Part shown: piece after piece, positions 1 to 64,000 of the stretch
Layout of the letters: every line of letters starts with the position of its first letter
Position numbering within the stretch: position 1 is the first letter of the stretch
Source of the DNA: Parapedobacter koreensis
GTDB lineage: Bacteria; Bacteroidota; Bacteroidia; Sphingobacteriales; Sphingobacteriaceae
Length of the DNA: 64,000 nt
NCBI RefSeq assembly: GCF_900109365.1
Contig: NZ_FNZR01000001.1
Coordinates: forward strand, 558,001-622,000
Direction: 5' to 3'
Position numbers and translations under genes: made by a program
Notes under the pieces: model-generated
The model's database searches: none
Told to the model about the DNA's origin: nothing
Seen by the model: only the letters and a program-made list of their open reading frames with translations

Positions 1-1168
1 TGGAATTCATCCGTCGGCTATCCCCGTTAATTTCGGGGAACGTGGGCAGCCAAAACTGATCCATTTGCTCGGCCATCGTCACGAAAGAATGGAGGATGTG
101 CTCTTCCTTCTCCGCGTCGATCAATACGTTTAGCGGGTGATGCGCCCGATAGGCATCCCAAATCCAATCATCCGTATAAAAAGGGGTACCGTTGTCATCA
201 TGTACCTGTCCGTCAAATGCGCTGAAATACCGGCCGTCTTCGGATATTTTTACGGGCCGTTCAAACGTCCGATACAGCGACGTATAAAAAACCACTTTAT
301 CATCGTCGTTCCCTCCGGACACATCGATTTTGCCCAGCGCTTCATTCCAAATTTTTCTACCGGCATCCTGCAATGCGGCAACATCGTAATCTTTTATTTC
401 GCGGACTACATTCTCACGGGCCTGCGCTTCGTCGATGAACGAAATGCCATACCTCAAGCGCAACTGTTTTGTACCCTCACCAAATTGAAGTACCAAACAA
501 GCATTCCGTCCTTCCGCTGTTGTCCCTTCAACCAACTTTCCATCACGCAGCACCGTTGCGTCGCTGGGTGCAACTTCCGGCTCCAGGTAAATATATACAT
601 TCGTATGGTTGCCGATATCCTGATGACCAGATAGGGCCTTACCGTCCCATTTCAGCGCTCCGTTTCTTGAATTGATGGATAAGAATACCGGTTTGTCTTG
701 CTCGAAATCCAACTGGTACAGTGCAGACTGGTGTGAGGGAGCAAAGGAAACAGCTACCTGTTGCTCATCCAAATACACGGAATAAGCATAAGGTTTAATC
801 GCTTCGTTGTCATAGCTGTAGGAAATGACGGGGCGCAATTCAGCCTCCTCGCCTTGAAAAGGGCTTAGGTTGAAAGCCGAACTACCCCTGTGGCTGGTGA
901 CGATAAGCGGCAGACCATTTAGTCGATCGCCCGTATAATCACGGCGCTCTGGATAAACGCGTAAAAAGCTGTTTGGAAGGTGGACAGTAGGATAAGTTGG
1001 CACCAATAGGTGACTGATATTGCCCATATAGGGATTTACATAATCTACGGGTGACTTGTCAGTCGGATCTGCTTGACCGCAGCCAGTCAGCCCCGCTGTG
1101 GCAAATAAGCAGATATAGGAAATCAACGTGCTTGTTTTCTTATTAGTTCTTCTTCTATTGGCTATCAT
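1..1168 (-). CDS. GH92 family alpha-mannosidase-like lipoprotein (3' end outside window)
   Basis: Probable exo-acting alpha-mannosidase of glycoside hydrolase family 92, a calcium-dependent family that trims alpha-mannosides in the periplasm or at the cell surface. The first 389 codons are visible. They begin with a lipoprotein signal ending LTGCG, then the GH92 N-terminal beta-sandwich start (VNPYMGN, close to the family's VNPxIGT). The start of the catalytic part follows, with YTSLYR and DDWIWDAYRAHHPL, which match conserved GH92 blocks. The start ATG at 1168 gives a complete signal peptide. It is the last visible gene of the susC/susD transcription unit, 34 bp after the GH99-like gene, which supports an alpha-mannan or N-glycan-type substrate. 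The catalytic acids lie beyond the window edge and cannot be checked. Confidence 0.85.
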   Translation of the reverse strand, partial: MIANRRRTNKKTSTLISYICLFATAGLTGCGQADPTDKSPVDYVNPYMGNISHLLVPTYPTVHLPNSFLRVYPERRDYTGDRLNGLPLIVTSHRGSSAFNLSPFQGEEAELRPVISYSYDNEAIKPYAYSVYLDEQQVAVSFAPSHQSALYQLDFEQDKPVFLSINSRNGALKWDGKALSGHQDIGNHTNVYIYLEPEVAPSDATVLRDGKLVEGTTAEGRNACLVLQFGEGTKQLRLRYGISFIDEAQARENVVREIKDYDVAALQDAGRKIWNEALGKIDVSGGNDDDKVVFYTSLYRTFERPVKISEDGRYFSAFDGQVHDDNGTPFYTDDWIWDAYRAHHPLNVLIDAEKEEHILHSFVTMAEQMDQFWLPTFPEINGDSRRMNS

Positions 1169-1202
1169 ATCATTTTATTATACATATTCTTTACATGCAA
1201 AA

Positions 1203-2543
1203 TTACCGGTTCGGTTTGCTTGAGCCATAGCCTGATTCTCCATGAAACCAATTGGCCGCCTGTCCTGTAAGCCACAGGTAATGATCCGTTTCTAAGTCTT
1301 GCTCGATACCCATAAACTGCAAGTGCCCATTTAGTGGCACTTCATTTTCGCGTGCACATTTAAAAATGGCGGTACCCTCGTCTATTTCGTCAAACATGGC
1401 TACGTATAGCGACGACGCCCCCGCTTGCTTGGCCCCTGCCACTTGCTTCCACAGAAAATCACCTTTCAATCGGGGAATAGCATTATATAGCGAAGGATCG
1501 TTGTGCATGTTGCCCCAGCTGAATCCGGGGAACACCAAAGGCACGTAATCTATACCGTTTTGCCTACACCATATTACATCTGCTACCATCGTACCTGCGG
1601 TATTGTTGTAGCTATCGTTGTCATATCGCCCCACCGCCCACGGCATGATAATATCTACCTTTCTGATTAGTTCATGCAATGCAGCGTTATTTTCAGTGTC
1701 GTTTTTCAACTCCCGCCAATAGTAGGGTACTCCGAGCATAATGGATACCTTATTAGATGGCCCTTTCAAGCGGTCGACCAATCGGCTTACATCACTGATG
1801 GAATATTGCCGGTTGTCATTGAATCCCACCCCCCATATCGTCACAAGGGGTTTTCCATTGTGCCGAAGGTAGGTGGGGTGTTCAAAATTGTCAAACAAAT
1901 CAAACTCTTGTTGCAATTCGTTCCAATCCTCCTCCAAATAGGCCACATCTTCACTATTGGAACCGCTTAAATCATACATCACGCTGATAGCCCGTTCGTA
2001 TTTTTTTGCTGCTTTCAGGGCATTGGCCAGTACTTGGTTAAAATGTCTTTTACCCGCCACATTGGACGGTTTGATCTCCCCCACAAACCGTTGCATATGC
2101 ACACCGTCCAATCCGTATTCCTTCATCCATTTGAAATGTAGGTCTACACTCTCTTCGTCATAAGGGCTGTATAGGTAGGCATCCGAGCCATCTGCATATT
2201 GGAAGGGGGATTTATAGGTTTTTGTGTATTCAGCGATGTCCGGCCAAAAATCAACGTTGGTAATGCCGGGCTGAAACGTGTTGTTCGGCCCCTGATAATG
2301 GTACCAACCCCTGTTGGAACCATCTCCTTCCGCAGCAAACCATCCTTGATATCCTGCCATGACTAATCCGGTATAGGACGTGTATAAACATCCCGTTTCA
2401 TCGTAAACAGCTTCGGGAACTTCTTCGGGCTCATCGTCGGGATCTTTAACCGGATTGTTGTCTTTTGAACAGGCAATCCATAAAAAAAATGAACAAACAA
2501 GAAGGGCAAGGTTGAAAAATCTGTTGTATCGAACGACCATCAT
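1203..2543 (-). CDS. GH99/GH71-like glycoside hydrolase, lipoprotein
   Basis: Secreted lipoprotein (signal ending WIACS, Cys25) with a TIM barrel of the GH71/GH99 type. GH99 enzymes are endo-alpha-mannosidases or mannanases that use two glutamates three residues apart. Here FDEIDEGT carries E386 and E389 at that spacing, in the position of the family's FNEWHEGT motif near the barrel end. Other family-like blocks are GYQGWF (residues 64-69) and the SNRGWYHY stretch (about 76-83). Length 446 fits a single-domain member. It sits 34 bp after the GH43 gene and 34 bp before GH92; endo-mannanase plus exo-mannosidase is a typical mannan-degrading pairing. Bacteroidota proteins of this group are often annotated only as GH71/99-like, so the substrate is inferred from neighbours. 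Confidence 0.75.
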   Translation of the reverse strand: MMVVRYNRFFNLALLVCSFFLWIACSKDNNPVKDPDDEPEEVPEAVYDETGCLYTSYTGLVMAGYQGWFAAEGDGSNRGWYHYQGPNNTFQPGITNVDFWPDIAEYTKTYKSPFQYADGSDAYLYSPYDEESVDLHFKWMKEYGLDGVHMQRFVGEIKPSNVAGKRHFNQVLANALKAAKKYERAISVMYDLSGSNSEDVAYLEEDWNELQQEFDLFDNFEHPTYLRHNGKPLVTIWGVGFNDNRQYSISDVSRLVDRLKGPSNKVSIMLGVPYYWRELKNDTENNAALHELIRKVDIIMPWAVGRYDNDSYNNTAGTMVADVIWCRQNGIDYVPLVFPGFSWGNMHNDPSLYNAIPRLKGDFLWKQVAGAKQAGASSLYVAMFDEIDEGTAIFKCARENEVPLNGHLQFMGIEQDLETDHYLWLTGQAANWFHGESGYGSSKPNR

Positions 2544-2577
2544 AATTGGAAAATAATTGATATTTTAATCTTTCCGA

Positions 2578-3576
2578 CTATTTTGCTATCAGGCTGGTTT
2601 GTTTAACTTTCTGGATCGTACCATCCGCATTGTAAAACAGTTTATCCACGCAGACAGACCGCAGCCAGTCGTTAAATTCTCCGTTTGCTTGTGACAGCTC
2701 ACTATTATGGTAGAATGCATACCATTGCCCCTTGTATTCCACAATGGAACCGTGATTGGTGTAGCTATTGGTCGGTTCCATATAAATACCCATGGATTTC
2801 CATGGACCCAACGGGTTATCGCTGACCGCATACCGCATGCGGTTATCCCCTTTTACCCCATCGTTCCAATTGTCATCGTGGTTATCGGAATAGGACAGGT
2901 AATACTTGCCGTTATATTTATGTATCCACGTCGCTTCATGGAAATCTTCCAATCCTTCCATGACGGTCAATGTGCCGTCGATTTCCACCATATTGTCTTT
3001 TAATTTTCCTCCTTTGCACATACCACCACCGCCTTGGTAAAAATAAGCCTGTCCGTCATCATCGATGAAGACATGTGGGTCGATCAACGCATCCACGTCT
3101 TCCAAATATCCTTGTACCTTAAAATCCTTTGCCGGATTTTTGCTGGTAGCAATGCCTATTTTCCATGTCTTGTTCCAGTCATCGCCGCTCGGGTGCGGAA
3201 AATAGAAGTAGTATGTCCCATCCTTGTACACGCAGTCGGGGGCCCACATAAATCCACCGTCCTTACGTCCCCAGGGAACATCACTTGCCCGCAATATCTC
3301 GCCGTGATCGGTCCAATTCACCATGTCGTCCGTAGAAAAGACATGGTACTGATCCATCAAATCGCAACCGCGTGGAGGTGCGATATCATGTGAGGCATAA
3401 ATATATAACCGGCCATCGTCCCACACTCTTGCTGAGGGATCGGCGGTATACATATGCCGAATGATGGGGTTTTCTTTATTTTGTGCAAAAATATGGGAAA
3501 AGCTGATAATAGCAATCCCGGCCGCCGTAACCAGTCCTTTCCAATTCATGCTACATTGGGTTCGTTCGTTCTTCAT
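2578..3576 (-). CDS. GH43-family glycosidase, secreted
   Basis: Five-bladed beta-propeller glycosidase of family 43, normally cutting arabinosides, xylosides or galactosides. The expected catalytic triad is visible: general base D46 (YTADPSA), pKa modulator D166 (IDPHVF) and general acid E214 (HEATW). Signal peptide at about residues 10-32 ending IFAQ; Met10 is an equally good start because the hydrophobic segment begins just after it. Length 332 is that of a bare catalytic domain with no binding module. It opens the glycosidase part of the susC/susD unit and is separated from the upstream DUF3823 gene by a strong hairpin whose near edge is 17 nt before this start codon, so its expression may be partly uncoupled. 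The substrate is not predictable from sequence alone. Confidence 0.88.
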   Translation of the reverse strand: MKNERTQCSMNWKGLVTAAGIAIISFSHIFAQNKENPIIRHMYTADPSARVWDDGRLYIYASHDIAPPRGCDLMDQYHVFSTDDMVNWTDHGEILRASDVPWGRKDGGFMWAPDCVYKDGTYYFYFPHPSGDDWNKTWKIGIATSKNPAKDFKVQGYLEDVDALIDPHVFIDDDGQAYFYQGGGGMCKGGKLKDNMVEIDGTLTVMEGLEDFHEATWIHKYNGKYYLSYSDNHDDNWNDGVKGDNRMRYAVSDNPLGPWKSMGIYMEPTNSYTNHGSIVEYKGQWYAFYHNSELSQANGEFNDWLRSVCVDKLFYNADGTIQKVKQTSLIAK

Positions 3577-3593
3577 GACGTCTAATAACTAAA

Positions 3594-3629
3594 ATGGTTG
3601 TTCACCACTGTGTCGTGATGAACAACCAT
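3594..3629 (-). terminator. Stem-loop between DUF3823 gene and GH43 gene
   Basis: Perfect 11-bp inverted repeat (arms 3594-3604 and 3619-3629), then a C/A mismatch, then a further 3-bp stem closing a 6-nt loop. In the minus-strand transcript the stem is followed by TTTTA. It therefore looks like an intrinsic (possibly leaky) terminator or a processing stem between the transport genes and the glycosidase genes. It ends 17 nt before the GH43 start, so it could also affect ribosome access. Confidence 0.6.
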
Positions 3630-3735
3630 AAAACTTACCAACTATCCCATCGATTACCACTCCATTCAGGGTGATCAAATGACCTTAACACTGCCAAGTG
3701 GTAATCTTTAGGTGTATTCATCTAGCCAAAGCGGA

Positions 3736-4476
3736 TTATCGGGGAACGTCTACTTTAACGATCTCCGTATAGTTATATTTCCGATTTGCATCGTTCACGT
3801 TAGCCCCCAAACGGACGTAATACGTATACCCCGCTTTTACCGGCAATGGGCCGATGGTATACACATTACTGGTTTCGGAATCACCCACCTCGTCTTGCCA
3901 AGATTTGTTGATTTGTATCCGTTTGTTGGAATACTCACCAATGTCAATGTTACTATTCGCACCTGCACCGCAAAACGTCGTGAGGCTCAGGAATGGCTTG
4001 ATCTCAACGAGATTCGGCAATCCCGTCCGAATCGGCGCCCGCAGGCGGCATTTCAGCGTCAGGTTCAGTCCGTCCAGTGACGTTTCAAAATCGAGCAATT
4101 GCAGGTACGGCGTTACGGTGAAATCCTGCTCCGTAGTTCCGTTCAGGGTAACGTTTTTTACGGTATCCGTAACCGGCCAGAACGGACCTCCGTAGGGAAG
4201 CATGTCGTAGGTTCCGGCAAACAGTTTACTGTTGTTATAGGAACCATCCTGCTTCACCGGCAAATTTTGGTTGGTCGGCTCCGAGGCCGTCCAGCTTCGT
4301 TCCCAGATACGGATACTCCAGTCATTTTGAGAGGAAAGCAGGTTTTCCCCGGTGTACGAATCAATGACACGTCCGTGGATACGTGCACTCGGAGCATCCC
4401 AGTTGTCGGTCTTGTAACACGAGGTAACCGACAATAGCATTACGCCTAAAATTGAATAGATGATTAACTTCTTCAT
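3736..4476 (-). CDS. DUF3823-type PUL lipoprotein (SusE/F-like position)
   Basis: Lipoprotein (MLLSVTSCYK, Cys20) with an N-terminal immunoglobulin-like fold beginning IHGRVIDSYTGENL and a second beta-sandwich in the C-terminal half, the layout of DUF3823 proteins. These follow susD in many Bacteroidota loci and are thought to be surface glycan-binding proteins that assist the SusCD transporter. It lies 22 bp after susD and before the hairpin at 3594-3629. No catalytic motif is seen. The family call rests on context and the N-terminal pattern; the glycan specificity is unknown. Confidence 0.75.
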   Translation of the reverse strand: MKKLIIYSILGVMLLSVTSCYKTDNWDAPSARIHGRVIDSYTGENLLSSQNDWSIRIWERSWTASEPTNQNLPVKQDGSYNNSKLFAGTYDMLPYGGPFWPVTDTVKNVTLNGTTEQDFTVTPYLQLLDFETSLDGLNLTLKCRLRAPIRTGLPNLVEIKPFLSLTTFCGAGANSNIDIGEYSNKRIQINKSWQDEVGDSETSNVYTIGPLPVKAGYTYYVRLGANVNDANRKYNYTEIVKVDVPR

Positions 4477-4498
4477 AATACTTGTATCAACACGTTAA

Positions 4499-6433
4499 TT
4501 AATAAAGCGGATTCTGTGGCAGCAAGTTATTGTTCTTGCCAATTTCACCCCAGGGAATCGGTTCATAATAACAACTCTTGGAGGCATTCCATTGGCGGTT
4601 AAACCGGTTGTCTTCGTCAAGGTAAATGTATTTCCCTTCGTCGGCCACATAATAACAGCTCAGTAGCCGTTGTCGGAAATTGTTCAGGATCTGGTCGGCC
4701 GTCCGCCAGCGGCGGATGTCCCACCACCAGTGGTTTTCAGCATATAGTTCGCGCTGGCGCTCGTCGCGGATAAACTGCAGCGATTTCTCAAGGGAATACG
4801 TGTAGTTAGCCTTGTTGATGGAACCGATGTTCGTCATCGTCATGTCAATGGCCGGGCGAACCACCTTGGCGCCTGCCCGTTCACGGATCTTCTCGATGTA
4901 ATCAAAGGCTTCCTCGCGTCGACCCAATTCATACAGCGCCTCCGCGGTATTCAGGTAAACCTCACCCAAACGGAACACCACCCAAGACTGATCACTTCTC
5001 CAGTCCCGGACATCAGCGGTCGGCATGTCGGGATTGATGTACTTGCGGATAAACGCCGACCCGAACGCATTATTCTCGCCGCCTTGATCCTCGAAATTCC
5101 CATGTGCACCGGTAATGGTATAGGTCACGCCGTTGATTTCTGTAGTCCAGCCCTTACCGCCCAAAATGCGGTTGCCGTTGCTGTTGATCGGTGCCGAATT
5201 CACACCACGTTGGATATCAGTGGCAACACCGTCGAATGTCCGGTAGATGCCCCGCTGGATGCTGAACGTCTTTCCCCGCAACTCATCCCCGTCCAGGTAC
5301 ATGGTGCCGAGCGCCCGGGGTTCCATTCCATCGCGGATGTCACCGCGGCTGTCAAAGCGAACGGGGGTTCCGTCTGGGTTGGTGTAGGCCGGCATGTCGT
5401 ACAATTCCATGAAGTCGAGTGGCACGAAGCTTTCTGCACCGACAAAGGAGGACATATCGGGTGCCGGAGACATCAACGCGTCGTAATTATGCTGCAACGC
5501 GTTGCCACGCGGCGAATTCCTATTGTATTCTTTGACAAAGATGGTTTCCGGCGAACTGGCGTCAAGGAACAGGCTGGCAAAATTTGTTGCCTTGTCTGCA
5601 TGTTTGTTATACAGGGAAAAAGGACCCGTTTCAATCAATTTCCCGGCTGCCACCGCATACTCGAAGAACTCATTTGCCTGTGAAGGTTCCATGCCTGCCA
5701 AGCCTTGCTGGGTAGCAAGTTCAGTGGCCTTAAATCCCAGTGATTCGGTATATTTTGCAACGGAACCGGCGTATAACATCGCGCGAGACATCAAGGCGGC
5801 GGCTACGTATTTATTGGCACGGCCGGTTTCCTTAGTATCGTCGGACATGTTATCAATTGCAAATTGCAGGTCGTCGTGAATGAATTTCCATGTATCGTAC
5901 TCCGTATTACGTGACACGTTCAATACCTCAGGACCTGCCAGCGGATCCTGGACTTCGGTTACGATCGGAACCCCGCCGTAACGCTTCGCCATGCCGAAAT
6001 AGAAATAAGCCCGTAGGAAATGGGCTTCGCCCAACAACTTATTAAACGTCTCGTCGGGGAACTTGTCTTTATAATTCGGGAAACTTTGGATAAAGTTATT
6101 CACTTCGCGGATGCGGTCGTACGGCCAGTAGCCGAACCCATCGTTATCGACACTGATCCAAGTATTGAAATACTCGCCGCTCATGGCACCCTGGCTGTTT
6201 TTCTCCGTAGCCCAGTCGTTTTTACGGTAGCCGTCGTTCGCGTAATACTGAAAATCTTCAATGGGCAGCCAATTGTAAAGCCCGGTGAAGTACATCTTTA
6301 CGCCGTATTCGGTTCCGAAAAGTTCCGGCTCACCCATGATCCCTTTCGGCTCCAAATCCAATTGCCGGCATTGGGAGAATACGAGCGCACCTAACAGTGC
6401 GATATATGCTAACAATCTCTTTTTCATCTTCAT
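4499..6433 (-). CDS. SusD/RagB-family outer-membrane glycan-binding lipoprotein
   Basis: Surface lipoprotein that closes over its SusC partner and delivers glycan. Lipobox FSQC with Cys22, followed by LDLEPKG, typical of SusD proteins. The TPR-like helical core is shown by FLRAYFYFGMAKRYGGVPI, a family hallmark, and the C-terminal region has the usual ELYAENHWWWDIRRW block. The reading frame stays open upstream into susC, but the start at 6433 (MKMKKRLL) is chosen because it opens the signal peptide and lies 5 bp after the susC stop; 6427 is an alternative. Length is 644 residues, somewhat longer than starch SusD. Translational coupling to susC is likely. Confidence 0.95.
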   Translation of the reverse strand: MKMKKRLLAYIALLGALVFSQCRQLDLEPKGIMGEPELFGTEYGVKMYFTGLYNWLPIEDFQYYANDGYRKNDWATEKNSQGAMSGEYFNTWISVDNDGFGYWPYDRIREVNNFIQSFPNYKDKFPDETFNKLLGEAHFLRAYFYFGMAKRYGGVPIVTEVQDPLAGPEVLNVSRNTEYDTWKFIHDDLQFAIDNMSDDTKETGRANKYVAAALMSRAMLYAGSVAKYTESLGFKATELATQQGLAGMEPSQANEFFEYAVAAGKLIETGPFSLYNKHADKATNFASLFLDASSPETIFVKEYNRNSPRGNALQHNYDALMSPAPDMSSFVGAESFVPLDFMELYDMPAYTNPDGTPVRFDSRGDIRDGMEPRALGTMYLDGDELRGKTFSIQRGIYRTFDGVATDIQRGVNSAPINSNGNRILGGKGWTTEINGVTYTITGAHGNFEDQGGENNAFGSAFIRKYINPDMPTADVRDWRSDQSWVVFRLGEVYLNTAEALYELGRREEAFDYIEKIRERAGAKVVRPAIDMTMTNIGSINKANYTYSLEKSLQFIRDERQRELYAENHWWWDIRRWRTADQILNNFRQRLLSCYYVADEGKYIYLDEDNRFNRQWNASKSCYYEPIPWGEIGKNNNLLPQNPLY

Positions 6434-6437
6434 AATT

Positions 6438-9400
6438 TTAGAATTTAATGCTTGCACCAAACGTGTACGTTTTATTGTTCGGATAATTGTACAAGTCAAC
6501 ATCACCCACCCCGGGTTCGTTGTTGATCCGTTGACCCGGACGTTCCGGATCCATGTGATCAAGCCCCGTAAACGTCAGCAGGTTGTATCCGCTGAAATAA
6601 ATCCGCAGGTTCTTTACCCCTGCTTTCGATACCCAACGATCAGGCAATGTGTACCCCAATTCGGTGGTTTTCAGCCGTATATATGCTGCATTCTGAATCC
6701 CGTTCGTTCCGGTGCGGCGACCATCGTGACCGGTAACCGGGAAAAATCCGGGGATCCATTCTGTGCTTGCGTCAAAATAATCGGCGTTCGGATCAACCGG
6801 ACGCCAGCGGTCCATGAAAAACGACAGCGTATTTTGTTCGCCGAAGGGTAACGCCTCAACCAGCAGCTCGTTGTACTTCACGAAGACACCATGTACCCCC
6901 TGAAAATCGAGCGCAAGATCGATCCCCCTCCACGAAGCACCCAACGAAAGGCCGTAATTGAAAAGCGGCAACCCGATGGAGGCGATGGGGTGATTGTCCT
7001 GATCGTTAATGACTCCGTCTTCGTTCCAGTCGTTCAGGTACCAGTCGCCCGGCAGCGCGCCCTGTCCCTGAGGGACGGAGAAGTTGCGGATGTCCTCATA
7101 ATTGGTGAACATGCCGCCCGATTCCGTTCCCCACCAGATATTAGTGTAACGGCCTGCGGTGCGGTTCCGCCAATAATCATATGAATTGTTGGCTGGCGTT
7201 TCGAGCCAATCAGTTCTTTTTATTCTGGTGGCAGAAATCTGGCCGCCTACGTTGTAATAAAATTCGTTGACCCGGCTGCGGTAGTCCAGCGAAACCTCAT
7301 ACCCGAAGTTTCGGTCGCCATTGAGGTTTTCCTGTGGCAAATTGGCCCCTACGGTCGCCGGAATCACTGCACCGCTGGTGGCCAGCAGCCCCGAACGATC
7401 ACGCTGGAACACGTCTAACGTAGCATTCAGTTTGTTCTGCAGGAAACCTACATCCAAGCCAACATTATACGATTTGATGTGATACCATGTTAAATTGGGA
7501 TTCGGGATGGGTTGCGTGGTAACCCCTCCTTGAAGACCGCCACCAAACACCCATCCAACCGCGTTGGGGTCAAGGTTGTAACCCAGTGTCGGCGGATAGT
7601 TACCAGCTGCATTATCGTCACCCATCTCTCCGTACGAAGCGCGGATCTTCAATTCATTCACGAAGTCCACATTGTCTTTCATGAAATTCTCCTGGCTGAC
7701 GCGCCAAGCGCCTGAAACCGACGGGAAGAATCCGAAACGCTTTCCTTCGGGGAAGCGGGACGATCCATCGTACCGGAATTTGAAGGCGAACATGTACTTA
7801 GACGCATAGTTATAATCGATCTGGCCCACCATCGATTTGCTGGAACGGTCACCCACACCGCCGCCCTGCGCACGCTGATTGGCGTCTGCTCCTGCAAACA
7901 GGTATTCCGAATCGACGTGCATTTCCCGGAACGCACTGAAGCTATCCCAATTGCTGTAGGTTTCTTCGTAAAGCAGGAAGTTGTTAAAGTTATGCAAGCC
8001 AAAAGACTTGTTGTAAAACAGACCTAACTGCATGTTGGTATTGTTGTTAATGTTGACCCCCCGGGTGACCGTGGCCGGTGTACCTTTTTGAATGGGCGAA
8101 TAGGTATCGCTATCCCGATTATACTGATAGACGGTGAACACACGGTGGTAGTTATGGTAATCGGGTAAACTAACCGCGTAATCATACGATCCTTTTGCAG
8201 ATAGGCCATCCACTCCCGGAATCTGATATTCCAGCTGGAACGTTCCGTTGAACCGGCGATCCTTATTGAGGTTGTACCCTACGTAATCGGCATCGGTCTG
8301 TACCATCGGGTTCACACTTTCGTTCAGCACCTGAGGATCACCATTGGGATACTGCGGGTTGTCGTTCGCATAGAAAGGCGCATTCGGGCGGGTCAGCCAT
8401 GTGTTTTTATAAGCCGTCCAATCGACGCCATTCGGCTTCGTGGTATTGAGCATGATGCCGCCGAGGGATACCCGGGCTTTCAACCGTTTGGTAATCTGTG
8501 CATCAATATTCGAACGCATGTTCCAACGATCGGAATTGTAATCGTCGCTTCGATAAGAACCGGATTGCTTTGAATAACCGAGGTTAAAGAAATACCGTAT
8601 TTTGTCACTGCCTCCATTTACACTCAGGTTATGTTGGGATTGCGGCGTGGTTTTCTTAAATACCTTATCCATCCAGTCGTAGGAGGTCAATGTGCCGTCC
8701 AGGTAAGGTTGGAATTGTTCCTCGGGTACAAGGGGATTGCGGCGCACCATGTAGTTGCCCCCGAAATCCTGCCAGTTTCTCTCGTTTCTTAACGTAAAAT
8801 AGTCAATGGCATTGGTTGTTTCAGGAACATTCAAAAACTGTTGCAGGGAAGTGTTGGTGCTGAACGTAATGTCTACCTTTCCACCCATGTCTCCGCCGCT
8901 TTTGGTGGTTACCAAAATGACCCCGTTGGCAGCACGCAAACCGTAAATCGCCGCAGTACCGTCTTTCAAAACCGATACGCTCTCAATTTCATCTCCGCTC
9001 ATCCGTGAAAAATAATCTTTGTCGCGGGGAATACCATCCACCACCACCAACGGATCACCCATCCCACGGATATCGAGACGCGTACTGTAATCGCCCGGCG
9101 CGCTGCTTCGCTGTTGAACACGCAAGCCGGGTACTTTACCGGTCAGCATGTTTACCACATTTTCGTTTTTTGTACGGACCATGTCTTGGCCACTAATGGA
9201 TGACACCGCTCCGGTTAATGTTGCCTTTGTCGTCGTAGCATATCCCGTAACGATCACTTCGTCAAGTTCGCTCGCGTCGTCTTCCAATTGAACAGTGATG
9301 GAAGTCCTGCTTCCAATTTGTTCGGTCAGGGTAGCTTTACCCACGTATTGAAAAACAAGTGTTGTTGCTTCGGCGGAAACCTCGATACGGTATGCGCCTT

Positions 9401-9578
9401 CGTCATCCGTTGACGTGGCCCGTTCTTGCCCGGTGGCGGTATTGGCTGTAACGCTCACGCCGGCCAATGCTTCGCCAGTTTGCGCATCAGTAACCCGCCC
9501 CTGAATGGTCCGTGTCTGCGCGAGGCCATATAACGGAGCGAGCATAATTAATAAAATAAGGTATGTTAGTTTTTTCAT
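6438..9578 (-). CDS. SusC/RagA-family TonB-dependent outer-membrane transporter
   Basis: Outer-membrane barrel that imports oligosaccharides with SusD using TonB energy. Order: signal peptide (1-20, ending YGLAQ); CarboxypepD-regulatory-like domain (about 23-105, starting IQGRVTDAQTGEALAGVSV); TonB-box region with DEVIVTGY; plug (about 115-225, with DPLVVVDGIPRD and AAIYGLRAANGVILVTT); then the barrel ending TYTFGASIKF with a terminal aromatic. Length 1046 is standard. There is no extra N-terminal STN domain, so an ECF/anti-sigma relay is not expected. The gene follows a small secreted protein gene and a 164-nt leader that resembles the leader of that upstream gene. Confidence 0.96.
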   Translation of the reverse strand: MKKLTYLILLIMLAPLYGLAQTRTIQGRVTDAQTGEALAGVSVTANTATGQERATSTDDEGAYRIEVSAEATTLVFQYVGKATLTEQIGSRTSITVQLEDDASELDEVIVTGYATTTKATLTGAVSSISGQDMVRTKNENVVNMLTGKVPGLRVQQRSSAPGDYSTRLDIRGMGDPLVVVDGIPRDKDYFSRMSGDEIESVSVLKDGTAAIYGLRAANGVILVTTKSGGDMGGKVDITFSTNTSLQQFLNVPETTNAIDYFTLRNERNWQDFGGNYMVRRNPLVPEEQFQPYLDGTLTSYDWMDKVFKKTTPQSQHNLSVNGGSDKIRYFFNLGYSKQSGSYRSDDYNSDRWNMRSNIDAQITKRLKARVSLGGIMLNTTKPNGVDWTAYKNTWLTRPNAPFYANDNPQYPNGDPQVLNESVNPMVQTDADYVGYNLNKDRRFNGTFQLEYQIPGVDGLSAKGSYDYAVSLPDYHNYHRVFTVYQYNRDSDTYSPIQKGTPATVTRGVNINNNTNMQLGLFYNKSFGLHNFNNFLLYEETYSNWDSFSAFREMHVDSEYLFAGADANQRAQGGGVGDRSSKSMVGQIDYNYASKYMFAFKFRYDGSSRFPEGKRFGFFPSVSGAWRVSQENFMKDNVDFVNELKIRASYGEMGDDNAAGNYPPTLGYNLDPNAVGWVFGGGLQGGVTTQPIPNPNLTWYHIKSYNVGLDVGFLQNKLNATLDVFQRDRSGLLATSGAVIPATVGANLPQENLNGDRNFGYEVSLDYRSRVNEFYYNVGGQISATRIKRTDWLETPANNSYDYWRNRTAGRYTNIWWGTESGGMFTNYEDIRNFSVPQGQGALPGDWYLNDWNEDGVINDQDNHPIASIGLPLFNYGLSLGASWRGIDLALDFQGVHGVFVKYNELLVEALPFGEQNTLSFFMDRWRPVDPNADYFDASTEWIPGFFPVTGHDGRRTGTNGIQNAAYIRLKTTELGYTLPDRWVSKAGVKNLRIYFSGYNLLTFTGLDHMDPERPGQRINNEPGVGDVDLYNYPNNKTYTFGASIKF

Positions 9579-9742
9579 CCCACAATAAATAATTGGTTAA
9601 TAATTGCTGATTAGGTAGTGTCTGAGCACCGATCCATTGTGCTTGATTCACCCAGATAAGTCTTGCATCGCTGGGCGCAACATCAAGTGGGGGGCGGATC
9701 ATTATTGATTATTTTCATTTTCAGAAATTCAATATGGTTTTA
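9579..9742 (-). other. susC 5' leader, copy 1 of a duplicated leader
   Basis: The 164 nt before susC resemble the 161 nt before the upstream small gene (10204-10364) at both ends. In minus-strand sense both begin TAAAACCA(T)AT followed by a GAAAATAAT stretch and CAAT(A/G)ATG, and both end with CC(T/G)AATCA, AATTATT, ATTAAC(C/T)AATTAT and TATT(T)TGTG before the start codon. The middles differ, although both can form a small stem. No TAnnTTTG box was found just upstream. This suggests a duplicated leader with conserved post-transcriptional signals rather than two promoters. Confidence 0.45.
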
Positions 9743-9753
9743 TAGTTAATTAG

Positions 9754-10203
9754 TTATGGATAAGATACGGCTACTACTGTTGCAGCGATATTGCTAATGG
9801 TGATGTTGTAGAAGGTGTGATAGTAAACATTATTAACGGTATACGAATCATCATCATCAGATATATAAATATTGGCAAACACACTACTCGTACTGACGGA
9901 TATGTCATACGTGCCGGTGGGTAACGATACACTGGGAGCACCAGTACTGTTTGCCGGTACGACCAGATTATAGGTTTGACTGGTAGACGTATTGATGGCA
10001 GTTATATATACACCAACACTTAAGTTGCTGATGCCCCATAACGTACCGTTAGCTAAGGCTGCAGCATCCATTTTTTCATCATACGCTTTGTTTAGCGCAG
10101 TTTCGTCTGGTTTTGCCGCTGTTTGTGTTTGTGGTTCTTTTGCAACTGCGGATGTAGCAACCATAGCTCCACCCAGCATTAATAACATTAATTTTTTCAT
10201 CAC
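9754..10203 (-). CDS. Small secreted beta-rich protein upstream of susC, function unknown
   Basis: A 149-residue protein not recognised as any family. It has a clear signal peptide (MMKKLMLLMLGGAMVATSAVA), a charged linker (about 22-52), then a Ser/Thr/Tyr-rich region with alternating beta-strand pattern, a PANSTGAPSVSLPTGTYD-type turn and an acidic SDDDDS patch. No cysteines remain after cleavage and there is no lipobox, so it is probably soluble in the periplasm or outside the cell. It is the first gene of the susC/susD unit, driven from the repeat promoter at 10500-10552. It could be a substrate-binding accessory or a pilin/adhesin-like subunit; nothing in the sequence decides this. Confidence 0.7.
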   Translation of the reverse strand: MMKKLMLLMLGGAMVATSAVAKEPQTQTAAKPDETALNKAYDEKMDAAALANGTLWGISNLSVGVYITAINTSTSQTYNLVVPANSTGAPSVSLPTGTYDISVSTSSVFANIYISDDDDSYTVNNVYYHTFYNITISNIAATVVAVSYP

Positions 10204-10364
10204 AAAATAGATAATTAGTTAATAATAAATAATAATTGATTCGGTAATATTCGGGCTGATTTCCATCCCCGCGTTGTTACGCCCAAATAGCTTTTGCGTT
10301 TAAAAAAGACTATTTCGGTGACGGGCCATCATTGGTTATTATTTTCATCATCATTATTGGTTTT
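10204..10364 (-). other. 5' leader of the small secreted gene, copy 2 of duplicated leader
   Basis: 161 nt with ends like those of the susC leader (9579-9742). The centre holds a stem of AAATAG-C-TTTT pairing with AAAA-G-(A)-CTATTT, an 11-bp stem with one bulged A (about 10290-10315). The transcript from the repeat promoter at 10500-10552 would have a leader close to 300 nt, long for this organism, so RNA-level control is possible. The remaining part up to 10499 is AT-rich and shows no gene. Confidence 0.45.
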
Positions 10365-10499
10365 AAATTAAATTTTCATTCGTTCATCCTGTTCAGATAC
10401 CGTTTCATCAAGCGGCTCCGATGCGTGTCAGCGATAAACAATATTGGATCAAAAATTTATAATTGTACGCGTTGGTTACTACAGCTTCTAATATCGTTT

Positions 10500-10552
10500 C
10501 AAGATTACACGATTGCCAATAACAAATAATTAACAAAAGATTAACAACGATC
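10500..10552 (-). promoter_or_regulatory. Repeat promoter A: three 11-bp repeats plus -7 box (small secreted protein/susC/susD unit)
   Basis: Plus-strand view: CAAGATTA (10500-10507, reverse of -7 box TAATCTTG), a 12-bp spacer, then three abutting 11-bp units at 10520, 10531 and 10542, all starting TAACAA. The -7 box differs from the phylum consensus TAnnTTTG by one base, and the nearest repeat covers the -33 zone, so a bound activator probably replaces the -33 contact. It lies between the stop of the 10584-12530 gene and the small secreted gene, and is the only promoter-like signal for the susC/susD unit. It matches sites B, C, D and E. Confidence 0.75.
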
Positions 10553-10583
10553 TTAAAATAACCACAACTCACACAACAAGCTA

Positions 10584-12530
10584 TTAATCAACACTTTTAT
10601 TCCAAAAAATAAATGTACCCCGATTTGTAGATGAGACAATTTCCAGCTTGCCGTCACCGTTTAAATCCACAGCTAATAGATCCGATCCGGCACCCGAACG
10701 ATTATGCACCAACTCCGGTTCGAACCGCGCCCCGCCCGGCGCACGGGTATCACGGACCGTGCGGAAGCAATACAATACTGCCGCCCCGTTCGGATCGGGG
10801 TCGAGATGCGTATCCAGGTGCGACCAATACCGCTTTCCGGCGATGAAGTCCGATATGCCATCGCCGTCAATATCGGCGAACGTCGTACCATGCAGCTGCG
10901 AAAATGTAACGCCCCCCGCGTTGTCGGTCGAATAATCGTCCATGATCAGGTGGCGCTGGAACGTTATCTCGCCTGCTTCGTCACGTTGTTGTTCGTACCA
11001 GGCTAAACCAAAGCCATGGGCGTTGAGACTGGTTACGACATCATTGTAGCCATCGCCATTGACATCGTACACCGCCATGATGCTACCGCCCATTCCACCG
11101 CCACGATGGCCGTACCGTCCAAAAGCTACAGGATGGTATGTCCATGTGGAGTTCGCTTCAAGCTGTGCGGGCTGCTCCCACCAACCGTTGGGATTGGTGA
11201 TATCCGGTCGGCCATCACCATTGATATCCCCTACGCCAAAACCATGGGCCGTGTAATATCCTGTATCAGAAACCAAATAGGCTTTCCACGGTTTGGTGGG
11301 ATCCGCGGGGTCAAACTTCGCATATTTCAGCAAGCGGTCTCCACTGGTCCCGTATATAATTTCAGGGCGGCCATCGCCGTCAAGATCAGTAAATACCGTT
11401 ACCTCAGAATTGATGTTGCCGGGAATAACCGCGTGCATATCCCAGCGACGCGATTCACCTTTGGGATTGAGGTATAGCCTGCCAAATGGTGCAGCCGAAA
11501 ATACATCCGTCCAACCGTCGCCATTGAAATCGTACGCATATTGGCAATTCACCTCGGAAAATTGCTGGGAAGGATTGTACGTGACGCCTTGGAAAACCTC
11601 ACGATATGTCGTGTAATCCGGCCCATAGTAAATGTGGGGGCCCGCTACCACATCCATTATGCCATCCCGGTTGAAATCCGCAGCAGCCGAACTGAACGAA
11701 TAATACATATCGCTCAACTGCTGTACGGCAAACCGCGATGATGTCTGCTCCTTAGGTGTAGACCGAAGTGCCAGATCTTTATACTTAAAATCCTTATACC
11801 GCACCTCGACATCGCCTTTCACATATAATGCTATCGGCCCAAAATTCCCAAATTCCGCATCCGCTGCACCACCAGGGCCATTGCCGTCGTTGATGAATCC
11901 CCGCAAGATATTCATGTCCAACACACATTCCAATTGATTCCATTCGTTGGCCTGAAAAGCCGTTTCCGGGCGCGGAATAGGCAACACCGGTCCCAACTGC
12001 CCACCTGCATTCCGTTGGCCACCACCGCCCCCTTGACCGTTGGCTGTGTTCCGTTCATTGGGATCAGGTGGTGGAGCTACCCGCATCATGCCACCAGCAC
12101 GCCGTAAAAGCGTACGGCTCTTCTCCCTGCCTTGCGCATCTATCTCCACCCCGTATGCAGCAGCTTCGTCCGTTTTCAACGACACCAGCACTCCCTTCAT
12201 ACCCGATTCGGTTTGCTCTGCACGGAATAGCACACCCGCTTCTCCATCGCCGTTAATCTTGACCAATGTATTGATGGTCACATCCTGAAACGATCGGTCG
12301 AGCATCAACCAACCTACGGCCGATGTATCGTGCCCCTTGCCTACCAGCTCACCATCCACGGCCTGCCATTCGGCCGTTCCCAAGGCGTTCCAACCCGTCA
12401 AACTGGAGCCCTTAAACTGGTAATCGGGCACAAAACTAAGCCCCCGTCCATTGGTTTCACCCGCCATCTGTCCCCAGGATAGCTGGATAGCACAAACCAT
12501 GGTTATTACGATGTTAAGCATCCTTTTCAT
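10584..12530 (-). CDS. DUF1080 (3-keto-glycoside hydrolase-like) domain plus FG-GAP/VCBS repeat protein
   Basis: Secreted protein (signal ending LSWGQ). Residues about 30-245 form a concanavalin-like DUF1080 domain (SLTGWNALG, LVGKG, YKDFKYKDLALR at its end); members of this family cleave or bind 3-keto-glycosides. Residues about 260-648 form an FG-GAP/VCBS beta-propeller with repeated calcium loops such as DFNRDGIMDV, DFNGDGWTDV, DLDGDGRPEI, DINGDGRPDI, DVNGDGYNDV, DIDGDGISDF and DLNGDGKLEI, seven blades. A Gly/Asn/Gln-rich stretch at about 160-175 lies inside the first domain. It is the last gene of operon B, 9 bp after the TIM-barrel gene. Whether the DUF1080 part is catalytic or only binding is not known. 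Confidence 0.8.
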   Translation of the reverse strand: MKRMLNIVITMVCAIQLSWGQMAGETNGRGLSFVPDYQFKGSSLTGWNALGTAEWQAVDGELVGKGHDTSAVGWLMLDRSFQDVTINTLVKINGDGEAGVLFRAEQTESGMKGVLVSLKTDEAAAYGVEIDAQGREKSRTLLRRAGGMMRVAPPPDPNERNTANGQGGGGGQRNAGGQLGPVLPIPRPETAFQANEWNQLECVLDMNILRGFINDGNGPGGAADAEFGNFGPIALYVKGDVEVRYKDFKYKDLALRSTPKEQTSSRFAVQQLSDMYYSFSSAAADFNRDGIMDVVAGPHIYYGPDYTTYREVFQGVTYNPSQQFSEVNCQYAYDFNGDGWTDVFSAAPFGRLYLNPKGESRRWDMHAVIPGNINSEVTVFTDLDGDGRPEIIYGTSGDRLLKYAKFDPADPTKPWKAYLVSDTGYYTAHGFGVGDINGDGRPDITNPNGWWEQPAQLEANSTWTYHPVAFGRYGHRGGGMGGSIMAVYDVNGDGYNDVVTSLNAHGFGLAWYEQQRDEAGEITFQRHLIMDDYSTDNAGGVTFSQLHGTTFADIDGDGISDFIAGKRYWSHLDTHLDPDPNGAAVLYCFRTVRDTRAPGGARFEPELVHNRSGAGSDLLAVDLNGDGKLEIVSSTNRGTFIFWNKSVD

Positions 12531-12539
12531 TAGGAAATA

Positions 12540-13454
12540 TTATTTTATATTGTTTTTTACGTGTTCGATACCCCATTTGGCTACTTCATCGTAGTCAATA
12601 TCCTGGAATTTGCCACTCCATTGGGCAATCATATACGTGCCTTTAAATCCAGCCTGCTCAGCCAGTTGGATACATTTGTCAAAATCATACGAGACGTGAT
12701 CCATTCGGTCATTAAAATCCACCATTTTAGCGGAAACAATATGAGCATAAGGCAATATCTTAGCCAGGGATTCCATCATGACTTCCGTGGTATACTGGGG
12801 AATATAATTGCCAAAGTCCGGCTCCGTATATACCCCCGACCCCTTGACGATTTGCACATGTTTATCGGCGTCCATCTCTATTCCGAAGTGGTTGGCCGTA
12901 ATGATGGTCAGGTTTTTACGTTTAGCATAACCATTCAGTTCCTTCAACGATTCGATGCTTTTTGCTACCGAACCTTTGGGCGAACCGGGATTGATCCGCA
13001 CACACTCCGCACCAAGAAAAGAAGCTGCATCTATCCAGGCTTTTACATCCGTGATGCTCTGCTGCCGTTCGCCTTCATCGGTAGCAGCCAAATTATAAGC
13101 AATCCGATCTATCTGCACATTAAGCAACGTGGTCTTAGCAGATTTGATTTTATCACGTAGCCTGGCCAAGTAGTCGGGCTCCAATGACTCAAAATGTTCG
13201 TTCCAAAACTCTATTTTGCTTATACCGAATTTATCGCGATGGTATTCGGGCACATCCAGCAAGGTCAGTTCGTTCTTAATCGTATCCCATTCCTTGGGCT
13301 TGGTACGTTCAAAACGATACCGAAACAGCAGCGTGCCGAGCGCAATGCGTTCCATCTTGTCGTTGGGCAATTGGATCTTGCCCAAGGCAGGTGCCACCCA
13401 TGCGGATAATACGATTCCACCAGTTTTGAAAATAAATGTTTTTCTATCCATCAT
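12540..13454 (-). CDS. Exported sugar phosphate isomerase/epimerase-like TIM barrel protein
   Basis: AP-endonuclease-2/xylose-isomerase-like TIM barrel preceded by a hydrophobic leader (FIFKTGGIVLSAWVAPALG), so probably acting outside the cytoplasm. Blocks such as CVRINPGSP, LTIITANHFGIEMD and GFKGTYMIAQWSG match the barrel strands carrying metal ligands in this superfamily. It sits 32 bp after the PQQ enzyme gene and 9 bp before the DUF1080/FG-GAP gene. Such proteins act in 3-keto-sugar pathways as epimerases, isomerases or lyases, which would suit this context; the exact reaction is not predictable. Confidence 0.75.
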   Translation of the reverse strand: MMDRKTFIFKTGGIVLSAWVAPALGKIQLPNDKMERIALGTLLFRYRFERTKPKEWDTIKNELTLLDVPEYHRDKFGISKIEFWNEHFESLEPDYLARLRDKIKSAKTTLLNVQIDRIAYNLAATDEGERQQSITDVKAWIDAASFLGAECVRINPGSPKGSVAKSIESLKELNGYAKRKNLTIITANHFGIEMDADKHVQIVKGSGVYTEPDFGNYIPQYTTEVMMESLAKILPYAHIVSAKMVDFNDRMDHVSYDFDKCIQLAEQAGFKGTYMIAQWSGKFQDIDYDEVAKWGIEHVKNNIK

Positions 13455-13486
13455 TCATGTATTGATTCCGTATTCCCCTTCCTAAC

Positions 13487-15757
13487 TCAATTACCTTTTT
13501 TGGGCAACGCATAGACGATATACCCTTTAGGCACACCAGCTTCATCTTTCGATTTATCTTTCAGGCTACCGACGGAGCATACCACCAGATATTGTTTACC
13601 GTCCACTTCGTACATGGCGGGAAGGCCGCCTGGATTGTTCCTGCCCAAGTCAGTAGACCATAATATACGCCCATCATCCGTATCGTAAGCATATACTCGA
13701 CCGTCCAAGCAAGTGGAAAAAAGCAAGCCTGTTGAGGTGACAACCATTCCCTTGCCCTGCGAACCGTTGGGCATGCTCAAGTCGCTACTGCCGGGTATGC
13801 TGTCATCGTTTCCAAGGGGTATCTTCCATTTGATCTTGCCTTCGTTTAAGTCATAGGCAACGATAAGCGACCAAGGAGGCGTGAGCAGGTTTGGTACCCC
13901 CAGGCCCCAGTTATTGGTTTCGACATATTCAACCCTTGGCCCGGTGTATTCGCTGGGATAGTCGGACATACGCCCGCCTAATGATGGTAAATCAACGGGG
14001 ACACCGCCTGATGCAACTACGGGGCCCTCCGGCAGGTCTGCTTCGCCCCCCTGGTTTCCGGGGCCACGTTGCGCTTCGGGAGTCAGGTATGCATAGATAT
14101 CAGCAATCTCCGTTTCCGTCAGGTGTGGGAAACCGGGCATCCGCCCTTTGCCAACGGCCATGATGCCTTTAAAGGCTTCCGTGTTCACGCGTGTGCTTAA
14201 GTTCACCAGTGTTGTTCCCAATCCATTGATGCCCGCCCGGTTTTCGCCATGGCATGTTTGGCAATGCTGTGCATACAACACCTTTCCTTGCGCCAATCTT
14301 TCAGGAGAAACAACCGGATTGCGCCCGCCACCAAAACCACCGGCACTCCGCGGCGGAGCAGGTTCGCGTTTTTTAAGGCTGTAAAAATCGGCCAGCTCCT
14401 GTGTCTGCACATACACAATGCCCTTTTGAGGATCTGCTGCGGTATTGCCGAAGTTCGCTCCGCCCACTGCGCCCGGATTGGTCACGATTTCATAACTGGC
14501 CGAAAGCGGTTGGAACAAGCCATTCTTTGCCGCAGCCACGCGTGCTGTCCATTTTGTTTTATCTTCTTGAGAAAAATAGGGATTGATGTCATCGACGGTC
14601 ACGATTTGCCGATTGAATGGCGGCACAACGGTCGGAAATGGCTGCGTAGGCCAAGCCTGTTCATCGGGCATATCGCTGGCTGGTACGGGCCGTTCTTCTA
14701 TCGGCCATAACGGTTCGCCGCTAACCCGATCAAATACGAAAAGAAAGCCGTGTTTGGAAGCAATGGCCACTGCATCTATTTTTTTTCCATCGTGGTTGAC
14801 GGTAATTAACTGCGGAGCCGCTGTCAGGTCATAATCCCAGATATCATGATGGACGGTCTGGAAATGCCACAGCCGTTTGCCCGTTCGTGCGTCCAATGCC
14901 AAAATACAATTACCAAATAAGTTGCTCCCCGGCCTATCTGCGCCATCGTAGTCATATGTCGGGGAGCCGATGGGAAAATAGGCAATGCCGCGATCCGCAT
15001 CGACAGAAATTTCACCCCACGTATTGGTACCGCCCACATATTTATAAGCTTCCTCAGGCCAGGTATCATAGCCGTATTCACCGGGATGCGGAATGGTATG
15101 GAACACCCAGACCAACTCACCGGTGATGACATTATAAGCGCGGAGGTGGCCGGGACCTGAAAACAGGTTTTCGCCGGGAGCAGACCCCAGCAGAATCAAA
15201 TCCTCAAATACCTTCCCCGGAGTGGTCGATGTCGCTCGACCAAATGTAGCCGGGTCGCGATCCAACCCCTGCTTAAGGTCTACATACCCGCCATTGCCAA
15301 AAGTCGTAATGGATTTGCCCGTATTGGCATCAATTGCTTGCAAGGTATTATTGAGGCAAATCAACAGCCGCTTTTCTTTCTTATCCTTGCTTTGCCAAAA
15401 ATTAACGCCCCGTTGGATAATTCCCCGCAAATTGGCATGTATCCACAGTTCCTTTCCCGTGACAGCGTCGATGGCAACCAACGAATTATTTTTGGCCAGC
15501 ACATACATCACACCGTCCACAATGACCGGGTTGAACCGATAATTTACATTGTCATCGGTGGGGTATACAAAAGCGACTTCCAATTGATCGACATTATCTT
15601 TGGTAAACTCTTGGTAGTCGACATATTTCGAGTGGTCAGGCCCACCCCCATAGTCATTCCATTCCTTATACCGTGTATTGTCATTCGAGCATCCACAGCA
15701 TATCATAGCAAACAAAAAGGTTGAAAAAACCGTAATCCTAAACATGATTATCTTCAA
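13487..15757 (-). CDS. PQQ-type quinoprotein dehydrogenase with internal cytochrome c domain, lipoprotein (operon B)
   Basis: Eight-bladed PQQ beta-propeller resembling membrane glucose dehydrogenase and related quinoproteins, with a lipobox (CCGCSND). Family blocks include ITGELVWVFHTIPHPGEYGYDTWP, PGSNLFGNCILALDARTG and TVHHDIWDYDL. A mono-haem cytochrome c domain is inserted late in the propeller: C499-Q-T-C502-H503, with PGFPHLTETEIADIYAYL as its C-terminal helix and a Met in GRMPGF as likely axial ligand. Predicted role: oxidation of a sugar or alcohol in the periplasm with electrons passed to the respiratory chain. First gene of operon B, preceded by repeat promoter B. No PQQ synthesis gene is in the window. 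Met5 is an alternative start. Confidence 0.85.
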   Translation of the reverse strand: MKIIMFRITVFSTFLFAMICCGCSNDNTRYKEWNDYGGGPDHSKYVDYQEFTKDNVDQLEVAFVYPTDDNVNYRFNPVIVDGVMYVLAKNNSLVAIDAVTGKELWIHANLRGIIQRGVNFWQSKDKKEKRLLICLNNTLQAIDANTGKSITTFGNGGYVDLKQGLDRDPATFGRATSTTPGKVFEDLILLGSAPGENLFSGPGHLRAYNVITGELVWVFHTIPHPGEYGYDTWPEEAYKYVGGTNTWGEISVDADRGIAYFPIGSPTYDYDGADRPGSNLFGNCILALDARTGKRLWHFQTVHHDIWDYDLTAAPQLITVNHDGKKIDAVAIASKHGFLFVFDRVSGEPLWPIEERPVPASDMPDEQAWPTQPFPTVVPPFNRQIVTVDDINPYFSQEDKTKWTARVAAAKNGLFQPLSASYEIVTNPGAVGGANFGNTAADPQKGIVYVQTQELADFYSLKKREPAPPRSAGGFGGGRNPVVSPERLAQGKVLYAQHCQTCHGENRAGINGLGTTLVNLSTRVNTEAFKGIMAVGKGRMPGFPHLTETEIADIYAYLTPEAQRGPGNQGGEADLPEGPVVASGGVPVDLPSLGGRMSDYPSEYTGPRVEYVETNNWGLGVPNLLTPPWSLIVAYDLNEGKIKWKIPLGNDDSIPGSSDLSMPNGSQGKGMVVTSTGLLFSTCLDGRVYAYDTDDGRILWSTDLGRNNPGGLPAMYEVDGKQYLVVCSVGSLKDKSKDEAGVPKGYIVYALPKKGN

Positions 15758-15888
15758 TAGTTATAATTGGTTTATAGGCTTCCCCTTGTTAAATCGATTT
15801 AGTCAAGCCAATCTACTAACGCTATCAAGACACTCGTGCTTTATTAGAGAATCAAAATTTATACAATTGGTCGCTCAAAATTCGATGT

Positions 15889-15941
15889 CAAGATTAAGCT
15901 GGAAGGCATAATAAAGCATTAACAAAGCATTAACAACGTTG
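15889..15941 (-). promoter_or_regulatory. Repeat promoter B: three 11-bp repeats plus -7 box (operon B)
   Basis: Plus-strand view: CAAGATTA (15889-15896, reverse of TAATCTTG, identical to site A), a 12-bp spacer, then units at 15909 (TAATAAAGCAT), 15920 (TAACAAAGCAT) and 15931 (TAACAACGTTG). This is the cleanest copy. The predicted leader to the start at 15757 is about 130 nt. The rest of the region between 15758 and 16025 has no gene. Confidence 0.8.
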
Positions 15942-16025
15942 AATTGATAGTCAGCATAAACACAAAAAACTCATTACCAACAGCATAAATAACAATTCAA
16001 TCAACGTAACTTTGTTGTTAACCTG

Positions 16026-17264
16026 TTAGGTTCGCTTCACGACGATTACCGTCAGGATGGCTGAAGATAGCAGGGCGACCGACATCAAGATATAAGATGC
16101 CCCAAAACCACCGGTAGCGCCATTCAGATAGCCCACGATATACGCACCACCAAAAGAGCCTAATGCACCCATGCTGTTTATTAATCCTAACGCGCCGCCT
16201 GCTACATTTCGTGGTAAAATTTCTGTGATTACAGCAAAGAAAGGCCCATAGGGTGCATACATTGCACCTCCTGCGACCACCAGCAAGGTGAAGGACAGCC
16301 AAAAATTGCTCGTTCCAAGCAGGTATGAGCCGTAAAATGCCACAGCACCAATGAGCAGGAACGGCCAAATGAAAATTTTCCGGTTTAGTGTTTTATCCGA
16401 ATAATGAGAGGCGGCCAGCATGGCGATAATCGCCAGGATATAAGGTACCGCCGACAACCATCCGGTAGTCACGATATCCATGTTGGGTGCCGCTTTGATA
16501 ATGGAAGGAAGCCACATGACAAAGCCATATAGGCCAAGGCTCCAAAGCAGGTACTGCAAACACAGTAAAATCACTGACTTTGAACGAAACGCCTCTGCAT
16601 AATTTTTTACCGCTTTGATGCCTTGCTGTTCTTCCCTTAGTTGTTTTTCCACGGCGTCTTTCTCCATTTCGGTCAACCAAGTAGCGTCTTTGGGCTTCTC
16701 ATCAATCATCTTCCACCAAATCAATGCCCACACGAGGGCGGGAAGGCCTTGGAGGATAAACATCCAACGCCAGCCTAGTGAGTCAACCAGGTAACCCGAC
16801 AACACCGACATCCAAAGTACAGTTGCCGGATTGCCCAATATCAAAAAGGTATTCGCCCGGGAACGTTCCTGTTTGGTAAACCACTGGCTCAATAGGATCA
16901 GCATGGCAGGCATCACTGCACTTTCCACCACGCCCAACATAAACCGGATAAAAATCAATGCGGATACATTATTGACCATTCCGGTGGCCGTTGCAAAGCC
17001 CCCCCATAATATCAACGACCAGAAAATGAGTTTCTTTGCACTTTTATGCGCGGCATAATGGGCACCCGGGATTTGAAAGAAAAAATAGCCCAGAAAAAAA
17101 AGTGAGCCCAAGAGGGAGGACATCCCCGGCGTGATGTTCAGATCGTCGGCCATGCCGCCTGCAGCGGCAAAGCCGAAATTGGCCCGGTCGAGATACGCCA
17201 AGCTATAGGTAATGAAAACAATCGGTATAATGCGATACCACCTTGATTGCGCTAAGCTACTCAT
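16026..17264 (-). CDS. MFS transporter, anion:cation symporter (sugar-acid) family
   Basis: Twelve-helix major facilitator protein of 412 residues. The N-terminal block YSLAYLDRANFGFA matches the ACS family signature (DRxN in helix 1) of glucarate, galactonate, hexuronate and phthalate transporters, and FIRFMLGVVESAVMPAMLILLSQWF matches helix 4. These carriers import sugar acids with protons across the inner membrane. Last gene of operon C, 12 bp after the SnoaL-like gene, so it likely imports the product of the exported dehydratase and PQQ enzyme of the same operon, for example a 2-keto-3-deoxy acid. The true substrate is inferred. Confidence 0.85.
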   Translation of the reverse strand: MSSLAQSRWYRIIPIVFITYSLAYLDRANFGFAAAGGMADDLNITPGMSSLLGSLFFLGYFFFQIPGAHYAAHKSAKKLIFWSLILWGGFATATGMVNNVSALIFIRFMLGVVESAVMPAMLILLSQWFTKQERSRANTFLILGNPATVLWMSVLSGYLVDSLGWRWMFILQGLPALVWALIWWKMIDEKPKDATWLTEMEKDAVEKQLREEQQGIKAVKNYAEAFRSKSVILLCLQYLLWSLGLYGFVMWLPSIIKAAPNMDIVTTGWLSAVPYILAIIAMLAASHYSDKTLNRKIFIWPFLLIGAVAFYGSYLLGTSNFWLSFTLLVVAGGAMYAPYGPFFAVITEILPRNVAGGALGLINSMGALGSFGGAYIVGYLNGATGGFGASYILMSVALLSSAILTVIVVKRT

Positions 17265-17276
17265 CCGTGTCTCTTT

Positions 17277-17726
17277 TTAAATCTTGACCGCCTGACGGGC
17301 TACCAACCGCAATTTGCCTTCTTTTTGGATCCATACCTGCAATACTTTCAGGTTGGTTGTCCCCGGTTCTTTTCCCTCATCGGCGGTATGGCCGAATAGT
17401 TCGTGCCTGACAATAGCGGTATTGCCTATTACATTAATCGTCTGTGCCGAAAACTCCAGGCTTGTAAATTTAAACTTGCCGCTTACCATGGAAGCAATAC
17501 AGGTGGCTTGGTCTTCAATCAAGCCGTTGGAGTGCCCGTACGTCAAGGATTCGTCTAATAGTTCTTCAAATACTTCCTGGTTTGGATTCAGCATCACTTC
17601 CCGGAAGGATGCCACGGCCGCAGCCACTGTAGCCTCTGTTGGGCCGCTCTCATTGGTTTTATCCGTCTGCTGGTTACAACTGGTAGTTATCACTACGGCT
17701 GTCAATACGATTAATGCTTTTTTCAT
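17277..17726 (-). CDS. SnoaL/DUF4440-like (NTF2 fold) lipoprotein
   Basis: Lipoprotein (signal ending ITTSCNQ) followed by one NTF2-like cone (about residues 30-149). Features typical of DUF4440 proteins are SFREVMLNPNQEVFEELLDESLTYGHSNG and the final strands LKVLQVWIQKEGKLRLVARQAV. The family includes small isomerases, dehydratases and non-enzymatic binding proteins. It lies 24 bp after the mutarotase-like gene and 12 bp before the MFS gene in operon C, so a role on the same sugar acid, such as a lactone or keto form, is possible but not shown. Confidence 0.75.
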   Translation of the reverse strand: MKKALIVLTAVVITTSCNQQTDKTNESGPTEATVAAAVASFREVMLNPNQEVFEELLDESLTYGHSNGLIEDQATCIASMVSGKFKFTSLEFSAQTINVIGNTAIVRHELFGHTADEGKEPGTTNLKVLQVWIQKEGKLRLVARQAVKI

Positions 17727-17750
17727 AATGCTATAGATTTAAATTTATAA

Positions 17751-18716
17751 TTAATGATGGTATTCGTATGTTATTGTCCAGCCGAATGTTTGTCCGGGTT
17801 CAACCCGCACATCAATATAAGGTTCTGGGCAAACGGTTGTTGGAGACGACCAGAAAACCATTTTGGCAATGGGCTTGTCTCCACTTATTTTCACGCTGGC
17901 ACCACTTTTGGTATTTTGCACTTCAAGCGCATAGTCAACTAATCGCCCGTCAGCCAAATCAGGAAAGTAGGCTTGTTCGCCTTGTTGCAATTCCCTTAAA
18001 AAAACAATTTCATTGCCTTCCAGACCAACAACGTCCCCCAATCCTTTGGCTCCTTGCGGAGACAAGGTGTCTCCCGGAATCTTTACGCGGTAACCCGGTC
18101 CCGTGTGCTCGTTGTCGATCACGAAGAAATTATGGTTATAGACCCGTGTTTCAATCACCTCGTCACCGGTGTTTTTCAACGTATGTGTCAATACCATTCT
18201 GGCTTCCCCGGTTGGTAGGCTGACGATTTTGCTGTATACATAGGGGTAGTCCGAGTTTTTAAGTACGTGCGTAAACGACACTTGCTGTTCACCGGTTTCG
18301 ACATGCCATTCCCCCGGGTCTGCCAGGGTATACCGTCTGTGGAAAAGATAAGCTCTTTCATCTGGCCGCACCAAGTTTCCCACGCCAATCTTGACAAATT
18401 GATCGCCGGCCTGCGCTTGTTCAAATCCCAGGGGCTCAAACTCCTCGACTGGGCCGACAATGCCATCGTGTCCCAACGGGTCATGTGTGGCAAACCACTC
18501 GCCATGGTATTGGTGCCCGGCATATTCAAGCACTGGAATTACCCCCGACCAATCAAACCTTGTCCCCCTGTAGTACCCTTCATTTGGATCGGGTAAATAA
18601 AGTGTTGCCGTTACCAGTCCGTTGGTTATTTCAACGTGCGGAAAAGGGCGATCGTCCGGATTTGCAACCACAGGCAGTGCCCCTATCATCAACGCTAACA
18701 AGCCAGGTATCTTCAT
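17751..18716 (-). CDS. Secreted mutarotase-like beta-sandwich protein
   Basis: 321-residue exported protein (MKIPGLLALMIGALPVVANP). The mature part is rich in beta strands, with YYRGTRFDWSGVIP and a later HNFFVIDNEHTGPGY block. This pattern belongs to galactose-mutarotase/aldose-epimerase-like proteins often annotated only as hypothetical. H222 and E229-type residues in the second block could be catalytic, but I cannot confirm this. The start at 18716 was chosen over an upstream in-frame one at 18797 because it begins the signal peptide and avoids overlap with the preceding gene (stop at 18733). As a mutarotase it would supply the correct anomer to the PQQ enzyme encoded just upstream. Confidence 0.6.
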   Translation of the reverse strand: MKIPGLLALMIGALPVVANPDDRPFPHVEITNGLVTATLYLPDPNEGYYRGTRFDWSGVIPVLEYAGHQYHGEWFATHDPLGHDGIVGPVEEFEPLGFEQAQAGDQFVKIGVGNLVRPDERAYLFHRRYTLADPGEWHVETGEQQVSFTHVLKNSDYPYVYSKIVSLPTGEARMVLTHTLKNTGDEVIETRVYNHNFFVIDNEHTGPGYRVKIPGDTLSPQGAKGLGDVVGLEGNEIVFLRELQQGEQAYFPDLADGRLVDYALEVQNTKSGASVKISGDKPIAKMVFWSSPTTVCPEPYIDVRVEPGQTFGWTITYEYHH

Positions 18717-18732
18717 CAGGATAAAGATGCAA

Positions 18733-20907
18733 TTATTTAAGTGCAAATGCCACATAATTTCCTCCCAGTTTAGCCCCCCTTGCTCCGCCCGCTGCAATCA
18801 CCACATACTGCTTGCCCGCCACCTCATACGTAATCGGAGTAGCAAATCCACCCGCAGGTAGCTGGTATTCCCACAATAGGTTACCCGTTTTTTTATCGAA
18901 AGCCCGGATCCGTTCATCCCTTGTCGCTGCAATGAAAAGTAGCCCCCCAGCTGTTACAATCGGCCCCCCATAGCTTTCAGTACCGGTGATGGGCACGCCC
19001 TTTGCCGTCAATTCGGGAAACTCCCCAAGCGGTACCCGCCATCGGTATTCGCCGGTGTTCAAATCGATCGCGTTTAATGTGCCCCATGGTGGCTTCACTC
19101 CGGGGTAGCCATCTTGGTCGGTTAGCCGTTCCCACACTTTTTTTACATACAGGGGTTTGAAACCAAAAGACGGTGGTTTGCTGGCTTGCTGCCCGCCACT
19201 TTGCTGGTTGCCTGCCGACGGTGTTGCTATGGCTCTTGGATTGAGCAGGTAATCGACAATAGCGTCCCGATCATCCTCCGTCAAATGCTGGAAGGAAGGC
19301 ATCCTTCCGGTACCCGCTGTGACCACCTGTTTCAGCTGGGCCGCGGACATTCGATTGCCGACATCTGCGAGGCTGGGAAATTCCAGTCCATTTCCCTTCC
19401 GATCGCCTCCGTGGCAAGACGCACAGTTGATGGCATAAAGCGCGTTTCCCCTGGATAATAGCGCCGTCTCCTTATTCAACGCTACGGTGTCTATCATTTG
19501 AAGTATCCATGGATCGTCGTTTGCATTCACGTACAGTACGCCCTCCGGATCAGCGGCATTCCCGCCCCATTCGGCTCCGCCACTGTACCCAAACAGCAGT
19601 GTTCCCGCTGTATTCGGCAGTGAAAATTTATGATCCGAGTGGTATTTCAAGTATTGTTCTTTAATGTAAGCGTGTGACTCCGGCGAGATGTCGGTAATGT
19701 CCGCTTCCGTAAAGGCTTGCCTTGAAAAAGGCTGTGGCTTAAGCGGAAACTTTTGTGTAGGATACGGATATTCCCCGGGTAATCCATTGGTGGGCACCGC
19801 CCTTTCTTCTACAGGGAATAGCGGTGTCCCCTTATCCCGATCCAGCAAATACAATACCCCATCCTTTGTAGCCTGGGCCACTGCATCTACTTTTTTCCCT
19901 TGATGATTCACCGTAACCAAGTTGGGCTGGCAGGATATGTCACGATCCCATAGGTCATGGTGTATGGTTTGGTAATGCCAGGCCAATTTTCCCGTCTCTG
20001 CATGGAGTGCCACCACGCAATTGGCAAACAGGTTGCTGCCTTTCCTATCGCCCCCATAGAAATCCGATGCCGGAGAACCGGTACCGAAATACACCATCCC
20101 GCGCTTTTCGTCCAGGACCATGCCTGCCCAGCTGTTGGCCCCTCCTATCTTTTGATAGGCGCTATCCGGCCAGGTATCGTAGCCTGCCTCACCCGGATGC
20201 GGGATGGTATGGAACACCCAACGCAGCTCGCCGGTGTTCACATCAAATGCGCGAACATGGCCGGGAGCCGCATTACCGCTCTCCGATACTGCCGAACCCA
20301 CAATATAAATATCTTCATGGATCACACCCGGACTGGTGGCATTTATGGATAGTCCGGCTACCTCTTTTTCCAACCCGTCTCCGATGCCTGCATATAAATT
20401 GACCACCCCCTGCTCTCCGAAACTTGCGACGCGTTCACCGCTGATCGCATCAATAGCATACAAGCTCGGACCAACCGTATACAGGATCCGCTTGTCGTTG
20501 CCCCGTTCCCAATAAGCGACTCCCCTACTGACATGGATCCTGCTTTCAGGTGGTTCGAATTTCCACAGCAATTCACCACTACCCGCATCCAAAGCGAACA
20601 ATTTTAGGGCCGGTGTTGTACCATACAGGATGCCGTTTACAACGATAGGCTGGCATTGGATCTGCAACGCCCGTGGTTGCTTGCCCGGCTCCGGTTCTTC
20701 AGCAGCATTGAACATCCATGCCACCTCCAGTTGGTCCACATTGCTGGTATTGATTTGGTTGAGTGGCGAATACCGATTACCTGCTTTATTCCCACCATAG
20801 ACCGGCCAGTCCGTCCCCGTTTCATACGAATAAGTCCCTCGCTCTACGCAGGACATGTACCCCAGCCCTGCAATCAACAAATAACTGCAACATCTTATCC
20901 TCGTCAT
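18733..20907 (-). CDS. PQQ-type quinoprotein dehydrogenase with internal cytochrome c domain, lipoprotein (operon C)
   Basis: Second quinoprotein of the window, 724 residues, with the same layout as the 13487-15757 product: lipobox-like GLGYMSCVE, PQQ propeller (WVFHTIPHPGEAGYDTWP, KGSNLFANCVVALHAETGKLAWHYQTIHHDLWDRD), then a cytochrome c inserted near residue 490 (C495-A-S-C498-H499) with GRMPSFQHLTEDDRDAIVDYL. The propeller resumes with WGTLNAIDLNTGEYRWRVPLG. Predicted to oxidise a sugar in the periplasm and pass electrons to the respiratory chain. Lies 14 bp after the ManD-like gene and 16 bp before the mutarotase-like gene. The two copies are clearly divergent, which suggests different substrates or anomers rather than a recent duplication. 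Confidence 0.85.
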   Translation of the reverse strand: MTRIRCCSYLLIAGLGYMSCVERGTYSYETGTDWPVYGGNKAGNRYSPLNQINTSNVDQLEVAWMFNAAEEPEPGKQPRALQIQCQPIVVNGILYGTTPALKLFALDAGSGELLWKFEPPESRIHVSRGVAYWERGNDKRILYTVGPSLYAIDAISGERVASFGEQGVVNLYAGIGDGLEKEVAGLSINATSPGVIHEDIYIVGSAVSESGNAAPGHVRAFDVNTGELRWVFHTIPHPGEAGYDTWPDSAYQKIGGANSWAGMVLDEKRGMVYFGTGSPASDFYGGDRKGSNLFANCVVALHAETGKLAWHYQTIHHDLWDRDISCQPNLVTVNHQGKKVDAVAQATKDGVLYLLDRDKGTPLFPVEERAVPTNGLPGEYPYPTQKFPLKPQPFSRQAFTEADITDISPESHAYIKEQYLKYHSDHKFSLPNTAGTLLFGYSGGAEWGGNAADPEGVLYVNANDDPWILQMIDTVALNKETALLSRGNALYAINCASCHGGDRKGNGLEFPSLADVGNRMSAAQLKQVVTAGTGRMPSFQHLTEDDRDAIVDYLLNPRAIATPSAGNQQSGGQQASKPPSFGFKPLYVKKVWERLTDQDGYPGVKPPWGTLNAIDLNTGEYRWRVPLGEFPELTAKGVPITGTESYGGPIVTAGGLLFIAATRDERIRAFDKKTGNLLWEYQLPAGGFATPITYEVAGKQYVVIAAGGARGAKLGGNYVAFALK

Positions 20908-20921
20908 CAGGCAACATCGAT

Positions 20922-22295
20922 TTATGGCCGTATAATGGTACCATCATATTTGCGAATGGTCCATTTTGATTTAGTCCCTATCGGATATTTCGCTGCTTCT
21001 TTTTCATTGATGTCTATGCCCAGGCCGGGCGTTTCATTGACTTTGAAATACCCGTTTTCAATGGTAGGCGTGCCGGGAAATACTTCGTGTACCCGTTCAT
21101 TAAAAAACTGGGATTCCTGGATGCCGAAGTTCCAAACGGCAATATTGATGTTGTTATTGGCGGAATGCCCCACCGGAGAGGTGTCGCCCGGTCCGTGCCA
21201 AGCCGTGCGGACATTGAACCACTCGCCCAACCTTGCCACCTTCATGGCCGGTGTAATACCCCCGATTTGTGAAATATGGATGCGGATAAAATCAAAAAGC
21301 TGATTAGCCATGTAATCCCTGAACTCATTGATGTTGTTAAACAACTCACCCATGGCCAGCGGGACGGTTGTCGCCGCTCGCAATTTTTTAAACCAGCCCA
21401 TATTTTCCGGCGAAAACGGATCTTCAATGAAAAACGGCCGATATTCCTCCAACCGCTTAATCATGTTAATGGCATCTATCGGTTCAACCCGTTCGTGGAC
21501 ATCATGCAGCAGCTCGATGTCCTCTCCGAAGCGTTTCCTGACCGCCTCAAACATTTTGGGCGTATTCTTGAGGTAAGTACGCTGGTCCATAAATTCGTCT
21601 CCAGGCTTGCCATAGCCAGCTTTCTGGAAATCCGGCACGAAGTCCTGATTCAGTCCCACGCCACCGTATCCACCCTGTTGGATGCGAATATGCCTGAATC
21701 CCCGCTCGATATACCGGGCCACACTCTCGCATACCTCCTCAAAGTCGCGCCCACTGGCATGCGCATAGGTATCGATAGCAAAGCGCGTCTTCCCGCCCAA
21801 CAATTGATGTACCGGTACTTGAGCACGTTTGCCTTTGATATCCCACAGTGCCTGATCCAATCCCGACAAGGCATTGTTCAATACCGGACCATTACGCCAA
21901 TAGGAACTGACATAGGCCGATTGCCACATGTCTTCAATGTTGTCTACGTCCCTGCCCTGGCAAAATTCATTCAGATAGGTGTCAATGGCTGGGATCACAA
22001 CGGCGGCCCGCTGTGTATAAGTGGCACAACCTAATCCATAAAGTCCCGGTTCGGACGTTTCTACTTTCACGATGACCAGGTTGTTCCCTCCTGGAGCGGT
22101 GGTAATTGCCCGTACTTTCGTAATGGTTACCGGAGCTGCTCCCTTTGCATATTGGGGCGTTTCTTTGTCCAATGTCTTGGCCTTGGAAGTAGACATTCCC
22201 CCCAATAAACCGAACATACCTGCGGCCGAACCCATACCAAGCATTTTGAGCATGTCACGGCGATTAGCTAGTGTTGCTTTGTTTTTAGAATCCAT
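20922..22295 (-). CDS. Exported ManD-type sugar-acid dehydratase (enolase superfamily)
   Basis: Mandelate racemase/muconate lactonizing superfamily member closest in pattern to D-mannonate dehydratase (ManD/RspA) enzymes, which turn D-mannonate and sometimes D-gluconate into 2-keto-3-deoxygluconate. Metal ligands D265 (LLHDVHER), E291 (IEDP) and E317 (MGELFN) are spaced 26 and 26, exactly as in ManD (210, 236, 262). H267 matches the catalytic HDxH, and TAWHGPGDTSPVGHSAN carries the barrel-end His (H367). Unusually it begins NRRDMLKMLG followed by a hydrophobic stretch, a likely twin-arginine signal, so it should act in the periplasm. First gene of operon C, before a PQQ enzyme and a sugar-acid carrier. 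Confidence 0.85.
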   Translation of the reverse strand: MDSKNKATLANRRDMLKMLGMGSAAGMFGLLGGMSTSKAKTLDKETPQYAKGAAPVTITKVRAITTAPGGNNLVIVKVETSEPGLYGLGCATYTQRAAVVIPAIDTYLNEFCQGRDVDNIEDMWQSAYVSSYWRNGPVLNNALSGLDQALWDIKGKRAQVPVHQLLGGKTRFAIDTYAHASGRDFEEVCESVARYIERGFRHIRIQQGGYGGVGLNQDFVPDFQKAGYGKPGDEFMDQRTYLKNTPKMFEAVRKRFGEDIELLHDVHERVEPIDAINMIKRLEEYRPFFIEDPFSPENMGWFKKLRAATTVPLAMGELFNNINEFRDYMANQLFDFIRIHISQIGGITPAMKVARLGEWFNVRTAWHGPGDTSPVGHSANNNINIAVWNFGIQESQFFNERVHEVFPGTPTIENGYFKVNETPGLGIDINEKEAAKYPIGTKSKWTIRKYDGTIIRP

Positions 22296-22349
22296 AATGG
22301 TTAATGGTTATAAATTGGTGTTATGCGATTATTGTCGCAAAAAACTTTT

Positions 22350-22402
22350 CAAGAGTACGGCTGACCCGATAACAAAGTATTAACAAAAGCTTAATTGCGG
22401 GT
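22350..22402 (-). promoter_or_regulatory. Repeat promoter C: three 11-bp repeats plus -7 box (operon C)
   Basis: Plus-strand view: CAAGAGTA (22350-22357, reverse of -7 box TACTCTTG), a 12-bp spacer, units at 22370 (TAACAAAGTAT), 22381 (TAACAAAAGCT) and 22392 (TAATTGCGGGT, degenerate). The predicted leader to the dehydratase start at 22295 is about 50 nt. It lies in the 146-bp gap after the regulator gene. Confidence 0.78.
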
Positions 22403-22441
22403 CATTAAGCGGGCCTTTATTTATAAAAATCGCTGCTGTAC

Positions 22442-24997
22442 CTATGAAAGTACCTTCTTATAATCTTTGCCAAACTCCTCGCCGTAAATCTGACGATATT
22501 CATTGCAGAAATTTTCAAACGTCTGGGTAGCCAGTGAGTGATTGCCCATATAAGCCAGTGCCTTGCATTTAATCGTCATGGCCTCCTCATGCACCGGATC
22601 AAAATAGAAAATATAATTGGCAAGCTCGACCATGAACTCTGGGTCTTCGGCAATCTGTACACTTTCCGCGAAACGCATGTAGGTATTGATCACTTGGATG
22701 GAAGCCTCTGCCTTAAACGAGTCCAACCATTCATAATCCGTTTCGGAAAGGAAACCACCCCGCTGCACAATGACCGACAACTCCTTGATACGCTCCTTAT
22801 CCAATGCATCCTTGTTGGTAACGATGGCTAAATAATTCTTATAGTCAATATAAATATCATCATCGGCATCAAATCGCCAATAGCCCGTCTCTTTGGAAAT
22901 TTTCGCGCGTCCCATTCGCTCTAATATGGTATTGATTTTAGCAATGTTGACCGAACGGTTATTACGGGCGCTTTCGGTAGATTTGTCAAACCAAAATTGT
23001 TCGGTCAATTTTTCAGAACTGATACCCCGCCCCCAACGGATAGTATGCAGCAATACCACCAAAAACAGCTCTTTGATAAGCGGGGTGAAACTGCGTGTGA
23101 TGTCTGTTCCTCCGGTATCAAACAATTGCAAATCACCGCCGAAGAGAAATATACTGCTCTTATATTGCTGTTTTTCGATAGGTGCGGAGGAACGCATCTG
23201 CTCTTCCTTAGGTCGCACAATAGGCGACTGGGAATCGATAGGCGGAGCCGTATCCTTCGGATCCTTTTTGCGTCTCAATACGTATAATCCTACCAACACC
23301 ACTACTCCCAACCCAAGTCCGAGGTAGGCCATATTTCGGGTCAACCATTCATTTTGCGGGCTGTTCTTCGCCGTGTTATATGGTAGTGGCGGACTGTATA
23401 AGGAATAGATCTTGGCTGTGGTGACGTCTATATCGTCATAGTACAGCGTCACAGCCGCAAACCGTTTGCTATCTGGGCAATAATATAAATCCGAGAAGGA
23501 ACGAATATCATGAAACAAATAAGGAATCGCACCCCCAAGTTTTTTTAATTCAGGCTGGGTCAGCGAACCGGCAACCAATTGCAAATTGGCGTTATATTGG
23601 TGCTTTGGGAATATCAATCCATAATATTGATTGGTGGCTTCATCGATGACCAACGAATTGGCCCATACAAAATCGTCCTCGCCGGGTTCAAGTTCATATT
23701 TTTTTGAGAATGTTCGACTTTTAACATCAAAAAATTGTAAATCATACAAGTTGCGTGGGTTGAGCATTTGCTGGCCCGAGACGCTTCCATAGCCACCGAT
23801 AATATACGCTCCGTTTGGGGTGGCTCCCAAGGCAGCGAGGTACCGTGGAATCAACGGATCACCCGTTGCCTCAATATTGTGCCATGTACCATTCAAGCTG
23901 TATCGATGAATTTCGTTTTTGAACAAAAAATGTCCATATCCCCCGATAAAATACAAGCTACTGTCTGCTGGTGAATAAAACTTATTGAAATGAAGGTAGC
24001 TTGTACCTACTCCGGGGTAGTTAAAATTTTCGGACCAACTCAGTGAAGCAAAATCAAACACAGAAACAATGCGCTGATCGATACATATATTCAACAGTTG
24101 ATTGTGTGCCGTATCGAAAAAAGATTGGTTACCGTTCACTAACAACAAGGGACCGGAAGCGTATTTGAAAACATGGCGTTGTCCCGTTGGTACGTGGATT
24201 CGTAGCAGCGAGTCCCTGCCCACGATGAATACACTTTCTGTCTGGGGATCAAAAGCCGCACTTGCTCGTCCGCCCACCGTGATGTCCTGAAGCAATCCCC
24301 ACTCATAGTGCGATCGCCTAATCCATTGCGGGTTTCTGACCATGGCGGTCATTCCCTTCACTGCATCATCGATTTCCGTACCCTCTTCTTCATCCAACGG
24401 CCAATGGTGGGCCAAGCGATCGCCTTGCCGGACTTGTATATCCCGGATTTTCATCGCAGGTACGTCGGTGGTCTTAAACTCCTTATAGTTGTTGTATCCG
24501 AACAATACTTTCACGCAACCCCGTGGATCAATGGTCAACTGTTCATGGAAAACCTTGTCGCCACAGGTCACGATGACCTGTTTCGATTGTGCGTCCAATT
24601 TGATGGTTATTGGTACCCATTCATTGAACAAAGTGTTGGAATCGATATTAAATGCAATGTTGGAGAATTTCTCACCCATTACAATTTTAAAATGTTTCTC
24701 AACATTATCAAGCCGGTCATACAGCAAATCGATGTTAGTTTGATCATTTACGATGATCCGTACAACATAACCAAAATAATCCGACCGGTTCGGCACAAAG
24801 GAGAGATCAAATGACAGTTCGATATCATCATCAAAACAGATTTGTCCATCGCTGCTTAAGTCCAATCCCGTTCGCTGATCCGACACCGTTTCATGGCTGG
24901 CAAAACCCAACCCATACTGTGCATTAACAACTAGTGGAGATACGCATATACACCCTACGATGCACCACAGAATAATATGAAGAGTCCACGATCTCAA
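22442..24997 (-). CDS. Membrane-tethered LamG/Kelch sensor with SARP-like winged-helix output domain
   Basis: One-component transmembrane regulator, 851 residues. Signal peptide (1-26); concanavalin/LamG-like domain (about 30-230); Kelch/galactose-oxidase-like propeller (about 235-545, with FIGGYGHFLFKNEIHRY and YIIGGYGS blades); one membrane helix (about 556-574) followed by RRKK as stop signal; a flexible linker; an OmpR-type winged helix (about 620-712, with SSEKLTEQFWFDKSTESARNNRSVNIAKINTILE as the helix-turn-helix part); and an all-helical C-terminal repeat region (about 725-851) like the BTAD domain of SARP activators. A sugar-binding sensor outside and DNA binding inside are implied. 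SARPs bind 11-bp-spaced direct repeats, which is what the five promoters around it show. Confidence 0.8.
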   Translation of the reverse strand: MRSWTLHIILWCIVGCICVSPLVVNAQYGLGFASHETVSDQRTGLDLSSDGQICFDDDIELSFDLSFVPNRSDYFGYVVRIIVNDQTNIDLLYDRLDNVEKHFKIVMGEKFSNIAFNIDSNTLFNEWVPITIKLDAQSKQVIVTCGDKVFHEQLTIDPRGCVKVLFGYNNYKEFKTTDVPAMKIRDIQVRQGDRLAHHWPLDEEEGTEIDDAVKGMTAMVRNPQWIRRSHYEWGLLQDITVGGRASAAFDPQTESVFIVGRDSLLRIHVPTGQRHVFKYASGPLLLVNGNQSFFDTAHNQLLNICIDQRIVSVFDFASLSWSENFNYPGVGTSYLHFNKFYSPADSSLYFIGGYGHFLFKNEIHRYSLNGTWHNIEATGDPLIPRYLAALGATPNGAYIIGGYGSVSGQQMLNPRNLYDLQFFDVKSRTFSKKYELEPGEDDFVWANSLVIDEATNQYYGLIFPKHQYNANLQLVAGSLTQPELKKLGGAIPYLFHDIRSFSDLYYCPDSKRFAAVTLYYDDIDVTTAKIYSLYSPPLPYNTAKNSPQNEWLTRNMAYLGLGLGVVVLVGLYVLRRKKDPKDTAPPIDSQSPIVRPKEEQMRSSAPIEKQQYKSSIFLFGGDLQLFDTGGTDITRSFTPLIKELFLVVLLHTIRWGRGISSEKLTEQFWFDKSTESARNNRSVNIAKINTILERMGRAKISKETGYWRFDADDDIYIDYKNYLAIVTNKDALDKERIKELSVIVQRGGFLSETDYEWLDSFKAEASIQVINTYMRFAESVQIAEDPEFMVELANYIFYFDPVHEEAMTIKCKALAYMGNHSLATQTFENFCNEYRQIYGEEFGKDYKKVLS

Positions 24998-25035
24998 TGC
25001 CTTATTATAGATTTATGAATTGCAATATATCAATA

Positions 25036-25081
25036 ACCAATCCATACACCAAACAAATGAAAGTTTAGTGTATGGATTGGT
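25036..25081 (-). terminator. Strong stem-loop between the haem lipoprotein gene and the regulator gene
   Basis: Perfect 14-bp inverted repeat (25036-25049 with 25068-25081), one mismatch, then 4 bp more (AAAC/GTTT) and an 8-nt loop. It lies 94 bp after the stop of 25175-27382 and 39 bp before the regulator start, on the minus strand. There is no clear T run after it, so it may be a terminator needing other factors or an mRNA-stabilising stem. It has the same build as the stem at 3594-3629. Confidence 0.6.
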
Positions 25082-25174
25082 CAATTGCATTCGCCATTCA
25101 AAAATAGGCAATTTAAACCAATATGCGGTATAATATTATGGATATGCCACGATAGCAGTCAATTCGCTTTATCC

Positions 25175-27382
25175 TTAGTTGTCCAATTCTTCCTTGGTCC
25201 AGGGCTTGGTCCTGTCGGCCGTCTGCTCCCGTATGCGTTTTACCCTCCTTTCGCGAACAACAGATGCTTTATTACCCAGGTCATTGCGGATGTAGCTGAT
25301 TACTGCTGCGATGTACGCATCGTCATTAGCTCCCAGTGGAGGCATCATGTTGGTATACGTTTTGCCATTTATGGGCCCAGTAAGTCCATGAAGCAGAATC
25401 TTGACCAGCTTATCCGGATCTCCGTTTACGTCAGGATTTGAAGCCAGCGAAGGGGCCGCCGACCCACTCCCGCCAATGCTCATGCCCTTGCCGTCAAATC
25501 CGTGGCACGACGAACAGAATTCCTTGAAAATAGTAGCTCCACGGGCAACAAGCTTGCGGTCGGCTATTGCAAGCAATGCTGCCTCTTTTTCTGCCTGCGC
25601 ACGCTCAACCAACAGCGAAGCATATTTCTCCTGGGATGCGGCCAACATGTCGTCCGGATAGCGCTGCACCAAATGGTCAATAAGCGCCTTTGCTCGCTCC
25701 GAGCCATCAAATCGCATATTCAACGCCAATTGGAAGCGCACTTCAGGATCTGGATCTTCTTCAAGTGCAGCCAATGCTTCAAAGAGCCCTCCATCGCTTT
25801 CCCATTCCGATCCATCACCTATCCACACTGCGGTCCTCCGCACCTGTGCATCGCTGTCTTTCAACGCCGTTAGAAGCGTAGCACCATCCAAAACGCCAAG
25901 GCCTTCCAATGTCCACAGCGCATGGATACGTGCCAGCGGCTCGGGTGACGAAACAGCCATATCCCTAAGTGCCGGTGCTACCGATGTGTCTCCCCTCAAT
26001 ACCAGCAGCTTCTGTGCATTCTCGCGCCACCAGCCATTCGCATGCCCAAGGTGATGGACAAGCTGTGCCGGAGATTCGTCAAGCATTTTTGGTTGGGTCA
26101 TATCCCGCTCCATCCCTTCGTAAACCAACCGGTAGATTCGGCCCCTCCCGATGTTCTTATCCAAGCCCCGATCCAGGATCTTCGGCCGAAGGAAGCTTCC
26201 GTCTTTCGTCCATTCGCTCTCCTGGATGATACCCCGGTACATATCCACGATATACATATTGCCATCAGGGCCTGTCTGTGTATTCACCGGCCGGAAATTC
26301 ATGTCCGACGATGCGATGAATTCCTCATGATCGTATACGTTTGTCAATGTAATCTTCCCCCCGGTATTCGTCACCTTAGCGCGCCTAATCAGCCTGCCCA
26401 CAGGCTCGCAGATAAACAAGTCTCCCTTCATGTCCTCGGGCAATGAAGTCCCCCGGAAAACCGACTGTCCCGTGCATGCCGTGAAATGGTTCAACGTACT
26501 ATCCGGGCGGAGCCTGTTCAGCCCTCCTTGCACATCGGGCGTGGAAATCACCGGCCATACCGCCTTGAACTCGTCATCGTACTGGTCATTGAAATCCAAG
26601 CGTCCGTAATATGGGTTTTGCTGGAAGCCCAGTGCAGGGATTTCAGCACCAGCCGCTGAAAAATACAGCCGGCCATAATCGTCATTAGCCAATCCCCATT
26701 GACCGCCCGGACTTTCTTCCAGCTGCTCAGCAACCAACTTTCCGTCGGCATATCGATACCGTACATTCTCGACCGTCACGTAAATCCGGTTGTCCAGGTT
26801 CCACACTAAGCCACTTCGCTGGTGTTCCAGATTGTTTGTGTTTGGCCGGTCGTTTTGAAAAACGACTTCCTTTTCGTCAGCCACACCATCACCGTCGCTA
26901 TCCCTGTAACTATAAATACTGTTGTCAAATGTCTCGGCGACGAGCAACCTATCGTCCAATGTCAATATCATCCGTGGCAGCACCAAGCTGTCGATGAATA
27001 CCACCGACTTGTCCATCCGGCCATCCCCATCTGTATCTTCCAGCCGCTTTATCGAACAAACCGGTGTCATCTCGCCCGTACCGTTCACGTCCTGCATGTA
27101 CGTGTTCATCTCCGCGACGAACATCCGTCCATTGCCATCCCAGGCAATAGCGACGGGTTCATGGATCATCGGCTCACTCGCCACCAGCTCCAACCGATAC
27201 CCCGGCTGCAGGTAAATCCGTTCCATGCTCTCTTCCGGCGATAGGTATGCCCCCGAAGGGACCGTGTCTACGATAATGCGGCCATACTCATCCCGCTGCA
27301 AAGTCCCGCCACGCCTGTGGCAGGAAGACAACGCTAAGAGCGTGGATAAGCCTACTAACGTTGCTATATTTAATTTTGTCAT
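25175..27382 (-). CDS. PVC-type membrane-bound dehydrogenase-like lipoprotein with HEAT repeats and cytochrome c
   Basis: Lipoprotein (LLALSSCHRR) of 735 residues. N-terminal six-bladed propeller of the putative membrane-bound dehydrogenase type (about 40-430: GYRLELVASEPMIHEPVAIAWDGNGRMFVAEM, EDTDGDGRMDK, GPDGNMYIVDMYRGIIQES), then HEAT-like helical repeats (about 440-600) and a C-terminal mono-haem cytochrome c (CSSCHGFDGKG). This arrangement is abundant in planctomycetes and also found in Bacteroidota. It is thought to oxidise a sugar or related compound, but no reaction has been settled. It stands alone between the fusion hydrolase gene and the regulator gene, with 138 bp upstream and no copy of the repeat promoter, so it may be read through from promoter D. 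Confidence 0.8.
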   Translation of the reverse strand: MTKLNIATLVGLSTLLALSSCHRRGGTLQRDEYGRIIVDTVPSGAYLSPEESMERIYLQPGYRLELVASEPMIHEPVAIAWDGNGRMFVAEMNTYMQDVNGTGEMTPVCSIKRLEDTDGDGRMDKSVVFIDSLVLPRMILTLDDRLLVAETFDNSIYSYRDSDGDGVADEKEVVFQNDRPNTNNLEHQRSGLVWNLDNRIYVTVENVRYRYADGKLVAEQLEESPGGQWGLANDDYGRLYFSAAGAEIPALGFQQNPYYGRLDFNDQYDDEFKAVWPVISTPDVQGGLNRLRPDSTLNHFTACTGQSVFRGTSLPEDMKGDLFICEPVGRLIRRAKVTNTGGKITLTNVYDHEEFIASSDMNFRPVNTQTGPDGNMYIVDMYRGIIQESEWTKDGSFLRPKILDRGLDKNIGRGRIYRLVYEGMERDMTQPKMLDESPAQLVHHLGHANGWWRENAQKLLVLRGDTSVAPALRDMAVSSPEPLARIHALWTLEGLGVLDGATLLTALKDSDAQVRRTAVWIGDGSEWESDGGLFEALAALEEDPDPEVRFQLALNMRFDGSERAKALIDHLVQRYPDDMLAASQEKYASLLVERAQAEKEAALLAIADRKLVARGATIFKEFCSSCHGFDGKGMSIGGSGSAAPSLASNPDVNGDPDKLVKILLHGLTGPINGKTYTNMMPPLGANDDAYIAAVISYIRNDLGNKASVVRERRVKRIREQTADRTKPWTKEELDN

Positions 27383-27521
27383 AAAATGATTGTTTAGTTA
27401 GTTTACATTGCTTGTCTTAAGGATCGCCGGGCCAATGGGGTTCTAACCAACTATTTAGTTGTAGAAAATGGACAGCACTCTTGCCGCCCACTTTCCAAGA
27501 TAGGCCTTGATCGACAGTATA

Positions 27522-30500
27522 TTAGTTGACTTGTTTTAAATCGCCACTTATCAATAAAATTTGTCCGGCCTTGGTTTTAAAAGTGGCTTTCTCATTGCCC
27601 AATCGCAGGGTTAGTCGTCCCCCTTTTTCTGCCAAGACACGTGCTTCTTTCAATTTACCGGCTTCCCATGTAAGGTCAATGACAAAACCACCGCGTGCGC
27701 GCAGCCCTTTGATGGAGCCTTGCATAAGTACTGTTGGCAACGAAGGCAGCAAGTGCACCTCAAACTGGCCGTCTTTAAGCGGTACATGGCTCTGCACCAG
27801 CATCTCGGCAATGGCCGCCGTAGCACCGAAGTTGCCGTCAATCTGGAACGGTGGATGATTGTCAAACAGGTTGGGCAACGTCTTCTCACGCAAGAGCACA
27901 CCCAACAGCTTGAACGCATGGTCGCCATCATGCAAGCGGTTCCACATGTTGATTTTCCACGCCAATCCCCAACCGGTACCATCATCTCCCCGTGCGATCA
28001 GCGTCTTTTTGGCTGCTTCCGCAAGCTCGGGGGTTCCGGTCACCGATATCTGATTGCCGGGATGGAGTGCAAACAAATGGGAAGTATGCCGGTGATGCGG
28101 TTCCACTTCCTGATAATCTTCTACCCATTCCATGACCCGGCCGGTGGCTTCGCTGATGCGGATGGGTGCCAAGCGGGAGAGTGTTTTCAAGCACGTATCC
28201 CGGAAGGTTTTATCAATATCCAGAATTTTCGCAGCGGCAATACAGTTGGTCAACAAATCATGGATAATTTCCAGATCCATGGTAGCACCGTACGTAAAGA
28301 CGGAGTGTTCTCCATTCGGCAACACGAACGCATTTTCCGGTGAATAGGACGGATTAGTCACCAACTTCCCGGCTACAGGTGTCCTTGGAGGGGCTTCTAC
28401 CAAGAAATCAAGGATAAATTCAGCCGCTCCTTTCATCAGTGGATAAGCCCGCTGCCGCAGGAATGCGGTATCCAATGTATAGCAGTAGTGTTCCCAAGGG
28501 TGTTGGGCCAACCAAGCAGCCCCTACGGGCCAGATACCTTGTGGCCCGTCTGCGGGTGCCGTGAATCCCCATGCGTCCGTCAGGTGGTGTACTACCCAGC
28601 CATCGGCGCCATATAATACCTTTGCGGTACGTTGGCCCGGTTTTACCAAGGCCTCCGTCAGATCAAACAACGGCAAATGCGTTTCCGATAGGTTCGTAAT
28701 CTCCGCAGGCCAATAGTTCATTTGGAGGTTGATGTTGGTATGATAATCTGCATTCCAGGGTGGATTCATCTGCCACGCCCACAATCCTTGTAGGTTGGCA
28801 GGCATCGTGCCTGGTCGCGAACTCGCGATCAATAGGTAACGCCCGTATTGAAAAAACGTTTCGACCAAAGATGGGTGGGGCTGGCCTGCTTTCCTTGCAT
28901 CTTCCAGCAATTCGTCTGTCGCCAATTCCCGGGCCTTCTCATCTTGTGCGCCCAATTCAAACTGCACACGGTTGTAGTAATGCTGATGTTCCCGGATATG
29001 GGCCGCCTTCACGGCTTCATACGATTGGCCCATCGCATGGGCTATGATGTTGGCACAACTTTCCTCCGGAATACCGGGGAAATCGAGCATACCGTCACTG
29101 ATATGTTCAAGACCGGGATAATTTGTTGCACCGGCGATGTACAACGTCAGGGTATCGGCACCTTCCACCGATAGGACGTGGTTATGAACCTGGACATGCC
29201 CCCCCGTGGTCACGGCTTTTATTTGTGTGGCAAAGCGAAGACCGCGGGCATTTCCGTCACCGTCTTTAATGGGAAGCCTGCCTTTCAGCAACAACGACGA
29301 TGCATCGGTGGGATGTGGCATTGTTTCAGTATCTTGCTGGCGCCGCAAGGTGAATGAATTGCTGATTTTCCCACCGTCGCTTGCTGTAAACCGTACGATG
29401 ATGGCATTATGTTCGGATGAGGCAAAGCTTTCACGAGTATACCAGACGCCATCGTGTTTATAGCGCACGGTGACCACACCTGTGGTCAAATCGAGGCTCC
29501 GCGTATAGGATTCTGCGTTAAGGTGTGGCGTATCAAACCACAATTCAGCAAGTGATTGATAGGGCTTGACACCTTGTGGACGCCCCATCATCGTTTGCTC
29601 CGCCAACTTCACGGCTTCATTGTTTTTGTCTTCAAATAACAAGCGCCGTACTTCGGGCAATGTCTCCAGTGACTCCGGGTTATTTGGATCCAGTGCATAG
29701 CCATCCCATAGGGAACTTTCATTCAACTGAATCCGTTCATCGGCCACACCACCGAATACCATGCCACCTAACCGGCCATTGCCGATAGGTAGCGCCTCTT
29801 CCCATACTTTTGCGGATTGTTTATACCATAGTATGTTGCGCCCCGATGGGCGCTCACCAGCACCAGAAAACGACGCCCGATCCAGCCACTCGGACCGGAT
29901 ATCACCGGTACGTGAACTGGCTGGGGAAGTCTGCTCCACGGCTTTTACGATAAAATCAACAATAGGTGCGGGATTTGGGAAACTATGCGGATGGTGTTTG
30001 AAACCACGTTTCATCATCACGGTGATGTCACCCCCCTGTGCCTTCACCTTTTTTTCAAAAGCCAGCGTCTGTGTCTCCGGATCTACCGCCTCATCCTCGT
30101 CTGCGCAGAGGACAAGGATGGGGTAGCCTCCACGTACGATGTCTTCAATGTTGTCCATCGGGCTTCCGGTAAACTGATCAAGCGCTTGGTCGGTCTCCAG
30201 TCCATAAGCCTTGCGGATGTCTGCCGTAAGTGGGCGTCCCTGCTTAGCGTAAGCACGCATATCAAGCAATGGATTGTCAATATATACACCAGCCACCTTT
30301 TCTGGATTCGCCGCTGCCCAGTTCAACGCATACACGCCCCCACGGCTCATCCCTTCAAAAGCGGCCTTACGGTTCAATCCAGCATTGTATAGGATCGCAT
30401 GAAATTCGTCCCACAGTGCAATAGCCTCTGGGTTTCCCAATAATTCGGCGGCGTCGCAATAGGCGATATGGAAACCACGTTCCAGCAATGCAATATCGGC

Positions 30501-31337
30501 CTGCGGTTCGTGCCCCCAAAAGCGGGCCCGCCACACCCAGGGTCTGTCATTGGCCGTCCGTTTAGGTTGCACCACTTTACAAGCCCGTCCGTTCAATGAG
30601 AATTCAGCAGTTGTATAGCCATAAAAGGAAGAGGTGGTATACGGGCGTTCAAGGTGCTCGAAAAGATCATAAGCACCATCACCTTCCTGAGTTGCTTGCT
30701 GAAACAGTCGCTTAGCAATGATGCTTGCGGCTTCTTCACCGGGGTGGATCTTGTCTATATACAGATCGGACCTATCAATGAGCAAGGAATGCATGTCCAG
30801 CACTTCAACATCCTCTTCCAAGGCAACCTGCTGCATAGCTGGAATGATGTCTTCCACAATCACCTTATCCCATATCTGGTTGGTATCGGTTTCAAACGAT
30901 TTAAAAGGAAGCATCAGTATGACTCGTGGCTGCGACGGCAAGCGCCTAAACGACTGTACCATTTCGCGGCAGTCGTCGATCAATTCATCATAGTGCGGTC
31001 GGTTGATCGCCTTTGAGTCATTACCCCCCAAATCAATAAAAACCAAATTCGGGTTGAGCGCCAGCGCATCCCGGTAAGCCTGGGTGTTCCAATATGGCGA
31101 ATCTCCTTTACGGAGCAGGGTGGTGCCCCCAACGCCAAAATTAGTTACTTGGTAACGCCTGCCCAATAAGGCTTGCAATTGCCCGGGATAGGCTCGTTCA
31201 CTTGGATTTGTGATGCCATGCCCCCCGGTAATGCTGGCACCGACGCATGCCACTTTTACTTGTGCCATTGTGCCCAGTCCACTGAGGCAAAACAGACCTA
31301 TAAAAAGATAAACTTTTAATTTCAATAGGATTACCAT
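27522..31337 (-). CDS. Three-domain fusion: GDSL/SGNH esterase, alpha/beta hydrolase, GH95 alpha-L-fucosidase-like
   Basis: 1271-residue secreted protein. Signal peptide to about residue 25. SGNH/GDSL hydrolase at about 27-215: nucleophile S35 in [12 protein letters not shown] block, and D195/H198 in DKIHPG. Alpha/beta hydrolase at about 235-470: nucleophile S331 in GMSRGG, acid in CADEDEA, His in [10 protein letters not shown]95 at about 500-1271: [28 protein letters not shown] and [12 protein letters not shown] at the start, [18 protein letters not shown] and [25 protein letters not shown] in the barrel, and a final beta-sandwich. GH95 enzymes are alpha-1,2-fucosidases or galactosidases. 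Esterase plus glycosidase suggests an acylated, fucose- or galactose-containing glycan. Driven by repeat promoter D. Confidence 0.85.
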
Positions 31338-31361
31338 ATTTGTGTTTATAATTAAGTGCTG

Positions 31362-31413
31362 CTAAAATAGGCGCTCCCATTAAAAAAAGCTTAACAAAGA
31401 ATTAATCAACGCA
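31362..31413 (-). promoter_or_regulatory. Repeat promoter D: three 11-bp repeats plus -7 box (fusion hydrolase)
   Basis: Plus-strand view: CTAAAATA (31362-31369, reverse of TATTTTAG), an 11-bp spacer (one shorter than in the other four), units at 31381 (TAAAAAAAGCT), 31392 (TAACAAAGAAT) and 31403 (TAATCAACGCA). The -7 box is close to the start at 31337, giving a leader of only about 20 nt. Confidence 0.65.
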
Positions 31414-31422
31414 TTTTCTTCC

Positions 31423-32703
31423 CTAAAAATCATTAAAATTCCACGGTACCCGATAAGGGCGCGATACCATTTGATTTGCCGCAGCATGGTCAAATACTTC
31501 TTTCTTCGGGTCCCACTTTACGTCAGCCTGCAACTCATACACAATATTCACCGCATTGCATACTGACGCAGTGCGGTGGCCAATCTCCACATCAGCAACC
31601 GGACGGCTCCTCTTCTTAATGGCATCTATCCAATCCTGGTAATGGTTGTCACTTTGGTAAAGCCGCTTGTCCGTAGGTTTGAGCGTTTGTTCCACCAATG
31701 AAGTTGGCGTTGACCGTAAAAACTCCCGGGATACTTCGATGGTTCCCTCGGTACCGATGAATTGTATGGCATTGCCCGGCCCCCACTGCTTATGGTACAC
31801 CGTTATGCCATTGGCATATTGGAATGAAGCCCCTTCCTGTGCCAGTGGATCTTGGGGGGCATGGAAAGACACCGGGCCTGATTCATCCATACCCAAGGCC
31901 CACTGCACAATATCAAACATGTGCGCCCCCCAATCGGTCACATATCCGCCACCGAAATTACGGTAGTTCCGCCAGCCAGCCCAATCTTTGTCATTTTCAA
32001 TAGGAGGAGCCAACACGGGGTGATACCCGCGATAAAGCGATGGTCCAATCCAAGCATTCCAGTCCAGGTAATCCGGCACGGGTTGGGACGGCAAATCACA
32101 TTGTCGCACTGGCCCACCGACGGATACATTTATTTCTCTGATATCACCGATATAGCCATTCGTAATCAATTCGCAGGCATGACGGAAAGGTTTCCATGAG
32201 CGCTGCATACTGCCGGTCTGTAATACCCGGTTATATTTTCTGACAGCGCTGACCATCGCCCGTCCTTCGGCAATGGTCAGTGCCAAAGGCTTCTCGCAAT
32301 AAATATCTTTACCCATTTTCGCTGCATCGATACAGATTTGCGCATGCCAGTGATCGGGCGTCGCTACCACCACGGCATCAATATCCTTTCGCCCCAGCAG
32401 ATCGCGGTATTGGGCATAGGCCGTTACGGATGTTGCTACTTTCTTGTCGTTGGCCTCGGTCGCACGTTCCACAAAACGAGCCAGTTTTTTAGCGTCCACA
32501 TCACTCGCTGCCAATACAAGCGTTTCAGGGCAACGATTGATATTGCCCAACAGGCCCATTGCTTGTTTGCCGACACCGATATACCCCAACGTCATCCGGT
32601 CGCTCGGTGCCAAAAAACCCTTGCCTCCCAATACATGCCTTGGTAGTATGGTAAAAGCGGCAGCCCCCAAAGCCATGTTTTTAATAAATGTGTTTCTTTT
32701 CAT
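31423..32703 (-). CDS. Exported Gfo/Idh/MocA-family oxidoreductase
   Basis: NAD(P)-dependent sugar oxidoreductase fold of 426 residues: Rossmann start LGYIGVGKQAMGLLG, CEKPLALT (the family's Lys in EKP), and a C-terminal alpha/beta domain with GGGYVTDWGAHMFDIVQWALG, whose Asp/His pair is catalytic in relatives. A hydrophobic leader (FIKNMALGAAAFTILPRHVLGG) indicates export; it lacks a double arginine. Exported members with bound cofactor occur in pathways that oxidise glycosides at C3 or remove groups from glycans. Transcribed alone or with the fusion hydrolase from repeat promoter E. Confidence 0.88.
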   Translation of the reverse strand: MKRNTFIKNMALGAAAFTILPRHVLGGKGFLAPSDRMTLGYIGVGKQAMGLLGNINRCPETLVLAASDVDAKKLARFVERATEANDKKVATSVTAYAQYRDLLGRKDIDAVVVATPDHWHAQICIDAAKMGKDIYCEKPLALTIAEGRAMVSAVRKYNRVLQTGSMQRSWKPFRHACELITNGYIGDIREINVSVGGPVRQCDLPSQPVPDYLDWNAWIGPSLYRGYHPVLAPPIENDKDWAGWRNYRNFGGGYVTDWGAHMFDIVQWALGMDESGPVSFHAPQDPLAQEGASFQYANGITVYHKQWGPGNAIQFIGTEGTIEVSREFLRSTPTSLVEQTLKPTDKRLYQSDNHYQDWIDAIKKRSRPVADVEIGHRTASVCNAVNIVYELQADVKWDPKKEVFDHAAANQMVSRPYRVPWNFNDF

Positions 32704-32777
32704 TACTGCGATCTGTTAAGTTTATAAAGTGGTTAACCGTATCCTTCTATGGGATAAGTGTTTATAATCAAGATTCG

Positions 32778-32830
32778 TAAAGATAGCATTTACATGTTAA
32801 AAAAATCTTAATCCCCCATTAATCATAAGG
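32778..32830 (-). promoter_or_regulatory. Repeat promoter E: three degenerate 11-bp repeats plus -7 box (Gfo/Idh/MocA gene)
   Basis: Plus-strand view: TAAAGATA (32778-32785, reverse of -7 box TATCTTTA), a 12-bp spacer, units at 32798 (TAAAAAAATCT), 32809 (TAATCCCCCAT) and 32820 (TAATCATAAGG). This is the weakest repeat set, but its spacing to the -7 box equals that of A, B and C. It shares the intergenic space with the divergent padR gene. Confidence 0.55.
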
Positions 32831-32880
32831 AATTTTCCATCTTTTATATACATAATTTTCTTATGCATGTCAGGAAATTA

Positions 32881-32888
32881 TATATTTG
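32881..32888 (+). promoter_or_regulatory. -7 box of padR
   Basis: TATATTTG fits TAnnTTTG exactly and ends 4 nt before the padR start codon at 32893. The transcript would therefore begin at or next to the ATG, a leaderless message. The -33 region has no good TTG. Confidence 0.5.
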
Positions 32889-32892
32889 CATC

Positions 32893-33240
32893 ATGAGCTC
32901 AGCAAAACTATTGAAGGGCACGCTTCAGACCATCATTCTGAAGCTGCTGGAAGACCACGATAAAATGTACGGTTATGAAATCACCCAAAAGGTGAAGGAA
33001 TTGAGTAGTGGCGAATTTAAACTTACTGAGGGAGCACTGTATCCGGCACTGCACAAGCTGGAAGCCGATGGCTTGCTGGAAACCAGCACGGAATTGGTGG
33101 ATGGCCGGGTGCGCAAATACTATGCGCTGTCTATCCAAGGCAAGGGCGAGGTAAAGGAAAAGATGAGCGAAGCTGCCACATTTATTGAAAAATTGCAACT
33201 GGTACTAAACCTTAAACCATCCGTATCATGCGTACATTAA
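32893..33240 (+). CDS. PadR-family transcriptional regulator
   Basis: 115-residue PadR repressor with a winged helix (LKGTLQTIILKLLEDHDKMYGYEITQKVKE ... GALYPALHKLEADGLLETS) and a short C-terminal dimerisation helix. The YGYEI and EGALYPAL motifs are diagnostic. Start at the internal ATG (MSSAKLLKG), because PadR proteins begin like this and the -7 box lies just before it; an upstream ATG at 32863 would precede that box. It overlaps by 13 bp the next gene, a membrane protein, the usual pair in which PadR controls expression of its membrane partner. Confidence 0.92.
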   Translation: MSSAKLLKGTLQTIILKLLEDHDKMYGYEITQKVKELSSGEFKLTEGALYPALHKLEADGLLETSTELVDGRVRKYYALSIQGKGEVKEKMSEAATFIEKLQLVLNLKPSVSCVH

Positions 33241-33965
33241 TGCCTTACGAACAGAAATGGATTGCCAAACGTTTGAAAATATACCGTATAAAATACGCTG
33301 AACTATACAATGAAATCTATGATCACTTGGTTTCAGCCTGCGAACATAAATGCCGGTCCGGTGACAACCGTCCCATTCTTTCCCTGTTTCAGGAGACAAT
33401 GGACCACGATATCGGCAGCCACAAGGGTATTGCACGGATGACAGAAGAGCGAATTGCATTAATAAATAGTGAATTGCGTTCGGTGATGAAATCCCATTTC
33501 ATTGCTTACTTCGCCAGTTGGAAGGCCGCCATACCGATAGGGGTGTTTTTCATCAGCTATTTTGCCCTTAGTGTGTTAAAGCCAAACCTTTATTGGGCCT
33601 ATGCAGCGACATTGATGGTGTTGCTTCTACCATTCGCATACTTTGCGTTGTTGGGCATGCAAAACCGGTACTTCCGGACGATTCGTAGCCGACGAAAAGC
33701 ATCGTTGGTAAACCAAACCATGTTTAACCTCATGGGAAGGCCCCTAAGTTTATTCTACGCTGCCTTTATTGGCTTGCCTTCCCTGTATGATTTTTTCACC
33801 GGAGCAAACTCTTTTTATGATACGGCCCGTACCCTAATCGGGTTTATGGGTACGTTCGGAATGTCGCTGCTCATTTCGGCGGCCGTTATTATCACGATAG
33901 CCGTCATCCAGGTTGTCAATACAGACTACCGCCGGCTCATCCGCGAATTATCCCATATTAGTTAA
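33228..33965 (+). CDS. PadR-coupled membrane protein, function unknown
   Basis: 245-residue protein with a soluble N-terminal helical part (about 1-85, with MYEQKW/LYNEIYDHLVSACEH-type segments) and about five membrane helices (near 95-115, 118-140, 165-185, 195-205 and 212-230). Similar in layout to DUF1700-type proteins that sit downstream of PadR regulators. It overlaps padR by 13 bp, so the two are translated together, and it overlaps by 8 bp the 3' end of the convergent small membrane protein gene. A role in envelope stress or antimicrobial response is usual for such pairs but is only inferred. Confidence 0.75.
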   Translation: MRTLMPYEQKWIAKRLKIYRIKYAELYNEIYDHLVSACEHKCRSGDNRPILSLFQETMDHDIGSHKGIARMTEERIALINSELRSVMKSHFIAYFASWKAAIPIGVFFISYFALSVLKPNLYWAYAATLMVLLLPFAYFALLGMQNRYFRTIRSRRKASLVNQTMFNLMGRPLSLFYAAFIGLPSLYDFFTGANSFYDTARTLIGFMGTFGMSLLISAAVIITIAVIQVVNTDYRRLIRELSHIS

Positions 33966-34197
33966 TCACCAACAGTAATAGGAATAGGTAAAATACGGAT
34001 GAACCAATAAGGAGCCACCTTGTCTTGGTATACAACGCGACACACAGCAACAATACAGCAAACAGGCACACGATGATTTCGAAATCCACTAACATCGGCC
34101 GGGTGGCAAGCCTATAAATTGCGTGGACGAACGCGATGTTAAGGCAAAACAATACCGTCGGAATTAGATAATGCTCAACAAGCTTGTGATGATTCAT
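33958..34197 (-). CDS. Small membrane protein, last gene of the siderophore receptor operon
   Basis: 79 residues with three probable membrane helices (about 12-30, 38-55, 60-77). Its ATG overlaps the stop of the PepSY gene (ATGA, 34194-34197), so translation is coupled. Small membrane proteins at this place in receptor/PepSY operons are common in Bacteroidota and remain without a known function. Confidence 0.7.
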   Translation of the reverse strand: MNHHKLVEHYLIPTVLFCLNIAFVHAIYRLATRPMLVDFEIIVCLFAVLLLCVALYTKTRWLLIGSSVFYLFLLLLVIN

Positions 34198-35528
34198 CCA
34201 ATAACAGGTTTAGGTAAACAAAACTTTCTCCTCAAGAATCGGATTAGCCCGTACAGAACGATGCCGACCAAGCCCCCATCAATGACCACAGCCATCATGA
34301 GCGCTGCGGTTGAATAACCAATCAGCGTACTGACCAATGCCGCTATCACCAGTACAAGCAAGATGATAACCGAATAGATGAATGTAATTTTCAATGGCGC
34401 TGATTTTCGGTTTGATTTCTTCGCTGTACGATAAAAATAAACTACAAAACCGCTGATCGACAAAAATGCCGACACCAATCCAAGTAATGCATAAGTTATT
34501 TTTAAGCCGAGCCCTCCGTAATCACCGAAGTGCAACGCTTCTTGCACGAAGAAGAATTTGTGCCAAAATGGTTTTTCACGGATATCATATTTAAAAACAG
34601 GCTGCAATCCGAATTTGGAAAGAGTCAATCTGTTGATTGCCCGTTCGTAGATCAATCCCTTGATGTTTCCTGAAATCGTAACCGTGCCCGAACCATCGGT
34701 TGAAGATACGGCAGATAAGGGCACTAAATCTGGAAAATAACGTGCCGTAGTGCCCAGTACTTCTTCCCAATTTACGGTCGTTTGCGCATCCGCTTCACCG
34801 CTCATCACCGCCGCAGCCTGGTATTGGGAAGGGTTTTTGACCTTAAACCAGCCTTGCAAGCCAAGCCAGGCTCCAGTCAACGCGATCATCAAGTTGAAGG
34901 CAAGGGAACTTATTCCCAGCAGTTTGTGCCAGTCTGCCATCACCAGCCGTAATCCTTTGCCGTTCCGGATTTGCGGATACTGCTGCCGTTTCATGAAATT
35001 ACCGTAAATCATCAATCCGGTGATCGTGACAATGACAAACGCAACTCCGCCAAATCCGACAAAATACCGCCCCCAGTTGCCCTCGTATAGCCGGACATGG
35101 ATTTGCCGAAGGTAGTTGGCAATTGAATTCTGGTGATTTCGTCTTCCCAAGATCTTATCTTTGCCCATATCGACGAAAAAGGCAAATCGATCTTCAGCCG
35201 TGTTTGCCTTGACGGTTAAATGAACAATCCCGGCATAGCCGGGCTTTTCTGGAAATTCAATCCGCAACGACTGGTAATCTGGATACTGGTGGGTCAATGA
35301 GACTACTGATTGATCAAAATGCCACTTTTTTGCAGGCGAAGAAGCTGCTGAATAGTGCATCCGCTGGATAATGTAGTCGATCTCCGGGATAAAAACCGCC
35401 ACTGATCCGGTAATACAGAGGACGGCAATAACGATCCCCGTATAGAAACCAGACCAGTGGTGGATCTTCCAAATCAGTTTACCCTCACCTTTATTCGTCT
35501 TAACCGATTTGGTTCGCGTGTTGTCCAT
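34194..35528 (-). CDS. PepSY-associated transmembrane protein (iron uptake context)
   Basis: 444-residue inner-membrane protein with four main helices: near 25-45 (WSGFYTGIVIAVLCITGSVAVF), 155-175, 200-220 and 345-365, plus extra helices at the C-terminus. The opening KIHHWSGFYTG, the periplasmic PepSY repeats and the internal WHKLLG are family hallmarks. These proteins accompany TonB siderophore receptors and are thought to reduce ferric siderophores or act as periplasmic partners. It starts 6 bp after the receptor stop. Histidines in helices 1 and 3 could bind haem as in related ferric reductases. Confidence 0.88.
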   Translation of the reverse strand: MDNTRTKSVKTNKGEGKLIWKIHHWSGFYTGIVIAVLCITGSVAVFIPEIDYIIQRMHYSAASSPAKKWHFDQSVVSLTHQYPDYQSLRIEFPEKPGYAGIVHLTVKANTAEDRFAFFVDMGKDKILGRRNHQNSIANYLRQIHVRLYEGNWGRYFVGFGGVAFVIVTITGLMIYGNFMKRQQYPQIRNGKGLRLVMADWHKLLGISSLAFNLMIALTGAWLGLQGWFKVKNPSQYQAAAVMSGEADAQTTVNWEEVLGTTARYFPDLVPLSAVSSTDGSGTVTISGNIKGLIYERAINRLTLSKFGLQPVFKYDIREKPFWHKFFFVQEALHFGDYGGLGLKITYALLGLVSAFLSISGFVVYFYRTAKKSNRKSAPLKITFIYSVIILLVLVIAALVSTLIGYSTAALMMAVVIDGGLVGIVLYGLIRFLRRKFCLPKPVIG

Positions 35529-35534
35529 TGCACG

Positions 35535-38024
35535 TTAAAAAGTATAACCAACACCTACGAGAAAATTCCTTGGGGTACCCGGAAACAAACGATTGTAATC
35601 AAATCCACCAATCCAGTGTTCTTTGTTAAATACGTTGTTGAGGTTAAACGACAGGCGGAACTTATCAACGCTGTAATATGCGGCGGCATCCACAACCATA
35701 TAAGGAGGCAAACGCAGCCTGTTTGCACCGCTACCAAAGCGCTCGCCCGCGAAATTGCTGCCCAAACCGAATCCCAATCCGTTCAACGCCCGGTTAGAAA
35801 ATACATATTTTGCCCAAAAACCACCCTGTGTAACCGGGGCGTTGGGGAACACTTGGCCTACCTCTTCAGGATTGTCGCTCTCCGTGATCAAGGCTTTATT
35901 GTACGCAAAATTGGCGGTAACACTCAAATTGGCATTGATTTGCCCATACACGTCCAATTCTACGCCACGTGCACGTTCTTGGCCTATCGGCCTCAGCAGA
36001 TCAGGATTGTCCGCTGCTCCGGCATTCACTAATACATTGTTCTGGATAATCTGATAAATCGCCAGATTCATCACTAACCGTTTTTGCAGGAATTCCGTTT
36101 TTACCCCACCTTCAACCATGTTGCTGATCAGCGGATCAAACGGCCCGCCAAATCGTTGCGGATCACCAATGGTACCGGCTGATTGCGGCTGATAGCCTTC
36201 GGTGTAGGTAGCATATACGCTGATCGGCTCTATCGGTGTATAAACGAGCCCGAATCTCGGAAGCAGTGCGTTTTGCTCAACCCGCTCTTCATCCGCCATT
36301 TCATAATTCAACATATCGGAATAATATTCCTGCCGAAGGGCAATCAACGCATTGAATTTCCCCCATTTGATCTGTTCTTGAATATAGAAGCCGTTGAGGT
36401 AATACCGCGTTGGGGCCGATGGTGAACTGACGTTGACGTAATTCGCGATGTCGGTAATCGAATAATCCGGATTCTCCAGGTTAAAGTGAGGGACATTTGG
36501 CACCGGCATATTGTCTCGTATCAGGTACCGATCCCTATTTTCAGGTCTGTAAGCGCCCGATATGACCCCCGTCCCTTCCGCGTTCAGGTAGCCTCCGGCG
36601 TTGTAATTGGAATTTCCAACCGGTGATACCGCCGAAATGTGGTCATAACCCACCACGACTTTATGTTCCAGGGATCCCGTATTGAAATTTGTATTGATGT
36701 AGAGGTTGAGATTGTCTGTATAATTCTTGCCTACCCGGTGTATCGTCTGCATCTCCATCAATGTCGGTATTTCTACGCCATCGGCGTCTACCGCATAACG
36801 GTTTGATGTACGGTGTTCCTCCAGGTTCTCATTATACAGGTATTTCATGTAGGAGGCATTGAATGAAAGGTAGTCCGTAATTTTCCGCTGCAAGGAGAGT
36901 GTAGAATATAAATGATACTCTTTCTGGTAATCGCTTTCTTTTCCAATGGCAAATGAAATGGGCGTAGAATTGAGGTTTGTTCCCGCCGTGGCACCGAATA
37001 TCGCTTGCCCGCGATCCAAGCGGCCATTGGTACCCGAATAAACAATATCAAAATTTACCATCGTTTTATCGTCGGGAATGAACGATACGGAAGGAGCAAT
37101 GACCATATCCTGTGCATCTTGCAGGATGCGGAAAGACCCTGCATTCTGATAAGCCAGGTTGAGCCTGTACAAGAGTGTCTTCGTGTCATTCATGGGTCCA
37201 GTGAAATCGGTAGTAATGCGGTAGGTATTATAGCTACCTGTGGCAAAATTCACAGATTTCCGGGCTTCATCCAATGGTTTTTTGGTTACAGAGTTAATCG
37301 TTCCACCAGGGCTGGTATTGGCATATAAAGCCGAGGCAGGGCCTTTGATGACTTCGATACGCTCCATATTGGGCAATGACGACTGGTTCCATCCGGAACT
37401 CCCCATCCGCAACCCGTTGATGAGCCGGTTGCTGGTAGCAAATCCCCGAACAACGAAGCCATTATTGTTGTACGAGCTCTGGTTTACGCCACTGATGTTC
37501 TTAACGACCTCGTTGTTTTTAAATCCCTGCCTGTCTAGGATGACTTCCTTGGTCACATAGCTGATTGCTTGGGGGACCAACTTGATGGGTGTTTCCGTCC
37601 GGGTTCCGGAGAATGTCGAGGTATTTTTATATGAACTCTCTTTACGGCCCGTGATTTCTACTTCCTGTAGCTGCGTATTTGCAGCCGTTATCATAAAATC
37701 GACCGTTAATCGGTCATCACCGTTGAGCGCGACCGACTTTTCTGCCGTCCGGTAGCCAACGGACGATACCACCACCGTGTAGTTCCCAGCAGATAACCCG
37801 GTAAATTCGTACCGGCCATCATTGTCGGTACTGGCCTTTTTCCCGGTTCCCTCCAAGGTAAGGCTGACGTAGGGTACCGGGTTTCCATCTGCTGTCAGGA
37901 TTTGCCCCCTGATGGTTCCGGAACCCGTTTGTGCAATACCTTGTGCAAGCATAAATGCTACTAAAACGCAAGACAAAAACCATTTTTTCAACTGTCTTCT
38001 TAAGCAAATGTCATTTTGTTCCAT
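35535..38024 (-). CDS. TonB-dependent siderophore receptor
   Basis: 829 residues: signal peptide ending GIAQ after a charged start; CarboxypepD-regulatory-like domain (about 35-115, IRGQILTADGNPVPYVSLTLEG); plug (about 130-265, PQAISYVTKEVILDRQGFKN, GFVVRGFATSNRLINGLR, IEVIKGPASALYANTSPGGTINSVTKKP), and a barrel ending NFLVGVGYTF. The plug motifs match siderophore receptors (FhuE/FpvA class) rather than SusC proteins. No N-terminal signalling domain, so no FecIR relay. It heads an operon with PepSY and a small membrane protein and is divergent from an AraC regulator. Confidence 0.93.
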   Translation of the reverse strand: MEQNDICLRRQLKKWFLSCVLVAFMLAQGIAQTGSGTIRGQILTADGNPVPYVSLTLEGTGKKASTDNDGRYEFTGLSAGNYTVVVSSVGYRTAEKSVALNGDDRLTVDFMITAANTQLQEVEITGRKESSYKNTSTFSGTRTETPIKLVPQAISYVTKEVILDRQGFKNNEVVKNISGVNQSSYNNNGFVVRGFATSNRLINGLRMGSSGWNQSSLPNMERIEVIKGPASALYANTSPGGTINSVTKKPLDEARKSVNFATGSYNTYRITTDFTGPMNDTKTLLYRLNLAYQNAGSFRILQDAQDMVIAPSVSFIPDDKTMVNFDIVYSGTNGRLDRGQAIFGATAGTNLNSTPISFAIGKESDYQKEYHLYSTLSLQRKITDYLSFNASYMKYLYNENLEEHRTSNRYAVDADGVEIPTLMEMQTIHRVGKNYTDNLNLYINTNFNTGSLEHKVVVGYDHISAVSPVGNSNYNAGGYLNAEGTGVISGAYRPENRDRYLIRDNMPVPNVPHFNLENPDYSITDIANYVNVSSPSAPTRYYLNGFYIQEQIKWGKFNALIALRQEYYSDMLNYEMADEERVEQNALLPRFGLVYTPIEPISVYATYTEGYQPQSAGTIGDPQRFGGPFDPLISNMVEGGVKTEFLQKRLVMNLAIYQIIQNNVLVNAGAADNPDLLRPIGQERARGVELDVYGQINANLSVTANFAYNKALITESDNPEEVGQVFPNAPVTQGGFWAKYVFSNRALNGLGFGLGSNFAGERFGSGANRLRLPPYMVVDAAAYYSVDKFRLSFNLNNVFNKEHWIGGFDYNRLFPGTPRNFLVGVGYTF

Positions 38025-38058
38025 ATTTTTTTAATCATTTAATATTAAATTAATACTC

Positions 38059-38095
38059 TATTTAGACTTATTCAAAATAATTGCGCAAATTTGCG
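38059..38095. promoter_or_regulatory. Candidate iron box and 12-bp palindrome between receptor and AraC regulator
   Basis: TATTTAGA (38059-38066) and TCAAAATA (38072-38079) form an inverted repeat with one mismatch around 5 bp, close to Fur-type boxes before Bacteroidota siderophore receptors. Five bp further lies the perfect palindrome CGCAAATTTGCG (38084-38095), a possible second operator for the divergent AraC protein. Both sit between the two start codons (38024 and 38157). Confidence 0.45.
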
Positions 38096-38156
38096 GCATA
38101 TCCAAGCTATGCGTTAACGCCATAAGGATTAAAATAAACGTCTAACGGATTTTCTC

Positions 38157-39101
38157 ATGCAGGTAAACATCATCGACCTTAATAACAATAGCGTTTTATT
38201 CGAAAAAGAATATCCGGCAAACTTTGCTTCCGAAAGAGGCTTGCAGGAGTCTGATACTCGCTTTAGCGGAGCGACAGGCGAGATTAGGCTGGCAGAATAT
38301 TGGTTTGAAGGCATGCATATCATGGAGACAGACCTACTCCAAGCAGCGCCTTCAAACGTAAAGATTCAAGCCGACGTACCTGTATATACGCTGATGTGCT
38401 GTATGGAGGGCAGCATCAGTGGCCGGATACCTGGCCAACAGGGAAGAGATTTTGCGTTGAATGCTCAACAAGGCACTTTCCTTGCATTCCCGACTTACGC
38501 CGTGGAAATAGGGCTTTTGGAACCGGCAAAAATCGTATGTGTCCGATTAACGGAAGCGTCTTATGGGCGGTTGATCCTCATGAAAAACCAGGGTTCACCA
38601 CCCAGCGGTGTACCGATCATTGAACTCATACCTGCCATGCAAATCATACTCAATTCGCTGGTGGCCTGCCAGTACGCTGGGGCCGTTAAGCGCATATTTA
38701 TGGAGGCTAAAACCCTCGAACTGGTAGCCCTTTTATTAGCACGGCAATGCCCGATCATCGCACGACAGCTTACCTCCCTCCCAAAAAATGACATGAAAAG
38801 CATCCACCTCGCCCAGCAACTCATCGAGCAGAATATCCGTAAACCCTATTCCATATTGGAACTGGCCCACAAAGTCGGTCTTAATGATTTCAAGCTGAAA
38901 AAAGGATTTAAACAAGTATTAGGCACCACGGTATTTGGATATCTATATAATATCCGTATGGAAAAGGCCTGGCAACTATTGGCGGACGAGAAACGGATGG
39001 TAAACGATGTGGCTTACGAAGTGGGTTATAAAAACACGCACCATTTCAGTGCAGCTTTCAAAAAGAAATATGGGATTCTGCCCAGCCAGATCAATAAATA
39101 A
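38157..39101 (+). CDS. AraC-family regulator, probably of the divergent siderophore receptor
   Basis: 314 residues with a ligand-binding N-terminal half (about 1-200) and the double helix-turn-helix at about 210-314 (IRKPYSILELAHKVGLNDFKLKKGFKQVLGTTVFGYLYNIRMEKAWQLL and VNDVAYEVGYKNTHHFSAAFKKKYGILPSQ). The N-terminal part resembles PchR-type regulators, which sense intracellular ferric siderophore and switch on their receptor. Divergent from the receptor with 132 bp between starts, which supports that role. It ends 8 bp before the convergent aldolase stop. Confidence 0.9.
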   Translation: MQVNIIDLNNNSVLFEKEYPANFASERGLQESDTRFSGATGEIRLAEYWFEGMHIMETDLLQAAPSNVKIQADVPVYTLMCCMEGSISGRIPGQQGRDFALNAQQGTFLAFPTYAVEIGLLEPAKIVCVRLTEASYGRLILMKNQGSPPSGVPIIELIPAMQIILNSLVACQYAGAVKRIFMEAKTLELVALLLARQCPIIARQLTSLPKNDMKSIHLAQQLIEQNIRKPYSILELAHKVGLNDFKLKKGFKQVLGTTVFGYLYNIRMEKAWQLLADEKRMVNDVAYEVGYKNTHHFSAAFKKKYGILPSQINK

Positions 39102-39109
39102 GGCGTAAA

Positions 39110-39757
39110 TTAAAAGTGCTTGCCTACCCAACCCATCAGCTCACGGCTTCGTTGTACCAACCAATCATAGCCTACGGCATCTGTCGGCTTAGCAAACAGC
39201 TTCGACCCCAATCCCACGGCACTCACACCCGCCTCAAACCACCCGGAAATGCTCTCCGCTGTCGGATTCACACCGCCTGTTGGCATAAACCGCATGGCAG
39301 GGAACAATGGCCTAATCCCTTTGAGAAATCCGGTACCCAGGGTGTCGCCGGGGAAAAGTTTCACCAATGGGGCCCCCAGATCTTCAGCTAAGCTGATTTC
39401 TGTCGGCGTCATACAGCCCGGTACCCAAAGGATATCCCGGTCTAGCGTCACTTCGGCGATTTCGGCCTTGACAACAGGGCTAACGATAAACGTAGCCCCC
39501 ATTTCAATGTAAGCGGTAGCCATGGCCGCAGTCTTGATCGTACCGATGCCGAGCAGTAAATCTGGCCAATACTCACGCTGGTAAGCGAGCAGTTTTGAAA
39601 AATTTTCCGGCGCATTATCACCCCGGTTTACAAACTCAAAAACACGGATCCCCCCTTGGTAGCAGGCGTTCACCACTTCCGTACAGGTCTGGATATCATC
39701 GTTGTAATATACCGGCAGCACCGGATAGCTGAGAATATGTTTGAGTGTATTTTTCAT
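39110..39757 (-). CDS. eda: KDPG/KHG aldolase
   Basis: 215-residue class I aldolase that splits 2-keto-3-deoxy-6-phosphogluconate into pyruvate and glyceraldehyde 3-phosphate, the last Entner-Doudoroff step. The Schiff-base lysine is K133 (APLVKLFPGD), the same position as in the E. coli enzyme, and the catalytic glutamate E41 lies in RVFEFVNRG. The pattern GIGTI (strand 3) and PTGGVNP (phosphate loop) are also present. It follows kdgK with a 129-bp gap carrying alternative hairpins. Together with kdgK it would process KDG imported from the periplasm. Confidence 0.95.
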   Translation of the reverse strand: MKNTLKHILSYPVLPVYYNDDIQTCTEVVNACYQGGIRVFEFVNRGDNAPENFSKLLAYQREYWPDLLLGIGTIKTAAMATAYIEMGATFIVSPVVKAEIAEVTLDRDILWVPGCMTPTEISLAEDLGAPLVKLFPGDTLGTGFLKGIRPLFPAMRFMPTGGVNPTAESISGWFEAGVSAVGLGSKLFAKPTDAVGYDWLVQRSRELMGWVGKHF

Positions 39758-39790
39758 CAGAATAATTTGTTTTTATCGGCGATGAAGCTT

Positions 39791-39831
39791 GCATGAATTA
39801 TTCATGTTCTTTTTTGATTGGCAATTCATGC
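39791..39831 (-). repeat. Overlapping inverted repeats between kdgK and eda (possible alternative hairpins)
   Basis: GCATGAATT (39791-39799) can pair with ATTCATG (39800-39806) as a tight hairpin or with AATTCATGC (39823-39831) over a 23-nt loop. The two pairings exclude each other. In the minus-strand mRNA this lies 34 nt before the eda start. A T-rich stretch (39807-39816) lies between the arms. It could tune eda relative to kdgK. Confidence 0.45.
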
Positions 39832-39886
39832 AGGTTTCATTTGTATTAAGATATGAGATACGAGACTTTCGGGCTACCAGCCCTCC

Positions 39887-40879
39887 CTACAGGTTACCAT
39901 TGCCAAAGTCGCCTTTGACAAACAATTTCTTAAATCCCGCTGCCGTGGCTGTATCAATGATATCCTGCCCATCTTTATCATTCACCAACGCATAAATCAA
40001 GCCAGCCATGAAGGCATCGCCGCTGCCGATACGATCGACCACGTTGTTTGTTTCATTGATGGATGAGATGTAGTCCGCTTCCCGTGTATGGTACGTACCA
40101 TACAGCAGGTTGTGCGTTGCCGAGTCCATGAAGCGGAAGGTATAAGCAACGTGCTTGCATCGGGGCAACAGTTCGAACACCTCCTGGGCGGAGTCCTTGG
40201 CATGTTCAAAATACACTTCAGAAGGGGTATCCCTCGTCAGCGTTTCCAGTACGGAGCTACCCACCATTTTATTCGCGGCCCAAATGTTGCCCATCACGAC
40301 GTCACAATACTGAAGCAACGACGGCATAACCTCAATGGGTTGCTGCCCGTAGTTCCACAACTTATTGCGGTAGTTAAGGTCAACAGATACGACCAACCCC
40401 TTGCGATATGCCACTTCCAGCGCTTCCTGGCAAACAGCCGCCAATGGCGCACTCAATGCAGGAGTGAGGGCACTCCAATGCAGCCAAGTATAATCTGCCA
40501 GCATCGTTTCCCAATCGATTTCTCCGGGCTGCAATTGGCTAAAGGTTGAATATTTTCTGTCATACACCACGTCACCCTTACTGAGGCCGTTAGCGGACAA
40601 TAAAAAATAGAGACCCAGCCGATCCCCTTCGAACAATGTAGTCGATACATCGACACCGAGATCTTTCAGGGCAGATAACGCCTGCCAAGCCAGTTCATTG
40701 TCCGGTACTCGGCTCAGGTAGCTACACGCAATGCCCAACTGCCCTAATGATGCCGCTACGTTGGCTTCAGAACCACCCGGGAAAACCACCACCTGGCTGT
40801 TTTCCCCCAAAAATGAAGATCCCGATGAGCTCAACCTCAATAGCAATTCCCCGAATGAAAGTATCTTGTGTTTAGTCAT
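39887..40879 (-). CDS. kdgK: PfkB-family sugar kinase, probably 2-dehydro-3-deoxygluconokinase
   Basis: 330-residue ribokinase-like enzyme. N-terminal FGELLLRLSSSG and FPGGSEANVAASLGQLG match KDG kinases, VVSVDLNYRNKLWN is a substrate-side block common in KdgK, and DRIGSGDAFMAGLIYAL is the PfkB signature with the catalytic Asp in GSGD. It phosphorylates 2-keto-3-deoxygluconate to KDPG, which eda (immediately downstream) cleaves. The pair is standard for hexuronate and sugar-acid use in Bacteroidota. No repeat promoter is seen near it, so it appears to be expressed independently of the left-hand cluster. Confidence 0.9.
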   Translation of the reverse strand: MTKHKILSFGELLLRLSSSGSSFLGENSQVVVFPGGSEANVAASLGQLGIACSYLSRVPDNELAWQALSALKDLGVDVSTTLFEGDRLGLYFLLSANGLSKGDVVYDRKYSTFSQLQPGEIDWETMLADYTWLHWSALTPALSAPLAAVCQEALEVAYRKGLVVSVDLNYRNKLWNYGQQPIEVMPSLLQYCDVVMGNIWAANKMVGSSVLETLTRDTPSEVYFEHAKDSAQEVFELLPRCKHVAYTFRFMDSATHNLLYGTYHTREADYISSINETNNVVDRIGSGDAFMAGLIYALVNDKDGQDIIDTATAAGFKKLFVKGDFGNGNL

Positions 40880-40963
40880 GGCGTGCTAAAATAAGGATTT
40901 TTGAGATATTAGACAACAGGCATTAAACAGGGAAGCGTCGGATCCGATCTTTTATCTCAAATC

Positions 40964-42148
40964 TCATATTTTATTCAGCGCTTGCTCAAAATCCCCAATC
41001 AAATCTTCCACATGCTCAATGCCTACCGAGATGCGCAACATACCATCATTGATGCCTGCCTTCAGTTTTTGCTCCGGCGAGTGGTGCATGCCCCACATGC
41101 TTGCCGGATGCACCACAAGGGATTCTACGCCACCCAGGCTTGCCGCATTGGCAAAGAGCCGTAGGTTATTTAATACCGTTTGCGCACGGGCGAATTGCTC
41201 CTGCTCATCCTGGCCCGCTATTTCCACGCAAAGCATTCCCGTGAAGCCTTTCATTTGTCGCCGGGCTAATTCATACTGCGGGTGCGAGGGCAGGCCGCAG
41301 TAAAGTACACGCCTGATAAGTGGATGGGCTTCAAACCATTGGGCGAGCGCCAATGCATTTGTATTGATTTGGTTGACACGAAGTGACAGCGTGCGCAATC
41401 CCCGCAACAACAGCCAAGCATCAAAAGGCGCTAAGGAACCGCCCAATGAAAGCAATTTCTTCCATGCCTTATTCACCGCCTCCAATGTGCCACAGATAAC
41501 GCCTGCGGTCAAATCACTGTGACCACCTAAGTACTTGGTAGCACTGTGCACAATGATATCAATGCCAAAATCGCCGGGCCGTTGGTTGATGGGACTTGCA
41601 AATGTATTGTCACAAACCGTAGTAATGCCCTTTTTCCTTGCCACCGCACCCACATAGGCCAGATCCGTGATGGCCAGATTGGGATTGGAAGGCGTTTCAA
41701 GGTAAATCAGCGTGGTATTGTGCTGTATGGCAGCTTCAAGCGAGGCATTATCCCCCTGATCAAAATAAGACACTTCGATGCCGAATTGTGGCAACACTTC
41801 TTTCAGCAATACACTTGCCGCCGAATAGTGCGATTGCTGCGCTACCACGTGATCACCTGCTTTCACTACGGATAATACAGCGGTGCTGACAGCGGCCATT
41901 CCAGTAGCCGTCAGCAGGGCAGCTTCTGTGCCTTCCAACTTGGCCACCAGTTCTGCAGTCTGGCTGCTTACCGGATTGCCATGGCGATGGTAAAAATAAG
42001 GATGGCGTGCCATTGTAGCCGTCTTAAGGTATTCCTCCGGATTGTCATCAGCAAAATAGGTGGCGGTTTGATATATGGGGGGAATGACTGAACGGGTTTC
42101 ATTAAAGGCCTTCCCTGAATGGATTAAATCCGTTTCAATATGACTCAT
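40964..42148 (-). CDS. Cys/Met-metabolism PLP enzyme (cystathionine gamma-synthase/-lyase or methionine gamma-lyase)
   Basis: 394-residue gamma-family PLP enzyme. The internal aldimine lysine lies in HSATKYLGGHSD; the phosphate-binding block TATGMAAVSTAVLSV and the ETPSNPNL and CDNTFASP motifs are intact. The reaction type (synthase, gamma-lyase or beta-lyase) cannot be fixed by reading; the typical methionine gamma-lyase active-site Cys is not evident at its usual place. It lies 84 bp upstream of kdgK on the same strand, but with unrelated function and its own gap, so co-regulation is uncertain. Confidence 0.88.
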   Translation of the reverse strand: MSHIETDLIHSGKAFNETRSVIPPIYQTATYFADDNPEEYLKTATMARHPYFYHRHGNPVSSQTAELVAKLEGTEAALLTATGMAAVSTAVLSVVKAGDHVVAQQSHYSAASVLLKEVLPQFGIEVSYFDQGDNASLEAAIQHNTTLIYLETPSNPNLAITDLAYVGAVARKKGITTVCDNTFASPINQRPGDFGIDIIVHSATKYLGGHSDLTAGVICGTLEAVNKAWKKLLSLGGSLAPFDAWLLLRGLRTLSLRVNQINTNALALAQWFEAHPLIRRVLYCGLPSHPQYELARRQMKGFTGMLCVEIAGQDEQEQFARAQTVLNNLRLFANAASLGGVESLVVHPASMWGMHHSPEQKLKAGINDGMLRISVGIEHVEDLIGDFEQALNKI

Positions 42149-42601
42149 ACTGCATGTGATTTTGTCCGGCTAAGGTAAGGAGATGCGATGGCAAATACAA
42201 CGCGCGACTTGCTAACTTTATAGCATTACACGGACAATACCCAAAAAAAATCCATCTAAGTGATTTTTTAACTGATTTAAGACAAAAAATTAGGAAAAAT
42301 AATTTTAAATAATTATCTTTAGCGCATCAAAAGAACCAAAAGCATAAGGCCGCATGCCATTTATTGACAAACCGATAGTTTAGGCTATTGGAATTGTATT
42401 ATTAAACGTATTTAAAATTCTATGTGTGCAGAACCCAGGCGCAGGTTCTCGACGCCAGTCGGGGCCTGCCGCCAATGGGGTGTCTTTATTATCCCTGATG
42501 ACCTCAGGTTGTCGCATCTACCCCCGTATATTGTCATATCTACCCATTTTTATCCACGAACCCACCCCTTATGTTTGTACAATGAATAAACTACTGCACA
42601 A
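42149..42601. other. Intergenic region between the PLP enzyme and GNAT genes
   Basis: 453 bp with no convincing gene. The left part is AT-rich and includes TATCTTTA (42314-42321), one base from TAnnTTTG, on the plus strand; the implied leader to the GNAT start would be near 270 nt. A GC-rich patch at about 42435-42474 can fold as GGCGCAGG with CCTG-C-CGCC. A short frame of 14 codons beginning at 42582 overlaps the GNAT start and is probably not a gene. Confidence 0.4.
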
Positions 42602-43111
42602 ATGCTGTTTATTGTCGATAGGATAATACAAATCCTTAACTCCGTCCGCATCGAAAGCAGCGACGATCACCACGTGCTTTCCGGCAACGGTGTAGTGTTA
42701 AAGGTATTGACCCATACTGATGTTAAGGCATTCTTTGGCTTGCATAGGGAAGCCACGGGTGATGAACATTTTCAGAATCATCCTATCCAACCGGAGGATA
42801 CGCCTGAAAGTTTCACCCAACGTATTGTCTCAGCCTGTGAGATGGTATGGACTATCCGCTTAGGGAGCTGCCCCGATACCATTATCGGCGATTGCGCATT
42901 ACGTTATGGCAACAAACGGGACGATAGCTTAGTCGTTGAAGGTTCCATTACCCCCTCCTATCGGGGCCAAGGTATCATGGCCGCCGCATTCTCATTGGTC
43001 GCACGTTTTGTAAAAAACAACTATGATACGACCGCGCTAACGTTCACGTCAACAACCATTACAGTGGTATCCCAGACTCAACAGACCATCTCCTTGAAAA
43101 AACGCGTATAA
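42602..43111 (+). CDS. GNAT-family N-acetyltransferase-like protein, C-terminus atypical
   Basis: 169 residues. The central part fits GNAT fold enzymes: LKVLTHTDVKAFFGLHRE (strand 1/helix 1), IGDCALRYGNK (strand 3), VEGSITPSYRGQGIMAAAFSLVARF (motif A, acetyl-CoA binding with R/QxxGxG/A as YRGQGI). The usual end (N..A..LLEKLGF) is missing; the last 25 residues are a Thr/Gln/Val-rich run, while another frame at the same place would give a DHLLEKTRI-like end. It may be a frameshifted copy. Start uncertain. Followed by the palindromic region at 43121-43190. Confidence 0.55.
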   Translation: MLFIVDRIIQILNSVRIESSDDHHVLSGNGVVLKVLTHTDVKAFFGLHREATGDEHFQNHPIQPEDTPESFTQRIVSACEMVWTIRLGSCPDTIIGDCALRYGNKRDDSLVVEGSITPSYRGQGIMAAAFSLVARFVKNNYDTTALTFTSTTITVVSQTQQTISLKKRV

Positions 43112-43120
43112 ACATTTGTT

Positions 43121-43190
43121 AATATTTTTAGTAAAAATTAGAGATTGTTTGGCCAAACAAAACTAAGTTATTATTTTTACTAAAAATATT
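43121..43190. repeat. Nested palindromes: paired 20-bp arms around a 16-bp palindrome
   Basis: Arms 43121-43140 and 43171-43190 are inverted copies with 19 of 20 bases matching. Each arm itself contains a near-perfect palindrome ATTTTTA-G/C-TAAAAAT (43124-43138 and 43173-43187). Between them lies the perfect palindrome TTGTTTGGCCAAACAA (43145-43160). The region ends 8 bp before the 2H phosphoesterase start. It could be a double operator for a dimeric repressor or a large cruciform. Confidence 0.6.
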
Positions 43191-43197
43191 AGACATC

Positions 43198-43812
43198 ATG
43201 GTTACCGAACTTCCTTATCCTTTAGGATACCATTTACAGGAGTATCTGCTGATTATCGAGCCCATTGATCAAGCGCAAAAACAAATACAAGCGTTTAAGC
43301 GATATTTTATAAAAAATCATCGTTATCACAATGCGATTGTTTCAAGAGGCCACATTACACTAATGAGGTTTCTTCAACATGAACACGTAGAGCAACGTAT
43401 CGTCCAAAAGCTTCAGCAGCTTGCCAATTCAATACAGCCTTTTGAGGTTGAGCTGCAAAATTTCGGTAGTTTCGGACATACCTTATTCATCGATGTCAAA
43501 TCAGCCGATCCAATCCTTCAACTCGTAGCCACCCATAAACAAGAACTCCGGCCTTTGTTGAGTGGAGCCAAACATCTTGCCCCATATTTTGCTGCCAAAC
43601 CTCATATAACGATTGCACGCAACCTCACGCCTGCTCAGCATGAAATAATATGGCCCATTTGGAAAAGGACACGCTACCATGATACATTCAGGGCAAACAA
43701 CATGGTGTTATTAAAACGCGCAGCAGGTATCCAATCCCGCTATGCCGTCGTTCGAAAATTTGATTTCTTGGGTTTGCTCCCGCCGTTTATCCAAGGGAAA
43801 TTATTTGCCTGA
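43198..43812 (+). CDS. 2H phosphoesterase / 2'-5' RNA ligase-like protein
   Basis: 204 residues with the two HxT/S motifs of the 2H superfamily: HITL (in RGHITLMRF, about residue 58) and HITI (in KPHITIARN, about 137), each in a repeated alpha-beta unit. Members cleave cyclic phosphodiesters or repair RNA ends; the exact substrate is unknown. Preceded by the palindromic region, which may control it. Convergent with the ECF sigma factor gene, 2 bp between stops. Confidence 0.85.
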   Translation: MVTELPYPLGYHLQEYLLIIEPIDQAQKQIQAFKRYFIKNHRYHNAIVSRGHITLMRFLQHEHVEQRIVQKLQQLANSIQPFEVELQNFGSFGHTLFIDVKSADPILQLVATHKQELRPLLSGAKHLAPYFAAKPHITIARNLTPAQHEIIWPIWKRTRYHDTFRANNMVLLKRAAGIQSRYAVVRKFDFLGLLPPFIQGKLFA

Positions 43813-43814
43813 AA

Positions 43815-44402
43815 TCATCCGATTTTCAAGGCCAATTCCTTTCCATACATCATCTTGCGCAAGTTGTTCAGCGCATAACGCATCCTACCCAGCGCTGTAT
43901 TGATACTTACCTGCGTTACATCCGCGATTTCCTTGAAGCTCATTTCGCCATAATGGCGCATGATGAGCACTTCTTTTTGATCATCGGGAAGCAATTGGAT
44001 CATTTTCCTTAAATCTTTGTAGGTCTGTTCGCGAATCATCCGGGTTTCCGCGCTTTCGTCCGCAAAATGCAGTACATCAAAAATATCAAACCCCTCACTG
44101 GTGACCACCACAGGTGTGCGGCGTTCCTTCCGGTAATAGTCAATCACTAAGTTGTGCGCGATGCGCATCACCCACGGCAGGAACTTACCTTCTTCGTTAT
44201 AGCGACCGCTTCTAAGGGTATTGATTACTTTGATAAATGTGTCCTGGAAAATATCTTCCGCTAAGTATTCATCCTTCACCAGTAAGTAAATGGATGTGTA
44301 GATTTTAGATTTATACCGATCTATCAAAACCTCCAATCCCATCTCATCACCAGACACATACAGACGGATGAGTTCCTGATCTGTTCGTTGTTCAAGCTTC
44401 AT
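43815..44402 (-). CDS. ECF sigma factor (sigma-70 family)
   Basis: 195 residues with region 2 (LIDRYKSKIYTSIYLLVKDEYLAEDIFQDTFIKVI and LPWVMRIAHNLVIDYYRKERR) and region 4 (LPDDQKEVLIMRHYGEMSFKEIADVTQVSINTALGRMRYALNNLRKMM). No anti-sigma gene lies next to it; it resembles the widely conserved stand-alone SigW-like factor of Sphingobacteria and Flavobacteria. It does not appear tied to the SusC or siderophore genes, which lack signalling domains. Confidence 0.93.
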   Translation of the reverse strand: MKLEQRTDQELIRLYVSGDEMGLEVLIDRYKSKIYTSIYLLVKDEYLAEDIFQDTFIKVINTLRSGRYNEEGKFLPWVMRIAHNLVIDYYRKERRTPVVVTSEGFDIFDVLHFADESAETRMIREQTYKDLRKMIQLLPDDQKEVLIMRHYGEMSFKEIADVTQVSINTALGRMRYALNNLRKMMYGKELALKIG

Positions 44403-44747
44403 AATACGCTACCTTCACTTTTTACTATTTTCAACAAATAAGTAACTTTTTCTTTTGTAGTCGTATCTCCTATAGCGGTTCTCCTTATTAATGGTTTCGT
44501 TAGTAAAGCCAAAAAAAAGCAAAATTTTCAGAACTTCAAAGCTTTTGTTGAATTTTCATCAACTGGGGTGATAAACCAGCATATTTGTAACAACCATCCG
44601 CTCATTATCCGGGTTTTTATATCTTTACTTCCCTTGTGATGTTCATCCAATGCGGCCAATTATTTAGTCAGACCGTTCGTTTGCTAAATGAAGGCCGTTT
44701 CATCCTTTGTTTTTTTGCTGTTTTGCAGGAAATCAACATATGGTATT
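44403..44747. promoter_or_regulatory. Intergenic region upstream of the sensor kinase, with -7-like box
   Basis: 345 bp between the divergent sigma and kinase genes. TATCTTTA (44620-44627) on the plus strand is one base from TAnnTTTG and would give a leader of about 120 nt to the chosen kinase start. No clear box was found for the sigma gene and no RNA gene or hairpin of note. Confidence 0.4.
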
Positions 44748-47711
44748 ATGATATTGAAATTAAAATTTTTGTTGCTGCTGGGTGCTAGCACCATTTTCAA
44801 CCACGTTGCAGCTCAAGACGGCAAATCTTTATTCAACCTTCAAAAAGGTGATTGGTTCGTAATGAGGGCCGATGTGGATTTAACTCCCGAATACAACCGC
44901 CGCTTGCACCAAGTCAATAAGGATACGCGGCAAAAATCCATCTATTGGCTGCGGTTTACGCTACAGCAGACGGCCACAAATGGCCATCAAATTTATGGTA
45001 TCCAACTCATCCGTTACCGACACGAAATGGCGGCTACACAACAGACCAGGCCTTTCCCCAAAAGTGGCTATGATTCCTTTTATCCCTTATACGAACAAGG
45101 AAAAACATCACTCGATACGTTGCCTACTTACCTGCTTGAGTTGACACCAGATGGTACTATCCAACTTCAACGCGACGGTGCCCCTCACACTACGCAACTT
45201 GGCCAGACCGGCAAGATTACTGACTTCGGCACAAAGGTCCGTATCATCACCGAAACTTTTCGGGATGATATGCTCGCCTTGTTGGTCAACCTCATGACCA
45301 TACCGCAAGGAAAAGAAGCCGCCAAGACGTTCCACCTGCCGGACGAAACGGAAGTAACAGCCCGTATACAAGACAGCCGACAGCAAGGCGCATTTCTCAA
45401 AGAAGATATCGGCTTCACCGAAGATATCCAATGCCACCTCTTCCGGCTTATCGACAGTCGGGTGCCTTCGCTCATCAAGACTTCTTCCGGACTGAATTTG
45501 GTGATGGTAGCTGCTTCGTTTGACATACCCGGCAATGCGACAATCAAGGGAAACATAAAACATCATACCGTTGCAACACCTATAGCTACCCCATATAAGT
45601 TTTCAGGCACCGAACACCGCGTATTGACTCCCCAGACCATGGGTGAAGGCGGTTCGTTCGAGGAATCGGTGCACTTGGAAACCGCAACATCCCTATTCTT
45701 TCTGTATGGGGACCAAGCACTCACGATCTTCCTTTCGCCAGGCGACACGCTGACCCTTACAACCGATGCCAGGGATATGGCTGACACCTACGCGTTTGCT
45801 GGCAACGCCGCCCAAAACAGCGAATTGGCACAACGCATCGGCGAATTGCTCATGGAACAAAGCGGATGGGGAAGCGGCAAGCTATCCACCGTGATGCGCC
45901 AGAAGGATACCGACGCATTCCATGCCTTCATACAAGAGGAGAATCGGAAGGCACAGCAGCTGTTTGAAAACTACCTTGACAACGCGTCACCGGATGCCAT
46001 CAATTACTACCGAAGGGAATGGGCCTTTGCGTTGGCTACGTCCAAGCTCCAGTTTTTGAGCACCGTCCACTACAAAAGCCACCAAGATGCCCAAGTACCG
46101 TTTTCCGATTTCCCGAAGGATTTCTTTACAGACATCGACACCATGGAAGCCTCCAGTGGCGATGCCAATACCATCATCCGTCCGGATTACCATACTTGGC
46201 TGGTGCAATATTATCAGGCCCGTATTGGCGTGGCCCCAATATGGGACGATGACTTTTTGAGGGTTTTTCCATTTATCATCGCCACGTCCAGCGGTCACAC
46301 CCAATACAAAACATTGCATACCTTTTTGAAACGGGCTATCAGTGGTAGTGATTGGCACACCAACCAGCGCATCAAACCCTATTATGAAGACTTCATGAAA
46401 AACTGCCAAGACTCGGCCATGACCAATAACCTCAAACGTGAATGGGCTTGGAACGAACAATGGGAGCCCGGTATTTCAGCGTCCCTGCTGGCGTTGCCGT
46501 TGCTGGATGGTTCATCCGTCGAGCTCAGCCGATACAAAGGCAAACCCCTGTGTCTGATCGTTAGCGAATTCTTTGTTCCTACTGAACTTGCTGCCTATGC
46601 AGCTTTCATCAAGGACAAAACGAACAGTGATGTACAATTTGTCATTGCACAAATCCGCCAACAACCCGATGTCCCCAGCGTGCTCCATGATAGCCTTTTC
46701 CAAGGTATTCCTAACGTGGAATTACTGGAACTGGCTCACCATCCAAAAGACATCGGTCCCATTGGCACATCCGGATATTCATCCAAGTGGTTTGTCCTCG
46801 ATCCCTGGTTAAGGGTTGTGGCCGGGAATCTGCAACCCACCTATCGAAGGACCAATGATGTAGTCCCAACGATGCAAACTATCAGTTATCCCGGGACTAA
46901 CAGTTATCCAGTAAAGTTAGAAGAACTGCTGGACAAAGCCAGGAAAGCTCATCGGTTTACCAAAGCACAAACAGCTGAGTTTAGGAAAATAGCAGGATGG
47001 ACATTCGTGTCCATCCTGCTCACTACATTGGTTATCGGCGTGACCAACAGACGGCGCACACAGGCATTGAAGAAAAGGGAAGCGATGAAACACCGCATCC
47101 AGCAACTGGAGATCAAGGCCCTACGATCGCAGATGAATCCACATTTTATCTTCAATGCACTCAATTCAATACAATCCCTTATCACCGAAAACCGCTTCCG
47201 GGATGCCAATATTTATCTTGCGGAATTTGCCTCGCTACTACGCGGCGTACTTAACAATTCAGAAAAACCAGGGGTATCCTTGTCAGACGAACTCGAAGCC
47301 GTGGAGCATTATTGTCGGCTCGAACAACTCCGCTTTGATTTTACATACCGGATTCACGTACCGGACGACGTCAGTCCTGAACTTATTGAGATACCCAGCA
47401 TGATCATCCAGCCCTTGGTGGAGAATAGTATCGTCCATGGTTTCGCCCAAAAACGGCGAAAAGCATGCCTTACCATCGCTATTGAACACACCAATTGTGG
47501 GTTGACCGTCACGGTCGCCGACAACGGCACCGGACTGCCCGTTGAGGGGCAAGTGTACCGCCAAGGCAATGGTATGGGGTTGAAACTGGTGGAAGAACGT
47601 GTCCGAAATTTTAATAATACGGAAAAAAATACTAATTTGACCCTCCAAAACCGCATAGAAAATGGCAAGATCGGAGGAGCAACAGCAACGATCACGCTGA
47701 TGATGGATTAA
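44748..47711 (+). CDS. LytS-type sensor histidine kinase with DUF4369/TlpA-like extracytoplasmic sensor lacking CxxC
   Basis: 987 residues from the chosen start (MILKLKFLLLLGA), which opens the signal peptide; an in-frame ATG at 44688 gives 1007. The periplasmic part (about 25-745) contains a DUF4369-like beta-sandwich (SLFFLYGDQALTIFLSPGDTL, AAQNSEL) and a thioredoxin-like segment (LDGSSVELSRYKGKPLCLIV) whose CxxC site is replaced by SEFFVPTEL, so it cannot act as a dithiol oxidoreductase. One membrane helix (about 750-768), a short coiled coil, then a HisKA-7TM-type kinase: MNPHFIFNALN (His799) and LVENSIVHG as N box, GNGMGL as G box. It precedes its LytTR regulator by 1 bp. Confidence 0.88.
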   Translation: MILKLKFLLLLGASTIFNHVAAQDGKSLFNLQKGDWFVMRADVDLTPEYNRRLHQVNKDTRQKSIYWLRFTLQQTATNGHQIYGIQLIRYRHEMAATQQTRPFPKSGYDSFYPLYEQGKTSLDTLPTYLLELTPDGTIQLQRDGAPHTTQLGQTGKITDFGTKVRIITETFRDDMLALLVNLMTIPQGKEAAKTFHLPDETEVTARIQDSRQQGAFLKEDIGFTEDIQCHLFRLIDSRVPSLIKTSSGLNLVMVAASFDIPGNATIKGNIKHHTVATPIATPYKFSGTEHRVLTPQTMGEGGSFEESVHLETATSLFFLYGDQALTIFLSPGDTLTLTTDARDMADTYAFAGNAAQNSELAQRIGELLMEQSGWGSGKLSTVMRQKDTDAFHAFIQEENRKAQQLFENYLDNASPDAINYYRREWAFALATSKLQFLSTVHYKSHQDAQVPFSDFPKDFFTDIDTMEASSGDANTIIRPDYHTWLVQYYQARIGVAPIWDDDFLRVFPFIIATSSGHTQYKTLHTFLKRAISGSDWHTNQRIKPYYEDFMKNCQDSAMTNNLKREWAWNEQWEPGISASLLALPLLDGSSVELSRYKGKPLCLIVSEFFVPTELAAYAAFIKDKTNSDVQFVIAQIRQQPDVPSVLHDSLFQGIPNVELLELAHHPKDIGPIGTSGYSSKWFVLDPWLRVVAGNLQPTYRRTNDVVPTMQTISYPGTNSYPVKLEELLDKARKAHRFTKAQTAEFRKIAGWTFVSILLTTLVIGVTNRRRTQALKKREAMKHRIQQLEIKALRSQMNPHFIFNALNSIQSLITENRFRDANIYLAEFASLLRGVLNNSEKPGVSLSDELEAVEHYCRLEQLRFDFTYRIHVPDDVSPELIEIPSMIIQPLVENSIVHGFAQKRRKACLTIAIEHTNCGLTVTVADNGTGLPVEGQVYRQGNGMGLKLVEERVRNFNNTEKNTNLTLQNRIENGKIGGATATITLMMD

Positions 47712-47712
47712 C

Positions 47713-48462
47713 ATGGCATTGCGTAGTATTATCGTGGATGATGAAGCCTCTGGTAGGCAGAACCTCCGTAATCTGCTGACCACCTATTGTCCCGATGTGG
47801 CTATTGAAGGCGAAGCGGCATCGGTAACAGAAGCATTGCTGGCGGCGAATCGATTGCAACCCGAACTGCTTTTCCTCGACATCGAACTGCCAGATGGTAC
47901 CGGGTTCGACCTATTGCAGTCCCTCAATGGCAGCCATGATTTCGAAGTGGTTTTCGTGACGGCATACGATCAATATGGCATTCAAGCTGCTAAGGCGTGT
48001 GCAGTGGATTACCTCCTCAAACCGATCCACATTGTCGAACTGATGAAGGCCGTGGAAAAGGCAAAAGCATACGTGACACGCAAGCAGGAAAACCTACGTC
48101 TCAAGGAATTGGTAGCCAACATGGATAGGCAGCCAAACGAAAAGCGTATTGCACTACCACTGTCTGACAAAATCGAATTTATCCGTATACAACACATTAT
48201 CCGCCTGGAAGCAGAAGGCAACTACACCCATTTCTACCTACATCATGGCGCTCATTTTCTGGTTTGCAAGACACTCAAGGAATATCACGAGCTACTGGAA
48301 CCCCAAGGGTTTATCCGCACACATCAATCACATTTAATCAACCGCAACAAAATATCATCGTATGTAAAAACCGATGGCGGGTACATCACCATGGAAGACG
48401 GTAGCCAAGTACCCATTGCCCGGAAGAAAAAGGACGACATTACCCGGCTGTTTTCGCCATAG
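47713..48462 (+). CDS. LytTR-family response regulator
   Basis: 249 residues: receiver (D9, D10 acid pocket, phospho-acceptor D56 in FLDIELPDG, Lys in VDYLLKPI) and LytTR DNA-binding domain (about 145-249; IRLEAEGNYTHFYL, FIRTHQSHLINRNKIS). It starts 1 bp after the kinase stop, so the pair is co-translated. LytTR proteins bind imperfect direct repeats of about 9 bp. No such target is evident here. Confidence 0.95.
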   Translation: MALRSIIVDDEASGRQNLRNLLTTYCPDVAIEGEAASVTEALLAANRLQPELLFLDIELPDGTGFDLLQSLNGSHDFEVVFVTAYDQYGIQAAKACAVDYLLKPIHIVELMKAVEKAKAYVTRKQENLRLKELVANMDRQPNEKRIALPLSDKIEFIRIQHIIRLEAEGNYTHFYLHHGAHFLVCKTLKEYHELLEPQGFIRTHQSHLINRNKISSYVKTDGGYITMEDGSQVPIARKKKDDITRLFSP

Positions 48463-48485
48463 GCTAATTATTTCTTCCACATAAA

Positions 48486-48515
48486 AAAGGCGCCACCTCT
48501 GGAAGCAGCGCCTTT
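48486..48515 (-). terminator. Intrinsic terminator of glyA
   Basis: AAAGGCGC (48486-48493) and GCGCCTTT (48508-48515) form a perfect 8-bp stem with a 14-nt loop; the minus-strand transcript continues with TTTTTT. It ends glyA, and in the plus direction it may also end the kinase/regulator transcript. Confidence 0.85.
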
Positions 48516-48535
48516 CGGATATCAGAATTACTTGC

Positions 48536-49807
48536 TTACTTATACAACGGATACTCAGCCATCAGCATTTTCACTTTGTTGTGGATTTTGCCCAAAGCAG
48601 TATCATCATCATGCTTGATCAGTGCTACATCGATCATTTCGGCTATTTCAACCATCCGATCTTCTTTAAGCCCGCGTGTGGTGATAGCTGCTGTACCTAA
48701 GCGGATACCGGAAGTTACAAACGGGGACTTGTCATCAAACGGAACCATGTTTTTATTGATGGTAATGCCTGCCTTGCCCAATGCCACTTCTGCGGCCTTG
48801 CCACTAATACCTTTATTGCGGAGGTCTATCAGCATGAGGTGGTTATCGGTACCACCAGAAATGATGTTATACCCCTTATCTACAAATACTTTCGCCAAGG
48901 TGGCTGCATTTTTCTTCACCTGGATGATGTATTCCATGTATTCTTCGCTGAGTGCTTCGCCGAATGCAATGGCTTTCGCGGCAATAATATGCTCCAAAGG
49001 CCCTCCTTGTGTGCCGGGAAATACCGCCAGATCCAGCAAGGAGGTGATACTGCGGATTTCGCCCTTAGGTGTTTTGATGCCCCAGGGATTTTCGAAATCC
49101 TTGCCCACCATAATCAGCCCACCACGGGGGCCACGGAGGGTTTTATGGGTAGTGGTAGTCACCACATGGCAGTGCGGAAGCGGATCATTCAGCAGCCCAC
49201 GGGCTATAAGTCCGGCCGGATGCGAAATATCGGCCACCACCAGCGCACCGATTTCATCAGCCACCTGGCGTATGAAGGCATAATCCCAATCCCGGGAATA
49301 AGCCGAGGCACCACAGATGATCACTTTCGGCTTTTCCTGCAATGCAATTTCTTCCAATTGTTTATAAGCTATCAAGCCGGTTTCTTTATCTACGCCGTAA
49401 AACAAAGGTTGGTAAAGCTTTCCTGAAAAATTAACAGGGGAGCCGTGTGTAAGGTGTCCACCGTGGGAGAGATCGAAACCCAAAATCTTGTCGCCAGGCT
49501 GCAACAGCGCCAGAAACACGGCAGCATTGGCCTGTGCACCGGAATGTGGCTGCACATTCACCCATTCGGCGTTGAAGAGCTGCTTTGCACGTTCAATGGC
49601 GATAGTCTCCACCTCGTCGACGATCTCGCAACCGCCATAGTAACGCTTTCCAGGCAGGCCTTCGGCATACTTATTGGTCAGCACCGAGCCTGCGGCCTCC
49701 ATCACCTGTTTACTCACGAAGTTTTCCGATGCAATGAGTTCAATACCTTCTTCCTGGCGTGCGAGCTCTTGGTTGATTAAATTAAAAATGGTTTCGTCCC
49801 TTCTCAT
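48536..49807 (-). CDS. glyA: Serine hydroxymethyltransferase
   Basis: 423-residue PLP enzyme that interconverts serine and glycine with tetrahydrofolate. Signature block [39 protein letters not shown] with the Schiff-base lysine in [11 protein letters not shown], and [11 protein letters not shown] near the start. Full length. A canonical promoter lies upstream (49842-49871) and a terminator downstream, so it is a single-gene unit. Confidence 0.97.
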
Positions 49808-49841
49808 TATGATACAAAGAATTGAATGTTAAAAAGTTGCG

Positions 49842-49871
49842 CAAAGATATAAACTTGAATACAATATTCAA
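49842..49871 (-). promoter_or_regulatory. glyA: Promoter of glyA
   Basis: Minus-strand TTG (49869-49871), 19 bp, then TATCTTTG (49842-49849): an exact Bacteroidota-type promoter. The leader to the start at 49807 is about 30 nt. The -33 element overlaps the last codon of the upstream gene. Confidence 0.8.
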
Positions 49872-50395
49872 CCTTCCAACTCACTTTTGATGGTTTTCAG
49901 TGCCAAGTCATATGGGTTTTCATCCAATACGCTAATGTGGCCAAGCACAACCGTGCTGAATTCCTTCGCACTGGCTGTTGCCGGCAAGCCTGCCCCGGCA
50001 TTGCGGATGAGTGCGACCGTATTGTCCTTGAGCTGTTTGGCAATGGCCCATGCGGTGGTGCTCACATAGAGTTGCTGGGTGATGTTGTGCTCGTATTCCG
50101 CACGTATTTCATTGACTAATAGGTGCTGGAAATCCTCGACACTTAGCCCTGGGGCATGCATCCGCAATAGCATGTTTGAAGGGTTGATACGTTCGACAAA
50201 CAACACCAGCCGCTCATAAGCCTGTAGCCGTAAAGGCTGTATTTCTTGCCTTGCCGCATGCCTGGCCTCCAAGGATTTCAGCCTGAAAATATAGCTGTTG
50301 TACTTGGTCCAGAACATCCAACTTGCTACGCCCGCAACAGCGCATCCTGCCAGGATGTATTTCATCAGATCGATAAAAAATAATGTAATGTCCAT
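49868..50395 (-). CDS. Conserved membrane-anchored protein (DUF7935-like), function unknown
   Basis: 175 residues: one N-terminal helix (about 9-28, MKYILAGCAVAGVASWMFW), a charged coiled-coil-prone segment (IFRLKSLEARHAARQEIQPLRLQAYERLVLFVERINPSN) and a helical cytoplasmic domain. Similar proteins are widespread in Bacteroidota next to housekeeping genes; I assign the family only loosely. Divergent from the Fe-S carrier gene. Confidence 0.65.
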   Translation of the reverse strand: MDITLFFIDLMKYILAGCAVAGVASWMFWTKYNSYIFRLKSLEARHAARQEIQPLRLQAYERLVLFVERINPSNMLLRMHAPGLSVEDFQHLLVNEIRAEYEHNITQQLYVSTTAWAIAKQLKDNTVALIRNAGAGLPATASAKEFSTVVLGHISVLDENPYDLALKTIKSELEG

Positions 50396-50459
50396 TAAGT
50401 ATCATTTGTTTATAGAACGTCAAAATCCACGTCGCCCTGCAAAAGTGGAGAATTTTATG

Positions 50460-50467
50460 TATTTTTG
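50460..50467 (+). promoter_or_regulatory. -7 box upstream of the A-type Fe-S carrier gene
   Basis: TATTTTTG fits TAnnTTTG and lies 31 nt before the start at 50499. No good -33 TTG is seen 19 bp upstream. Confidence 0.45.
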
Positions 50468-50498
50468 TATGATTTTGAATTTAATTTATCATAAGCAG

Positions 50499-50852
50499 AT
50501 GAGCACAGCAACACTTTCACCCACGGCACCATTGACCTTGACACCGGGCGCTATCAAGGAGCTTAAGAAGTTGAAAGAGCAACAGGAAATCTCGGATGAT
50601 TTCGGATTGCGAGTAGGTGTTGAAGGCGGTGGTTGTGCCGGCATGAATTACATTTTGGGTTTCGACCAAAAGAAAGAGGGCGATTCCGAGTACAACATTG
50701 AGGGAATACGCATTTTCATGAATAAGGCGCATGGCTTGTATCTTGCCGGCATGGAGGTCGATTTTCGGAATGGCTTGGATGCCCGAGGCTTCACGTTCAA
50801 CAACCCGAATGCAACCAGCACCTGTGGCTGCGGGTCATCGTTCTCGGCGTAA
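50499..50852 (+). CDS. A-type iron-sulphur carrier (HesB/IscA/SufA family)
   Basis: 117 residues. The three cluster-binding cysteines are present: Cys in EGGGCAGMNY and the two of CGCGSSF at the C-terminus. It accepts and delivers Fe-S clusters in the Isc or Suf system; no other suf gene is adjacent. The start (MSTATLSP) was chosen over a frame open further upstream because the family begins just before LTLTPGAIKELKKL and the -7 box lies ahead of it. Confidence 0.93.
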   Translation: MSTATLSPTAPLTLTPGAIKELKKLKEQQEISDDFGLRVGVEGGGCAGMNYILGFDQKKEGDSEYNIEGIRIFMNKAHGLYLAGMEVDFRNGLDARGFTFNNPNATSTCGCGSSFSA

Positions 50853-50895
50853 TATCGTCTTAGCAACCCATTGCATTCACTGCTTTGCTGTTTTT

Positions 50896-50911
50896 AAAGG
50901 GTTTACCCTTT
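50896..50911 (+). terminator. Short hairpin after the Fe-S carrier gene
   Basis: AAAGGG (50896-50901), loop TTTA, CCCTTT (50906-50911); a T6 run follows at 50921-50926, 9 nt after the stem. The stem is short and its right arm overlaps the first unit of the TTACC array, so its role as a terminator is uncertain. Confidence 0.4.
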
Positions 50912-51023
50912 GATTAGCGGTTTTTTACCTGTTTCTTACCTTTCCTTTACCTCTTCCTTACCCCTCGCTTACCCTTTCCTTACCATTTCTTTACCCTTTC
51001 CTTACTCTTTCCTTACCTACAGG
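50903..51023. repeat. Array of eleven 11-bp TTACC repeats
   Basis: Eleven abutting units, each exactly 11 bp, from 50903 to 51023. Nine begin TTACC, one TTACT and one TTAGC; the commonest form is TTACCCTTTCC (units 7 and 9 identical). The plus strand is pyrimidine-rich. Units differ at several positions but not in length, unlike a young minisatellite. It lies between the Fe-S carrier gene and ileS, outside any likely reading frame. Confidence 0.8.
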
Positions 51024-51134
51024 GTAATGCAACGGTATCTAATCGGTAACCCAGCTGTCTATGTGCTGTATTTAAAGGTATCCCGAGGAGTAATCATCGA
51101 GAACAAACCTTCCCCTCCATTCCTTTCCACCAGC

Positions 51135-51213
51135 GATTCAGGCTGTTGCAGACGAAACCTAGGAATTGGGAGCAAAGCGAACCGATTCCAGTTGAGGAGC
51201 AACCGCCTGAATC
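51135..51213. repeat. 79-bp structured palindromic element upstream of the ileS promoter
   Basis: Outer stem GATTCAGGC (51135-51143) with GCCTGAATC (51205-51213), one mismatch, then GTTGC with GCAAC, two internal loops, and an inner stem GGAATTGG (51162-51169) with CCGATTCC (51182-51189). It lies before the ileS -7 box, so it is not part of the ileS leader. It resembles a REP/MITE-type element or a small structured RNA; neither is proven. Confidence 0.5.
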
Positions 51214-51246
51214 AAACCTTTCCTTTTTCCTTTCGTACTAATTCGC

Positions 51247-51254
51247 TATCTTTG
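51247..51254 (+). promoter_or_regulatory. ileS: -7 box of ileS
   Basis: TATCTTTG followed by CATC, the commonest form in this phylum, 30 nt before the ileS start. The spacing rules out a T-box leader. Confidence 0.65.
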
Positions 51255-51283
51255 CATCCTCATTTTTTGAATACAAACAATTG

Positions 51284-54200
51284 ATGTACAAGGAATATAA
51301 GCAACTCAATTTACCCGAAATCGGCAAGGATATATTAGCCCGTTGGCAAGCGGAAAACATCTTTGAAAAAAGCATCACGCAACGTCCAGCAAGCAAGCCC
51401 TACACGTTCTATGAAGGCCCCCCGTCTGCCAATGGCATGCCGGGCATTCATCACGTCATGGCACGGGCTATTAAGGACATTTTCTGCCGCTACAAGACCC
51501 TCAAAGGTTATCAGGTAAAACGCAAAGGAGGCTGGGACACCCATGGCCTGCCCATTGAGCTTGCCGTGGAAAAAACCCTTGGCATCACCAAAGAGGATAT
51601 CGGCAAAACCCTATCCGTGGCCGATTACAATGCAGCTTGCCGTCGGGAAGTGATGAAATACACCGATGTATGGAATGACCTCACCGAAAAAATGGGGTAT
51701 TGGGTCGATCTGGAAAACCCATACATCACCTACAAAAATGAATATATCGAAACGCTGTGGTGGATATTGAAAGAATTTCATAAAAAAGGGCTGCTGTATA
51801 AGGGATATACCATCCAGCCTTATTCTCCTGCCGCAGGCACGGGGCTTAGCTCACATGAACTCAACCAACCCGGTACTTACCGGCCGGTAAAAGACACGAC
51901 CGTCGTAGCCGAGTTCCGCATCAAGAAAGACCAAGTACATCCTGCTATGGCAGCGCTCTTCGAAGATGAAAATGAAGATACCGCCATCCTCGCCTGGACC
52001 ACCACCCCTTGGACATTGCCTGCTAACAGTGCCTTGGTTGTGGGTAAGGATATTCGCTACGTCAAAGTACGCACCTTCAACCCATACACATTCGAGCCGG
52101 TCAGCGTAGTATTGGCGAAAGAACTGATAGGAAGGTATTTCAAGCCTGAAGGGCAAGCTATCTCACTAAAAGATTATAACCAAGGCGACAAAATCATCCC
52201 TTGGGAAATCCGTACTGAATTTTCAGGCTCCGAATTGCTCAATCTTCGGTACCACCAACTCCTGCCCTATGTCACCAATGAAGAACTGGAACAGCATGCT
52301 TTCCGTGTCATCGCGGGTGATTTCGTGACCATTGAAGACGGTACGGGCATCGTGCACTCATCAGCCACCTTCGGTGCCGATGACTTCCGAGTGAGCAAAG
52401 AAAACGACGTGCCGGGCGTCTTCGTGAAAGATGAAAACGGCAAGGAAGTACCCATTGTAGACAAACGTGGGCGCTTCGTCAAGGAAATTGGCGAATTTGG
52501 CGGCCGTTTTGTCAAAGAAGAATATTACAGCGACGCGGAGCGCGCGGCCGAGGGGTTCAAGCCCACCGACGTGCTCATCGCCATCAAACTGAAAGAAGAA
52601 AACAAGGCCTTCGAGGTCAAACGATACGAACACAGCTATCCGCATTGCTGGCGCACGGACAAGCCGATACTTTATTACCCGCTGGACAGCTGGTTTATCC
52701 GCACCACGGCAATGAAAGATGAGCTGGTAGCCCTCAACAAAACAATCAATTGGAAACCAGAAGCCACGGGTACAGGCCGCTTCGGCAACTGGCTGGAAAA
52801 CCTGGTGGACTGGAACCTCTCGCGTTCACGCTTCTGGGGAACTCCCCTACCGATTTGGCGCAGCGAAGATGAAAACGAAGAAATCTGCATCGGTTCTATC
52901 GAGGAGTTGAAAGCGCGTATCGAAAGCAGCCTCGCTTCGGGCACGCTCAACGACGAAGAAAAAACGAAGCTACAGGAATACCTGCATAAATTCGGCACTG
53001 ATGAATTGGATTTGCACCGACCTTATGTAGATGACATCGTACTGGTATCCGACGCCGGACAGAAGCTCTACCGCGAGCCGGATCTCATCGACGTCTGGTT
53101 TGATAGCGGTGCCATGCCGTTTGCGCAATGGGGGTTGGATCACAAAAAGTTGGCTGTCGGCAGCGACACACCATTCAAAACCGGTTTTGAAGGAGCTTAT
53201 CCGGCCGATTTCATTGCCGAGGGAGTGGACCAGACACGTGGGTGGTTTTTCACGCTGCATGCCATCTCCACCATGCTGAGGCATTCCGTGGCTTTCAAAA
53301 ACGTGGTCTCCAATGGCTTGGTCCTGGACAAAAACGGAAACAAGATGTCCAAGCGTTTGGGCAATGCCGTAGATCCGTTTACCACCATTGAAAAATACAG
53401 CGCCGATGCCACGCGCTGGTACATGATCAGCAATGCGTCCCCCTGGGACAACCTCAAGTTCAATGAGGAAGGGCTGGATGAGGTGCGCCGCAAATTCTTC
53501 GGGACGCTGTACAATACGTATGCGTTTTTTGCGCTGTATGCTAACATCGACAAGTTTGCCTATCAAGAGGCTGACCTACCTCTGGCTTCACGGCCCGAGA
53601 TAGATCGCTGGATTAGCTCGCTGCTCAACAGCCTCACCAAAGAGGTAGACGGCTACTATGCGGATTTCGAGCCTACGAAGGCTGCCCGCGCAATACAGAC
53701 GTTTGTAGACGAACACCTGAGCAACTGGTATGTCAGGCTGTGCCGTAGGCGCTTCTGGAAAGGTGAATATACCGAGGATAAAATCTCGGCTTATCAAACG
53801 CTCTATACCTGCCTTAATACGATTGCGAAGCTGATGTCACCCATCGCACCGTTCTTCAGCGATAGGTTGTATTTGGATCTGAACAATGCCACAGGCAAAG
53901 AACAAGCCGAATCGGTTCATTTGGCTGATTTCCCGGCATACCATGCGGATCTGGTAGACAAAGCGTTGGAAGAGCGTATGGCCCTAGCACAGGATATTTC
54001 ATCGCTCACACTCTCGCTGCGCAAGAAGACCGGCATCAACGTAAGGCAACCGCTCAACAAAATCTTACTTCCCGTATTGGACGAGGATTTCCGGCAACAG
54101 GTCGAAAAGGTAAAAGATCTTGTCCTTTCTGAAACGAATATCAAAGAAGTCGAGTTTATCACAGACACCTCAGGCATCATCAAAAAGCGAATCAAGCCCA

Positions 54201-54697
54201 ATTTCAAAACCCTGGGTCCGAAAGTGGGTAAAGACATGAAGTCCGTGGCGACGGCTATCCAAGCATTCACGCCGGAAGATATTGCCGTATTGGAACATGA
54301 CGGTCAAATCGCAATACGCAACACACCATACACCATTCAGCTCACCGATGTCGAAATCATTGCTGAGGATGTGGCCGGATGGCAGGTAGCTAATCTTGGT
54401 AAACTCACAGTGGCCCTGGATATCCACATCACACCGGAACTGAAAAATGAAGGCATTTCCCGCGAATTAGTCAATCGCATCCAGAATCTCCGTAAAGAAC
54501 GTGGGTTTGAGGTAACGGATCGGATTAACGTGAGTTTGACCAATATACCGGATATTACCGAAGCCGCAACGGTTAATTTATCTTATATTCGCACCGAGAT
54601 ATTGGCAGACTCTTTGATATTTGAGGATACCCTTGTCAACGGTGACACTATAGAAATTGCGGAAAGGGAATTGAACGTTTTAATTGAAAAAGTGTAA
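51284..54697 (+). CDS. ileS: Isoleucyl-tRNA synthetase
   Basis: 1137-residue class I synthetase. HIGH-type motif as GMPGIHH near residue 48, KMSKR in GNKMSKRLGN near 690, editing (CP1) domain between them with ILAWTTTPWTLPANSAL, and an anticodon-binding helical domain. The HIHH variant and the C-terminal part without a Cys-rich zinc finger place it with the eukaryote-like (type 2) IleRS common in Bacteroidota. A TTG directly before this ATG is not needed as start. Followed 4 bp later by the DksA-like gene. Confidence 0.97.
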   Translation: MYKEYKQLNLPEIGKDILARWQAENIFEKSITQRPASKPYTFYEGPPSANGMPGIHHVMARAIKDIFCRYKTLKGYQVKRKGGWDTHGLPIELAVEKTLGITKEDIGKTLSVADYNAACRREVMKYTDVWNDLTEKMGYWVDLENPYITYKNEYIETLWWILKEFHKKGLLYKGYTIQPYSPAAGTGLSSHELNQPGTYRPVKDTTVVAEFRIKKDQVHPAMAALFEDENEDTAILAWTTTPWTLPANSALVVGKDIRYVKVRTFNPYTFEPVSVVLAKELIGRYFKPEGQAISLKDYNQGDKIIPWEIRTEFSGSELLNLRYHQLLPYVTNEELEQHAFRVIAGDFVTIEDGTGIVHSSATFGADDFRVSKENDVPGVFVKDENGKEVPIVDKRGRFVKEIGEFGGRFVKEEYYSDAERAAEGFKPTDVLIAIKLKEENKAFEVKRYEHSYPHCWRTDKPILYYPLDSWFIRTTAMKDELVALNKTINWKPEATGTGRFGNWLENLVDWNLSRSRFWGTPLPIWRSEDENEEICIGSIEELKARIESSLASGTLNDEEKTKLQEYLHKFGTDELDLHRPYVDDIVLVSDAGQKLYREPDLIDVWFDSGAMPFAQWGLDHKKLAVGSDTPFKTGFEGAYPADFIAEGVDQTRGWFFTLHAISTMLRHSVAFKNVVSNGLVLDKNGNKMSKRLGNAVDPFTTIEKYSADATRWYMISNASPWDNLKFNEEGLDEVRRKFFGTLYNTYAFFALYANIDKFAYQEADLPLASRPEIDRWISSLLNSLTKEVDGYYADFEPTKAARAIQTFVDEHLSNWYVRLCRRRFWKGEYTEDKISAYQTLYTCLNTIAKLMSPIAPFFSDRLYLDLNNATGKEQAESVHLADFPAYHADLVDKALEERMALAQDISSLTLSLRKKTGINVRQPLNKILLPVLDEDFRQQVEKVKDLVLSETNIKEVEFITDTSGIIKKRIKPNFKTLGPKVGKDMKSVATAIQAFTPEDIAVLEHDGQIAIRNTPYTIQLTDVEIIAEDVAGWQVANLGKLTVALDIHITPELKNEGISRELVNRIQNLRKERGFEVTDRINVSLTNIPDITEAATVNLSYIRTEILADSLIFEDTLVNGDTIEIAERELNVLIEKV

Positions 54698-54701
54698 AAA
54701 T

Positions 54702-55088
54702 ATGGCAAATAACAGCGAAAAAACACGGTATAGTGATGCAGAGTTGCAAGAGTTTAAGGAAATTATTTTGGAAAAACTCCGTGTAGCCAAAGAGGAACTG
54801 TCAGCCTTGACCAAATCGTTGAACGCTAGCAACGCCAATGGAACTGACGATACGGCAGGAACATTCAAGACCCTAGAAGATGGCTCTGCCACGTTGGAGA
54901 AAGAGCAGACCAACCAATTGGCTGCCCGGCAGAAAAAATTCATCGACAACTTAGAAGCTGCATTGGTACGCATTGAAAACAAAACCTACGGCATTTGCCG
55001 TGAAACCGGCAAGCTCATCCAAAAGGAACGCCTTCGTGCCGTACCGCATACGACATTGAGCATGGAAGCCAAGTTGAAACAATATTAG
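54702..55088 (+). CDS. DksA/TraR-family protein with degenerate zinc finger
   Basis: 128 residues with an N-terminal coiled-coil (EFKEIILEKLRVAKEELSALTKSL) and C-terminal globular part YGICRETGKLIQKERLRAVPHTTLSMEAK. Only one Cys of the C4 zinc finger remains, which is normal for the Bacteroidota form. Predicted to bind RNA polymerase in the secondary channel. Start at 54702 (MANNSEKT), 4 bp after ileS; co-transcribed with ileS and probably lspA. Confidence 0.9.
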   Translation: MANNSEKTRYSDAELQEFKEIILEKLRVAKEELSALTKSLNASNANGTDDTAGTFKTLEDGSATLEKEQTNQLAARQKKFIDNLEAALVRIENKTYGICRETGKLIQKERLRAVPHTTLSMEAKLKQY

Positions 55089-55091
55089 AAC

Positions 55092-55159
55092 CAGCTATCG
55101 GCTTTCAGCTATCGGCTTCCGGCTTTATTGAATAGGCTGGATGGTTGATAGCTGAAAGC
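55092..55159. repeat. Direct and inverted repeats between the DksA-like gene and lspA
   Basis: CAGCTATCGGCTT occurs twice (55092-55104 and 55106-55118). GCTTTCAGCTATC (55101-55113) is inverted as GATAGCTGAAAGC (55147-55159), a 13-bp perfect stem. It is the kind of intergenic palindrome repeated through Sphingobacteria genomes. Confidence 0.6.
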
Positions 55160-55181
55160 TGATTGGCCGACAGCTAAAACT

Positions 55182-55832
55182 ATGAAAGGCTATACCAAAC
55201 CCCTTATACTGATCGCTTCAGTACTGCTGATAGACCAGCTTTCCAAATTTTGGATTAAGCTCAATATGTCCCTTGGACAAGAATACAAAATTTTGGGTAA
55301 TTGGTTTATCATTCACTTTACCGAGAATAATGGCATGGCCTTCGGCCTCGAATTTGGCGGTGAATCCGGTAAATTGGCCTTATCCCTGTTTCGCATAGCA
55401 GCGGTTATCGGAATAGGATATGGCTTGCATTACATGATCAAGCATAAATACCATCGGGGTTTCATTCTCAATGTAGCATTGATATTTTCCGGAGCAATGG
55501 GCAATATCATCGATTCGACGTTTTATGGCCTGATTTTCAGCGAAAGCACTTGGTTTGAGACCGCTAAGCTTTTCCCTGCCGGGGGTGGCTATTCCAGCTT
55601 GCTCCACGGCAAGGTAGTGGACATGTTATATTTCCCCATCATCTCTGGAACATTTCCTACGTGGTTGCCGCTATGGGGCGGCGACGATTTTTTGTTTTTC
55701 CGACCAGTATTTAACATTGCCGATTCTGCGATTACCGTAGGTGTAGCGCTTATCCTGCTTTACCAAAAACGTTATTTTAAGGAAGAAGTCGTCGAGCCAG
55801 AAAGCTATAATAGCGAAGTGGTGGAGGATTGA
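55182..55832 (+). CDS. lspA: Lipoprotein signal peptidase II
   Basis: 216-residue inner-membrane aspartyl protease with four helices that cleaves prolipoprotein signal peptides. Catalytic aspartates lie in KVVDMLYFP and NIADSAITVG; TENNGMAFG is the family's third block. Longer than the usual 160-170 residues because of an insertion between the last two conserved blocks, as in other Bacteroidota. It processes the many lipoproteins encoded in this window. Confidence 0.95.
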   Translation: MKGYTKPLILIASVLLIDQLSKFWIKLNMSLGQEYKILGNWFIIHFTENNGMAFGLEFGGESGKLALSLFRIAAVIGIGYGLHYMIKHKYHRGFILNVALIFSGAMGNIIDSTFYGLIFSESTWFETAKLFPAGGGYSSLLHGKVVDMLYFPIISGTFPTWLPLWGGDDFLFFRPVFNIADSAITVGVALILLYQKRYFKEEVVEPESYNSEVVED

Positions 55833-55834
55833 TC

Positions 55835-55867
55835 AAGCGCGCGGCAAGAATAACTTGACGCGCGCTT
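55835..55867. terminator. Bidirectional terminator between lspA and gnd
   Basis: AAGCGCGCG (55835-55843) and CGCGCGCTT (55859-55867) form a perfect 9-bp GC-rich stem with a 15-nt loop, between two convergent genes, 2 bp after the lspA stop. Confidence 0.75.
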
Positions 55868-55895
55868 ACTATTAATGGCAATATAATTACCCGTT

Positions 55896-57350
55896 TTACA
55901 CATCATAGGTGGTGGAAGATGTCTCTCCGCCCCTACCTGTCCAGTTCGTATGGAAGAATTCCCCCCGGGGCTTATCCACCCGTTCGTAGGTATGCGCACC
56001 GAAATAATCCCGTTGAGCTTGCAGCAAGTTGGCCGGCAGCCGTTCGCAGCGGTACCCATCGTAGTAAATCAATCCAGCACTGATACACGGCACAGGAATA
56101 CCATTGGTAATCGCCGACGCCACCACTTTCCGCCATCCACTTTGGGCGGCTTGTATTTTCTCCTTAAAGAAATCATCCAATATCAAATTGGGCAAGGCGG
56201 GATTTTTATCAAACGCTTCCTTGATTTTACCAAGGAATGCCGAGCGGATGATGCAGCCTTCACGCCACATCAAGGCGATACTTCCATAGTTGAGCTCCCA
56301 GCCATATTCTTTGGCCGCTACAGCCATCATCTGGAAGCCCTGTGCATAGGAAATCACCTTGGCAGCATACAGGGCATCGCGTAGGTCATTGATGAACGCC
56401 TGCCTGTCACCATCAAACGACGGCGTAGGCCCGTGTAGCACGTTAGAAGCGGCCACACGCTCGTCTTTCAGTGCCGATAAACACCGGGCAAAGACCGATT
56501 CGGCGATCAGCGTGAGGGGCACGCCCAAGTCGAGCGCTACCGTACCCGTCCATTTGCCCGTTCCCTTCTGTCCGGCGGTATCGAGGATTTTGTCTACCAA
56601 CGGCAAGCCGTCCTCATCCTTGAACGCCAGGATGTCCCGCGTAATTTCAATCAGGTAGCTATCCAACTCCCCTTCATTCCATTCTTTAAACACTTCGTGC
56701 ATCTCGTCGGGTGTCATGCCCAGCACCTCTTTCATGATGTGGTATGTTTCATTGATAAGCTGCATATCGCCATATTCGATGCCGTTGTGTACCATCTTGA
56801 CAAAATGCCCGGCACCACCAATGCCCACCCAATCGCAGCAGGGCGTACCGTCAGCCACTTTAGCGGCGATGGCCTGGAAAATTGGTTTAATGGCCGGCCA
56901 TGCTGCGGCCGATCCGCCCGGCATAATGGAAGGTCCCAAGAGCGCTCCTTCTTCGCCACCGGACACACCGGTACCGATGTATAATAGCCCCTTGCTCTCC
57001 ACATACTTGGTGCGGCGTTCCGTATCCGGGAAATGGGAATTTCCCCCATCAATGATGATGTCGCCCGGCTCCAAATGGGGAATCAGTAATTCGATGAAGT
57101 CATCAACAGGCTTTCCCGCTTTGACCATCAGCATGATTTTGCGGGGTGTTTTAAGTGAGCCGATTAAATCCTCGATGGAGGTGGCCCCATAAATGTTTTT
57201 GCCTTTTGCCCGGCCATTGACAAAACGTTCTACTTTATCCACTGTACGGTTGTAAGCCGTCACATGAAAGCCTTTGCTTTCCATATTGAGAATGAGGTTT
57301 TCCCCCATCACAGCGATACCAATGACGCCTATATCGGATTTGTCTTGCAT
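55896..57350 (-). CDS. gnd: 6-phosphogluconate dehydrogenase, decarboxylating
   Basis: 484 residues. NADP-binding start GVIGIAVMGENLILNMESKGF, substrate block GGEEGALLGPSIMPGG, and ILDTAGQKGTGKW with the catalytic Lys/Asn region (HFVKMVHNGIEYGDMQ). Converts 6-phosphogluconate to ribulose 5-phosphate. It has a good Shine-Dalgarno sequence and a -7 box of its own. Confidence 0.97.
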   Translation of the reverse strand: MQDKSDIGVIGIAVMGENLILNMESKGFHVTAYNRTVDKVERFVNGRAKGKNIYGATSIEDLIGSLKTPRKIMLMVKAGKPVDDFIELLIPHLEPGDIIIDGGNSHFPDTERRTKYVESKGLLYIGTGVSGGEEGALLGPSIMPGGSAAAWPAIKPIFQAIAAKVADGTPCCDWVGIGGAGHFVKMVHNGIEYGDMQLINETYHIMKEVLGMTPDEMHEVFKEWNEGELDSYLIEITRDILAFKDEDGLPLVDKILDTAGQKGTGKWTGTVALDLGVPLTLIAESVFARCLSALKDERVAASNVLHGPTPSFDGDRQAFINDLRDALYAAKVISYAQGFQMMAVAAKEYGWELNYGSIALMWREGCIIRSAFLGKIKEAFDKNPALPNLILDDFFKEKIQAAQSGWRKVVASAITNGIPVPCISAGLIYYDGYRCERLPANLLQAQRDYFGAHTYERVDKPRGEFFHTNWTGRGGETSSTTYDV

Positions 57351-57377
57351 ATATATCTCCTTTTGTTCCCAAAGTTA
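57351..57377 (-). promoter_or_regulatory. gnd: gnd promoter -7 box and Shine-Dalgarno
   Basis: Minus-strand TAACTTTG (57370-57377, exact TAnnTTTG) followed by AAAGGAGA (57356-57363), 5 nt before the ATG. A full Shine-Dalgarno is uncommon in this phylum and fixes the start. Confidence 0.75.
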
Positions 57378-57432
57378 TGCTTTACGCATTACGAAAAAAA
57401 CAAAAAAAGAAAAATGTGATTATTATGATATC

Positions 57433-57531
57433 GGCGCTAAACCCGCTATCGCGGTTGGGAAGCAGAACATTAACATATTTTATTTGCCCTGCGGCTGTTC
57501 AAAATTCTAAATCAAAATGTATTTTAGCGCC
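57433..57531. repeat. Long-range inverted repeat before the second GH43 gene
   Basis: GGCGCTAAA (57433-57441) and TTTAGCGCC (57523-57531) are perfect 9-bp inverted copies 81 bp apart; the right copy ends 19 bp before the GH43 start. Could be a looping operator pair or chance. Confidence 0.35.
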
Positions 57532-57550
57532 AAACAAACCCGGATATCCG

Positions 57551-58528
57551 ATGAATACATTTCGTACATACTGCACCCTGTCCCTTGCATGGCTTTGTAT
57601 AGCCGGCCTTACGCAACCCCTGTTTGCCCAGCAAAATCCCATCATTCCCGGCTGGTACGCCGATCCGGAAGGCATCGTCTATGGCGATCGGTTTTGGGTA
57701 TACCCTACCTATTCTGCCCCTTATGAAGAGCAAGTCTTCTTCGATGCCTTTTCTTCTCCGGATCTCGTCAACTGGACCAAGCATCCGCGCATCATCGATA
57801 CGGCGGAAGTCAAATGGGCCAAGCGGGCCATGTGGGCTCCCGGCGTGCTGGAAAAAGACGGCAAATACTATTTCTTCTTTGCGGCCAATGACGTACACGA
57901 AGGGCAGGTCGGCGGCATTGGGGTAGCCGTAGCTGACAGGCCCGAGGGGCCATTCAAAGACCTACTGGGTAAGCCGCTCATCAATGACATCGTAAATGGC
58001 GCACAGCCCATCGACCAGTTTGTATTCAAAGACAAAGACGGCACCTATTATATGTATTACGGCGGATGGCGGCATTGCAACATCGTCCGGCTGAATGACG
58101 ACTTCACCGGCTTAGTGCCTTTCGACGATGGCGAGATCTACAAAGAAGTGACCCCTGAAAGCTATGTAGAAGGGCCGTTCATGTTCATGCGGAATGGCAA
58201 CTATTACTTCATGTGGTCCGAAGGCGGCTGGGGCGGCCCCCACTATAAAGTAGCGTACGCTATCGCGGACTCCCCTTTCGGCCCGTTTAAGCGGGTCGCC
58301 ACCATCCTGGAGCAAGATCCCGAAATCGCTACCGGTGCGGGCCACCACTCCGTCATTCAGGTACCCGGCAATGACCAATGGTATATCGTATACCATCGCC
58401 GCCCATTGGATAAGAAAGGCGCTAACGAACGGGTGACCTGTGTGGACGAAATGCACTTTGACGAAGACGGCTACATCATGCCCGTCCAGATGACGCATAC
58501 TGGCGTACGCCACCCACTCCGCAACTAA
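57551..58528 (+). CDS. GH43-family glycosidase, secreted (second copy)
   Basis: 325 residues with signal peptide ending LFAQ. Catalytic triad visible as D38 (GWYADPEG), D155 (PIDQFVF) and E207 (VEGPFMF). Only moderately alike the 2578-3576 enzyme, so of a different subfamily. The start at 57551 was chosen because it opens the signal peptide. It stands outside any PUL, between gnd and an RmlD-like gene, so its substrate cannot be inferred from context. Confidence 0.88.
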   Translation: MNTFRTYCTLSLAWLCIAGLTQPLFAQQNPIIPGWYADPEGIVYGDRFWVYPTYSAPYEEQVFFDAFSSPDLVNWTKHPRIIDTAEVKWAKRAMWAPGVLEKDGKYYFFFAANDVHEGQVGGIGVAVADRPEGPFKDLLGKPLINDIVNGAQPIDQFVFKDKDGTYYMYYGGWRHCNIVRLNDDFTGLVPFDDGEIYKEVTPESYVEGPFMFMRNGNYYFMWSEGGWGGPHYKVAYAIADSPFGPFKRVATILEQDPEIATGAGHHSVIQVPGNDQWYIVYHRRPLDKKGANERVTCVDEMHFDEDGYIMPVQMTHTGVRHPLRN

Positions 58529-58563
58529 CGCCAGTTTTAGGCTTATATAGCGCAAAAGTATCT

Positions 58564-58571
58564 TATCTTTG
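58564..58571 (+). promoter_or_regulatory. -7 box of the RmlD-like gene
   Basis: TATCTTTG, 26 nt before the start at 58598. Confidence 0.65.
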
Positions 58572-58597
58572 GGCGCGCAACTTTTTGACAAACGGAT

Positions 58598-59530
58598 ATG
58601 ATTGCTGGCTCACCTTTACATACAAAAAAAATCCTCGTCACGGGAAGCAATGGCTTGCTAGGCCAAAAAATTACGGATTTGGCACTTCCTGGTGCGGCCA
58701 TTGAACTGATAGCCACCTCCAGGGGCGAAAACCGCCATCCCACAAAGGAAGGTTATCGGTATATCGACCTGGATATCCTCGACGAGTCGCGGCTTCGGGA
58801 TGTCATTGCCGAATACAGGCCGGAAGTCATCATCAACACGGCAGCAATGACCAACGTAGACACTTGCGAACATGACCCCGAAGGTTGCCACCAGTTAAAT
58901 GTGGTCGCCGTGGCTCAACTGGTTTCATTGAGCGAAGAATTCGGCATCCATTTTATCCACCTATCTACTGACTTTATCTTTGACGGCGAAGACGGTCCTT
59001 ACGCGGAGGATGATATACCGCGCCCGTTGAGCCTGTATGGCCAAAGCAAGCTGGACGCCGAGCATATCATCCAACAGTCGAGTTGCAAATGGGCCATCCT
59101 GCGTACCATACTGGTATATGGCGTGGTGGCCGATATGAGCCGGAGTAATATCGTATTGTGGGCCAAAGGCGCACTGGAAAAAGGGCAGCCGCTCAAGGTG
59201 GTGAATGATCAATGGCGTACGCCTACATTGGCAGAGGATTTGGCGGAGGCCTGTATCCTCGCCGCCACGAAGGGAGCCGAAGGCATCTACCACATTTCCG
59301 GCAAAGACATGTTCGCCATCCATGAACTGGTGGCAGCAGTGGCCGATTACTGGGGCCTTGATAAATCCCTGATTGGCGAGGTGAGCTCCGATACATTGAA
59401 CCAAGCCGCACCTCGGCCTAAACGGACGGGCTTCCTATTGGATAAGGCCCGCACCGTGCTGGGATATGAGCCCCACAGTTTTTCAGAGGGACTAGCGTTG
59501 GTGGATCGGCAACTAAAAAACAAAAAATAA
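58598..59530 (+). CDS. RmlD-like NAD(P)-dependent sugar nucleotide reductase (extended SDR)
   Basis: 310 residues. Rossmann start VTGSNGLLGQKI, catalytic YGQSKLDAE (YxxxK) and the THR-like STDFIFDGEDGPYAEDD block match dTDP-4-dehydrorhamnose reductase. No other rhamnose genes are near; many Bacteroidota carry such an isolated SDR of unclear substrate, so I do not assign the rml symbol. It precedes the thioesterase gene by 15 bp and is likely co-transcribed. Confidence 0.8.
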   Translation: MIAGSPLHTKKILVTGSNGLLGQKITDLALPGAAIELIATSRGENRHPTKEGYRYIDLDILDESRLRDVIAEYRPEVIINTAAMTNVDTCEHDPEGCHQLNVVAVAQLVSLSEEFGIHFIHLSTDFIFDGEDGPYAEDDIPRPLSLYGQSKLDAEHIIQQSSCKWAILRTILVYGVVADMSRSNIVLWAKGALEKGQPLKVVNDQWRTPTLAEDLAEACILAATKGAEGIYHISGKDMFAIHELVAAVADYWGLDKSLIGEVSSDTLNQAAPRPKRTGFLLDKARTVLGYEPHSFSEGLALVDRQLKNKK

Positions 59531-59545
59531 TCTCATTTTTGCAGC

Positions 59546-60070
59546 ATGACTCAGAAGTTTGCCCACGAATCCTTCACCGTTATGAATGAATTGGTGCTCC
59601 CTAATGACACCAATACACTGAATAACCTCATGGGCGGCCGCCTGCTCCATTGGATGGACATCGCCGCCGCCATTTCCGCCCAAAAGCATTGCAACCGCAT
59701 CGTGGTGACGGCATCCGTGGATAATGTGTCCTTCAAGCATCCGGTAAAACTGGGTGACGTCATCAGTATCGAAGCCAAGGTCACCCGCGCATTCAATACG
59801 TCTGTAGAGGTACGTCTCGTGGTGTGGGCACAGAATATTCCATCCGGCACCAAAATACGGTCAAACGAAGCTTTTTACACGTTTGTAGCCATTGACCAAA
59901 ATGGCCGGACAATCACCGTACCCCAATTGGTGCCCGAAACGGATGATGAAAAAAAATTGTACAATGAAGCGCTCCAGCGCCGCGAACTCCGGTTGATATT
60001 GGCCGGGAAGCTGAAGCCAAAAGACGCAAAAGAACTTCAACAGCTATTTAAGGAAGTAGTAAAAGACTAA
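59546..60070 (+). CDS. Hotdog-fold acyl-CoA thioesterase
   Basis: 174 residues, single hotdog domain with FTVMNELVLPNDTNTLNNLMGGRLLHWMDIAAAISAQKHC (the Asp/Asn active-site region) and VTASVDNVSFKHPVKLGDVI, matching the YciA/BACH type. It hydrolyses acyl-CoA to fatty acid and CoA in the cytoplasm. Convergent with a small membrane protein gene. Confidence 0.9.
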   Translation: MTQKFAHESFTVMNELVLPNDTNTLNNLMGGRLLHWMDIAAAISAQKHCNRIVVTASVDNVSFKHPVKLGDVISIEAKVTRAFNTSVEVRLVVWAQNIPSGTKIRSNEAFYTFVAIDQNGRTITVPQLVPETDDEKKLYNEALQRRELRLILAGKLKPKDAKELQQLFKEVVKD

Positions 60071-60095
60071 GTTATCAGCCAGATAGCTGCTATCC

Positions 60096-60308
60096 TTATC
60101 TTCTCCGCGGGACAAGCAGCAGGACTACACCAGCTACCAGAATGATTCCCCCCACGTAAGGAGGCCAGTTGACCTGCTCCTCTTTATCGGCGGTAACCTC
60201 CAGAGAGCCGATATCCACCACTTTTTCCTCGCGGGTAAACGAAAAGCCGGTCCATACCAGCATGAGTGCACCAACAACGATTAAGATAATTCCAACTGTC
60301 TTTGCCAT
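60096..60308 (-). CDS. Small membrane protein with two helices, function unknown
   Basis: 70 residues from MAKTVGII (an upstream ATG at 60335 would add nine). Helices at about 5-22 and 48-65 flank a polar loop with DIGSLEVTADKEEQVNWPP. The C-terminus is basic (VPRRR). Resembles a family of small Bacteroidota proteins of unknown role. Confidence 0.6.
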   Translation of the reverse strand: MAKTVGIILIVVGALMLVWTGFSFTREEKVVDIGSLEVTADKEEQVNWPPYVGGIILVAGVVLLLVPRRR

Positions 60309-60353
60309 ACGGTTTGCTTTTTGAGTATCCAACAAAGACAGCCGGAAAATGTT

Positions 60354-61325
60354 TTATTTCGCGGGCGTGATGGTGATTTTCCTGAATTCCACGGGACCGT
60401 GGTCGCCTTGGATGTAGATAGGCCCCGGATCGCCTTCGTTGCTATCCAATGCACCGCCAGTAATGCCTGGAATCTCTTGGTTGGCTATTACGGTCTTGCC
60501 ATTGGCTACGATAGTGACCATCCGGCCCACCAACGTAATGTCAAAGGCCTGCCATTCACCGGGGCTTTTAGCAGCAATTTCACTGGGCGTAAGGAACCCG
60601 TAGACGCCTCCATAAAGCACATTGGAAGGATGTTCATCTTTCGGGGTATCCATAATCTGCACTTCATGGCGCCCACGCAGGTATATTCCGCTGTTGCTTC
60701 CCGCAGGGTACCTGAACTCGACGTGCAGTTTGAAGTCGGTGAATTTGGCCTCGGAAATCAGGTTGGATCCCGAGCGTGGGCTGGTCAATATCCCATCGCG
60801 TACGACCCATTGGTTTTCACCAAGGGCCCTCCATCCGTTCAGGTCTTTACCATTAAATAATTCAATAGGATTGGCCCATACCGGTTCGGCCGAACGCACC
60901 AGATAAGGTGCTTTTACGCCTTCCCATGAGTAGGATTTGCCATCGGGTTTTGTGACGGTACCTTCAATTCCTGGGCCGACGAGCCTACCCGATACCACCA
61001 GATCGCCACCTCCCTGTTCCCACTGCGGTGGAATGCTGAACGAAAATGCGCCGTTTTCAATCACCACTTCCGAAACCGGTCGGGCACTGCCCTCTGTACT
61101 TACGAAACTGCCTACCAGCGTATGATTTCCGGATAACTTGACCTCCAGCCACGAAGGCGCAGGCTTACCGTTTCGATCAATGGTAATATCCCAGCGTCCA
61201 ATGAGTTCTTTGCCGGGCACATTTTGTGCTTGTGCATACGTGCAGCAGGTGTTCAAGGACAATGCTGCCGTGAGTGCAGCAACCAATGCTGGCGTAAGCG
61301 TAGCTTGTAACATACGGTGATACAT
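60354..61325 (-). CDS. DUF1080 (3-keto-disaccharide hydrolase-like) secreted protein
   Basis: Single-domain member with an N-terminal beta-sandwich addition: signal peptide ending YAQAQ; about 45-140 a small beta domain (LIGRWDITIDRNGKPAPSWLEV); about 155-323 the DUF1080 domain (PIELFNGKDLNGWRALGENQWVVRDGIL, DFKLHVEFRYPAGSNSGIYLRGRHEVQIMD, GPVEFRKITITP). The EVQI block holds residues conserved in hydrolases that cleave 3-keto-glycosides. Start at 61325 (MYHRML); the frame is open further upstream. It may work on the same class of product as the exported oxidoreductases of the left-hand cluster, but it is 30 kb away and without the repeat promoter. Confidence 0.82.
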   Translation of the reverse strand: MYHRMLQATLTPALVAALTAALSLNTCCTYAQAQNVPGKELIGRWDITIDRNGKPAPSWLEVKLSGNHTLVGSFVSTEGSARPVSEVVIENGAFSFSIPPQWEQGGGDLVVSGRLVGPGIEGTVTKPDGKSYSWEGVKAPYLVRSAEPVWANPIELFNGKDLNGWRALGENQWVVRDGILTSPRSGSNLISEAKFTDFKLHVEFRYPAGSNSGIYLRGRHEVQIMDTPKDEHPSNVLYGGVYGFLTPSEIAAKSPGEWQAFDITLVGRMVTIVANGKTVIANQEIPGITGGALDSNEGDPGPIYIQGDHGPVEFRKITITPAK

Positions 61326-61347
61326 GGTTAATGATTTACAATAAACG

Positions 61348-61755
61348 TTATTCATTCGCGAGTTGTACGATACGGTCAAATTCCTCCCGTGCGAGCGGCA
61401 TTACCGACAGTCGCCCCTGGCGCACCAACGCTATGTTTTGGAGCAACGAATCTGCTTTGATCGTTTCAAGCGTGATGGGTTTCTTCAGGGTTTCCACGGG
61501 TGCCAAATCCACTACCACCCAACGTTCATCGGTTGTAGTAGGATCTTGGTAGTGCTCCTTCACCACTTTGGCAATGCCTACTACTTCCTTGCCCTCATTG
61601 CTGTGGTAAAACAACACCAAATCGCCTGCTTTCATAGCTTGCAAATTGTTGCGTGCCTGATAGTTGCGCACACCGTCCCAAAAGGTTTGCTTGTCCTTGA
61701 GGAATTGTTGCCAGCTGTATTTGAACGGTTCTGATTTTACGATAAAGTAGTTCAT
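61348..61755 (-). CDS. EVE domain protein
   Basis: 135 residues, a complete EVE (PUA-like) domain: YFIVKSEPFKYSW, WDGVRNYQARNNLQAMKAGDLVLFYHS, and VRQGRLSVMPLAREEFDRI. EVE domains bind modified bases in DNA or RNA. A stand-alone copy like thymocyte nuclear protein 1. Located 2 bp before the gldC stop on the same strand. Confidence 0.92.
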   Translation of the reverse strand: MNYFIVKSEPFKYSWQQFLKDKQTFWDGVRNYQARNNLQAMKAGDLVLFYHSNEGKEVVGIAKVVKEHYQDPTTTDERWVVVDLAPVETLKKPITLETIKADSLLQNIALVRQGRLSVMPLAREEFDRIVQLANE

Positions 61756-61757
61756 GC

Positions 61758-62108
61758 TTAGTTTTGCTTTTGCGTCACTTCCATCTTTTCGGCAAAATGG
61801 TCACAATAGTCGCGCAAATCGCCGATGACCGCTTTTGCCACCGCATCCTCTCCTGCAGCACGGATGAAGGTATCGCCCAATGTTTGCAAGGTTTCATAGA
61901 AAAAGCGTTTCATCTCATCCAATGGCATATCCTTTGTCCATAGATCGATACGCAACGAGTTTTTATAGTGATGATCCCATAAGGCGAGAAACATGGCTTT
62001 GGCCGGCAGGGCTTCCTTATTTTCGCCATCGGTCGATTCCCAGTTAATATTATCCGGCACGTTGTTGTCGTCCAGTTCAATAGTCAGTTTTATTTCTGCT
62101 TTTTTCAT
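61758..62108 (-). CDS. gldC: GldC-like gliding motility protein
   Basis: 116 residues (MKKAEIKLTIELDDNNVPDNINWE). The pattern DxxxVPxxIxWxxxD, followed by KAMFLALWDHHYKNSLRIDLWTKDMPLDEMKRFFYETLQTLGDTF, matches GldC, a soluble protein linked to gliding and type IX secretion in Bacteroidota. Start at 62108 was chosen because an upstream alternative overlaps the previous gene. Many non-gliding species also keep gldC. Confidence 0.8.
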   Translation of the reverse strand: MKKAEIKLTIELDDNNVPDNINWESTDGENKEALPAKAMFLALWDHHYKNSLRIDLWTKDMPLDEMKRFFYETLQTLGDTFIRAAGEDAVAKAVIGDLRDYCDHFAEKMEVTQKQN

Positions 62109-62145
62109 GCTTAGTTTTAGTTTAGCGTTATCCGCGTTCCATACC

Positions 62146-62394
62146 TTACCATACATTCATTATCCAAATCGCCAGCACCACAAATACCACAAACACACTC
62201 TCGGCCATCCACACTCGTTTGATGCTGCGCAGCATCAACCTAAAAAACTGGTCGGCTGCCACCAATATCAGCAAAAGTAACAAAAACCAACCAATGGTAC
62301 CCATACCAATTTCGCCGGCAACTAGCTGCCATAGCAACCAAGTCATCAGTAACGCCGACGCGATATTCAGTGGTGTAATCCGCAGTGATCTCAT
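62146..62394 (-). CDS. Small membrane protein, function unknown
   Basis: 82 residues with three probable helices (about 12-27, 32-50, 62-80). It starts within the stop of the DEAD-box gene (ATGA overlap, 62391-62394), so translation is coupled. Not recognised. Confidence 0.65.
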   Translation of the reverse strand: MRSLRITPLNIASALLMTWLLWQLVAGEIGMGTIGWFLLLLLILVAADQFFRLMLRSIKRVWMAESVFVVFVVLAIWIMNVW

Positions 62395-63743
62395 CGTTTT
62401 TTCCAGCTCGGCTTCGGTTTGCCTGCATTTCCCCCTCGTTTTGCAACCCGCTGGAATTGGCCGGTTTTTTTTTGTTTGCCAACGTTTTGCTTGGCAGCCT
62501 TTTTTTCGTGGAAAGCTCCTTTGAAATCCGGATTGTCCTTACGTTTCTGCGCATCAATCTCCCGTGCGATGGCTTGCCGTTCGTCAAACCCGGTTTCTGC
62601 TATCGCGACCCCTTCGGGGATATCGGATACCGGAATCTGTTGGCGGATTAATTTTTCGATTTTATCGATATAATACGCTTCTGCAGGATTGCAGAAGGTG
62701 ATGGCATCCCCTGTTTGGAATGCCCTGCCCGTACGGCCTATACGGTGTACATAATCCTCAATGACGATGGGTACGTCAAAATTGATGACGTGGCTCACAT
62801 TGCTCACGTCCAGTCCACGCGCTGCCACGTCCGTGGCGACCAATATCCGGATATCCCCTTCCTTAAATGCGTTGATGGAATTTATGCGCGTGTTTTGTCC
62901 TTTATTGGCATGGATTACCCTGACATTCTCCGTACCATACTTTCGTTCGACAAAGCTGAATACATTGTCTGCCACCATCTTGGTTTTGCAAAACACGATG
63001 AGCCGGTGCAAAGTATCATCATCTTTGAGCAAATATTGCAGCAAATTGATTTTGGTCTTGAGGTTGGGCACATAATACAGCATTTGCCTTACCGTCTGTG
63101 CAGGTGTAGCCTGCTCACTCACTTCCACGATGGTAGGGAATGCCAGAAAGTCACCTGCGATCTTATGTACCAGCTCACTCATGGTCGCCGAGAAGAGCAG
63201 GTTTTGCCGTTTACGGGGTACCACCTCCAATATCCGGTGCAGCTTGCTGATGAAACCCATATCCATCATCTTATCGGCCTCATCCATCACGAGTACCTTC
63301 AGTGATTTGGTGACGATATGCCCAGCTAGATACAGGTCGAGAAACCGACCCGGTGTAGCCACGATGATATCTACACCCTGTTCCAGTGTGGCGATTTGCG
63401 TCTTGGGGCCGAGGCCACCATAGAGTACCACCGTACGCAGATCCGTGTATTTTGCAAATAAACGGATGTTTTCTTCAATTTGCATGGCCAGTTCGCGTGT
63501 CGGCGAAAGGATAAGCGCCCGTGCATCGTTGCCCTGGGCGTAATTGAGCTTCATCAGGATAGGCAGCACGAAAGCCGCAGTTTTGCCCGTACCGGTCTGC
63601 GCAATACCCATCACGTCCTGCCCGGCCAGCGCCGGAGGAATGGCCTTTTGCTGAATAGGAGTTGGCGTGGTGTACCCCGCTTCCTCAATCGCATTCAGGA
63701 TTTGCCTGTTGAACTTGAAATCCGAAAAGGTATTCCGCTCCAT
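62391..63743 (-). CDS. DEAD-box RNA helicase (RhlE-like)
   Basis: 450 residues from MERNTFSDF. Helicase motifs in order: Q motif FNRQILNAIEEAGYTTPTPIQ, AQTGTGKT (I), PTRELA (Ia), ATPGRF, VMDEADKM (II), SAT (III), RGLDV, and HRIGRTGR (VI). The tail is basic and rich in Lys/Gly/Gln (KKAAKQNVGKQKKTGQFQ), which binds RNA. An in-frame ATG 21 bp upstream is possible. Confidence 0.95.
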   Translation of the reverse strand: MERNTFSDFKFNRQILNAIEEAGYTTPTPIQQKAIPPALAGQDVMGIAQTGTGKTAAFVLPILMKLNYAQGNDARALILSPTRELAMQIEENIRLFAKYTDLRTVVLYGGLGPKTQIATLEQGVDIIVATPGRFLDLYLAGHIVTKSLKVLVMDEADKMMDMGFISKLHRILEVVPRKRQNLLFSATMSELVHKIAGDFLAFPTIVEVSEQATPAQTVRQMLYYVPNLKTKINLLQYLLKDDDTLHRLIVFCKTKMVADNVFSFVERKYGTENVRVIHANKGQNTRINSINAFKEGDIRILVATDVAARGLDVSNVSHVINFDVPIVIEDYVHRIGRTGRAFQTGDAITFCNPAEAYYIDKIEKLIRQQIPVSDIPEGVAIAETGFDERQAIAREIDAQKRKDNPDFKGAFHEKKAAKQNVGKQKKTGQFQRVAKRGGNAGKPKPSWKKR

Positions 63744-63797
63744 CCGGCAAAGATAGGGAATCAATCCAATGTTTGCGTGAATCCTTCTCGTCCATTT

Positions 63798-64000
63798 TCA
63801 ACCCGACCGCTTCACCAGCAATACCTCATCGCTATCTAACAACAGGTAGCCGTATTCGTAGCAAAAGCGGTATTGGTGGCCTTTACCTGTCTCGTACATA
63901 TCGGTGATGTAATCAAAATTAAATCCTTCTTTAACCAGCGTTTTCCACCTCACTTTTACCTTTCCCTCGGGATTGAGGGTTTCGAGGATTCTTCGGTTGC
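63798..64000 (-). CDS. Hypothetical protein, C-terminal part only
   Basis: The last 67 codons of a minus-strand gene whose start is outside the window, ending with TGA at 63798. The visible part (KVKVRWKTLVKEGFNFDY, MYETGKGHQYRFCYEYGYLLLD, EVLLVKRSG) is a compact beta-rich domain of a kind conserved in Sphingobacteria without a known role. Confidence 0.6.
   Translation of the reverse strand, partial: NRRILETLNPEGKVKVRWKTLVKEGFNFDYITDMYETGKGHQYRFCYEYGYLLLDSDEVLLVKRSG

Follow-up and report, generated by a model that had tools for sequence, protein, structure and literature searches.

The five repeat-bearing promoter sites found in the window, the whole 64,000-nucleotide stretch of Parapedobacter koreensis DNA analysed here, are most probably SARP-type operators whose reader is a membrane-anchored kelch-SARP protein encoded in the same stretch, a reading to which we assign a probability of about 0.8. 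The computed results are the five sites and their conservation, the linkage between sites and protein, the protein's predicted SARP fold, and unit letters that differ beside a paralogue and within a distant clade. SARPs are known as antibiotic-cluster activators in actinomycetes. The occurrence of a SARP-type operator in Bacteroidota together with a candidate regulator anchored in the membrane is new, and the literature searches turned up no description of such a pair there. The initial annotation's claim that no Bacteroidota operator of this form had been described stands in that none was found described in that phylum, but the form itself is known as the Streptomyces SARP-type operator. If the reading is true, a membrane-bound SARP steering the breakdown of sugar polymers in this phylum would extend the known range of the SARP activation mechanism, and a regulator could be named for many PULs that have none assigned.

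Geometry and rarity of the sites

The sites had been described as sharing a common build, read on the minus strand, with spacers of 12, 12, 12, 11 and 12 bp between the repeats and the -7 box. All five are present and all lie on the minus strand (Table 1). In the direction of transcription, the TTA of successive units starts 37, 26 and 15 bp ahead of the TA of the -7 box at sites 1, 2, 3 and 5, and 36, 25 and 14 bp ahead of it at site 4, and the earlier spacer figures are therefore right. Sites 2 and 3 lie upstream of units 2 and 3, and sites 4 and 5 upstream of targets 4 and 5. PDB sequence matches link the PQQ dehydrogenase of unit 2 to quinohemoprotein alcohol dehydrogenases and the dehydratase of unit 3 to ManD-family proteins.

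Table 1. Operator sites, predicted target units and candidate regulator, in window coordinates.
Feature	Position	Strand	Composition	Remarks
Site 1	10500-10547	-	three 11-bp repeats (10519-10547); -7 box TAATCTTG (10500-10507)	
Site 2	15889-15936	-	three 11-bp repeats; -7 box TAATCTTG	
Site 3	22350-22397	-	three 11-bp repeats; -7 box TACTCTTG	between regulator gene and unit 3
Site 4	31362-31408	-	three 11-bp repeats; -7 box TATTTTAG, 1 bp closer	
Site 5	32778-32822	-	TTAA triple in exact register; -7 box TATCTTTA	
Unit 1	4499-10203	-	small protein (9754-10203), susC, susD	Pfam (small protein without match); downstream of site 1
Unit 2	10584-15757	-	PQQ-cytochrome dehydrogenase; sugar isomerase-like TIM barrel (AP_endonuc_2); 3-keto-disaccharide hydrolase with FG-GAP	Pfam
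Unit 3	16026-22295	-	ManD-family dehydratase; PQQ-cytochrome dehydrogenase; unknown; DUF4440; MFS	Pfam
Target 4	27522-31337	-	GDSL + peptidase_S9-like + GH95 fusion	Pfam
Target 5 (weaker)	31423-32703	-	Gfo/Idh/MocA oxidoreductase	Pfam
Kelch-SARP regulator gene	22442-24997	-	851 aa	beside site 3

Within the window, a regular expression requiring TTAA at three successive 11-bp steps and then, after a gap of 12-15 bp that excludes site 4, a -7 box matched four times (sites 1, 2, 3 and 5) and had no match in any of 200 local dinucleotide shuffles. Across the whole 5.55-Mb genome, TTAA-N7-TTAA-N7-TTA-N11..13-TAnnYT matched six times, five of these being sites 1-5, and its backward-read control gave no match; as both patterns were composed after the sites were known, the meaningful figure is that only one extra match occurs in 5.5 Mb. 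That sixth match, on contig 14, lies immediately upstream of a 327-aa ORF. In a search for the repeats only, with mismatches allowed, site 3 was level with two other places at two mismatches. The conserved core is TTAA at 11-bp intervals, with flanking letters (TTTG in the window) that vary among regulator clades.

The box also bears on the alternative in which the units answer to an ECF sigma factor pair and the repeats are incidental. ECF control of Bacteroidota PULs is raised as a possibility in PMC3878776, but the conserved box matches the sigma-A -7 form TAnnTTTG (PMC9723704) and no ECF sigma domain was detected among the 27 window proteins scanned, which are part of the window's genes, making ECF control extremely improbable. 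The TAACTGA heptamer repeats of Beggiatoaceae were set aside as a precedent, nothing of the present design being seen in PMC4679880, whose author proposes a post-transcriptional role for them.

Conservation and linkage to a candidate regulator gene

Conservation ahead of orthologous genes, proposed in the initial annotation as a check, was borne out for sites 1-4 but only in part for site 5, which keeps its box and not its triple. Sites 1-4 are all present in P. indicus; P. defluvii has sites 1, 2 and 4, P. pyrenivorans sites 1, 3 and 4, and P. luteus site 4, whose shorter spacing is the same in all four species. A site with letters like those of site 2 precedes susC in P. luteus, and upstream alignment places another coding region between site 4 and the GH95 gene in P. 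defluvii and P. indicus. The orthologous Gfo promoters of P. luteus, P. defluvii and P. indicus retain the -7 box TATCTTTAC, but the triple repeat is conserved in none of the three, which makes site 5 the weakest of the five.

The sites occur in five of nine Parapedobacter genomes, and the kelch-SARP protein occurs in the same five. In the other four it had no match at E<=1e-10, a result that is less than absolute because at most six first-look candidates were scored per genome; under the same limit, 136 of the 399 genomes searched from the host's family carry a relative of the domain. The weight-matrix scan of relatives that had been suggested was also favourable: a matrix from nine Parapedobacter sites, run over 56 close regulator loci (fetched by protein, from 91 matches with E<=1e-84), located 56 distinct sites spread over 39 of them, and the reversed-control scan at the same cut-off located none. 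The core plus box was present in 41 of the 56 close loci and absent from 15; among 20 random loci drawn from the same genomes and similar in GC (41.5% vs 42.6%), none had it. These cross-genome tallies are raw counts, uncorrected for relatedness; with the regulators collapsed at 60% identity, a site is present in 16 of 21 clusters.

The 11-bp period is sharp, with 63 TTAA triples at a spacing of 11 bp and 0-4 at each other spacing from 6 to 20. A -7-like box T[AT]nnYT[TC]G stands at offset 10-12 in 28 of the 56 sites and occurs three times at all other offsets from 0 to 30 combined. A gene start lies within 300 bp of 53 of the 56 sites, and one site is inside an ORF. A family-wide search for the pattern returned 76 matches in 58 genomes; as a point against the proposed reader, 28 of the 58 genomes lack a close regulator. 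Kelch-SARP homologues were present in 13 of 20 regions hand-picked around pattern matches. Similar pairs of sensor and site lie beside sugar-polymer-degrading genes in many related bacteria.

These counts weigh on the proposal that the repeats are mere AT-rich UP-like or bent-DNA promoter strengtheners that work without a dedicated protein. AT-rich intergenic regions may plausibly carry TTAA-rich tracts close to promoters, yet the clustering in the window of five of just six core matches in 5.5 Mb, the empty random loci of similar GC, the sharp 11-bp period and the clade-dependent unit letters described below render that proposal very unlikely.

It is also unlikely that the reader is a response regulator of the OmpR/PhoB family from a conventional two-component system. 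PhoB boxes are likewise 11-bp direct repeats upstream of the -10, of the same repeat length and position class, and the genome encodes 14 Trans_reg_C proteins; however, none of the 14 lies within the window, the closest one on this contig being ~256 kb from site 5, and across species the sites go with the kelch-SARP gene, the gene for which this comparison was made. The 851-aa protein is itself no member of that family, which combines a receiver with Trans_reg_C, as no receiver was matched in it and its gene falls outside the genome's 14 Trans_reg_C matches. A Pho box, first suggested by the 11-bp form, was dropped: the targets are glycan genes, and the sites have no PhoB-type regulator linked to them. 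Nearer candidates are the AraC-type (38157-39101) and PadR-type (32863-33240) regulators of the window, both encoded within 30 kb of the sites, but it is highly improbable that either reads them: when ~40-kb stretches from four relatives were compared at a cut-off of 45% identity, the AraC-type gene appeared in none and the PadR-type gene only in P. luteus, whereas the kelch-SARP gene appeared in all four, and AraC-type hybrid regulators of Bacteroides are described as using paired sites of 12 to 16 bp separated by 5-9 bp (PMC3878776).

Predicted fold of the candidate regulator and clade-specific unit letters

From N to C terminus, the kelch-SARP protein comprises a signal peptide (~1-26), a beta-sandwich (~30-221), a kelch propeller (~233-534), a membrane helix (~547-576) and a predicted SARP-like domain of a winged helix and BTA-like helices (~610-851). 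The order of the N-terminal elements comes from a weak full-length AlphaFold model (pLDDT 58.7), which was used only for element order and the propeller match. For the SARP domain, a 6-sequence alignment gave five models with mean pLDDT of 87, 80, 57, 57 and 46, residues 67-73 of the best model falling below 50. Searched against the PDB with Foldseek (E<=0.001), the predicted fold of residues 607-851 retrieved only six chains, of AfsR and EmbR (8hvr_I, E 2.2e-5), while VIA-align ranked AfsR 8k60_I at Z 15.4 (228 of 245 residues aligned) and EmbR 2fez at Z 14.5, with the next match, unrelated, at only Z 8.2. VIA-align's own note gives 14 as the typical best Z of five mostly helical models that had no clear match, so that Z by itself is no proof of a SARP fold; the assignment draws its weight from the Foldseek E-values and from how far Z falls at the next match.

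The fold came to light by structure alone. Pfam assigned no family to the window regulator, neither BTAD nor Trans_reg_C matching at E<=10, and in 13 relatives it detected each of these domains in only two, below threshold (best E 0.054 and 0.091, respectively). A profile search of PDB sequences returned no SARP, and Pfam, NCBIfam and PDB sequence searches of the 851-aa protein gave weak kelch matches or chance matches only. Thus, membership rests on one predicted fold. The OmpR-type winged helix followed by a BTA helical domain that characterizes SARPs is seen in the predicted structure, homology to curated sequence models is lacking in the window regulator, and the 11-bp period agrees with the 11- or 22-bp direct repeats of SARPs, assuming that the kelch-SARP protein is the reader. 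The label SARP would accordingly denote fold and operator, not sequence family.

In the same genome, a paralogue on contig 18 (27% identity) is accompanied by a TTAA triple of its own, with different unit letters, ahead of its own susC. At 20 loci of distant regulators, the Parapedobacter matrix and the core plus box each scored 0 of 20, and a lag-11 heptamer search uncovered TTAACCC-N4-TTAACCC with a third TTAA in 14 of the 20, beside a divergent gene; two such genes were tested and both match GH76. This pattern occurs in 0 of 56 close loci and 0 of 20 control loci, although the 14 loci are not independent, the pattern having been derived from those same, probably orthologous loci. A sequence-agnostic scan for triple repeats at 77% identity was noisy, giving more at a spacing of 9 bp (22) than at 11 bp (17). 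The unit letters differ with regulator clade (TTAATnnTTTG, TTAA..AAAA and TTAACCC), and the paralogue and the distant clade retain a similar repeat geometry. Since a clade-specific unit code would be readable, regulons could be predicted from sequence, and the code, if real, would indicate the genes under each regulator's control.

Proposed working and comparison with known systems

The kelch-SARP proteins are best read as membrane-anchored one-component activators of polysaccharide-utilization genes. The periplasmic beta-sandwich/kelch part would sense a breakdown product of the target glycan, for which GH95 and GDSL suggest fucosylated or acetylated polymers as candidates, and sensing would let the cytoplasmic SARP domains, as in known SARPs, align head to tail on one DNA face, one per 11-bp repeat. 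With the last TTA beginning 14-15 bp upstream of the -7 box, these domains would fill the -33 zone and, judging from AfsR structures, may give sigma region 4 a landing place that substitutes for a -33 element, thereby activating susC/D together with the operons for oxidative sugar breakdown. The earlier proposal that an activator replaces the -33 contact from one DNA face fits our findings and the published SARP mode, in which activators stand in for the -35 contact (AfsR, PMC10936776; PimR, PMC5930380). It is quite probable that these proteins form a further class of Bacteroidota glycan regulators besides HTCS, SusR-like and ECF systems, defined by a transmembrane kelch propeller wired to a SARP domain, three ~11-bp repeats, promoters without a -33 element and a clade-specific unit code.

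HTCS resemble the window protein in controlling PULs through one membrane protein, frequently with a propeller on the periplasmic side; they carry histidine kinase, receiver and AraC domains, none of which Pfam matched in the 851-aa protein. ToxR/CadC-type regulators are one-component proteins with a membrane-tethered OmpR-type winged helix, which is N-terminal, the sensor being C-terminal; the window protein has the reverse order and a BTA-like domain after the winged helix. EmbR of Mycobacterium resembles it in its DNA-binding and BTA fold, as predicted here, but is soluble with an FHA domain, whereas the window protein has a membrane sensor fused directly. SusR-like regulators of Bacteroides also combine PUL control and periplasmic ligand binding with a C-terminal DNA-binding part, but their predicted operators, as described in PMC3878776, consist of two sites separated by 67 or 77 bp, a description that sets them apart from the three abutting 11-bp units of the window.

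Relative to Streptomyces SARPs such as AfsR and PimR, the present system differs in its Bacteroidota -7 box, in its glycan genes rather than antibiotic clusters, in lying beyond the reach of Pfam models and in domain order, the SARP part being N-terminal in AfsR and here C-terminal to signal peptide, beta-sandwich, kelch propeller and membrane helix. The predicted likeness in winged-helix and BTA fold extends over nearly the whole domain. The distance of 14-15 bp from TTA start to box would equal, under one choice of unit frame, a heptamer plus 7-8 bp, SARPs being reported with the 3' repeat ~8 bp from the -10 element and overlapping the -35 zone (PMC10936776), and the abutting direct repeats 11 bp apart number three, as do the heptamer repeats of the PimR main operator (PMC5930380).

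Build and conservation of the five promoter sites

Read on the minus strand, all five sites contain TTAA-N7-TTAA-N7-TTA followed, after a gap of 11-12 bp, by a -7-like box, and the TTAA register and box spacing measured at each confirm the common build claimed in the initial annotation. The box is preceded by TTA starts at 37, 26 and 15 bp in sites 1, 2, 3 and 5, and at 36, 25 and 14 bp in site 4. No TTG is present outside the repeats at the usual -33 distance. When the window was shuffled locally 200 times with dinucleotides preserved, the site pattern had zero matches. In the whole genome (5,547,756 bases), the core pattern TTAA-N7-TTAA-N7-TTA-N11..13-TAnnYT has six exact matches, five of them being these sites, and its reverse has none. 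With the repeats alone and up to three mismatches, the genome yields 12 matches and the control 3; the top three are sites 1, 2 and 4, and site 3, at two mismatches, is level with two other places. The sole core-pattern match beyond the five sites, on contig 14, lies approximately 23 bp upstream of a same-strand 327-aa open frame.

Across Parapedobacter, the repeat-plus-box pattern is found in five of nine genomes (11 matches; control 0). Sites 1-4 are recovered by a weight matrix in related species, with repeats and box retained and the spacer varying at sites 1-3, and with the 1-bp shorter spacing of site 4 kept in five of five species. Site 5 differs, the -7 box alone being retained among three orthologous promoters.

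Coordinates of the promoter sites, regulators and neighboring features
Feature	Location
Site 1	window 10500-10547 (-)
Site 2	window 15889-15936 (-)
Site 3	window 22350-22397 (-)
Site 4	window 31362-31408 (-)
Site 5	window 32778-32822 (-)
Candidate kelch-SARP regulator, 851 aa	window 22442-24997 (-)
Hydrolase/FG-GAP protein	window 10584-12530
245-aa protein	window 33228-33965
Sixth core-pattern match	L318 (contig 14, 267427-267469)
Contig 18 TTAA triple and kelch-SARP regulator	L260 (contig 18, 775900-795800): 1751-1795 and 7843-10401
Distant kelch-SARP clade, TTAACCC direct repeats	L284-L299, e.g. L284:12392-12445
Paired kelch-SARP homologues	L086:5730-17412
Partial pattern match	L159:5637

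Co-occurrence of the sites with a predicted kelch-SARP protein

The candidate regulator encoded at 22442-24997 is present in the five site-bearing Parapedobacter genomes and in none of the four site-less ones (up to six candidates scored per genome), an agreement expected once in 126 by chance if genomes are assumed independent. Among 399 family genomes, the repeat-plus-box pattern occurred in 58 (76 matches versus 15 in the control), and 13 of 20 hand-picked loci around these matches carried a regulator homologue. By counts that ignore relatedness, the pattern is found in 30 of 73 family genomes with a close regulator versus 28 of 326 others, or 25 of 68 versus 28 of 322 when the genus is removed. 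Against this association, a close regulator is missing from 28 of the 58 genomes in which the pattern occurs.

Selection by protein match gave 56 loci from 91 close matches (of the other 35, 17 belong to the window or to loci analyzed separately and 18 stand outside the set), in genomes partly overlapping those of the pattern search. The Parapedobacter-trained matrix places 56 distinct sites across 39 of these loci with none in the reversed control at the same cut-off, and 74 versus 2 at cut-off 16. Core plus box is found in 41 of the 56 loci versus none of 20 loci drawn at random from these genomes (reversed sequence: 0 and 1, respectively); 15 close regulator loci are without it. A spacing scan of TTAA triples has its sole peak at 11 bp, the box lies at an offset of 10-12, and a gene start falls within 300 bp of 53 of the 56 matrix sites. 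The strict TAnnYTTG box occurs at just three of the 56, and looser boxes, for example TTTATTTG, are frequent.

The promoter TTGGAAATTAATTGTTAATTTTTT.TTAA...GATATTTTTG, which is well conserved and recurs in this or similar form in nine family genomes, matches the pattern in part; at the single such locus inspected (L159), the 11.5 kb examined contained no kelch-SARP gene.

The candidate regulator: predicted fold and relatives

The candidate regulator has a signal peptide and a membrane helix, a region that resembles kelch (Pfam match below cut-off), and a C-terminal part that is conserved. For its last 245 residues, the best AlphaFold model, built on six sequences, reached a pLDDT of 87.3. Its best PDB matches, with near-full domain coverage and a clear gap before the next one, are EmbR and AfsR (the latter from its activation complex); by the aligner's own warning, mostly helical models can reach Z near 14 by chance. 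The C-terminal domain is predicted to be SARP-like, a label derived from modeled structure; curated sequence models do not recognize it as a SARP. In a weak full-length model, a beta-sandwich comes first, then a propeller, a membrane helix and finally a winged helix; its top structural matches are kelch domains.

Searched against its own genome, the regulator returned three matches including itself. A contig 18 paralogue, 27% identical, is located behind its own susC-type gene, which is preceded by a TTAA triple of equal repeat spacing and differing unit letters. Intermediate regulators accompany TTAA..AAAA units at two further loci, while distant ones accompany TTAACCC-N4-TTAACCC with a third TTAA 12 bp on (14 of 20 loci); two genes adjoining these repeats were tested and both match GH76. 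A TTAAG triple also lies close to one regulator that comes from a different family of the class. As the domain occurs in just 6 of 296 phylum-sample genomes, own genome included, the regulator family is confined mainly to this group. In a Dysgonamonadaceae MAG, two homologues lie either side of a 1585-aa open frame that seemingly fuses GDSL-, hydrolase-, GH43- and GH95-like parts (domain labels by eye), recalling the GDSL-GH95 fusion of the window.

Predicted target genes and proposed mode of action

Ten downstream proteins, picked for variety out of 56, comprised one each of SusC type, GH3, GH92, GH2, carbohydrate esterase and ROK protein, together with two DUF5703/GH95-like proteins; of the remaining two, one is GH99-like at a score below cut-off and the other has no match. 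Predicted targets in the window include the GH95 fusion, PQQ dehydrogenases, a ManD-family dehydratase, Gfo, a sugar isomerase-like protein and a 3-keto-disaccharide hydrolase, a set from which we would guess that a glycan bearing fucose or galactose is processed by an oxidative route. A single protein combines the 3-keto-disaccharide hydrolase domain with FG-GAP repeats, and the genes next to it encode the sugar isomerase-like protein and a PQQ-cytochrome dehydrogenase. The 245-aa protein overlapping the PadR gene has zero Pfam matches and a weak, below-cut-off NCBIfam match (MPN157, E 0.00085).

The -7 box of the sites is of the sigma-A type (PMC9723704). This box, the lack of a -33 TTG outside the repeats and a PimR-like build together lead us to propose a membrane-anchored SARP as the candidate reader of the sites, in which the kelch part would do the sensing for induction of the predicted target units. 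For PimR, three heptamer repeats are separated by 4-bp spacers, with a minimum of two required (PMC5930380), and the sites described here share this build.
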